IMG/VR virus record: IMGVR_UViG_3300032282_005642 | Location: 1 to 20,950 of that record | Reading direction: 5' to 3' (one strand) | Length of the DNA: 20,950 nt | Source: a virus | In this document: piece after piece, positions 1 through 20,950 of the stretch | How positions within the stretch are numbered: the first letter of the stretch is position 1 | Layout: each line of letters starts with the position of its first letter | Program-made: the position numbers and the translations under genes | Notes under the pieces: model-generated | What the model was told of the DNA's origin: nothing | The model's database searches: none | The model's input: only the letters and a program-made list of their open reading frames with translations

Positions 1-1584
1 CAGGAGGACCAGACCGACTCCGAGATGAAGGGCGCCCTCTTCCTGCTGGCGCTTCGCATCCGCGCACTGGTGCTGACGCTGCCCGAAGGCGGCATCGCCC
101 GCCAAATCGACTACCCCCGCCTGCAGCCGCGCATTATCAACGAGGTCCAAGCCACCTCCAACCGCATCTTTGCGATCCTCCGCACCCGCCTTGAGGGCAT
201 CGAGCGCCTGAGCCTGACTGCCGCCGGCGAGTTGTTTGATGCCGTCCCCCCACAGGGCCGCCCGGTTTCCGTGCTGCTGGAGCAAACCCGTGTGGGCGTC
301 CAAAGCCTGCTGACGCTATTCCGCTACAACGAGCGCCTCGGCAGCTCGGACTTTACGGCCCAGCTAATCCGCCTCCTCGACAAAAGCCTCCAAGTCGAAT
401 TCATCAAGGGCACTCCAACCGATGAGGTAGCGGACAAGGTGGTGGAGGTCCGCATCCGCCGGGGCGAGGAAATCCCCGTTGTGAACAAGGGCAGTGTGGC
501 CAACGGCTGGCGCTTCCGCACCAAGGCGATTGTGGCCGCGGCCTACTGGCAGATCGCATTTAACGCCCAACAGCGCACCGCGGTTGAGGCCGTGCGCGTA
601 ATCGAGGAATGGGAGTGGAGCGCTGTACTGGATCCGAAGACGTGCCCAATCTGCCGCCCGCTGGACGGCGAGCGATCCCCGTACCCAGCGGGATTCCCCC
701 AAGGCCCACCCCCGCTTCATCCAAATTGCGTTTTAGGTGACACGCAAATAACGACCGGTACTTTGATCGCGGCGACTCGCGCCATGTACAGCGGCGACAT
801 CGTGACCATACGAACGGAGAGCGGGCGCAAACTCTCCGTCACAGCGCAGCACCCAATGCTGACCCGCACCGGCTGGGTCCGCGCTTGCGATTTGAGCAAT
901 GGCTTGGATCTGTTTAGCCACCGCAGTGGGGCACCAACCCCTATTGATCTGCCAGACCTCGATGACGCACCAGCCACGGCCGAGCAAATATTCCAAGCGT
1001 TTAGGTCGTCTAGCAGCGTGACGACCACATGCGTGCCAGCCGCCCCCATGCAATTCCACGGCGACGGAGCTTCCGCCCAAGGCAATGTCGAGATTGTATG
1101 GACCGACCGGATACTCAAAGAAACTGTGAATGCCGATTACATCCAACTGCTCTCCAAGTTCCAAAGCGTAGTTACTGATTCCGAGCTGGCGCTCCCATCG
1201 GGTTTGAGCACGACGGATGCGTTCTTCCTCGGAATGAACGCGGCCTCTAGCGGCCTTGTGTGCTTGGTGGAGCAATGCCTTGCGCTCCTCCGAGGTGAGC
1301 TGGGACTGACGGAGCAGCATCGCCTCGCTGCGATTGCGCTGAGTAATCCCACGCTCTCGCAACCTTGCTACGACAACGTTCCTGGCGCAGCCAAATACCT
1401 CGGCCAAGTGCTTGACGCTTGCCCCGGCTTCGTAACGACGGACAAGATCATCGACATTAAGGTTGAGCCTGCGGGACATCCACTGCCGGTGTACGACTTC
1501 ACTACCCTATCAGGCATGTACACCGCAGAAACCCAACTAACCCATAATTGCCGGTGCGTTCTAATCCCGATCTACGGCGATTAG
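1..1584 (+). CDS. Mu gpF-like minor head protein precursor, intein-containing, 5' partial
   Basis: Minor head or head-morphogenesis protein of the phage Mu gpF family, which in known phages associates with the portal during procapsid assembly. The frame is open to base 1, so the true start lies upstream; the first ATG in view is at 25. Residue numbers count from that ATG. The host part carries the family's C-terminal signature: CPIC (residues 207-210), a DGE, a proline-rich stretch, then HPN before the intein and CRC just after it. Joined by splicing this gives the usual HPNCRC, followed by only nine more residues to the stop. A 274-residue intein (residues 235-508) splits the signature between N and C. 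Without it the visible host protein is about 245 residues. The upstream neighbour would be expected to be the portal gene. Family call is from motif recognition, not from a search. Confidence 0.85.
   Translation, partial: QEDQTDSEMKGALFLLALRIRALVLTLPEGGIARQIDYPRLQPRIINEVQATSNRIFAILRTRLEGIERLSLTAAGELFDAVPPQGRPVSVLLEQTRVGVQSLLTLFRYNERLGSSDFTAQLIRLLDKSLQVEFIKGTPTDEVADKVVEVRIRRGEEIPVVNKGSVANGWRFRTKAIVAAAYWQIAFNAQQRTAVEAVRVIEEWEWSAVLDPKTCPICRPLDGERSPYPAGFPQGPPPLHPNCVLGDTQITTGTLIAATRAMYSGDIVTIRTESGRKLSVTAQHPMLTRTGWVRACDLSNGLDLFSHRSGAPTPIDLPDLDDAPATAEQIFQAFRSSSSVTTTCVPAAPMQFHGDGASAQGNVEIVWTDRILKETVNADYIQLLSKFQSVVTDSELALPSGLSTTDAFFLGMNAASSGLVCLVEQCLALLRGELGLTEQHRLAAIALSNPTLSQPCYDNVPGAAKYLGQVLDACPGFVTTDKIIDIKVEPAGHPLPVYDFTTLSGMYTAETQLTHNCRCVLIPIYGD
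727..1548 (+). other. Intein (protein intron), class 1 splice motifs, 274 residues
   Basis: In-frame protein-splicing element. Block A starts with Cys1 (CVLGDTQI). Block B is SVTAQHPMLT, with the TxxH residues at intein positions 39-42. Block F is the VYDFTT...GMYTA region around residues 254-266. Block G ends in THN with terminal Asn274, and the first extein residue is Cys. This is a complete set of splice residues, so the element is probably active. Between blocks B and F lie about 200 residues with no visible in-frame LAGLIDADG or HNH nuclease. An FHGDG motif sits at intein residues 110-114; I recall this motif from other phage and cyanobacterial inteins, but did not search. The insertion point is the most conserved part of the host gene, as is usual for homing elements. 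The opposite strand carries a nuclease gene over residues 3-251. Confidence 0.93.
733..1479 (-). CDS. Antisense Vsr/DUF559-like homing endonuclease nested in the intein
   Basis: Predicted 248-residue DNA endonuclease on the strand opposite the intein. Residues about 10-45 form a helix-turn-helix (DLVRRYEAGASVKHLAEVFG...VVVARLRERGI) followed by a basic NRSEAM segment, as in recombinase-type DNA-binding domains. Residues 126-176 form a PD-(D/E)xK/Vsr-like core: GPYNLDIAL with Asp131, VAVELHGGGWH with Glu142 and His149, then GRH, an R/K-rich helix and LLGRGWCVIEVW, the usual last strand. HTH plus Vsr-like core suits a homing enzyme acting on the intein-free head gene. The stop codon TAA is the complement of the intein's third codon (TTA, 733-735). 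ATG at 1477-1479 is the only good start before an upstream stop at 1507-1509; no clear ribosome site or promoter is visible. Codons are exactly aligned with those of the intein. Role in homing is inferred from domains and location. Confidence 0.82.
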   Translation of the reverse strand: MSRRLNLNVDDLVRRYEAGASVKHLAEVFGCARNVVVARLRERGITQRNRSEAMLLRQSQLTSEERKALLHQAHKAARGRVHSEEERIRRAQTRWERQLGISNYALELGEQLDVIGIHSFFEYPVGPYNLDIALGGSSVAVELHGGGWHACGRHAARRPKRLEYLLGRGWCVIEVWQINRGWCPTAVAKQIQAIAQIASADPAGAGQHWVLRCDGEFAPALRSYGHDVAAVHGASRRDQSTGRYLRVT

Positions 1585-1612
1585 AGTGATACAAAATCCC
1601 TGAGAATGCCCT

Positions 1613-1786
1613 ATGGCTTTATGGATTCCCGGCCCCTGGACCTCCCGCAAACGCCGCCCCAAAACCACTGATGCACCCAGCAATAGCCCAGCTCCAGCTA
1701 CAAAAACTGCTGCAACAAAAAGCCGCAGATCCAAGCCCAAACCCCCAGAGGGACCAACAGATCTTGGAACTGAAGCAACTACTTAA
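1613..1786 (+). CDS. Small basic Pro/Lys-rich protein, 57 residues
   Basis: A short open frame begins ATG GCT TTA TGG (MALWIPGPW) and continues as a low-complexity, strongly basic stretch rich in Lys, Arg, Pro, Ala and Thr, ending in an acidic tail (GTEATT) and TAA. It fills most of the gap between the minor head gene and the scaffold gene on the same strand. No family is recognised. The aromatic start followed by a disordered basic region would suit a small structural or DNA-associated virion protein, but that is a guess. There is no strong ribosome site; GAGA lies shortly before the ATG. It could be non-coding, although the frame starts close after the previous stop and uses codons like its neighbours. 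Confidence 0.5.
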   Translation: MALWIPGPWTSRKRRPKTTDAPSNSPAPATKTAATKSRRSKPKPPEGPTDLGTEATT

Positions 1787-1808
1787 GGTCCCCTCAAGTA
1801 CTACTAAA

Positions 1809-1838
1809 GGGGTAACCTAGGAGGGTACAAGTTACCCC
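1809..1838 (+). promoter_or_regulatory. Hairpin with ribosome-binding site in its loop before the scaffold gene
   Basis: GGGGTAAC (1809-1816) pairs perfectly with GTTACCCC (1831-1838), leaving a 14-base loop. The loop holds AGGAGG (1819-1824), the only near-perfect Shine-Dalgarno sequence I noticed before a gene here. The AGGAGG ends 21 bases before ATG 1846, too far for normal initiation unless the hairpin shortens the distance. The left arm overlaps one copy of the GGNAACCTAG motif. Confidence 0.55.
1811..1820 (+). promoter_or_regulatory. GGNAACCTAG start-associated motif, copy A
   Basis: GGTAACCTAG, ending 25 bases before the scaffold start at 1846. One of nine copies of a motif seen only before gene starts in this window. 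Confidence 0.55.
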
Positions 1839-1845
1839 CGACCTC

Positions 1846-2574
1846 ATGTCCGAGCAGGTCATGGGTGCTCCTTCTGTGGAGGAGCAAGTTGAGCCGGTGG
1901 CTCAGCAACCCGCCCCCCAGTCCACTGATGATGCTTCTGCCCTTCGCAAGAAGCTGGAGCTTGTCCAACAGGACAACCTGGCCAAAGGCGAAGCAAACCG
2001 CAAGCTCAACGAGCGTGTGGGCGAGGCAGAAAAACTCATCCGGGACTTAGAGACCCGCCTCAAGACCACCCATCAGCAGCAACGCGCCGACCAAGGCGAG
2101 TTCAAAACGCTGTGGGAGGAAGCCAATGCCGACAATGCCCGCCTGCAGCAACGCATCGTCGAGCTTGAAGCCGCGCTTCAGGCCAAAGACAGTGAAGCAG
2201 CGCAGGAACGCCTCCGAGCCACGGCCCTTCAACAAATCAGCCAAGCCAACGCGCTTGCCCCCGAGCAACTGCTCGGACTGTTGAAACCGCAACTCCGAGA
2301 CAACAACGGCGTCCCCGTCGTCATCGTCAACGGCATCGAGCAACCTCTCGCCGCCCACCTGGCCAACTTGAAAAATTCCGGCTCCGGCTGGGACCATCAT
2401 TTTGCAGCCACTGGTGCCCGCGGCATGGGCAGTACCCCCAGCAGCAACGTCCCCCCTGGAGTTGTGAACCCCTACAAAAAGGGCGACACTTTTAACTTCA
2501 CGGAGCAGTTGCGCCTTGAGGTCGAAAACCCTGAGCTGGCACGCCTCCTCAAGAGCGAAGCCACTCGCGGGTAA
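1846..2574 (+). CDS. Scaffold-like coiled-coil protein
   Basis: A 242-residue acidic protein placed just before the major capsid gene, where tailed phages normally encode the scaffold that guides procapsid assembly. Residues about 1-30 are Pro/Gln/Glu-rich and disordered. Residues about 32-125 form a long charged heptad-type coiled coil (LRKKLELVQQDN...LEAALQAKDSE). Then follows a segment with QISQANALAPEQLLGLLKPQL and a VPVVIVNG turn, and a C-terminal tail ending EVENPELARLLKSEATRG, which could bind the capsid. This layout resembles gp20-type phage scaffold or minor structural proteins. ATG 1846 is the only standard start codon I see in frame; a hairpin with an embedded Shine-Dalgarno lies upstream. 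Function is inferred from layout and position, with no catalytic motif. Confidence 0.75.
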   Translation: MSEQVMGAPSVEEQVEPVAQQPAPQSTDDASALRKKLELVQQDNLAKGEANRKLNERVGEAEKLIRDLETRLKTTHQQQRADQGEFKTLWEEANADNARLQQRIVELEAALQAKDSEAAQERLRATALQQISQANALAPEQLLGLLKPQLRDNNGVPVVIVNGIEQPLAAHLANLKNSGSGWDHHFAATGARGMGSTPSSNVPPGVVNPYKKGDTFNFTEQLRLEVENPELARLLKSEATRG

Positions 2575-2579
2575 CCACC

Positions 2580-2589
2580 GGCAACCCCG
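2580..2589 (+). promoter_or_regulatory. GGNAACCTAG-like motif, copy B
   Basis: GGCAACCCCG, 13 bases before the major capsid start at 2603; a second partial copy, GGTAACCACC, lies just upstream over the scaffold stop codon. It is a weaker match than copies A, C, E and I. Confidence 0.35.
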
Positions 2590-2602
2590 CTAATCCTGAA
2601 TC

Positions 2603-3646
2603 ATGGCCGCACCTTTTCAAAACTATTCGGACGGGACGTTCCTGACCGATCTGGTCAAGCGCCCCGAATTCCTCACCTATCTGAGTGAGGAAATCGTGGA
2701 GCGTTCTGCCTTTGTGCAGAGCGGTGTCCTGACCCGCAACGCTGCCCTGGACTGCCGCGCTGGCGGCACCCGTGTGCGCGTGCCTTACTTCCAGCCGATC
2801 AACCCCACCGAGGAGATCATCCAGTCAAACGCCACCTGGGGCGAAAGCACCGAGGGCTACCTGACTCCTAAGGCCATCACTGCTTCCGAGCAAGTGATGA
2901 CCATCCTGCACCGTGGCTTCGCCTATGCGGTGGACGACCTGTCCAAGCTGGGCACTGGTGCTGACCCGATGGCTGCCATCCGTGGCTATCTGGCTGCCAG
3001 CATCAACAAACTGCGCACTGCCACGCTGATTGCCCAACTGACCGGCATCTTCGGCGACGCCCTGGCCAACAACAGCCTGGACATCACCGGCGACGCCGAG
3101 AAGGACATCAGCGCCATGGCTGTGATTGCTGCCAAGGCCAAGCTGGGCGAGCGCGGCGAATCGCTGTCTGCGATTGCACTGCACCCGAACCAGTACTACT
3201 ACCTGCAGCAAATCGGGATGCTGACCTTCACCGGCGGCAACGTGCAGTCGGGCGACCCCATCACCTGGGGCGCAGGCGGCACCAACGTGACCAGCGCTGG
3301 CGTGGCGAACTTCGCCGGCCTCCGCGTGATCGTTGACTCCCAGCTGCCCCACAGCGGTGGCGTGTACACCTCTTACCTCTTCGGCCCTGGTGCCGTGAGC
3401 GAGGGTGTGCAGCAGGAACTGCGCATCGAATCCGAGCGCAACATCCTGTCGAAGCAGGACGTGATGGCCGTGGACTACCACTACGGTATGCACGTCAACG
3501 GTGTCACCTGGAACGACGCTGCGGACAACCCGACCAACAGCGACATGGAGGACGACACCAACTGGACCCTCAAGTACAACGCGGACCTGATCCCCGTCGT
3601 GCAACTGAAGTCCGGCACCCCCCTCGATCCCATCCCCGCTCCCTGA
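2603..3646 (+). CDS. Major capsid protein
   Basis: A 347-residue protein directly after the scaffold-like gene, the usual place for the major capsid protein that builds the icosahedral shell. The N-terminus (MAAPFQNYSDGTFLTDLVKR) and the following ERSAFVQSGVLTRNAALD...GGTRVRVPYF pattern match a class of HK97-fold capsid proteins. Later parts include the long-helix region (AIRGYLAASINKLRTATLIAQL), the SAIALHPNQYYYLQQIGML strand, and a GLRVIVDSQLP turn that is common in such capsids. There is no sign of a fused protease. Codon use is strongly GC-ending and even, fitting high expression. No Shine-Dalgarno is visible. A strong hairpin terminator follows, which would separate capsid transcription from downstream genes. 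The fold is inferred from pattern recognition. Confidence 0.88.
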   Translation: MAAPFQNYSDGTFLTDLVKRPEFLTYLSEEIVERSAFVQSGVLTRNAALDCRAGGTRVRVPYFQPINPTEEIIQSNATWGESTEGYLTPKAITASEQVMTILHRGFAYAVDDLSKLGTGADPMAAIRGYLAASINKLRTATLIAQLTGIFGDALANNSLDITGDAEKDISAMAVIAAKAKLGERGESLSAIALHPNQYYYLQQIGMLTFTGGNVQSGDPITWGAGGTNVTSAGVANFAGLRVIVDSQLPHSGGVYTSYLFGPGAVSEGVQQELRIESERNILSKQDVMAVDYHYGMHVNGVTWNDAADNPTNSDMEDDTNWTLKYNADLIPVVQLKSGTPLDPIPAP

Positions 3647-3670
3647 GCGCGACGCGATCTACGGCAACTC

Positions 3671-3696
3671 AAAGCCCCCATCACGGGGGCTTTTTT
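3671..3696 (+). terminator. Rho-independent terminator after the capsid gene
   Basis: AAAGCCCCC (3671-3679) pairs with GGGGGCTTT (3685-3693) around a 5-base loop, and the T run covers 3691-3696. The hairpin lies 24 bases after the capsid stop. It probably ends or attenuates capsid transcription. Confidence 0.9.
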
Positions 3697-3709
3697 CTTG
3701 CCTACTACA

Positions 3710-3719
3710 GGAAACCTAG
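3710..3719 (+). promoter_or_regulatory. GGNAACCTAG start-associated motif, copy C
   Basis: GGAAACCTAG, just after the capsid terminator and exactly 18 bases before ATG 3738. Because it follows a terminator, this is the best candidate for a true promoter element. Confidence 0.6.
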
Positions 3720-3737
3720 AGCACTGGAACAATACCA

Positions 3738-4301
3738 ATGCCTGTCTCGCTGGACGCCACAGTTGGCGGCGCCAACTCAAACAGTTTCATCACTGTGGCG
3801 ACCGCAAACAGCATTGCCGAAAACACCCTCAACGTCACCACTTGGACTGGTGCAAGTGCGGACGACAAAGCCCGCGCCTTGATCATGTCCACCACCGACC
3901 TCCAGCCCTTGGCTTGGGTTGGAACCCGCGCCACCGAAACGCAGGCGCTGGCGTGGCCCCGCACCGATGCGGTGATCAACGGCCGCACAATCGCCGATAA
4001 CGTCATCCCCCGCGAGATCCAGCAGGCCACCTTCGACCTCGCCCTCTCCATCTTGGCTGGAGCCTCAGCCACCTCAGGCGGCGGCGACCTGGTGCCGGGC
4101 GTCCCGAACGGCGACCTCAAGCGCCTCAAACTCGACGTACTGGAGCTGGAATGGCGCGATGAGGGCCTCCCGTCTAACCGCACCAGCACCTACAGCCAGC
4201 TGGTGAGTCGCGCCCCCAGTTTGAGCACCGTGCTCTACGGCACAGTGACAAGTGGTTATACAGGCGGCTCCGGGTTATTAGTCGGGGTGGTGCGTAGTTA
4301 A
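3738..4301 (+). CDS. Head-tail connector, DnaT-like family
   Basis: A 187-residue protein in the connector slot between capsid and tail genes. Its first part matches what annotation pipelines call the putative DnaT-like ssDNA-binding family: GGANSNSFITVATANSIAEN, then a Trp-containing segment (TTWTGASADDKARALIMSTTDL), an AWVGTRATETQALAWPR block, and IPREIQQATFDLALSIL. In tailed phages this family usually behaves as a head-completion or adaptor protein closing the portal, and the DnaT name is misleading. The C-terminal part is Gly/Ser-rich (VTSGYTGGSGLLVGVVRS). It starts 42 bases after the capsid terminator and is preceded by a GGNAACCTAG copy, so it may begin a new transcript. An earlier out-of-frame ATG at 3698 was not used. 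Confidence 0.7.
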   Translation: MPVSLDATVGGANSNSFITVATANSIAENTLNVTTWTGASADDKARALIMSTTDLQPLAWVGTRATETQALAWPRTDAVINGRTIADNVIPREIQQATFDLALSILAGASATSGGGDLVPGVPNGDLKRLKLDVLELEWRDEGLPSNRTSTYSQLVSRAPSLSTVLYGTVTSGYTGGSGLLVGVVRS

Positions 4302-4311
4302 GGCAATCTGT
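4302..4311 (+). promoter_or_regulatory. GGNAACCTAG-like motif, copy D
   Basis: GGCAATCTGT, 11 bases before ATG 4323 or 32 bases before ATG 4344. It is the weakest match to the consensus. Confidence 0.25.
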
Positions 4312-4319
4312 AGCAACCG

Positions 4320-4348
4320 CCCATGTACCTTATTGTGTGGTACATGGG
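4320..4348 (+). promoter_or_regulatory. Perfect 10-bp inverted repeat over the sigma-gene start codons
   Basis: CCCATGTACC (4320-4329) and GGTACATGGG (4339-4348) are exact inverse complements separated by 9 bases. The left arm contains ATG 4323 and the right arm contains ATG 4344, both in frame with the sigma-like gene. As DNA it could be an operator for a dimer; as RNA it would be a hairpin hiding both start codons. Confidence 0.65.
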
Positions 4349-4865
4349 AAAGACCGGCCGCCCCAAAACCGGATATTTAGCGACGCCACTTAGCGGTGAC
4401 GAACAACGCCGCGTGGGACGTTTATACCGCGAGCACCAGGGCATCATCAAACTGATGGGCCGCAAGATGTGCCGCAAGTATCCCTACGTCGCCTTCGACG
4501 ACTTATTCAGCTGCATCGACATCGCCTTCATCAAAACCTGCCGCGCCTGGGACCCCAAGAAAGGCACATTCTCCACACTGCTGACTGTCTTTTCCGAAGG
4601 AGAAATCCGCCACTTCATCCGCGACCACAACTGGCTGGTGAAGGCCCCCGGCACTGTCCGCACGCTGGGGCAACGCGCCCGCCACATGCTGAACCGCGGC
4701 GAACGCATGGAAGACGTACTGGAGCACCTTGGCGTCAGCGAGAAAAAATTGAAAGAAGCCCTGATGGCCACCTGTCCAACAGACCATGAGATCAAGGGCT
4801 TTGAATTACATGTGTGCCCCCGCCCCACACCATGGGATGTGCTGGAGCGCGAAGAATGTGCATAG
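4323..4865 (+). CDS. Sigma-70-like factor, regions 2 and 3 only
   Basis: A 180-residue RNA polymerase sigma-like protein (173 residues if ATG 4344 is used). Residues 54-108 match sigma region 2: YPYVAFDDLFSCIDIAFIK, then CRAWDPKKGTFSTLL, then SEGEIRHFIRDHNWLVKAP. This is the layout of core-binding and -10-recognition helices in group 3 sigma factors of the SigB/SigF kind. Residues about 112-147 (VRTLGQRARHML...VLEHLGVSEKKLKEAL) look like region 3. No region 4, the -35-binding domain, follows, so it may read extended -10 promoters or need a partner. The C-terminus has three Cys residues (151, 165, 179). It sits between connector and tail-tube genes, which would suit a late-gene sigma that feeds back on the structural operon. 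Target promoters are unknown; GGNAACCTAG copies are candidates. Confidence 0.8.
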   Translation: MYLIVWYMGKTGRPKTGYLATPLSGDEQRRVGRLYREHQGIIKLMGRKMCRKYPYVAFDDLFSCIDIAFIKTCRAWDPKKGTFSTLLTVFSEGEIRHFIRDHNWLVKAPGTVRTLGQRARHMLNRGERMEDVLEHLGVSEKKLKEALMATCPTDHEIKGFELHVCPRPTPWDVLEREECA

Positions 4866-4869
4866 CACC

Positions 4870-4879
4870 GGCAACCTAG
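4870..4879 (+). promoter_or_regulatory. GGNAACCTAG start-associated motif, copy E
   Basis: GGCAACCTAG followed by GTATAGG; TATAGG ends 14 bases before ATG 4903, exactly as at the tape measure gene (copy G). The bases before the ATG are CCCCCTCCTC, so no Shine-Dalgarno is present. Confidence 0.6.
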
Positions 4880-4902
4880 TCGTATAGGTTTTCCCCCTCC
4901 TC

Positions 4903-5385
4903 ATGGCAACCGGTGCGTTTTTCGCCGCTTTCGGCTACAAGCTGTGGGTGAAGCTGGGCACTAGCTCCAGCACCATCCCCACCAACTCCACGGGCATGAC
5001 CCGTGTGTTCTCGCTGGATAACGCCGGCATCCAGGCCACCAGCGACAGCACCGCTGTGCTGGACTACGACTCTGAGTACGGCTTCCAGGCCAACCTGATC
5101 ACCGGCCAGAGCTACACCATCCCTTGCTCGATGAACCTCGACGTAACCGACGACGGTTACAAGATTCTGAAACAGGCCGCCCTTGAGGCCACCCAAGGCA
5201 CCTTGGTTGAGTGGTTCCGCGAGACCCCTGTGACCGACGGTTCCGCCGACCTGCCCGAAGTCCACGCCGGCCTTGCACAGATCGGCTCGTTCTCTGAGGA
5301 CATCACCGCCGGCAACATCGCCAAGGTGAGCTTCGACCTGATCGGCTACGGCGCCTACGACTGGACCGCCCAGCAGCCCGACTGA
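4903..5385 (+). CDS. Major tail (tube) protein
   Basis: A 160-residue beta-rich protein, probably the tail-tube subunit that stacks around the tape measure. It has the size and style of siphovirus major tail proteins: an N-terminal FGYKLWVKLGTSSSTIP strand, a YDSEYGFQANLITGQSYTIPCSM segment, then GYKILKQAALEATQGTLVEWFRETP, the region in which many tail-tube proteins carry a conserved D/G..L..A...G turn, and a closing GNIAKVSFDLIGYGAYDW strand. It is followed by a hairpin terminator. Copy E of the start-associated motif precedes it. The gene is separated from the tape measure by two minus-strand genes, instead of the usual tail-chaperone pair. Confidence 0.72.
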   Translation: MATGAFFAAFGYKLWVKLGTSSSTIPTNSTGMTRVFSLDNAGIQATSDSTAVLDYDSEYGFQANLITGQSYTIPCSMNLDVTDDGYKILKQAALEATQGTLVEWFRETPVTDGSADLPEVHAGLAQIGSFSEDITAGNIAKVSFDLIGYGAYDWTAQQPD

Positions 5386-5414
5386 CCCAACCACCACAAC
5401 TTGACGAGGGGACC

Positions 5415-5444
5415 AAGCCCCGGCCTAACCAGCTGGGGCTTTTT
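5415..5444 (+). terminator. Rho-independent terminator after the major tail gene
   Basis: AAGCCCC (5415-5421) pairs with GGGGCTT (5435-5441), and inner pairs extend the stem; the T run covers 5440-5444. It lies between convergent genes and touches the stop codon of the minus-strand gene at 5443. In the minus direction the T run is weak, so it mainly serves the plus strand. Confidence 0.8.
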
Positions 5445-5934
5445 ACTGCCCGCTCGCTTTAGCGTTCCACCGCGCCACCAAAAACGGCATAAACGGCTTC
5501 GCCTCCAGTGTCGAGGTCAGCCAATTGCGCTTCACCTGCTCGGGCGTTGCCTTGCGCCCCTCCGGATTTATGTAGGGGTCGTACTTACCCAGCAGGATGT
5601 TTTTGGCGTATGGGGCAGTCCACGTAATCGACAATGCCACACCTTTCGGACTATTGCCAACAACCGGCGGCTGTTGAGAGTTCAGCAGTTTGCCTGTATC
5701 CACAATGTCCCGCTTCCCTTCTGGAATCAGGATTCCACCGCGCTCTGGGGTACCCCCCATCAGCAAACTTTTGAAGCGCAGCGTTGGAGCAGGCCAATCC
5801 CACTTCCGCGCCGTGATCTCCTCCCGCGCCTGCTCTGCCAGCTGGGGCCCAAACTCCTCCAGCACCTTGCCCGCAGCGGCCAGCAGCTTGTCCGCGTTCC
5901 ACTCCTTAAAGGTGACCCTGATGCGGGTAGCCAT
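5443..5934 (-). CDS. HK97 gp10-like tail completion protein
   Basis: A 163-residue minus-strand protein with the layout of the HK97 gp10 family, which in siphoviruses caps the tail tube or joins it to the head. An N-terminal amphipathic helical part (NADKLLAAAGKVLEEFGPQLAEQAREEI) is followed by the family's VDTGKLLNS motif (residues 78-86), a beta segment ending in WTAPYAKNILLG (residues 105-116), and the closing KPFMPFLVARW (146-156), equivalent to the usual RPF-P box. Its start overlaps the stop of the upstream minus-strand gene by one base (TGATG), so the two are translationally coupled. It is unusual for this family to be encoded against the direction of the structural operon. Confidence 0.72.
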   Translation of the reverse strand: MATRIRVTFKEWNADKLLAAAGKVLEEFGPQLAEQAREEITARKWDWPAPTLRFKSLLMGGTPERGGILIPEGKRDIVDTGKLLNSQQPPVVGNSPKGVALSITWTAPYAKNILLGKYDPYINPEGRKATPEQVKRNWLTSTLEAKPFMPFLVARWNAKASGQ

Positions 5935-6329
5935 CAGTCCTGCTTCCGCGCCACCAGCTTGATCGACTCCCCAAGCGTGCTATTGAGGATGGTGCCAATC
6001 AAGCCGGTCTTACCGTAAGGCGTCCTCAACGACAGCACCTCAAACGGCACGGGGCTCTCCCCGGCAAACGTAAGCGTCCCAGTGCTGAGCACCCCAATGG
6101 CTGGATCAAAAGCCGTGGGTGACACGGCGTACCCCTCATAGATGGTGGTGGTCTGGTTCACACCGGGATAAACCACCTCATTGACGGTGGTGGCTTTGAG
6201 GAAAAGGGTGACGGTGACATCCTTATCAGCGGGCAGGACGTTGCCGGTGGCTGGATCGGTGTAGACCCCTGTGGTGGCGACTTTGAAGACAGCCGTGGCA
6301 TTTGCCACCGCAGATAGGGCCGAGGCCAT
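5934..6329 (-). CDS. Unrecognised minus-strand virion-type protein, possible head-tail adaptor
   Basis: A 131-residue protein translated with the gp10-like gene through a one-base stop/start overlap. It is beta-rich with a Thr/Val-rich composition: VFKVATTGVYTDPATGNVLP, then VTVTLFLKATTVNEVVYPGVNQTTTIYEGY, and a C-terminal GTILNSTLGESIKLVARKQD. No family is recognised. The genes next to gp10 homologues in other phages often encode a head-tail stopper or adaptor, so that role is possible. ATG 6329 is preferred over the longer TTG at 6365, because a GGAAACCTTG motif copy lies 18 bases upstream, and the extra 12 residues look like leader sequence. Confidence 0.55.
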   Translation of the reverse strand: MASALSAVANATAVFKVATTGVYTDPATGNVLPADKDVTVTLFLKATTVNEVVYPGVNQTTTIYEGYAVSPTAFDPAIGVLSTGTLTFAGESPVPFEVLSLRTPYGKTGLIGTILNSTLGESIKLVARKQD

Positions 6330-6347
6330 TGGCTGGTGCTCTTTACC

Positions 6348-6357
6348 CAAGGTTTCC
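6348..6357 (-). promoter_or_regulatory. GGNAACCTAG start-associated motif, copy F (minus strand)
   Basis: GGAAACCTTG on the minus strand, exactly 18 bases before ATG 6329, the same spacing as copies C and H. Its orientation follows the gene, showing strand specificity. Confidence 0.5.
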
Positions 6358-6360
6358 GCC

Positions 6361-6370
6361 GGCAACCTCG
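6361..6370 (+). promoter_or_regulatory. GGNAACCTAG start-associated motif, copy G
   Basis: GGCAACCTCG followed by GTATAGG ending 14 bases before GTG 6393, matching copy E. It lies back to back with copy F in the 63-base gap between divergent genes. Confidence 0.55.
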
Positions 6371-6392
6371 TGTATAGGCATTGCGCATACCT

Positions 6393-8927
6393 GTGGCAGA
6401 CCTCGGCACAGCCGTATTAACAATCGAGGTCGATCAAAAAGGCTTTGAAGCCAGCCTCGCGCAAGCAAAACAAACAATTCAACGCGAATTAGGCGGCACA
6501 ATCCAGACCGCCACGCAGCGTGGAGCACGAGGCAACCAAGGCGGAAATCGCGGTCGTGATGCCGAGCTTCGGGCCGCCTCCCAACTGCTGCGTCTGCGCA
6601 ACAGCATCAACATCCTTGAAGCCAACGGCGTAAACGTCTCCAAGCTTCGCACCCGCTTATCTGACCTTGAAACCCTAGCCGCCGACAAAAAATACAAAGC
6701 CCTCAAGCAAGAAGGCGAAGCACTCCGCCAAGTCGTATCACAAGAACAAAACCGTTTAAAAGTAAGCAATATAAATAAACGCAATGCTGAAGCACAGGTA
6801 AAACTTAGCGAAAAACAGAGCGCCGCTTCGGTGGCGCTTAATAAACAAAGAGATGCTGCATTTAGAAAAGGTGTTGCACAAGCGAAAAAAGATGCACAGT
6901 TTGCTGCTTCGTACGGTCCGCAATTACCAAAAACACCTAGCGGCAGTACCAGATCTGCCGAGGCTGCAGAACGAGCAGCCTTACGTGAAGGTAGACGCAT
7001 TGGACGCCTAAACGTAAGCCCTATTGGAGGTGGTGTTGCTTTCCCTGGTTCCCCAAAAGCCCTTGAAGCCGCTGCAGCAGCAGAAAGAAAACGCAATAAA
7101 GAATTAGATATAACTGCAGCCAAATTACAAAAAACAGCAGCCAGCGAACGAAAAGCCGCCTCACAGCGCCGCCGCGACATCATTTCAAACGTCGCCATCG
7201 GCGCCGGTTTCCCGCTGTTGTTCGGCCAAGGCTTTGGAGCTGCTGCAGGTGGCGCCCTTGGCGGCGGCATTGGTGGAGCACTTGGCGGCACAGCTGGCTT
7301 TGCGGGCTCCATTGTCGGCACCGCCCTCGGCCAAGCTTTTGATCAAGCCCTCCAAAAAGCGCAAGCGCTGGCGCAAGGACTTGACGACCCAATCAAAAAC
7401 TTTGATGCTCTACGCCAAGCAGCATTGCTATCTAGCAAAGCGGTGGAGCGCAATGCGGAAGCGTTGATTGCGGCTGGCCGAGAAGAGGAAGCCGCCGCAC
7501 TGATCCGCGCCGATCTCAACCGTACATTCGGCTCACCCGAAGCCGCCGCTGAATTCACAGCGGCTACCGACGAACTCAATCGCGCCTGGAGCCAAGCCAC
7601 AGTTTCGCTGACCGCATTTGTAGCCGGCCCGCTGGCACAGTTTTTGCGCGGTGTGTCTATCTTTTTGGGTGGCGGCCCCGCGGCAAGTGCAAAAGCAGAC
7701 GTTGCACGCGCTAGGCAGATTGCAGCCAGCAGCCCCGAAAAGCAAGCCCAGCTGGAGCGCTTGGTACGTCAACGTGGCGGCCGCCTAAACGAAGAGGGCA
7801 ACATCGCCGGCGCAGCATCCGTACCTATTTTCCGCGAGTACCTGAAACTCAACGGCGAGTTGACCGCTGAGCAGAAACAACAAAAGGCACTTACGGATGC
7901 ATTGAGCGAAGGTGCAGCCCGCACCGCAGAGGCAAACCGCCTGAACCTTGCAATTATTGAGGAAAGCGCCCGCGGCAATAAAGAAGCCGCCGCTCAAAAG
8001 GAGCTGGAACTCCTTGCGATTGAGAAAACCCGCCGTATAAACGCACTGCCCCAGACAGCGACTAATGTTGACCGGCAGCGTATTGACCAAGAGTTTGCGG
8101 AAAAACAGGCTAGTGCCGAAGAGAAGCTGACCGCAGCACGACAGGAACGCGCCCGCGCCACATTTGAAGAATTCCAAAAGCAACAACAGATTGAACGCAG
8201 CATCGCCAACACCCTCCAACTGCTTGGAGCACAGCGAGGCGAGTACCGCGACACGCTCCGCACAATCCAGCAAATTTCCACAACGATTAACGAAGCCCGT
8301 CAAAGAGAAGCTGAAATCGGCTTCCAAATCGACCAAGCCCGCCAAGGCGGCCGCGAAGAGGATGCTGCCCGCTTGGTGGAACAACAACGCACTGCCGCCA
8401 CCGAAACCCGCGCCCGCTTGGTTGAAGGCGCACTGGCACTGACCGAAGCCGGCGAAAGCCTACGCGACAACCTCCGCAGTTCTGTGCTGGAACTCGCCAA
8501 ACTCCAAAGCGGCGAAGGCGGCCTCAACAGATTCTTATCGCAGGGGCTTCAACAGCAACGTGCTGAACAGACAAATGCGGCCCTGCAACCATTCCTGCGC
8601 GAAGCACTGGGACGTTTCAGGCAGCTCATCCCTAATGCTGACCTGAGCAACATAAACCAAGTGTTGGGCGGTCGAACAACAGCGGAAGTCAACGCCAACA
8701 TCATCGACTTTATTGAGTCCGTAAACCGCGAATTCCAAGCCACCCAGAATGTGCAGGGCGCCCAAGCCGCTTTGCAGGAAGTCAACAAGGCCCTCGTGGA
8801 TGTCAACAGCCAGCTCCTCGGCGCCACACAGGCACTGGCGCAGAAGGAATGGGTCGTCAACATTGACGTAGTGAACCAGGCCGGTGGGGCCAGCACCGTC
8901 AACACCGTCAACTCCTTGGCCTCATGA
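6393..8927 (+). CDS. Tail tape measure protein
   Basis: An 844-residue protein that fixes tail length and is packed inside the tail tube. It has the hallmarks of the family. The N-terminus is LTIEVDQKGFEASLAQAKQTI; long Ala/Glu/Gln/Arg-rich coiled coils run through most of the length. A Gly/Ala-rich hydrophobic segment lies near residues 262-315 (NVAIGAGFPLLFGQGFGAAA...GGIGGALGG) and may insert in the host membrane. The C-terminus reads VVNQAGGASTVNTVNSLAS. GTG 6393 is chosen over TTG 6381 because its upstream TATAGG spacing equals that of the major tail gene. At about 0.15 nm per residue it would imply a tail near 125 nm. An AT-richer patch (about 6760-7140) interrupts the GC-rich gene. The stop overlaps the next start (ATGA). 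Confidence 0.88.
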   Translation: MADLGTAVLTIEVDQKGFEASLAQAKQTIQRELGGTIQTATQRGARGNQGGNRGRDAELRAASQLLRLRNSINILEANGVNVSKLRTRLSDLETLAADKKYKALKQEGEALRQVVSQEQNRLKVSNINKRNAEAQVKLSEKQSAASVALNKQRDAAFRKGVAQAKKDAQFAASYGPQLPKTPSGSTRSAEAAERAALREGRRIGRLNVSPIGGGVAFPGSPKALEAAAAAERKRNKELDITAAKLQKTAASERKAASQRRRDIISNVAIGAGFPLLFGQGFGAAAGGALGGGIGGALGGTAGFAGSIVGTALGQAFDQALQKAQALAQGLDDPIKNFDALRQAALLSSKAVERNAEALIAAGREEEAAALIRADLNRTFGSPEAAAEFTAATDELNRAWSQATVSLTAFVAGPLAQFLRGVSIFLGGGPAASAKADVARARQIAASSPEKQAQLERLVRQRGGRLNEEGNIAGAASVPIFREYLKLNGELTAEQKQQKALTDALSEGAARTAEANRLNLAIIEESARGNKEAAAQKELELLAIEKTRRINALPQTATNVDRQRIDQEFAEKQASAEEKLTAARQERARATFEEFQKQQQIERSIANTLQLLGAQRGEYRDTLRTIQQISTTINEARQREAEIGFQIDQARQGGREEDAARLVEQQRTAATETRARLVEGALALTEAGESLRDNLRSSVLELAKLQSGEGGLNRFLSQGLQQQRAEQTNAALQPFLREALGRFRQLIPNADLSNINQVLGGRTTAEVNANIIDFIESVNREFQATQNVQGAQAALQEVNKALVDVNSQLLGATQALAQKEWVVNIDVVNQAGGASTVNTVNSLAS

Positions 8928-9670
8928 CCCTCACACTCGGCGACTTCAGCTTTAACACGTTGACCGCCCAGCCGTTTGGCTACGCGGAAACGGACACGCA
9001 GGCGGGCCTCACTGCCCGCAAGTGGCGCATAGCGGGCCTGTGTACTGCCGCCGAATGGCAGGACTTACTGGATGTCTACGACGCCTGGCAATCAGACCGC
9101 AAGGAAGACGAGGACTCCCTCAAGAGCGGCGTGATCGGCACCACGGTCCCCCTGACCGCCAATGCCAACGGCATCACCTGGACGAGTGTGGCCTGCTGGT
9201 TCCTGAGCGCCCCAAGCGGCGAGCAGGCCGGCCCCTACATCAGCGTCGATGCCGAAGTCGTCGATGCCATCCAAGCACTGGAGGTTTTGCTCTACCAAGA
9301 GGAAAAAAACCAGCAACGTGAGGAGGCGCTGTTACCTGACCTCGGCACGGTGACCGTTGGCACCACGGTGATCACGCTCACCAAACCGATGGAGACCTAC
9401 GAAAACAACCCGCAGGTCGCGCTTACCGCAGCTGGATCGCATTACATCAGCGGCCCCTTGACGGCCTCCCGCATCCGCGACATCGAGGGCACCACCGACA
9501 CCCAAGGCTGGGAGGACCTCCTCGACTGGTTTGAGGCCATCGTCCAAACCACCCCCTCAACTGGAACGTGGTATCCCGTGAGCGCCCCAACCGCTAGCGC
9601 CGAGGCCATTATTGATTTGGGCGTCAAAACCACCCGCTATACAGTGACCTTGCGGCTGATCGAGATCTGA
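8924..9670 (+). CDS. Probable distal tail or baseplate protein with internal repeat
   Basis: A 248-residue protein directly after the tape measure, overlapping its stop by four bases, in the slot where siphoviruses encode distal tail proteins. No family is recognised with certainty. Two halves look related: LTARKWRIAGLCTAAEWQDL (residues 29-48, continuing to about 55) resembles the segment at 179-206 (LTASRIRDIEG...GWEDLLDWFEAI), suggesting an internal duplication or two copies of one fold. The closing strand (RYTVTLRLIEI) fits a beta-rich tail protein. Its stop overlaps the next start (TGATG), so the two proteins are probably made in step and act together. Confidence 0.55.
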   Translation: MTLTLGDFSFNTLTAQPFGYAETDTQAGLTARKWRIAGLCTAAEWQDLLDVYDAWQSDRKEDEDSLKSGVIGTTVPLTANANGITWTSVACWFLSAPSGEQAGPYISVDAEVVDAIQALEVLLYQEEKNQQREEALLPDLGTVTVGTTVITLTKPMETYENNPQVALTAAGSHYISGPLTASRIRDIEGTTDTQGWEDLLDWFEAIVQTTPSTGTWYPVSAPTASAEAIIDLGVKTTRYTVTLRLIEI

Positions 9671-12075
9671 TGACCATCGACATCCGCGCCCAAGTCATTT
9701 GCCGCATTGGGACCGAAGAGCCCGAGATCATTAGCGGCGGCTGGAGCGACGACCACGCCCAAGGCACCGGCCTCATCCGCACCCGCGGCGAACTCATCGT
9801 GCGGGGTCTCATCCGTCCCACGTTGGGCCAACAAGTAGACCTCGCTTATATCCAGCACGGCATTGCCTCTCGGGTGCCCCGCGCCCTCCGTGTGCTTGGA
9901 GCATTTGCGGACCCCTTCCGCAACCAAACCACGATGCAACTGGGGTGTGCGCTGACGCTGCGCGAAAACCTTGCCGGCGTCGAACCCCAAGACCTAACTG
10001 CCGACACCTGGAACGACCCCGCCAACGCGAACATTGTCTGCAGCGAGTTTGAGCAGGTCCCCATTTCTATCAGCGCCGCTTATGTGGCATCGGTCTGTGC
10101 GCAGAAGCTGGGCATCAACGTCCCCGGCGGCTTCCCGCTAACCAACTGGTTCACGGTAGCGCAGTTCGACTTAAGCCCCGGCTACGCCACAGTCCTCAGC
10201 GATCTGCTGGTGTCAGAAAGTTACATCGGCTATTTGGACGCGGCCGAAAACCTCCAAATCCAAAGCCTGCTGAATTTCACTGGAACCACAACCGTCATTG
10301 ACCCCACGCAGGTCATCGACGTTAGTGCGATCAACTCGGGCGACATCCCCGGCAACGCTGTATCCGCCTCCTACAGCTACAACCGCTTCAAAAACCAAGA
10401 AGAGGAATTGACCGAAGAGCAGCTGGAGCTACGCGACTGGGAAAAGGACGAAACCGTCGGCCCCCCAAGCCCCATCGTCATCAAATACGAGGGTGGAACC
10501 TACAGTCGCACGGTCACTCCAGTCACAACTGTCATTACCACCTACGACGACTTTGACCGTGTTACTAAGCGCGTTGAGACCACCAAAACTCACGTTGCCT
10601 CAACCAACCCCAGCTACATCAAGTGGTTTTCCGAACAAGGCCAGTCCTTTACGGATACCGATGACTTCATCATCAAAACCACCACTTTTGAGTACCAGTA
10701 CCAAGCGGACCAGCTTGTAGAAATCCCAACGCCCCCTCCGGGCAGCTGTTCCATTTTGTACGGCACAAACAAGGTTTTTGATCCCGAACGCGACAACAAG
10801 ATCCTCAGCCAAACCGAAGAAACACTCCAGTCCGAAATGGCCTTGGCTGGTGCATTAGCAATCACCGAGTATTCCGGCACGATCACGACGCCTTTAGGTG
10901 GAACAACGAACTGGGTATACAACCCAGCCCTTGAAACCGAGATTGTTGCCGAACTTGTCGTAACCACTTACGAGCAAGACCCCAAAACCGGAATCACCAA
11001 GACAATTACTACCCGCCAACAAGCCCAAGCCTTCACGCAATCGGGCCAGCAGGTGGGCGCGGAGGAAGCCCAAGACGCACTGGAAGATGCCTCTGTCGGC
11101 GATGTGGTGGAGCGCGGCAAGGCGCTGATCAATTTGGGCACGGTGGTGCAAACGCGTACCGACCGGCAATTTGGTTTGCAGCGCCGCCCCGGCCGCTCCG
11201 CCCGCCAAGCCAACTACCAACGCAAGTCCCAGCTGGAGAGCTTCTCGGATATTGTGTTTGTCACGGGCAACGTCACCAGCGGAAGCATCACCCGCTACAG
11301 CGTGCCGTACTCCTCCGACGATCGCATCACGGGCCTCGGGGGCCTGTCACCATCGGACGCCCCAGTCAAAGCAGCGGCCTATGCCCGCGCCCAAAACCAG
11401 TTGGCATTCGGCCACCGCAATGGGTTTTCCATCCAACTGGCAGCCACCGACATCCCGACATATCCGCTGGACCGCCTGATGGTTTCGGCGGCAGATACCG
11501 CTGCAGCCTACGTCTGCAACGGCACCAGCTGGAGCTTTGACAGCAACGGCATCGTCTGCAATACCGATGCCTTGTTCATCGGCGGCGTCGGCACCACCGA
11601 AACGGGCGGCTCGCTGTGGTTCCCGGTCCAGCCAGGCATCACGCTGCTGGGACCTGCCCCCGAGGTTTACCAAAACGTAAATCCCCAACCCGCCAACAGC
11701 ATTGAAGTCGGCGAAGAGTTCGACCCCCTCAATCCCCCGCCCACGTTCTGGGACGAGGACCTCCCGACCGACACCCCAGCCATCCCCACATACGAAACAG
11801 AAATTGAAGAGCTGGTGCCCCCGTGGCGCGAGGAGATTTCAAATACCTTTGTGGCCCGCACCACGATTGACGTAAGCCGCACCTATCCCAACATCCCCAC
11901 GATCCAGCCCGTTGCGCTGGTGACAAAGACCGCGATTAGCGTCAGGGCAGTGCCGCTACGCAATGTGGTGATTCCGGTGTTCACCAAGATCAGCGTCGAG
12001 GAACTCGGCGCCGCCGTCCGCGCTGAGCCGGTGGAGATGTTCACCATGTTCAGCTTCGGCGCATTTGTGTTCTAA
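9670..12075 (+). CDS. Large tail-tip or baseplate hub-like protein
   Basis: An 801-residue protein that follows the tape measure and the 248-residue tail protein. Position and size fit a tail-tip hub, the structure at the end of the tube. The N-terminal 240 residues (DIRAQVICRIG..., GGWSDDHAQGTGLIRTRGEL, AYVASVCAQKLGINVPGGF, GYATVLSDLLVSESYIGYLD) have the feel of gp27/gpD-type hub domains. A middle part is rich in Thr, Glu and Tyr with many predicted strands. The C-terminus holds a Pro-rich linker (about residues 680-715) and a last strand-rich segment ending in MFSFGAFVF. I see no peptidase or lysozyme motif. The assignment rests on position and general style. Confidence 0.5.
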   Translation: MTIDIRAQVICRIGTEEPEIISGGWSDDHAQGTGLIRTRGELIVRGLIRPTLGQQVDLAYIQHGIASRVPRALRVLGAFADPFRNQTTMQLGCALTLRENLAGVEPQDLTADTWNDPANANIVCSEFEQVPISISAAYVASVCAQKLGINVPGGFPLTNWFTVAQFDLSPGYATVLSDLLVSESYIGYLDAAENLQIQSLLNFTGTTTVIDPTQVIDVSAINSGDIPGNAVSASYSYNRFKNQEEELTEEQLELRDWEKDETVGPPSPIVIKYEGGTYSRTVTPVTTVITTYDDFDRVTKRVETTKTHVASTNPSYIKWFSEQGQSFTDTDDFIIKTTTFEYQYQADQLVEIPTPPPGSCSILYGTNKVFDPERDNKILSQTEETLQSEMALAGALAITEYSGTITTPLGGTTNWVYNPALETEIVAELVVTTYEQDPKTGITKTITTRQQAQAFTQSGQQVGAEEAQDALEDASVGDVVERGKALINLGTVVQTRTDRQFGLQRRPGRSARQANYQRKSQLESFSDIVFVTGNVTSGSITRYSVPYSSDDRITGLGGLSPSDAPVKAAAYARAQNQLAFGHRNGFSIQLAATDIPTYPLDRLMVSAADTAAAYVCNGTSWSFDSNGIVCNTDALFIGGVGTTETGGSLWFPVQPGITLLGPAPEVYQNVNPQPANSIEVGEEFDPLNPPPTFWDEDLPTDTPAIPTYETEIEELVPPWREEISNTFVARTTIDVSRTYPNIPTIQPVALVTKTAISVRAVPLRNVVIPVFTKISVEELGAAVRAEPVEMFTMFSFGAFVF

Positions 12076-12087
12076 TCCGCTGGTGCC

Positions 12088-13257
12088 ATGACCATTTCCT
12101 TCCTGCCAACTAGCACCTTCGGGGTTTACGGGTTGTCCCAACTGCTGGAAAGCCGCGGCACTTACGTGGTCATGCAGTTGCTGTACGTACCGCCCGAAAC
12201 ACCAGGCGACCGCACGCTTTGGACATGGCAGAACAACTGGAAAAACTACGCAGTCGCTGGAGCATTTAGCGGCACCGGCGGCAGCTTGAACCTAAGCACC
12301 CAAGGCGCCAGCCCCACCGTATCCGCAACGCTATACGAAGAAGCCACCAGCCAGTTTGCTGGAGCCTATACCGAGTTTGACCCTGCGTACCCAGACGGCG
12401 GTTACATCACTGTATTCAACAACAGCACCAATACTTATACCTACACGCACGCAGCTGTCTTTGCCATGCAAGGCAGCATCACTAGCCCCGACAACATCAT
12501 ATTTGACGAGACCTCGCTGTATCAGATTGGCACCGCGTACGACTTTGATACGGGCCAACCCGGAACAGCCACACTGGCGCCCTACAGCAGCAATCTGATG
12601 ACGTTTTTCTCATCATTTACGCTTACCGAAGGCTTTAACGGTTGGGTAACGGCAGACGAAAATACGACGCAATATGAAAATCCACCTTATCCAATTTTTT
12701 TCAGTTTATACGTACCACGCAACACACAAAACAACGCCAACGTACTAGACAACTACAAAACATTATTAGGTATTACTGAGACGGATACCACCACTAGCTT
12801 CTTGGCCGAACTCCTCAACGTAACCGGCACCGAACCCGATTTTGAAGCGGGCTGGAGCGGCTGGTCCACGTACCGCATAAACCGCTACAGCACAGCATCC
12901 TTTACACCAAAGTACACCTATACATCGCGTAGTGGAGAGTTTGTCACTACGTTTGATGGGGTGGATTACGAGGTTGTGGACAGCGGCACAGAGTTGTCGT
13001 ACTCCAACTACACCGAGTTTGTTTTTACGCCCCCTGCTGCAGGTTCTTTCACCTTCACACACATCGCTGTATTTGCCCATGAGGTGGATTCCCCGCCTCA
13101 GCAGGGCACTACCTACAATTATGCAGACACAAACAAATTGGTTGGTGTTATCAAACTGCCCGCTTCCGTCACGATGACAACGACAAGCGCCAACCGTGCA
13201 TATCCCTTTAAGTTCTCGTATATGTACCAAATGGATCAAACCATAACCGAGCTATGA
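12088..13257 (+). CDS. Unrecognised virion protein with two related domains
   Basis: A 389-residue Thr/Tyr/Ser/Asn-rich, strand-rich protein, typical of tail-tip or fibre-associated proteins. No family is recognised. An internal repeat is visible: NTYTYTHAAVFAMQ (residues 115-128) matches GSFTFTHIAVFAHE (residues 319-332), each preceded by a YTEF segment and a short aromatic strand. This suggests two copies of one beta-sandwich domain. The start lies 12 bases after the hub-like gene's stop, with no motif copy and no clear ribosome site. A stretch near 12600-12780 is AT-richer than its surroundings. Confidence 0.5.
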   Translation: MTISFLPTSTFGVYGLSQLLESRGTYVVMQLLYVPPETPGDRTLWTWQNNWKNYAVAGAFSGTGGSLNLSTQGASPTVSATLYEEATSQFAGAYTEFDPAYPDGGYITVFNNSTNTYTYTHAAVFAMQGSITSPDNIIFDETSLYQIGTAYDFDTGQPGTATLAPYSSNLMTFFSSFTLTEGFNGWVTADENTTQYENPPYPIFFSLYVPRNTQNNANVLDNYKTLLGITETDTTTSFLAELLNVTGTEPDFEAGWSGWSTYRINRYSTASFTPKYTYTSRSGEFVTTFDGVDYEVVDSGTELSYSNYTEFVFTPPAAGSFTFTHIAVFAHEVDSPPQQGTTYNYADTNKLVGVIKLPASVTMTTTSANRAYPFKFSYMYQMDQTITEL

Positions 13258-13268
13258 AGCTAGATTTG

Positions 13269-13278
13269 GGTAACTTAG
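13269..13278 (+). promoter_or_regulatory. GGNAACCTAG start-associated motif, copy H
   Basis: GGTAACTTAG, exactly 18 bases before ATG 13297, in the largest intergenic gap of the distal tail cluster (39 bases). Confidence 0.5.
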
Positions 13279-13296
13279 TACTGTAACGGACCTCTC

Positions 13297-13707
13297 ATGG
13301 CGATCACCACGACCATCAGCCAAGCCGAGCTGGCACGCTTGGCCGCAGCTGCCTATGAGGGTCTGAGCTACCGGATCTGCTTGGCACTGAATGGCGGCAG
13401 CGGCAAAACCGCCAACAGCACGGTGGCCCAGTGGGATACGGTCGAACTGAGCGGCAACGGCTACGCCCGCTTTGAGGGCACCATTGGCACTGGCAGCTGG
13501 GACAGCACCGACCTGCGCTACGAGATGCCGGTCATTGACGCCGAGTTCCAAGCCAGCGGTGGCACCCTCGCCTACGACACGGTGTATACCGTCATTGACA
13601 ACGGCGTAACCGAAACCCTCCACAGCATCATCGTCGAAGCCCCTTCGGTGACACTGGTGGATGGGGCCAGCATCATCTATCGCATCACCTTGGCGACGGA
13701 TGACTGA
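13297..13707 (+). CDS. Small beta-rich virion protein, unrecognised
   Basis: A 136-residue protein with a helical N-terminus (MAITTTISQAELARLAAAAY) and a strand-rich remainder: ARFEGTIGTGSWDSTDLRYE, then LAYDTVYTVIDNGVTETLHS and SIIYRITLATDD. It is coupled to the next gene by a TGATG overlap and preceded by copy H of the start motif. I do not recognise a family. Size, style and position suggest an accessory tail-tip or fibre-attachment protein, but no motif proves this. Codon use is GC-rich, unlike the body of the following gene. Confidence 0.5.
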   Translation: MAITTTISQAELARLAAAAYEGLSYRICLALNGGSGKTANSTVAQWDTVELSGNGYARFEGTIGTGSWDSTDLRYEMPVIDAEFQASGGTLAYDTVYTVIDNGVTETLHSIIVEAPSVTLVDGASIIYRITLATDD

Positions 13708-15086
13708 TGAGCACGCAGATCAACCTGACCATTGGTGATCAGCGCCTACTTCAAGCCAACAAAACCCGCACTGCCGCCAACCAACAAGCCCTCGACGACC
13801 GCACGGCTTCCAAGCAGCTGGAGCAAAAAGCCACCGAGGCTGCCGAGGCCGCTGCACCAGAACAGCGACCTGGAGCATTACCCGATACCCGCACTGGCCG
13901 CCGCCCCACCGCCCAACGCTTCGGACAAAAAACAGGCTTACTACTTTTTGATAACATTAAACCTAAAATTGTTGAAGACAGCAGTGTAAATATAAACAAC
14001 ACAAATCTACAAGTTAGCGTACAGGATACACGCTTTGTCAGCGGCAATTTTGTGTATTCTCGTGCTTTTGTTTCAACAACTAACTGGCTATATTACCGAA
14101 CACTAAACACGAGCCCGATAATTTACACATTTGATTCACCCCAAAACATGCCAACAGGTATACCAACACCGCAGTATTTAACAAGCTCTGATTTTAATGT
14201 ATACAGTGTATATTACAGCACAACTAGTTCTTCTTGGCGCACAAAACGTCAAGCCGTTTTACGCATTGGCACCGGCTCAGCCGCAGCACCACAAACCTTT
14301 ACGGATTCCCTCGGAGCATTTCCAATTTCAACCATAGCCAGTGCACTAGAACTAAAAACCGTTGTCCACAGCTCAACAATAGACAACACTTACGTTTCGT
14401 ACGTGATTAGATATTTTGGATACAACATTGGTGAATACAGCGGACCTGCTGTAGCAAATCTAAGTAAACCCGGCAGAGGATCTGCCATATCTTTAACAGA
14501 TACCTACATTCAAGCATCTAGCGCCACCTTAAATACATTAGGTATTTATTTTAAAACTGATCACCAAACAGGCATAACTACTTATCGCACGGAAACCTTA
14601 GATACTACAGTATACCCTTTATCGACTACAACTATTAACGTTTTTTTGCCTCCGGGAGGAGTTCAGCCGGGTTTATACCCATTTACCAGTCAGCAGCAGC
14701 AAAACTTTGTAGCAAACATGTCTGTTGACGATCCCCGTAAAATTATGTACCAGCAAACCAATAGGCTCGACTACGCATTGGACACGGCAATTAACGGATG
14801 CATGTATAACCCTGATACAGGCGGAATGTACGTAACTGCTTTTGATAAAAATTACGAAAATGTATTTATAGCCAAGGCCACGGTAGACCGCGGATTGACT
14901 TACGCCACTGCGTTGCTGGAGCAAGCAAAGCCAGCTGCCTTAGCCATCAAAAACAATTTGGCGGATACGGTGCCAACTGCTTTAACCGCTCCTTTTACGC
15001 TTTACAGTCAGTTCATCAATACGCTGGGACCTGACACAACTTTCCCTGCGGGGCTTGGAAAGTTTTACGTAATGTTTGGCACATGA
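13707..15086 (+). CDS. Unrecognised fibre-type protein with AT-rich body
   Basis: A 459-residue protein in two parts. Residues 1-72 are GC-rich in codon use and form a helical, Ala/Gln/Glu-rich segment with RTAANQQALDDR and a TRTGRRPTAQR linker; this probably docks the protein on the virion. From base about 13925 to 14880 the DNA turns AT-rich, and the protein becomes a Thr/Ser/Tyr/Asn-rich beta structure typical of receptor-binding regions. The last part (VDRGLTYATALLEQAKPAAL) returns to GC-richer codons. The composition change suggests that the exposed central domain was exchanged between phages. Both ends are translationally coupled (TGATG upstream, ATGA downstream). No family is recognised. 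Confidence 0.55.
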   Translation: MSTQINLTIGDQRLLQANKTRTAANQQALDDRTASKQLEQKATEAAEAAAPEQRPGALPDTRTGRRPTAQRFGQKTGLLLFDNIKPKIVEDSSVNINNTNLQVSVQDTRFVSGNFVYSRAFVSTTNWLYYRTLNTSPIIYTFDSPQNMPTGIPTPQYLTSSDFNVYSVYYSTTSSSWRTKRQAVLRIGTGSAAAPQTFTDSLGAFPISTIASALELKTVVHSSTIDNTYVSYVIRYFGYNIGEYSGPAVANLSKPGRGSAISLTDTYIQASSATLNTLGIYFKTDHQTGITTYRTETLDTTVYPLSTTTINVFLPPGGVQPGLYPFTSQQQQNFVANMSVDDPRKIMYQQTNRLDYALDTAINGCMYNPDTGGMYVTAFDKNYENVFIAKATVDRGLTYATALLEQAKPAALAIKNNLADTVPTALTAPFTLYSQFINTLGPDTTFPAGLGKFYVMFGT

Positions 15087-15235
15087 ACTACCAAACCCTG
15101 CTGGAATCCATCGCACTTCGCACCGCTGCCAATCAAGCGGCCCTGTTGAAGCGGCTATCCGCCAACACCACCATAAGTAGTACAGTACGCCAGATTTCTA
15201 GTACAGTGACAGGACAGCGCAATCCGCCTCAGTGA
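15083..15235 (+). CDS. Small coupled protein, 50 residues
   Basis: A short gene whose ATG overlaps the upstream TGA (ATGA, 15083-15086) and whose own TGA overlaps the GTG of the next gene (GTGA, 15232-15235). Coupling at both ends is strong evidence that it is translated. The sequence is helical at first (MNYQTLLESIALRTAANQAA), followed by a Ser/Thr-rich tail. Its RTAANQAAL resembles RTAANQQAL near the N-terminus of the preceding protein, so both may use the same docking helix. Function unknown. Confidence 0.65.
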   Translation: MNYQTLLESIALRTAANQAALLKRLSANTTISSTVRQISSTVTGQRNPPQ

Positions 15236-15816
15236 GCAAACTGCCCTTCATCGTTGCTCCACCCAAACAGAAGCTACGCCGCGTCGGCAACGAATCCGTA
15301 GGCATCCTTGAGATCCCGGTTTTCGGCGGCATCACAGTGGGCGAATCCGCTATTGCCGCCGAGATCCTTGCACTGGAGCAAAGCAGCTTTGTGGCGGGGG
15401 CCCGCATTGCCGATGCCATCGCCAAGGAGGAAAACATCTCCCTGAGCGAAGCATTCCACATCATCGAGTCGGCTGTTGGTGGCCGTGAGCTGGAGCAAAA
15501 GGCTGATGAGATCCGCACCCGCCACGCCGAACGCATCGAAGAGGTGGCACGTATTTACACCGCAGCCGGCCAACGCAACATGGAGGCCACCGTCACTGCC
15601 GTCATCCGCTGCCGTTTGAAGTTGGCTGACTGGGGCGTAGACGACACCCGCACCATGCCGCGCAAGCTGTTTCAGGACATCTGGGCACTGGTGCAGGAGG
15701 AGCAAGAGGCTGAGAATCTTGAGTCTCAACCTGTGACTGAGGAAGAGCTAAAAAAGCCGCAGCCGGAAGCTACGAGCGCTCCGAAACGGACTGGGAAGAG
15801 ATCTTCTACGACCTAG
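15232..15816 (+). CDS. Tail assembly chaperone-like protein (frame-0 product, G-like)
   Basis: A 194-residue acidic helical protein, probably the short form of a tail assembly chaperone, the analogue of lambda gpG that binds the tape measure during tail assembly. It begins MSKLPFIVAPPKQKLRRVGN and contains GESAIAAEILALEQSSFVAG, a helical middle, and LADWGVDDTRTMPRKLFQDI. The GTG start overlaps the previous TGA. Near its end the sequence GAG CTA AAA AAG holds the heptamer A AAA AAG (15750-15756). Ribosomes that do not slip finish with a short basic tail (KRTGKRSSTT); those that slip back by one continue into the next frame. Chaperone function is inferred from the frameshift layout; in most siphoviruses these genes lie between tail tube and tape measure, and here they are over 6 kb downstream. 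Confidence 0.68.
   Translation: MSKLPFIVAPPKQKLRRVGNESVGILEIPVFGGITVGESAIAAEILALEQSSFVAGARIADAIAKEENISLSEAFHIIESAVGGRELEQKADEIRTRHAERIEEVARIYTAAGQRNMEATVTAVIRCRLKLADWGVDDTRTMPRKLFQDIWALVQEEQEAENLESQPVTEEELKKPQPEATSAPKRTGKRSSTT
15750..15783 (+). promoter_or_regulatory. Programmed -1 ribosomal frameshift signal
   Basis: The slippery heptamer A AAA AAG spans 15750-15756 in the correct phase (X XXY YYZ). After a 7-base spacer, 15764-15770 can pair with 15778-15783 (CGGA-A-GC with GCTCCG, one bulged A) around a 7-base loop, a plausible stimulatory hairpin. Downstream, the -1 frame is open for 214 codons. Confidence 0.82.
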
Positions 15817-16400
15817 CCTCCGGCTTCCCGGCTCAATTCCACGTCAGCACCTTTTCGCAGCAGTTGCGTGTGGTGGTGCTTCGTGCATGGCGCCAACTCC
15901 AGCGAATCCGCCGCGAACAGGCCGCATTGCTGGAGCTACCACAGGCTCAGCACATGGCGTTGCTGGCCAACATCAACCGCGACCCCAAGAAGTCCAAGCC
16001 GTTCAGCGCCATGGACTTCGCCATGTTCCAGGCGAATAAGTCCGATGACGTGAAGCTTCCCGCCGAGGTGGTCGCCGTTGCGTTGGCATTAAGGCATGAA
16101 GGCATGTTGCCCCCAACCGCCATGGCCGCTTGGCCGCAAATCATCGCCCAGGCCAACGAGGCTGGAGCAGTTCCTGCAATACGGGCCCTACACAGCGACG
16201 ACGATGCGGTATGGGTGCTGGCGCCAAAGTGGGAGGGCCGCAACATCCGCGCCGGGTTGGTAGCCGTTGGCGACTACATCGACAAACCCCTACGCCTACG
16301 CGATATCGACAAACCGCTGATGACGTATACGGTGCGGCTGCCCCAGCGCAAGTTGGCAGGCTATGTGGAGGCTGGCTTGTTGCTGGTACTGGAAAACTAG
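15756..16400 (+). CDS. Frameshift extension of the tail assembly chaperone (T-like domain)
   Basis: The -1 frame, open from 15741, has no ATG near its beginning and is probably reached only by slippage, giving a fusion of about 389 residues (175 from frame 0 plus 214 here). After the junction the protein reads AAAGSYERSETDWEEIFYDL, then ASGFPAQFHVSTFSQQL, then a basic helix (VVVLRAWRQLQRIRREQAALL). This resembles the T part of gpGT-like chaperones, which recruits tail-tube subunits. The rest (NRDPKKSKPFSAMDFAMFQA, VVAVALALRHEGMLPPTAM, WVLAPKWEGRNIRAGLVAVG) is longer than usual T domains and may be an added domain. A separate start at TTG 15864 is possible, but I see no ribosome site for it. 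Confidence 0.7.
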   Translation, partial: AAAGSYERSETDWEEIFYDLASGFPAQFHVSTFSQQLRVVVLRAWRQLQRIRREQAALLELPQAQHMALLANINRDPKKSKPFSAMDFAMFQANKSDDVKLPAEVVAVALALRHEGMLPPTAMAAWPQIIAQANEAGAVPAIRALHSDDDAVWVLAPKWEGRNIRAGLVAVGDYIDKPLRLRDIDKPLMTYTVRLPQRKLAGYVEAGLLLVLEN

Positions 16401-16404
16401 GATC

Positions 16405-16833
16405 ATGGACATCCTCCAGCTGCGAACCGAACTAGAGACGCTGCTGGTGGACGGCCTCGGTGTCTACACGCTGCCGAACGGTGCCGAGACCCCTGCGGTT
16501 TCAGTGCGTTCCAGCGGTGAGCGCACCACCCCCGGCACCACCGTCATTGGCGTCGAGCTGGTGCTGTTGCGTGATGCCGCCCTCGCCCCGATCAATCAAT
16601 ACAGCAACCAAGCGGCCTTCCGCAGCTGGACGCTATTCCTCGTTGACTGGAGCGAGGAAGTGGATCTGGAGCCGCTGGCGGCAGCGGTGATCGAGGCATA
16701 TCCGGGCACCACGGTTGACGTGGTTACGGTGCCTGAGGGTGCGGGGCCGAAACATCAGTTGCGGCTGGTGGTTCGCACGAATCCAGCGCGGACGACGGAC
16801 TGCGCCAATGCTGTTGTCCCAGCCACCTGCTGA
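16405..16833 (+). CDS. Unrecognised small tail-module protein
   Basis: A 142-residue protein. ATG 16405 follows the previous stop by four bases and is preferred to the in-frame ATG at 16363, which would overlap the chaperone gene by 38 bases. It begins MDILQLRTELETLLVDGLGV, followed by PAVSVRSSGERTTPGTTVIG, a LFLVDWSEEVDLEPLAAAVI segment and a VPEGAGPKHQLRLVVRT strand. The alternation of a helix with strands and a YPGTTVDVV turn resembles small tail terminator or tail-completion proteins, but I cannot name a family. It lies just before the BppU-like protein and the collagen fibre gene. Confidence 0.5.
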   Translation: MDILQLRTELETLLVDGLGVYTLPNGAETPAVSVRSSGERTTPGTTVIGVELVLLRDAALAPINQYSNQAAFRSWTLFLVDWSEEVDLEPLAAAVIEAYPGTTVDVVTVPEGAGPKHQLRLVVRTNPARTTDCANAVVPATC

Positions 16834-16836
16834 GCG

Positions 16837-16846
16837 GGGAACCTAG
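16837..16846 (+). promoter_or_regulatory. GGNAACCTAG start-associated motif, copy I
   Basis: GGGAACCTAG, only 4 bases before ATG 16851. This short distance is hard to reconcile with a simple -10 promoter role for every copy. Confidence 0.5.
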
Positions 16847-16850
16847 AACC

Positions 16851-17198
16851 ATGAACCCAGGCACCTACAACATCCGCCCCCAACGCCGCGCTGACTACCA
16901 GCTGAACTTGACGTTCAAGACCAGCGAGGGCGACCCCATCGACCTGAGCAACTACCAAGTGCTGGCGCAGGTCTGGGACAAGTGCCGCACGGAAAAATAC
17001 GGCGACTTCAGCGTTGATACCGCAGACGAGGCCGAGGGCAATGTGGTGCTGACGTTGAGCTACGAGATGACCGAGGTATTGCCAAATGAGGCGTACTACG
17101 ACGTGATGCTGATCAGCGAAATCGATGGTTTGCGGACCTACTACCTAGAAGGAATTGTGCGCCCCAGCCAGGGCTACACAGAGCCTGAGGTGGTCTGA
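16851..17198 (+). CDS. BppU-N-like beta-sandwich tail or baseplate protein
   Basis: A 115-residue protein with the pattern of the N-terminal domain of phage baseplate upper proteins, which attaches fibres to the tail tip. It shows [20 protein letters not shown], then [19 protein letters not shown], a [20 protein letters not shown] segment and a last strand [19 protein letters not shown]. The polar start, the DLSNYxVxAQV strand and the LSxxxTxxLPxxxYxYDV loop are typical of these domains. Its TGA overlaps the ATG of the collagen-like fibre gene (TGATG), which supports a role as fibre adaptor. Confidence 0.6.
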
Positions 17199-19600
17199 TG
17201 TCGGATATTTTCATCAACGTCGAGCCTCAGGAGACTGAGGTTGTCGTTAGCGAGATTCAGGCCAACGTCATTGAACTGTCGGTCCCAGGGCCGGAGGTCA
17301 TTGAGGTCAACACCCCCGGCAAAACGGGTGCAACGGGTGCCACCGGACCCATCGGCATCACCGGGGCAACTGGTGCATCCGGCACCCCCGGCACCAACGG
17401 CCAAACCGGCGCCACCGGCGTAACAGGCCCCACAGGCGTAACGGGCCCCACCGGCCCCCAAGGCAGCACTGGAGCAACGGGGCCTCAAGGCAGCACAGGT
17501 CTCCAAGGCCCTACGGGTCTGACGGGTCAGCGTGGTGCCACCGGCATCCAGGGTTCAACTGGTGTACGCGGCAGCACAGGCCCCACGGGTGTCACGGGCC
17601 CCACTGGTGCCATCGGCCCCCGCGGCTCTACAGGCGCAACAGGTTTTACAGGCCCCCAAGGCACCACCGGCCCCACTGGTGTCGCAGGTCCCACCGGTGC
17701 CACTGGCCCTGAAGGCGAGCTTGGAGCAACTGGTCCTCGGGGTGCCACAGGCGTTGAAGGCCCAACCGGTGCCCGCGGTGAAACCGGCCCTACCGGTTTA
17801 AGCGGCCCCACTGGCCCCCAAGGCATCCAAGGCGCCACGGGCCTTCGCGGTAGCACAGGTGTTACAGGCGCCACCGGCCCGCGTGGTGCAACTGGTGCAT
17901 CGGGCATCATCGGCCAAAGCGGTGCCACCGGCTCCGCCGGCCCCCAAGGCATCACCGGCCCTACAGGTCCTACGGGCCCGCTTGGTGCAACTGGAGCAAC
18001 AGGCCCCGTTGGTGCCAGCGGTCCTCAGGGTATTCCGGGGCTGGGCATCACGTTCAAGGGCTCTGTTGCCAGCATCGGCGACTTACCCATTCCTGCGGAT
18101 CAGGGCGATGCCTACATCGTCCAAGCCGACGACAGCTTTTGGGTTTACGACACTGTTGACGGCTGGGTCAATGGCGGCTCCATCCAAGGCCCCATGGGTG
18201 CCACAGGTCCCATCGGCGAAACCGGCCCGATTGGGCCTACGGGTCCTGAAGGCCCTACAGGTCCAAGCGGGGTTGATGGTATTACAGGTGCCACCGGCCC
18301 TGAAGGCAGCACTGGAGCAACTGGCCCTCTAGGCGAAACGGGACCAACCGGTCTGCCAGGCGCAGTTGGTGCCACAGGAGCCACGGGTCCAGAAGGTATC
18401 GCCGGTGCAACGGGTCCTATTGGTATTACTGGCCCTATCGGCCAAACCGGTGCAACAGGTCCAGCAGGCCCCTCCGGCGCTGGTGCCACAGGTGCTACGG
18501 GCCCTGCTGGTGCTGGCGGTGCCCTCGGCTACTGGGGCAGTTTCTATGACACCACCACACAAAATGCTGCCAGCGCCAACACTGCTTATGCCGTAGCGAT
18601 TGGCAGCTCTGATCCAGCCAGCAATGGCGTCAGCATCACCAGCGGTACCCGCGTCACCTTCGCAAATGCTGGTGTTTACAGCGTCACCTACTCAATCCAG
18701 CTGGTCAACTCAGACACTCAGATCCACGATGCCAACATCTGGCTGCGCAAAAACGACAGTGGTAGTGCCGGCGACGTACCTGATACCGATAGCCGCTTCA
18801 GTGTTCCCAACAAGCATGGCGGCGTAAACGGCAACTTGATTGCCACCGTCAACTACGTGGTGTCCTTGGCAGCCGGCGACTATCTGGAGTTGATCTGGTC
18901 CACTACCAGCACCCAGATTTTCCTCGGCGCCTTCGCTGCTGGAACCGCCCCCACCAGCCCCAGCATCCCCAGCGTGATCATCACCGCCACCCAGGTGATG
19001 TACACCCAACTGGGTCCCAGCGGTGCAACAGGCGCCGTCGGTGCAACAGGCGCCACCGGACCCATTGGCATCACCGGTGCCACCGGCATCCAGGGCCCCG
19101 TAGGCGCTACGGGCCCCATTGGCATTACGGGCGCCACAGGCGCAGTAGGCATAACAGGCGCTACAGGCCCGATTGGCGCCACGGGCGCAACAGGCGTTGC
19201 CGGCTATTCAGTTCTCAGCGGCGCTGGAGCACCAGCCGCAGGAACCGGTGTCAACGGCGATTTCTATATCGACACCACTGCCAATACCATCTACGGCCCT
19301 AAAACAACCGGTGCTTGGGGATCACCCACAAGTCTCGTAGGCCCAACTGGAGCTACGGGCCCGATAGGTATTACAGGAGCCACCGGCCCCCAAGGCACTG
19401 CTGGTGTGACTGGAGCAACCGGACCTCAAGGTGCTACCGGCGTTGGGACTGTATACCCTGCCTCTGAGACCAAACAGGTAATTGCAGAGAACTACACTAT
19501 CAGCACCGGATTTAATGCCATATCAGTTAGCCCCGTAGAAGTGGCGGCAACTTATGCTGTAACAGTACCAGCAGGCGCTGTTTGGCTCATCGCCGTTTAA
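17198..19600 (+). CDS. Collagen-like tail fibre with C1q-like domain
   Basis: An 800-residue fibre protein with long Gly-X-Y repeats that should form a collagen-like triple helix. Layout by residue: 1-40 attachment segment; 41-282 Gly-X-Y repeats dominated by GATG and GPTG; 283-330 a small folded insert ([12 protein letters not shown]...[17 protein letters not shown]); 331-440 more Gly-X-Y; 444-603 a jelly-roll domain resembling C1q/TNF (YWGSFYD...[12 protein letters not shown]...[11 protein letters not shown]); 607-669 and 715-749 further collagen runs separated by a [19 protein letters not shown] insert; 750-800 a beta-rich tip. X and Y positions favour Thr, Ala, Ile and Pro, so stability would not depend on hydroxyproline. 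The folded inserts likely act as trimerisation or receptor-binding heads. Confidence 0.93.
17324..19447 (+). repeat. Gly-X-Y coding repeat tracts
   Basis: Degenerate 9-base units (such as GGTGCAACG and GGCCCCACC) encode Gly-X-Y triplets in four blocks within the fibre gene. Synonymous codons vary strongly between units, which limits recombination between them. The tracts produce many spurious open frames on the minus strand. Confidence 0.85.
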
Positions 19601-19606
19601 TCAGCC

Positions 19607-20104
19607 ATGCCCTACGGCACCGTCAAGATTGATTCCATCACCACCAGCACCCAAACGGTGTCGGTGGATGGCTTAGCGAAAACCGCCAGCCCTACTTTTA
19701 CCGGCACGGTCACGATTCCTGCGGGCGCCAGCATCTCGGGTTATGCCGCCCTTGCAACGGCGCAGAGCTTCACGGCAGCTCAGCGTGGTTCCATTTCGGC
19801 ACTGACTTCAGCAACAACGGTGACGCCGGACTTTGCGGTAGCCAACAACTTCAGCATCACACTGGGCCATACGGTGACTTTGGCCAACCCCACAAACTTG
19901 ACAGCTGGGCAGAGCGGTGCGATTTTCATTACACAAGATCCGACAACTGCCCGCACGATGAGCTTTGGCAGCTACTGGGACTTTGTAAATCAAAGTACGC
20001 CTAGTGTTACAAGCACGCTATCAGCTGTTGATGTGCTGGTGTACACGGTGCGTAGCAGCACCAGCATTGCCTGTCAACTGCTTACCAATATCGGTCCTCT
20101 CTGA
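19607..20104 (+). CDS. Short tail fibre-type protein
   Basis: A 165-residue protein starting 6 bases after the collagen fibre stop. It carries an ASPTFTGTVTIP segment, as found in many phage fibres, followed by ALATAQSFTAAQRGSISAL and a beta block (NNFSITLGHTVTLANPTNLT, then AGQSGAIFITQDPTTARTMS and FGSYWDF). I recall this last block as a recurrent C-terminal virion domain in phages of aquatic bacteria. It ends SSTSIACQLLTNIGPL. Its TGA overlaps the next start (TGATG), so it is translated together with the LamG-like protein and probably shares a role in host contact. Confidence 0.65.
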   Translation: MPYGTVKIDSITTSTQTVSVDGLAKTASPTFTGTVTIPAGASISGYAALATAQSFTAAQRGSISALTSATTVTPDFAVANNFSITLGHTVTLANPTNLTAGQSGAIFITQDPTTARTMSFGSYWDFVNQSTPSVTSTLSAVDVLVYTVRSSTSIACQLLTNIGPL

Positions 20105-20950
20105 TGACGGTTCCTGGCAACATTGAAGCCCTGATGCTGGGTGGCGGAGGCTACCGCATCGAACGCAGCCTGCGGTTCAACTCGGCGGATTCGGCGTACC
20201 TCAACAGGACTCCGGCAAGCGCGGGGAACAGGAAGACGTGGACGTGGAGTGGGTGGGTTAAGCGTGGGACTTTAGGCATTTATTATTCTTTATTTGCCGC
20301 AAGCACAACAGGAACCACTGATGCAACTTTTAGCCACATCGGCTTTACGGCTTCAACGGACACTCTTTTCGTAGGTGCGTACACAGTAAATTATCGAATT
20401 ACAAGTCAAGTATTTCGTGACCCCTCTGCTTGGTATCATATCGTTGTTGCGATGGATACTACGCAAGCAACGGCAAATAACCGCATCAAAGTTTATGTTA
20501 ATGGTACAGAAGTAACTGCTTTTGGAACAACAAATAACCCAACTCAAAATGCAGATTTAGGCATCAATCAAGCAGCTGCACACGTTATTGGCGGTACATC
20601 AACAGGTGGTGCATCTGCCACATTTGCTGGCTACCTCACCGAAATCAACTTCATCGACGGCCAAGCCCTGACCCCCAGCAGCTTTGGCGAGACCGACACC
20701 ATCACCGGCGTCTGGAAGCCGAAGAAATACAGCGGCAGCGGATATGGCACCAACGGCTTCTACCTCAACTTCTCGGACAACAGCAGCCTTACAACCAGCT
20801 CCAACGTTGGTATCGGTAAGGACTACAGCGGCAACGGTAACTACTGGGTCACCACTGGACTTTCCGTCACCGCTGGCGCAGGCAACGACAGCCTGATCGA
20901 CACCCCAACGCCCTACGCCGATGGCGGCAATGGCAGGGGGAATTACGCGA
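20104..20950 (+). CDS. LamG/concanavalin A-like virion protein, 3' partial
   Basis: A gene starting at the TGATG overlap and open to the window end, with 282 codons seen. It begins MTVPGNIEALMLGGGGYRIE, then RSLRFNSADSAYLNRTPASA and WTWSGWVKRG, the first strands of a LamG-type jelly roll. AWYHIVVAMDTTQATANNRI, KVYVNGTEVT and AGYLTEINFIDGQALTPSSF are the standard later strands of that fold. After it comes a linker common in cyanophage virion proteins: GTNGFYLNFSDNS, IGKDYSGNGNYW and AGAGNDSLIDTPTPY. Such domains usually bind sugars, so a receptor-binding role is likely. The middle (about 20265-20620) is AT-richer than both ends, again suggesting exchange of the exposed domain. Confidence 0.8.
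   Translation, partial: MTVPGNIEALMLGGGGYRIERSLRFNSADSAYLNRTPASAGNRKTWTWSGWVKRGTLGIYYSLFAASTTGTTDATFSHIGFTASTDTLFVGAYTVNYRITSQVFRDPSAWYHIVVAMDTTQATANNRIKVYVNGTEVTAFGTTNNPTQNADLGINQAAAHVIGGTSTGGASATFAGYLTEINFIDGQALTPSSFGETDTITGVWKPKKYSGSGYGTNGFYLNFSDNSSLTTSSNVGIGKDYSGNGNYWVTTGLSVTAGAGNDSLIDTPTPYADGGNGRGNYA

Follow-up and report, generated by a model that had tools for sequence, protein, structure and literature searches.

Can the bases of a single gene segment encode a protein-splicing domain on one strand and, on the other, the nuclease that would make this segment mobile? The question arises in a viral sequence of 20,950 bases (IMG/VR virus record IMGVR_UViG_3300032282_005642, positions 1-20,950), hereafter called the window, where the plus-strand gene 1-1584 encodes a MuF/gpF-like minor head protein interrupted by an intein at HPN|CRC and where the strand opposite the intein carries a long open reading frame. 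An earlier note on this DNA had proposed that a nuclease nested antisense in a spliced protein would constitute a compact selfish element. The family, phase and selection analyses presented here support this proposal and give it a wider reach than first thought. We consider it very probable that the locus is a bidirectionally coded mobile intein, with its splicing domain on the plus strand and its homing nuclease on the minus strand of the same bases.

The virus itself is probably a cyanophage-like tailed phage, because its capsid protein is nearest to that of a marine virus from a single-cell genome (50%) and then to that of cyanophage S-2L (39%). Elsewhere in the window, the gene at 17198-19600 (+) encodes a protein of 800 aa, probably a tail fibre, in which collagen-like GATGPTG repeats extend over long stretches. 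A protein with a sigma-70 region 2 (4323-4865, plus strand; E 9e-6) is encoded among the head-tail genes and is possibly a phage sigma factor within the structural cluster; such a protein is also found at 1-318 (-) of L005, a related locus from IMG/VR.

Two predicted proteins from the same bases

On the sense strand, the intein presents the complete class-1 motif set, namely C1, T39, H42, H273-N274, with the last Asn codon at 1546-1548, and C+1 (Table 1). T39, H42, N274 and C+1 are invariant across 39 relatives. A profile search with the intein matched solved inteins (best 2jmz, E 1.4e-10). The AlphaFold2 model of the sense protein contains two HINT halves, mostly above 85 pLDDT and reaching over 90, that superpose on the Mtu RecA intein with a Z of 12.4 and an rmsd of 1.5 over 106, as expected of a HINT fold. 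The linker between the halves is modelled at low confidence from about residue 128 on, residues 170-229 falling below 50 pLDDT. Sequence and model thus predict a class-1 HINT intein, which presumably splices itself. The sense frame has no Pfam match to a nuclease domain, a search that is blind to a degenerate domain without detectable similarity. The description of this element in the earlier note, as an intein without visible in-frame nuclease in a gpF-like head gene, was accurate.

The antisense frame starts with ATG, contains no internal stop and covers intein codons 3 to 251, codon position 2 facing position 2 of the head gene. Its coordinates, its length of 248 aa and its exact codon alignment had been reported correctly, as a new reading of the frame confirmed. 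The AlphaFold2 model of its product (pLDDT 88) comprises an N-terminal helical part with a helix-turn-helix (HTH) and a nuclease core. In a Foldseek search of the PDB, the two top matches were the homing endonuclease I-Bth0305I and then E. coli Vsr, with modest E-values (6e-3). Sequence profiles agree with this result (3hrl, E 4.6e-9; I-Bth0305I, E 6.5e-5), and VIA-align gave Z values of 11.5 for Vsr, 10.3 for 3hrl and 10.2 for I-Bth0305I. All three approaches assign to the model the Vsr-type fold of EDxHD homing endonucleases and predict that the antisense product is an HTH protein with a Vsr-type nuclease core; the HTH and the Vsr/DUF559-like core recognized in the earlier note were both recovered, the former through weak matches. 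The note had further singled out Asp131, Glu142 and His149. All three residues lie where it had placed them, and the first two are almost always kept in the 130 nonredundant members of the family (129/130 and 128/130), whereas His149 is kept in only 107/130. Among the residues that might belong to an EDxHD set, the family also conserves Arg161 (130/130), retained jointly with D131 and E142 in 128/130 members, and Glu105 (121/130), which is replaced by Ala in the clade of the window. The window nuclease, with this Ala105 and a weak start region, may be less active than its relatives. Most of the nuclease core lies opposite the low-confidence sense linker, and in these models the overlap of two folded regions is limited to the ends.

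Table 1. Features of the interrupted head gene and of the frame opposite its intein (window coordinates)
Feature	Position	Strand	Basis
N-extein, MuF/gpF-like minor head protein (5' end cut by record)	1..726	+	Phage_Mu_F E 3e-8; PHROG 15127 head protein E 3e-26
Class-1 intein (predicted), 274 aa; C1 at 727-729, terminal His-Asn at 1543-1548	727..1548	+	Weak Intein_splicing match; profile; AlphaFold2; structure match
Intein block B, TAQHPMLT	841..864	+	T39 and H42 invariant in 39 relatives
C-extein CRCVLIPIYGD and stop; C+1 at 1549-1551	1549..1584	+	C+1 invariant in 39 relatives
Homing-endonuclease-like gene, 248 aa; ATG 1477-1479, stop 733-735; codon-aligned with intein	733..1479	-	Open reading frame; family and selection tests
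Antisense start ATG, complement of sense CAT, intein His251 (block-F His)	1477..1479	-	Sequence; relation common to relatives
Helix-turn-helix, antisense residues 9-42	1354..1455	-	Weak HTH_58, HTH_7 and HTH_23 matches; helices in AlphaFold2 model
Vsr-type nuclease core (predicted), antisense residues 100-219	823..1182	-	VIA-align; MTES_1575 match
Asp131 codon, predicted catalytic	1087..1089	-	Kept in 129/130 nonredundant members
Glu142 codon, predicted catalytic	1054..1056	-	Kept in 128/130
His149 codon	1033..1035	-	Kept in 107/130
Arg161 codon	997..999	-	Kept in 130/130

Distribution and proposed mobility of the element

A tblastn search with the antisense protein retrieved 132 phage records, a redundant set whose record counts do not equal independent events, and among the matches listed the protein is mostly encoded on the other strand of a gene annotated as MuF or head morphogenesis. 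Twelve phage loci were taken, from Gordonia, Mycobacterium, Salmonella, Pantoea, Pseudomonas, Cronobacter, Klebsiella and Vibrio phages and from the environmental virus Rctr197k. In these and in L005, the antisense frame is open over the match, in the identical phase, and the sense gene is intact (13/13). Scanning IMG/VR with the antisense alignment yielded 348 relatives. Of the viral-contig loci analysed from this antisense-based search, 78/78 have a sense frame that runs open through the region in phase 0 only, and 76/78 have an open antisense frame. A second IMG/VR scan was queried with the sense intein alignment to avoid selection by the antisense frame, and gave at least 570 relatives. 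The antisense nuclease is present in the aligned phase in all 80 loci of this sense-selected set, which comprises 66 distinct sequences. The HMM matches have E-values of 5e-55 or better, a stop splits the nuclease in a single locus, and a bias from the antisense-protein search can be discarded on this basis. Bacterial genomes gave no match to the single protein of locus L011; with an alignment of closer members (A6) as query, 16 loci were obtained from assemblies of Actinobacteria, Chloroflexi, Firmicutes, a cyanobacterium, proteobacteria and others, and the phase is the aligned one in all 16. Overall, an antisense stop occurs in only three loci (78 viral-contig, 12 phage and 16 bacterial loci, and 80 sense-selected ones). 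The arrangement is common to hundreds of phages and prophages.

Most host genes are MuF-like: Phage_Mu_F is matched by 70 of 105 N-exteins and Phage_min_cap2 by 10; one N-extein corresponds to RtcB and one to a dCMP deaminase, and judging from these host genes the element is not confined to head genes. In Rctr197k (L016), gene 616-1968 is annotated as a head morphogenesis protein and its N-extein is a dCMP deaminase (E 4e-8); the annotation probably stems from the intein. A MuF-like gene in a Scytonema MAG (L190) contains two inteins, a short mini-intein followed by one of the antisense-nuclease type.

Several comparisons point to homing. The joined extein queries covered an intein-free site in 75 Gordonia phage records, with up to 97.5% identity (Geodirt for example), and in 19 Salmonella phage records, in both groups alongside intein-bearing relatives. 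The divergence of inteins and exteins is discordant in both directions: the inteins of L035 and L036 are 100% identical for exteins at 83%, and those of L033 and L034 99% for exteins at 71%. Conversely, Gordonia phages Fosterous and Kewpiedoll (L009 and L018) carry at the same site inteins only about 51% identical in DNA within exteins 94% identical, a mismatch best read as independent occupation or replacement at one homing site.

The following mechanism would account for these observations. The plus strand of 727-1548 would encode a splicing domain that excises itself from the minor head protein, and the insertion would be harmless to the phage because the intein removes itself. The minus strand would encode, in the codon-aligned phase, a separate nuclease composed of an HTH and a Vsr/I-Bth0305I-like core. 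This enzyme presumably targets head genes that lack the intein and cuts them at the conserved HPN|CRC codons, and repair of the break from an intein-bearing copy would copy the element into the cut allele. The DNA of the carrier would be protected because the insertion itself disrupts the target.

The antisense gene could alternatively be selected for another purpose than homing, as a DNA-binding or repair nuclease or to regulate either the head gene or superinfecting phages. The HTH and the Vsr-type core also occur in repair and restriction enzymes, Vsr being itself a repair enzyme, and a phage could use a nuclease against its rivals. However, the gene lies inside an intein in every locus examined, and no free-standing close relative outside inteins was found among the loci fetched, in a search that was not exhaustive. 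Intein-free alleles and discordant divergence are typical of homing, and the closest Foldseek match is a homing endonuclease. This explanation is unlikely.

Selection and predicted expression in two frames

Each substitution between related copies was scored as silent or non-silent in each frame, and omega was estimated by counting. Pooled pairs with at least 75% nucleotide identity gave in the overlap an omega of 0.30-0.35 for the antisense frame and of 0.39-0.45 for the sense frame. The exteins of these genes, with the phase kept, gave 0.87-0.98 and 0.20-0.23, respectively; these counting estimates rest on few doubly silent sites, and the extein control behaved as expected. With 12 pairs and a bootstrap over pairs, antisense omega was 0.27 (0.21-0.34) and 0.34 (0.27-0.40) in the overlap as opposed to 0.85 (0.75-1.02) and 1.00 (0.88-1.09) in the exteins, an excess of antisense constraint that bears out the earlier note. 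Sense omega in the overlap was 0.36-0.45 in this analysis. The two frames do not share this constraint evenly: in the middle linker antisense constraint predominates (0.24-0.36, versus 0.49-0.73 for sense), and in the N-terminal part of the intein the sense frame is the more constrained one (sense omega 0.16-0.30). The two genes are a double-coding pair under purifying selection in both frames over shared bases.

These values also bear on the possibility that the insert does not splice and is a hidden endonuclease insertion of the ShiLan type, tolerated as an extra loop of the head protein. Hidden HNH insertions of this type, devoid of splicing motifs, have been published (PMC11855218), and the sense linker is long and predicted at low confidence. 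This alternative is nevertheless highly improbable in view of the sense constraint on the N-terminal part of the intein, the HINT fold and the five splicing residues of the window, the last four of which are invariant in the relatives.

The sense codons that would produce an antisense stop (TTA, CTA and TCA) were observed once for 452 expected in 73 nonredundant loci, a set largely found by the antisense protein, so that this count corroborates the other results but is not independent of the search; 95 such codons were expected in the seven loci with less than 45% GC. That the antisense frame merely results from a GC-rich codon usage combined with the imprint left by a conserved intein, with no protein made, is hardly credible at all: long chance antisense frames do occur in the window (259 aa at 2825-3604 and 280 aa at 6479-7321, both on the minus strand), as the earlier note had rightly cautioned in dismissing length alone as evidence, and no antisense transcript is known, but antisense omega is far below 1 in the overlap and about 1 in the exteins, the antisense frame dominates the constraint in the linker and is open in AT-rich phages as well, the nuclease fold is confident with conserved residues of catalytic type, and identity to the window is higher in the antisense than in the sense protein in 12/12 comparisons. 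A chance frame is rejected on the evolutionary grounds of phase constancy, selection test and extein control, and an imprint of intein conservation by the two-way classing of substitutions and the regional split. The double-coding arrangement is more than chance because constant phase, missing antisense-stop codons, antisense selection and a confident nuclease fold concur; the expectation that the frame would be intact in homologous inteins also held in almost all of them, even when these were chosen by the sense frame.

The start site of the antisense gene is embedded in intein block F. For most relatives, the block-F His codon, read on the opposite strand, is the start codon of the nuclease gene (CAT or CAC giving ATG or GTG); this His is nearly invariant in alignment A2. 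The complement of VY(N/D)L reads GAGGT or GGAGGT, 7 nt upstream of this start. The block-F Leu codon is CTC, needed for the Shine-Dalgarno sequence, in 60/78 cases for 20.6 expected (P 6e-24), and the His codon is CAT, needed for an antisense ATG, in 41/51 for 18.7 expected. Block F (GHVYNL) would in most relatives double as the translation start of the nuclease, its His codon as ATG or GTG and its VY(N/D)L as the (G)GAGGT ribosome-binding site. The antisense gene of the window also starts at the His codon; a three-codon insert parts this codon from VYDF and no good Shine-Dalgarno sequence remains for this start.

We infer that the antisense gene is expressed. No antisense sigma-70 promoter was found within window positions 1400-2700, which is not evidence either way. 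In Salmonella, Pantoea and Klebsiella phages, the adjoining genes lie on the antisense strand, and read-through from them could supply the nuclease message. Separately, two adjacent long minus-strand frames of the window (5443-5934 and 5934-6365), in an otherwise plus-strand structural region, resemble head-tail or tail proteins. Neither has a Pfam match, and they may represent minus-strand coding downstream of the head gene.

Relation to known elements and significance

Mobile inteins such as the Mtu RecA intein PI-MtuI and PI-PfuI carry an in-frame homing endonuclease, mostly of the LAGLIDADG and in some cases of the HNH type. The present element shares with them a HINT domain at a conserved host site, an endonuclease on the same DNA segment and intein-free alleles, but its nuclease is a separate protein of the Vsr type encoded on the opposite strand in the aligned phase. 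The predicted catalytic core is by fold and profile that of I-Bth0305I and the Vsr-like (EDxHD) homing endonucleases. I-Bth0305I was deposited as a mobile intron protein, whereas the gene described here is antisense inside an intein-coding sequence and has its own N-terminal HTH. Fractured genes, reportedly described by Dassa et al. in 2009, are said to consist of inteins split in two, the halves being separated by a free-standing endonuclease gene. They likewise bring together an intein and a free-standing Vsr-like endonuclease at one phage locus; there no bases are shared, while here a contiguous intein shares its bases with the nuclease.

The ShiLan domain is also a selfish insert with one reading in the host frame and an endonuclease in another (PMC11855218). 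Its hidden endonuclease is of the HNH type, in another frame of the same strand, with no splicing domain in the host frame and far fewer hosts; the present element uses the opposite strand, a Vsr-type enzyme and a HINT domain. The homing endonuclease gene of I-DsqI, expressed and active, is antisense to its host gene as well, but it is embedded in a nuclear group I intron. As this RNA intron encodes no protein on its sense strand, no double coding results (PMC9548176).

In our judgement, the element probably represents a class of phage inteins that is widespread and undescribed. In this class, the entire nuclease gene would, base for base, also encode the splicing protein, and block F would provide a ribosome-binding site and a start codon. 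A survey of actinophage inteins posted on bioRxiv by Gosselin et al. in 2025 reportedly exists, which may cover the Gordonia and Mycobacterium MuF inteins and may already report the arrangement. Text searches of the accessible literature found no published antisense nuclease in an intein, and the chance that the arrangement has already been described is perhaps a quarter.

If this interpretation is true, inteins would have a third route to carry a homing enzyme, besides an in-frame domain and a separate neighbouring gene, and the arrangement would explain why many MuF head genes seem to contain an endonuclease-free intein. The locus would illustrate long antisense double coding very clearly, with two predicted folded proteins from about 750 bases, one phase across many phages and bacterial phyla, and selection measurable in both frames with the extein as internal control in each gene. 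Intein-plus and intein-minus Gordonia phages in culture would offer a testable system for antisense expression in phages and for the origin of overlapping genes. The lock between the two reading frames would hinder deletion or drift from removing the nuclease while leaving a working mini-intein, and could account for the nuclease being intact in nearly all copies.

Follow-up and report, generated by a model that had tools for sequence, protein, structure and literature searches.

The window, that is, the whole stretch of DNA analyzed here, is an IMG/VR virus record of 20,950 bases, and near its start lies a gene for a Mu-F-like minor head protein that is interrupted in frame by an intein (Table 1). 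The strand opposite the intein carries a second ORF, encoding a nuclease of the Vsr/EDxHD type. The codons of the two proteins share their boundaries, and sense position 1 is antisense position 3. Elsewhere in the window, a Sigma-70 region 2-like protein (4323-4865, plus strand; Pfam, 9.2e-6) is encoded within the structural gene cluster, and a long collagen-repeat protein is encoded at 17198-19600 (plus strand; Pfam Collagen, 5.7e-61).

Table 1. Features of the interrupted head gene and of the ORF on its opposite strand, in window coordinates
Feature	Coordinates	Strand	Basis
Mu-F-like minor head protein gene with in-frame intein interruption	25..1584	+	Pfam PF04233, 2.9e-8; Intein_splicing, 6e-5; phrog_15127, 2.7e-26
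Intein, 274 aa, Cys1 to His273-Asn274, then +1 Cys	727..1548	+	Translation; Hint fold, VIA Z of ~12
Hint N-part, blocks A and B, residues 1-67	727..927	+	pLDDT; family-wide p1/p3 of 0.58-0.94
Second sense-conserved element, residues 84-91, IExxF-type helix	976..999	+	Sense residue excess
FHGDG, residues 110-114, read as a dual-coded site; Phe codon opposite catalytic Glu142	1054..1068	+	
V-E-I-V-W, residues 121-125, opposite nuclease P127-Y128-N129-L130-D131; largely nuclease shadow	1087..1101	+	
Intein middle, residues 129-224, predicted to be disordered; faces HTH, linker and beginning of nuclease domain	1111..1398	+	
Hint C-part, residues 235-274, blocks F and G	1429..1548	+	pLDDT of 88-97 from residue 241
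Antisense nuclease ORF, 248 aa, ATG at 1479	733..1479	-	
Helix-turn-helix (HTH), nuclease residues 9-45	1345..1455	-	phrog_664, 4.5e-9 over 11-103; Pfam HTH_58, 0.0023; fold matches
Vsr/EDxHD-like nuclease domain, residues 100-200, with D131 and E142	880..1182	-	Fold and profile matches

The translation of the window intein contained Cys1, T39..H42 in block B, VYDF in block F, and His273-Asn274 followed by a Cys at +1. In the model of the sense reading, the Hint ends matched many solved inteins (Z of ~12), and the comparison indicates that the Hint fold of class 1 inteins is present. The residues of class 1 inteins recurred in the family. Simple motif rules delimited 157 of 172 inteins, and their +1 residue was Cys in 145, Ser in 10 and Thr in 2, counts that depend on boundaries picked by Cys1 and the terminal Asn; in about 12 of the 157, among the rows with Ser or Thr, the end is doubtful or a few residues early, which affects the ends only. 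Block B was conserved at T39 (.99) and H42 (1.00; redundancy weighted). In the window model, pLDDT was 88 to 97 up to residue 60 and 73 over residues 61 to 70. It was 71 to 91 in blocks of residues 83 to 128, a level that for the sense accessory element may borrow covariation from the nuclease on the shared DNA. Over residues 129 to 224 the 10-residue means were 33 to 55, and on this model that sense stretch looks like a shadow of the nuclease.

The nuclease was examined in the same way. Taken alone, the window protein matched a Vsr/MTES_1575-type domain (Pfam, 6e-4). Among 70 family members, 57 matched MTES_1575 and 17 matched DUF559, and the profile of these 70 members found, in the PDB, 3hrl at 1.5e-7 and, at 4.8e-6, 3r3p, which is the homing endonuclease I-Bth0305I. 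The AlphaFold2 model had a mean pLDDT of 88.6, with values of ~95 for most of residues 11 to 200 and ~50 for residues 221 to 248, which lie opposite the intein start. Compared with known structures, the model matched Vsr (1cw0) with a VIA Z of 11.6 over 114 residues at 2.4 A, 3hrl with a Z of 10.1, and 3r3p with a Z of 10.0 over 96 aa at 3.0 A. The mitochondrial ribosome chains 9i05 and 9g6k scored close to these named nucleases (Z of 9.2 to 9.7) and, by inference from the model comparison, probably represent the same fold reused. Lectin chains of the PDB matched the C-terminal part of the nuclease in single stretches of ~12 bits; they were absent from the profile search and were rejected as chance matches. 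Conservation in the family (redundancy weighted) was.96 at E105, 1.00 at D131,.99 at E142 and.73 at H149, which are candidate counterparts of the E, D, H and D active-site residues of I-Bth0305I. The invariance of YNxD is partly by construction, because YNxD was among the locus search patterns.

The HTH is an added DNA-binding module in this EDxHD/Vsr-like nuclease, as indicated by the phrog_664 match and by fold matches of model residues 1 to 48, among them resolvase and GcrA DNA-binding domains. Nuclease variants (L270, L272, L274, L277 and L360) had repeated HTH-like units or, in REQ3 (L360), no HTH match. The variation suggests changing target recognition.

In tblastn searches, nuclease relatives were found in 132 phage records and intein relatives in 114, and many of the two kinds of matches lay at the same place on opposite strands. 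The hosts of the phage loci included Salmonella, Escherichia, Klebsiella, Pseudomonas, Vibrio, Gordonia, Mycobacterium and Rhodococcus, and bacterial contigs, Chloroflexota included, also carried loci. A long opposite ORF in codon-aligned phase was present in all 257 loci gathered by nuclease similarity from IMG/VR scans, one genome per species and a few phage records. These loci are related and so do not represent separate events; some contigs are represented repeatedly, the unique nuclease proteins number 173, and seven duplicate loci (L001-L003 and L005-L008) were dropped in compiling the set. In the 157 delimited inteins, the antisense frame was open over a median of 95% and a minimum of 85% of the length. 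A scan from the intein side, with the N-part from residue 1 to FHGDG, gave the same picture: in the best 80 of 579 confirmed loci, the opposite strand encoded the nuclease in 80 of 80 (117 to 316 bits). The earlier note on this DNA had suggested that a search for FHGDG inteins could reveal hidden nucleases, and these loci bear it out. The antisense nuclease was annotated in none of 17 annotated intein-family loci examined, among them one from a PLSDB plasmid whose gene table is incomplete.

A nuclease-less intein that could serve as a control was not found among these best 80 of 579 loci. Because all 80 inteins carry the nuclease, the control is limited to one free-standing nuclease (n = 1), that of the Acinetobacter phage BUCT629 (L269, 1288-2220, plus strand; L278, 2890-3783, plus strand), whose gene is also the sole annotated relative. 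This family member (143 bits) stands alone without an intein and adjoins, on the opposite strand, a whole, intein-less Mu-F gene (profile positions 1 to 110 of 112), and the strand opposite the nuclease itself is full of stops.

When blocks A and B alone were used in tblastn, divergent inteins were obtained, and four were examined. REQ3 and BEU35 had a Vsr-type antisense nuclease, whereas Nordenberg and Barsten lacked it but had another antisense ORF. In the Escherichia phages KMB36 and BEU35 (L268 and L362), the divergent composite intein has the sense motif FYGDG and is inserted at another point of the head gene than that of Snoke. In the virus Rctr197k (L274, 619-1968, minus strand), an FHGDG intein with an antisense nuclease interrupts a deoxycytidylate-deaminase-like gene and not a head gene.

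Codon-aligned complementarity and G+C content could leave an antisense ORF open by accident, with the intein alone under selection. In a chance control, the antisense frame was open in 25 of 135 upstream 200-codon extein windows, so an open frame by itself is weak evidence. The same ORF, however, combines HTH and nuclease homology with a confident predicted fold, it has a free-standing relative, and it leaves marks in the codons. The codons TTA, CTA and TCA, which read as antisense stops, occurred 97 times among 41,647 interior intein codons, whereas the Leu/Ser content and the codon usage of the exteins predict 907. These marks, together with the substitution pattern and the block F codon bias described below, make an accident extremely improbable. 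That the antisense nuclease is real and family-wide, as first proposed from the window sequence, is upheld by its presence in 257 of 257 loci, its homology and predicted fold, and its codon-position signature.

For the codon-position comparison, 42 disjoint, moderately diverged pairs were picked for aligned length from 172 unique loci, and the number of substitutions at sense position 1, which is the wobble position of the antisense frame, was divided by that at sense position 3 (p1/p3). The ratio was 0.73 in the N-extein and 0.64 in the C-extein. In the intein ends outside the nuclease it was 0.58 before the nuclease end and 0.66 in block F, and over the nuclease C-terminus and block B it was 0.77 to 0.94. 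In the intein middle it rose to 1.42 opposite the nuclease domain, 1.48 opposite the linker and 1.29 opposite the HTH. Position 1 exceeded position 3 in 40 of 42 pairs in the middle versus 6 of 41 in the N-extein. Therefore, the splicing ends evolve as a sense protein and the middle evolves as an antisense protein. The shadow also falls the other way: VIRGDG, a conserved sequence in the nuclease tail, lies on the complement of LTVTPNH in intein block B, where the conserved residue is the sense one. Among the closest relatives of the window, antisense residues were more conserved than sense residues over residues 72 to 251; between the window and L017, conservation opposite the HTH was.82 for antisense and.63 for sense. 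Blocks A and B of the nearest relatives gave 23, 7 and 19 and 24, 6 and 17 differences at positions 1, 2 and 3, with no clean sense signature.

Block F was also marked by the opposite strand. A TGGAGGT-like sequence often lay upstream of the antisense ATG and is the complement of HVYDLQ in block F. A Shine-Dalgarno 4-mer preceded 53 of 118 candidate start ATGs (a candidate was found in 118 of 172 loci) versus 37 of 411 internal ATGs. In the 91 of 157 inteins having the block F motif, His was CAT in 80 of 91 (181 of 454 in the extein) and Leu was CTC or CTT in 86 of 91 (600 of 1,707 in the extein). This skew yields an antisense ATG and GAG or AAG, as an antisense start needs. The codon bias thus shows that, in many members, the start codon of the nuclease and part of its Shine-Dalgarno sequence lie within block F; many loci, the window included, have no clear Shine-Dalgarno sequence.

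We then considered whose conservation FHGDG represents. Its sense codons are TTC CAC GGC GAC GGA, and the reverse strand reads V-A-V-E-L, with Glu142 (GAA) opposite Phe110 (TTC). The codons and their shared boundaries thus confirm the reported pairing of the catalytic Glu with Phe110. The neighboring GNVEIVW (1081-1101) lies opposite P127-Y128-N129-L130-D131-I132-A133 of the nuclease. The full motif FHGDG occurred in 78 of the 157 inteins, and [FL]xG[DE] occurred in 152. The earlier note had suggested that the conservation of FHGDG and of the nearby VxxV may come from the nuclease instead of the intein. On that account, FHGDG would merely mirror the active site of the nuclease, with no function in the intein; the predicted disorder of the intein middle is in line with it, and two further observations agree. 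In 163 unique sequences, the codon opposite the catalytic Glu was TTC in 128, CTC in 34, ATC in 1 and never TTT, because the Glu demands it. In addition, YNxD explains VxxV: when expectation is computed from the residue seen in the nuclease and from its own codon usage (redundancy weighted), the expected and observed frequencies were.55 and.67 for V121,.43 and.52 for I123, and.68 and.79 for V124, so that VxxV is mostly predicted by the nuclease, as had been suggested.

The rest of the motif did not follow this account. By the same calculation, the expected and observed frequencies were.51 and.79 for F110,.22 and.85 for H111 (z of 20),.47 and.97 for G112,.53 and.94 for D113, and.27 and.60 for G114, with H111 to G114 above the nuclease prediction at z of 9 to 20. 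The excesses at H111, G112 and D113 were the largest three of 172 tested columns, and they persisted in every subset tested (A1+A4 scans only, under 45% identity, and GC under 50%), H111 ranking first, G112 second and D113 third to fifth in all four sets. In the single free-standing case, BUCT629, the codons opposite the Glu read F-Q-R-H and not F-H-G-D, that is, HGD is absent. The suggested comparison of sense and antisense codon positions gave a mixed outcome, the middle being of the antisense type while at Gly114 sense position 1 is nearly fixed and the antisense residue is free. From the codon-usage excess and BUCT629, it follows that Phe and VxxV are mainly due to the nuclease and HGDG is mainly due to the intein. 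The attribution to the nuclease therefore stands for Phe and VxxV and is not supported for His-Gly-Asp-Gly, and a pure shadow is very unlikely.

The excess test cannot separate bases from amino acids, so the excess at HGDG could instead lie at the nucleotide level, for example, in a binding site or an expression signal. D113 position 1 was G in 163 of 163 sequences and GGC dominated G112, as such a signal would have it. Against this, the D113 codon was GAC, GAT or GAG, which keeps Asp or Glu, codon 114 mostly encoded Gly or Ala and varied freely at its third base, and an excess was also found at sense residues 85, 86 and 89, where the sense residue was commoner than the nuclease predicts (z of 8.8 to 9.8). 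A nucleotide signal is thus unlikely, less so than the other alternatives, and HGDG is likelier to be an intein feature. As judged from sequence comparison, FHGDG is a dual-coded site where the constraints of intein and nuclease meet. Residues 84 to 91 and FHGDG may form an accessory module of these inteins that has gone unrecognized.

The joined flanks of two inteins were compared with phage records. For the Snoke intein, one place covered at least 80% of the joined flanks in 139 of 171 records, and for the Fosterous intein this was so in 75 of 145. The best joined-flank matches were in one piece, with 97.4% identity in Geodirt, and in intein-less phages the head gene was contiguous across the insertion site. 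These one-place matches indicate that empty sites are common in close relatives. Such abundant empty sites also provide a target in competitors, and the nuclease might serve primarily not in homing but, for example, in keeping out rival phages through cuts in their intein-less head genes. The same cut would, however, also drive homing, and the nuclease and the splicing element occur together in all 257 loci. We regard a primary role other than homing as quite unlikely.

A second case was found in Gordonia phages. In Nordenberg and Barsten, another intein, of 275 aa (L359, 1687-2511, plus strand; L361, same coordinates; Hint_2, 1.3e-6), follows VAPHEVIN|C, the same site as in Fosterous. Its opposite strand has a codon-aligned ORF of 196 aa (1801-2388, minus strand), which matched phrog_5046 'HNH endonuclease' (2.2e-15) and a cyanophage PP DNA endonuclease (2e-6), I-MsoI only at 0.0013 overall, and no Pfam family; it contains a motif that we take to be LAGLIDADG. 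Nine Gordonia records carried this ORF, and no relatives were found in viral_contigs. Between Nordenberg and Barsten, the differences at sense positions 1, 2 and 3 were 51, 6 and 16 over the antisense ORF. The remaining parts of the intein gave 4, 4 and 15 and 8, 13 and 19, and the exteins gave 6, 3 and 31 (upstream) and 5, 2 and 17; the codon-position flip thus recurs here. This nuclease is unrelated to the first. Either the antisense nuclease-in-intein arrangement has at least two origins or a second nuclease entered a second intein likewise.

Bifunctional inteins contain a LAGLIDADG or HNH endonuclease domain in frame, as in TliVMA (7qsu) and PI-PfuI (1dq3). The present elements resemble them in that an endonuclease region divides the Hint domain, the insertion keeps the frame of the host gene and empty-site alleles exist, and they differ in that the nuclease is on the opposite strand, has its own start codon and lies outside the intein protein. 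Dassa and coworkers reportedly described in 2009, as 'fractured genes', split inteins with a Vsr-like endonuclease ORF between the halves. Both systems associate an intein with a Vsr-like nuclease; here, the nuclease overlaps an unsplit intein in antisense. I-Bth0305I, an EDxHD homing endonuclease (3r3p) that shares the Vsr-like domain, is the protein of a phage mobile intron (PMC3943268), whereas the gene described here is antisense to the coding sequence of an intein. Antisense homing endonuclease genes are known in nuclear group I introns of Didymium (PMC9548176), which likewise hold a reverse-oriented homing nuclease gene inside a self-splicing element. The gene there lies in the peripheral RNA segment P9.2 of an rRNA intron and its other strand is not protein coding, whereas in the window family both strands encode protein over nearly the whole element. 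Removal as RNA, a trait of group I introns, does not fit a long sense frame opposite the nuclease in 257 of 257 loci and ends under sense selection. In a search of open-access literature, neither an antisense nuclease in an intein nor a paper on FHGDG was found, and a term search of a paper on mycobacteriophage inteins (PMC5050341) gave no occurrence of antisense, overlap or opposite.

Altogether, we consider with a probability of about 0.9 that the locus is a composite mobile element in which two unrelated proteins, an intein and an antisense nuclease, are encoded in register on opposite strands of one DNA. Read within the host head gene, the sense strand is an intein expected to splice itself out, and the antisense strand is a separate gene for an HTH and Vsr/EDxHD-type nuclease. 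The nuclease would be expected to cut the intein-less host gene, and repair would copy the whole element, that is, homing. Codon-position divergence shows that sense selection maintains the splicing blocks, while the middle is held mainly by antisense selection. Block F has the nuclease start codon and part of the ribosome site in many members, the catalytic Glu dictates Phe, and the intein would dictate Asp-Gly and much of His-Gly, with HGDG probably within a small accessory element beside the Hint domain.

More tentatively, and at somewhat below even odds, antisense nesting may be a recurrent route to nuclease-bearing inteins, with at least two origins, in which the overlap locks both genes and slows the loss of the nuclease. 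The homing cycle usually ends in loss of the endonuclease. Because HGDG is opposite VAVE and block F is opposite the Shine-Dalgarno sequence and start, mutations that kill the nuclease would tend to damage splicing, and such locking would explain why no nuclease-less member was among those gathered. If recurrent nesting is true, codon-aligned reversal fits a whole nuclease gene opposite a dispensable intein middle. Since the laboratory phages Snoke (an Escherichia phage), Jersey and Fosterous carry the element, homing, splicing and locking are open to direct test. The arrangement changes the annotation of inteins 'without a known domain' and would mean that a single piece of DNA can hold both halves of a mobile element in a manner so far overlooked. 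With two unrelated folds in the same codons and opposite substitution signatures, it also bears on the function of long antisense overlapping genes.

Follow-up and report, generated by a model that had tools for sequence, protein, structure and literature searches.

Phage promoters that consist of one short element, without a -35 element, are known from phiEco32 and T4. The middle/late promoters of phiEco32 (tAATGTAtA) are read by gp36, a phage sigma factor without region 4, and according to passages of PMC8948821 transcription begins 6-8 bp beyond the element. T4 gp55 is described in passages of PMC2988020 as a small divergent member of the sigma family, which uses an 8-bp TATA box at the -10 place and no -35 element. 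Among siphoviruses, cyanophage P-SS2 possesses two sigma factors according to passages of PMC2784084, and its group 3 sigma (ORF 003; 105 residues, 30% identity to the family profile) offers a further point of comparison. A different kind of recurring sequence is found in cluster K mycobacteriophages, in which short asymmetric repeats lie upstream of many start codons; in passages of PMC3203893 these start-associated sequences have a spacing of 3-7 bp and an AGGAG core, and accompany non-structural genes.

We analysed a 20,950-nt stretch of viral DNA (the window), in which a motif with the full consensus GGNAA[C/A]CTAGGNNAA (i.e. GGNAA[C/A]CTAGG, or GGNAAMCTAGG) recurs ahead of gene starts. 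In our view this motif very probably represents a late promoter class for virion genes, read by the phage's own sigma factor of regions 2 and 3 (Table 1). The pairing of such a motif with a sigma factor is expected in kind; what is new, and directly testable, is its consensus, together with the two-mode spacing to start codons described below.

Motif sites were scored in bits by a matrix of 17 positions, and since its training sites lay 15-28 nt from starts, the frequency of that spacing in the training loci is in part circular; this does not apply to the exact-consensus counts, to the mode at 3-4 nt or to 17 untrained loci (which had been selected for the presence of a motif pair). Genes were called with our own simple codon-score caller, no standard annotator being used, and redundancy among sites and loci was lowered by context identity. 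The full set of 84 sequences (L081-L158, L001-L005 and the window) contains several near-duplicate contigs. Matching with up to two mismatches gave no enrichment in the window (40 found, 51 expected), and for this reason exact counts and the matrix were used. Four exact copies of GGNAACCTAG are present (1811, 3710, 4870 and 16837, all on the plus strand) against 0.10 expected in shuffles, none of 100 shuffles reaching four. The matrix scan revealed nine sites scoring 11 bits or more (mean in the null 1.05, maximum 5), eight of which stand at gene starts; the ninth, at 19546 (12.1 bits), lies within the tail-fibre gene and not at a gene start.

A preliminary description of this DNA had listed nine copies before gene starts. 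Seven of these were recovered (1811, 3710, 4870, 6361, 6357 minus, 13269 and 16837), and the other two were discarded for their low matrix scores of 1.4 bits (2580) and 0.2 bits (4302). A strong copy at 16391, GGAAAACTAG (19.1 bits, 4 nt before ATG 16405), whose TAG also terminates the ORF upstream of it, had been overlooked. The remaining observations on the copies stood up well: orientation follows the direction of the gene at all eight gene-start sites, exactly 18 nt separate the motif from ATG in three cases (3710, 13269 and the minus copy), and the copies at 4870 and 6361 share GTATAGG at an equal distance (14 nt), provided that translation starts at GTG 6393, as indicated by relatives. 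Genes overlapping their upstream neighbour do indeed lack the motif, since across loci a gap of <10 nt precedes 44% of the genes without it and 1% of those with it.

Table 1. Putative promoters (P1-P8) and associated features of the window; distances are from motif to start codon, and transcription starts are predictions.
Feature	Sequence	Position	Strand	Score (bits)	Context	Predicted transcription start
P1	GGTAACCTAGGAGGGTA	1811..1827	+	16.1	25 nt to ATG 1846; scaffold protein gene followed by capsid gene	~1824-1825
Intrinsic terminator		3671..3697	+		9-pair stem and T tail, 3' of capsid gene; ends ~16 nt upstream of P2	
P2	GGAAACCTAGAGCACTG	3710..3726	+	16.5	18 nt to ATG 3738; head-tail adaptor followed by sigma	~3723-3724
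Head-tail adaptor Ad1		3738..4301	+		phrog_477, E 5e-30; heads the transcription unit that includes the sigma gene	
Phage sigma factor, 180 aa		4323..4865	+		phrog_351; Sigma70_r2; regions 2 and 3; proposed reader of the motif	
P3	GGCAACCTAGTCGTATA	4870..4886	+	18.8	23 nt to ATG 4903, start of the major tail protein	~4883-4884
P4	GGAAACCTTGGGTAAAG	6341..6357	-	19.3	reads leftward; 18 nt before ATG 6329	~6343-6344
P5	GGCAACCTCGTGTATAG	6361..6377	+	15.7	22 nt to GTG 6393, start of the tape measure protein	~6374-6375
P6	GGTAACTTAGTACTGTA	13269..13285	+	12.8	18 nt before ATG 13297	~13282-13283
P7	GGAAAACTAGGATCATG	16391..16407	+	19.1	4 nt before ATG 16405	leaderless, at A of ATG
P8	GGGAACCTAGAACCATG	16837..16853	+	14.9	4 nt before ATG 16851	leaderless

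Several of the sites have counterparts ahead of orthologous genes, at the distances (d) given here. A site precedes the scaffold orthologs (P1; d 20-27 in 29/89 rows with a site), the major tail protein in 62 of 73 rows (P3; d 19-36) and the tape measure protein in 58 of 91 (P5; mostly d 20-25). For Ad1 (P2) there are 122 orthologs in all, with d=18 in 30 of the 49 that have a site, and for P6 a site occurs in 12/23 rows, ten of them with d=18. A search for orthologs of the P7 gene outside the window found none; ATG 16851, which follows P8, is the earliest start codon in its ORF.

The distance between motif and start codon falls into two classes, one of 3-4 nt and one of 16-28 nt, with hardly any values in between. 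As the choice of starts in the consensus alignment was biased toward 21 nt, spacing was counted to the first ATG or GTG after the motif. Such a codon follows within 60 nt in 163 of 199 nonredundant sites, at 3-4 nt in 10, at 5-15 nt in six, at 16-28 nt in 138 and further away in nine. Both modes occur within one orthologous gene family, that of P4 (63/68 rows with a site), in which d is 3 in 27 members (all ATG) and 16-25 in 36 (19 ATG, 17 GTG), with none between. Motif positions 12-15 are AT-rich, and the leadered sites show an excess of A at positions 13 (54/125) and 14 (76/125), which correspond to the A of ATG in the leaderless sites. Judged from the sequence, this bimodal pattern fits a single-element promoter whose transcripts would start 13-14 nt after the first G. 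There is no -35 conservation (over the 20 positions ahead of the motif, -20 to -1, information stays below 0.14 bit throughout; n=125), which matches a sigma factor in which no region 4 was found. Base by base, the motif may also be read as matching -14GG, A-11, T-7 and G-5 of sigma70-type elements, in view of the sigma-DNA contacts of such elements.

The locus resembles the single-element late promoters of phiEco32 and T4 in having a short element, co-oriented with middle/late genes and lying upstream of them, with no -35 element. As in phiEco32 there is a phage sigma, here one in which region 4 was not found, but the consensus is different and GC-containing (GGNAAMCTAGG), the sigma has no reported match to that phage at E 1e-5, a leaderless option is predicted, and the sigma gene is located in its own late operon, whereas that of phiEco32 is a middle gene. 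The likeness to T4 gp55 consists in a small sigma-family protein, an element at the -10 place, no -35 element and an AT-rich stretch directly downstream (T4 data from passages of PMC2988020); in contrast to the T4 element, that described here is not TATA, is longer, and carries a conserved GG on both sides.

Region 2 of the 180-aa sigma was recognised by Pfam, and chains matched by its AlphaFold model, which resembles SigB, sigma28 and the N-terminal domain of SigE, cover model residues 22-168 (sigma2 and sigma3). A fold search (VIA-align) gave solely sigma domains among the matches listed, and none to region 4, although model residues 154-171 are poorly modelled. The only matches to named phages were three weak ones to Bacillus phages. 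No relatives were found in plasmids, and of MAG contigs just two, both short and possibly mis-binned (Rhodoferax and Planctomycetia bins), contain one.

A motif search in relatives, as proposed in the preliminary description, gave 436 sites of at least 12 bits in 78 sigma-bearing loci (848 kb), compared with 30 in the reversed-string control, and every one of the 78 loci has at least one such site. By comparison, 75 capsid relatives without a sigma match (50-62% identity, 646 kb) yielded 33 sites against 38 in the control, a comparison confounded by GC content (46 vs 59.5%) and by fragments that end short of the sigma position; none of 39 capsid-relative contigs carries the sigma. Although capsid relatives are cyanophages, the host need not be a cyanobacterium. 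A scan for the divergent motif pair alone detected 39 stretches in 38 contigs, and the sigma is present in 32 of these contigs. Five of the other six are short or partial with the divergent gene context of the family, and the sixth, L160 (AT-rich), is unrelated. When the sigma clades were compared, the motif core was identical, with mild drift only at positions 2, 5 and 8, so we claim no co-variation of motif and sigma. The two could also be inherited jointly without one reading the other.

In the genomes the sites lie chiefly in the structural arms. The complete genome G007 has no site of at least 12 bits in the region 16.9-35.0 kb, which encodes DNA polymerase, primase, exonuclease and SSB; an exception is G005, with two early-arm sites (32401 and 38546, minus).

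The preliminary description had offered two explanations of the motif. There is good support for the first, that the phage sigma-like factor reads it as a promoter: the motif co-occurs with the sigma, is concentrated in structural arms, forms divergent back-to-back copies (P4 and P5, 3 bp apart), keeps distances to start codons that agree with a fixed start of transcription, and is preceded, at 3710, by a terminator 16 nt away. This terminator is the best-ranked of those listed, with 44 nt between the end of its stem and ATG 3738. If it works, a fresh transcription start is required just downstream, at P2. Since terminator-like features in the window as a whole are at chance level (20 vs 20.8 in shuffles), only this strong one, at 3671-3693, was relied on. 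The terminator-then-promoter layout recurs in relatives, and the adjacency is general only within the window's clade (7/94 motif genes vs 2/106 others). Sigma70-type promoters between 1500 and 17300 numbered five against 6.2 in shuffles, none at motif genes, and Rfam and tRNA searches of the window returned no match.

It is unlikely, in our estimation, that the promoter is read by a host sigma or another phage factor, with the 180-aa sigma having other targets. Such a reader might be sought in the second sigma of G005, encoded in the early arm, or in the host (group 3 sigmas exist in cyanobacteria, as stated in passages of PMC2784084). Against this stand the tight co-occurrence of the motif with the 180-aa sigma, the lack of enrichment in capsid relatives, and the counts in two cyanophages: S-2L has 0 sites (control 0), and P-SS2 has 1 site in its first 50 kb (control 9), no excess of the motif.

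The second explanation, that the motif acts in translation, as a start-associated sequence of the mRNA leader similar to those of cluster K, is not supported, and we consider it quite improbable. It would account for the position of the motif just upstream of start codons in a single orientation, and Shine-Dalgarno 4-mers are scarce, as previously noted (18/149 motif genes, 53/232 genes without the motif), SD pairing of motif genes being the same as in shuffled sequence. However, the bimodal spacing counts against a translation signal: one orthologous family has two separate spacings, 3 nt and 16-25 nt, and in the close arrangement (3-4 nt) the conserved A positions and the start codon overlap. 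Moreover, divergent copies adjoin each other, and the consensus GGNAAMCTAGG has no AGGAG core. The cluster K sequences (passages of PMC3203893) lie 3-7 bp from the start in the non-structural half, whereas here 10 of 163 distances are 3-4 nt and 138 are 16-28 nt, and the sites are mainly in the structural arm.

Stoperators of phage L5, to which a phage repressor binds to silence the genome, are short, asymmetric and located in gaps between genes, and their orientation follows transcription. A silencing or repressor site of this type would suit directional sites in short gaps, and G002 and G005 have integrase genes, a hint of temperate relatives; nevertheless, the bimodal fixed spacing to start codons, the concentration in the structural arm, the service of each divergent copy to its own gene and the enrichment of A at the predicted start make it very improbable. 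That the motif is a promoter for a phage RNA polymerase of the single-subunit (T7) type, which a short contiguous element with nothing conserved further upstream does resemble, is scarcely credible, as such a polymerase (PF00940) was absent from all 14 contigs, including those of 42-48 kb, while the T7 control was positive (none of the set is rated at least 90% complete, and G007 has an end repeat).

According to the promoter model that we favour, the 180-aa sigma would join the host RNA polymerase core and recognise GGNAA[C/A]CTAGG as a single, extended -10-like element, using no -35 element. The RNA would begin at the A 13-14 nt after the first G, and genes would begin either at the RNA start (leaderless mRNA) or after a leader of ~14-21 nt. 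None of 74 sigma genes has its own motif site within 60 nt, and in 71 of them a site lies farther upstream (median 619 nt). In the window the sigma gene is second in the operon behind P2, after Ad1, so that late expression, once under way, should reinforce itself; the source of the first sigma would lie outside the model if this promoter is the only one upstream. Computation shows the motif with its consensus, orientation and spacing, its co-occurrence with the sigma, its concentration in the structural arm and the place of the sigma gene in the operon, from which promoter function, the start position, the reading by this sigma and the feedback are inferred. We are inclined to go a step further, with somewhat less assurance, and to propose that the promoter doubles as a leaderless-start device, one gene switching in evolution between a leaderless form and a leader of at least ~14 nt while intermediates are avoided, and that the sigma within its own regulon constitutes a self-amplifying late switch in a widespread uncultivated siphovirus lineage.

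A literature search, at listing level, found no publication on this motif or sigma family. The model provides base-level prediction of transcription starts for hundreds of virion genes in uncultivated phages, and pairs a promoter sequence with its presumed sigma without any isolate. The gene with a spacing of 3 nt or 16-25 nt, and nothing between, suggests a natural series for studying how ribosomes tolerate leader length. Start codons could also be corrected (e.g. GTG 6393 and ATG 16405). A search of 19 contigs for psbA/Photo_RC gave no match. The phages themselves form a little-known group of uncultivated bacterial viruses, further members of which may be found with the motif as a marker.

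The motif GGNAACCTAG of this 20,950-base fragment of an IMG/VR virus record is a real promoter-like element and, judged from sequence, very probably the predicted late promoter of a phage-encoded sigma factor in an uncultivated siphovirus group. The window carries a virion module (head morphogenesis, scaffold, major capsid, head-tail adaptor, sigma factor, major tail protein and tail genes) and a long gene that is called tape measure from its position and length, without a family match; judged by its relatives, its start would most likely be GTG 6393, not TTG 6381. A DNA-level search of phage records with the window gave no match, and the closest named relatives of the capsid are marine virus AG-345-A17 (50%) and cyanophages such as S-2L (39%).

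The window contains four exact copies of GGNAACCTAG (0.10 expected), with no excess when up to two mismatches are allowed (40 found, 51 expected). A 17-position matrix built from relatives of the window detected nine sites of at least 11 bits, where a first-order Markov model gave 1.05 on average and never more than 5 in 200; eight of the sites precede genes, and the ninth (19546) lies within the tail-fibre gene. The preliminary description listed nine copies before gene starts, of which seven were retained (12.8-19.3 bits), whereas those at 2580 and 4302 scored near zero; site 16391, absent from that list, scored 19.1 bits.

Coordinates of motif sites, genes and other features in the window and in related viral loci (L) and longer relatives (G)
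Feature	Coordinates	Strand	Remarks
Window motif sites	1811, 3710, 4870, 6361, 13269, 16391, 16837	plus	
Window motif site	6357	minus	
Window sigma gene	4323-4865	plus	180 aa; second gene after site 3710
Window head morphogenesis gene	25-1584		Phage_Mu_F; appears intein-bearing
Window long gene	6381-8927		tape-measure place
Window tail-fibre gene	17198-19600		long; collagen-like GXY (GATGPTG)
Second G005 sigma	C1:32575-33594 (L196)	minus	339 aa; phrog_351, E 3.5e-62; early arm, beside integrase
GGGAACCTAG copies, G005	C1:32401, C1:38546	minus	
GGGAACCTAG copy, G009	29381	other strand	
GGGAACCTAG copy, G010	29313	other strand	
CCTAGGTTACC...GGTAACCTAGG palindrome	L160:203-229		perfect

In the window and 158 related viral loci, gathered via the capsid and via the sigma factor, GGNAACCTAG was counted 148 times on the plus and 3 times on the minus strand (33 and 4 for the reversed string), in overlapping loci all oriented by the query gene. 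After removal of similar contexts, 62 of the 68 exact copies in sigma-linked loci precede a called gene start, 2 are within genes and 4 elsewhere. The consensus, derived from 125 nonredundant sites (at most one mismatch, 15-28 nt from a start), reads at positions 0-4 G, G, any base, A (125/125), A (122); at 5-8 C (85) or A (21), C (112) or T (13), T (125), A (105); and at 9-14 G (123), G (88), two free bases, A (54), A (76). A and T predominate at positions 12-15 (70, 81, 98 and 80 of 125). Upstream, from -20 to -1, every position is conserved to 0.13 bit or less in these sites. Motif scores form two peaks, separated by a trough at 8-11 bits.

The preliminary description offered two readings, of which the first, a promoter recognized by the phage sigma-like factor, is well supported by the enrichment of the motif in sigma-linked loci and by a spacing that fits a fixed transcription start. 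The 78 sigma loci contain 436 sites of at least 12 bits (30 in the reversed-string control), every locus having at least one, while 75 capsid relatives show no excess (33 versus 38). No sigma match was found in these 75 loci, nor in the whole contigs searched for 39 of them, the other 36 being covered by locus only. Only one capsid relative, L038, contains clear exact copies; these stand in three contexts that also occur in the sigma-bearing L155, and coordinate comparison indicates that L038 stops short of the position of the L155 sigma gene. Searching the viral collection for divergent motif pairs, with no protein as query, returned 39 stretches on 38 contigs, 32 of which encode the sigma factor; five of the remaining six are short or partial, with the divergent gene context of the family, and the sixth is the unrelated, AT-rich 153-kb contig of L160. 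That contig has no sigma relative, and its palindrome is probably unrelated. Of the divergent-pair loci, 17 have less than 5% of their 60-mers in common with the training set; these contain 61 sites scoring 12 bits or more (control, 3), 34 of them expected from selection (two per locus). Members of the sigma family are 50-90% identical to the window copy, with 40 invariant columns.

The sigma protein has a Pfam region 2 match (E 9e-6) and resembles SigF and SigB (E 0.008-0.009). Its AlphaFold model (mean pLDDT 75) matches sigma2 of SigE (Z 9.8, 77 residues, rmsd 2.2), and residues 22-168 align with SigB and sigma28. No region 4 was seen by sequence-family or model comparison, which fits a promoter without a -35 element. 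In terms of sigma-DNA contacts, GG would fall at -14/-13, the invariant A at -11, the invariant T at -7 and the G at -5. No site belongs to the sigma gene itself (0/74), but 71/74 have one further upstream, the site of the adaptor gene lying approximately 620 nt ahead. The sigma factor would be made from the adaptor-gene promoter, so that late expression should feed itself. A strong terminator lies 16 nt upstream of site 3710, a layout kept in the clade of the window.

A start was found within 60 nt of 163 of the 199 nonredundant sites (36 had none), counted to the first ATG or GTG of the called gene: 10 at 3-4 nt, 6 at 5-15, 138 at 16-28 and 9 beyond. Weak sites (5-8 bits) lack this pattern, 107/129 having no start. 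The clearest example comes from the minus-strand gene that lies upstream of the tape-measure gene and encodes proteins beginning MASALSALANAT. Its orthologs have a site in 63/68 rows: 27 sit exactly 3 nt from the start, in every case an ATG, 36 at 16-25 nt (19 ATG, 17 GTG; tallied by hand) and none at 4-15. These start codons are sound, because the N-termini align. When the spacing is 3-4 nt, the A of the ATG coincides with motif position 13 or 14, the two positions that tend to be A in leadered sites. A predicted transcription start at positions 13-14 would account for both spacings, the mRNA being leaderless or having a leader of about 14-21 nt; window sites 16391 and 16837 are predicted to be leaderless.

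The other reading, a start-associated signal, is not supported: the cluster K sequences differ from the motif in spacing, content and genome half (PMC3203893). Promoter elements of the proposed kind are already known: phiEco32 gp36, a sigma factor without region 4, recognizes tAATGTAtA, and transcription begins 6-8 bp beyond it (PMC8948821); T4 gp55 recognizes an 8-bp TATA box in promoters that have no -35 (PMC2988020). The late promoters of cyanophage Ma-LMM01 are host-type (PMC5780444). Cyanophage P-SS2 has a related group 3 sigma factor, without an excess of the motif in its first 50 kb (1 site, control 9). Our literature search found no paper on the motif.

The longer relative G007 (47.6 kb) is probably complete, given its terminal repeat (120 bases or more). 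Its sites of at least 12 bits occupy 1-16.9 kb and 35-47.6 kb, with none between (an 11.9-bit match at 2426 is not at a start). Among ten proteins scanned, DNA polymerase, primase, exonuclease and SSB matches fall in the gap, and terminase, tail fibre and glycosyltransferase in the flanks; an endolysin, at 17.6 kb, is just beyond the last site. G002 lacks sites from 24.3 to 38.0 kb, a stretch that encodes a DNA polymerase and an anti-restriction protein. G005 is less clean, with sites mostly at 0.9-30 kb and two minus-strand ones (32401, 38546) in the arm that encodes integrase, polymerase and primase as well as a second, larger sigma factor, which may drive the early or middle genes or set off the late switch. 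The other-strand GGGAACCTAG copies in three relatives are more than 45 nt from any called start, those of G005 outside the structural arm. The integrase genes of G002 (L199) and G005 (L196), of two different kinds, suggest temperate members among the relatives.

In the window head morphogenesis protein, an Intein_splicing match (residues 241-295, E 6e-5) is under the Pfam cut-off, and by eye the Phage_Mu_F frame resumes past a C-terminal HN/C junction near 1548. The G007 relative of the collagen-like tail-fibre gene matches collagen-like tail families.
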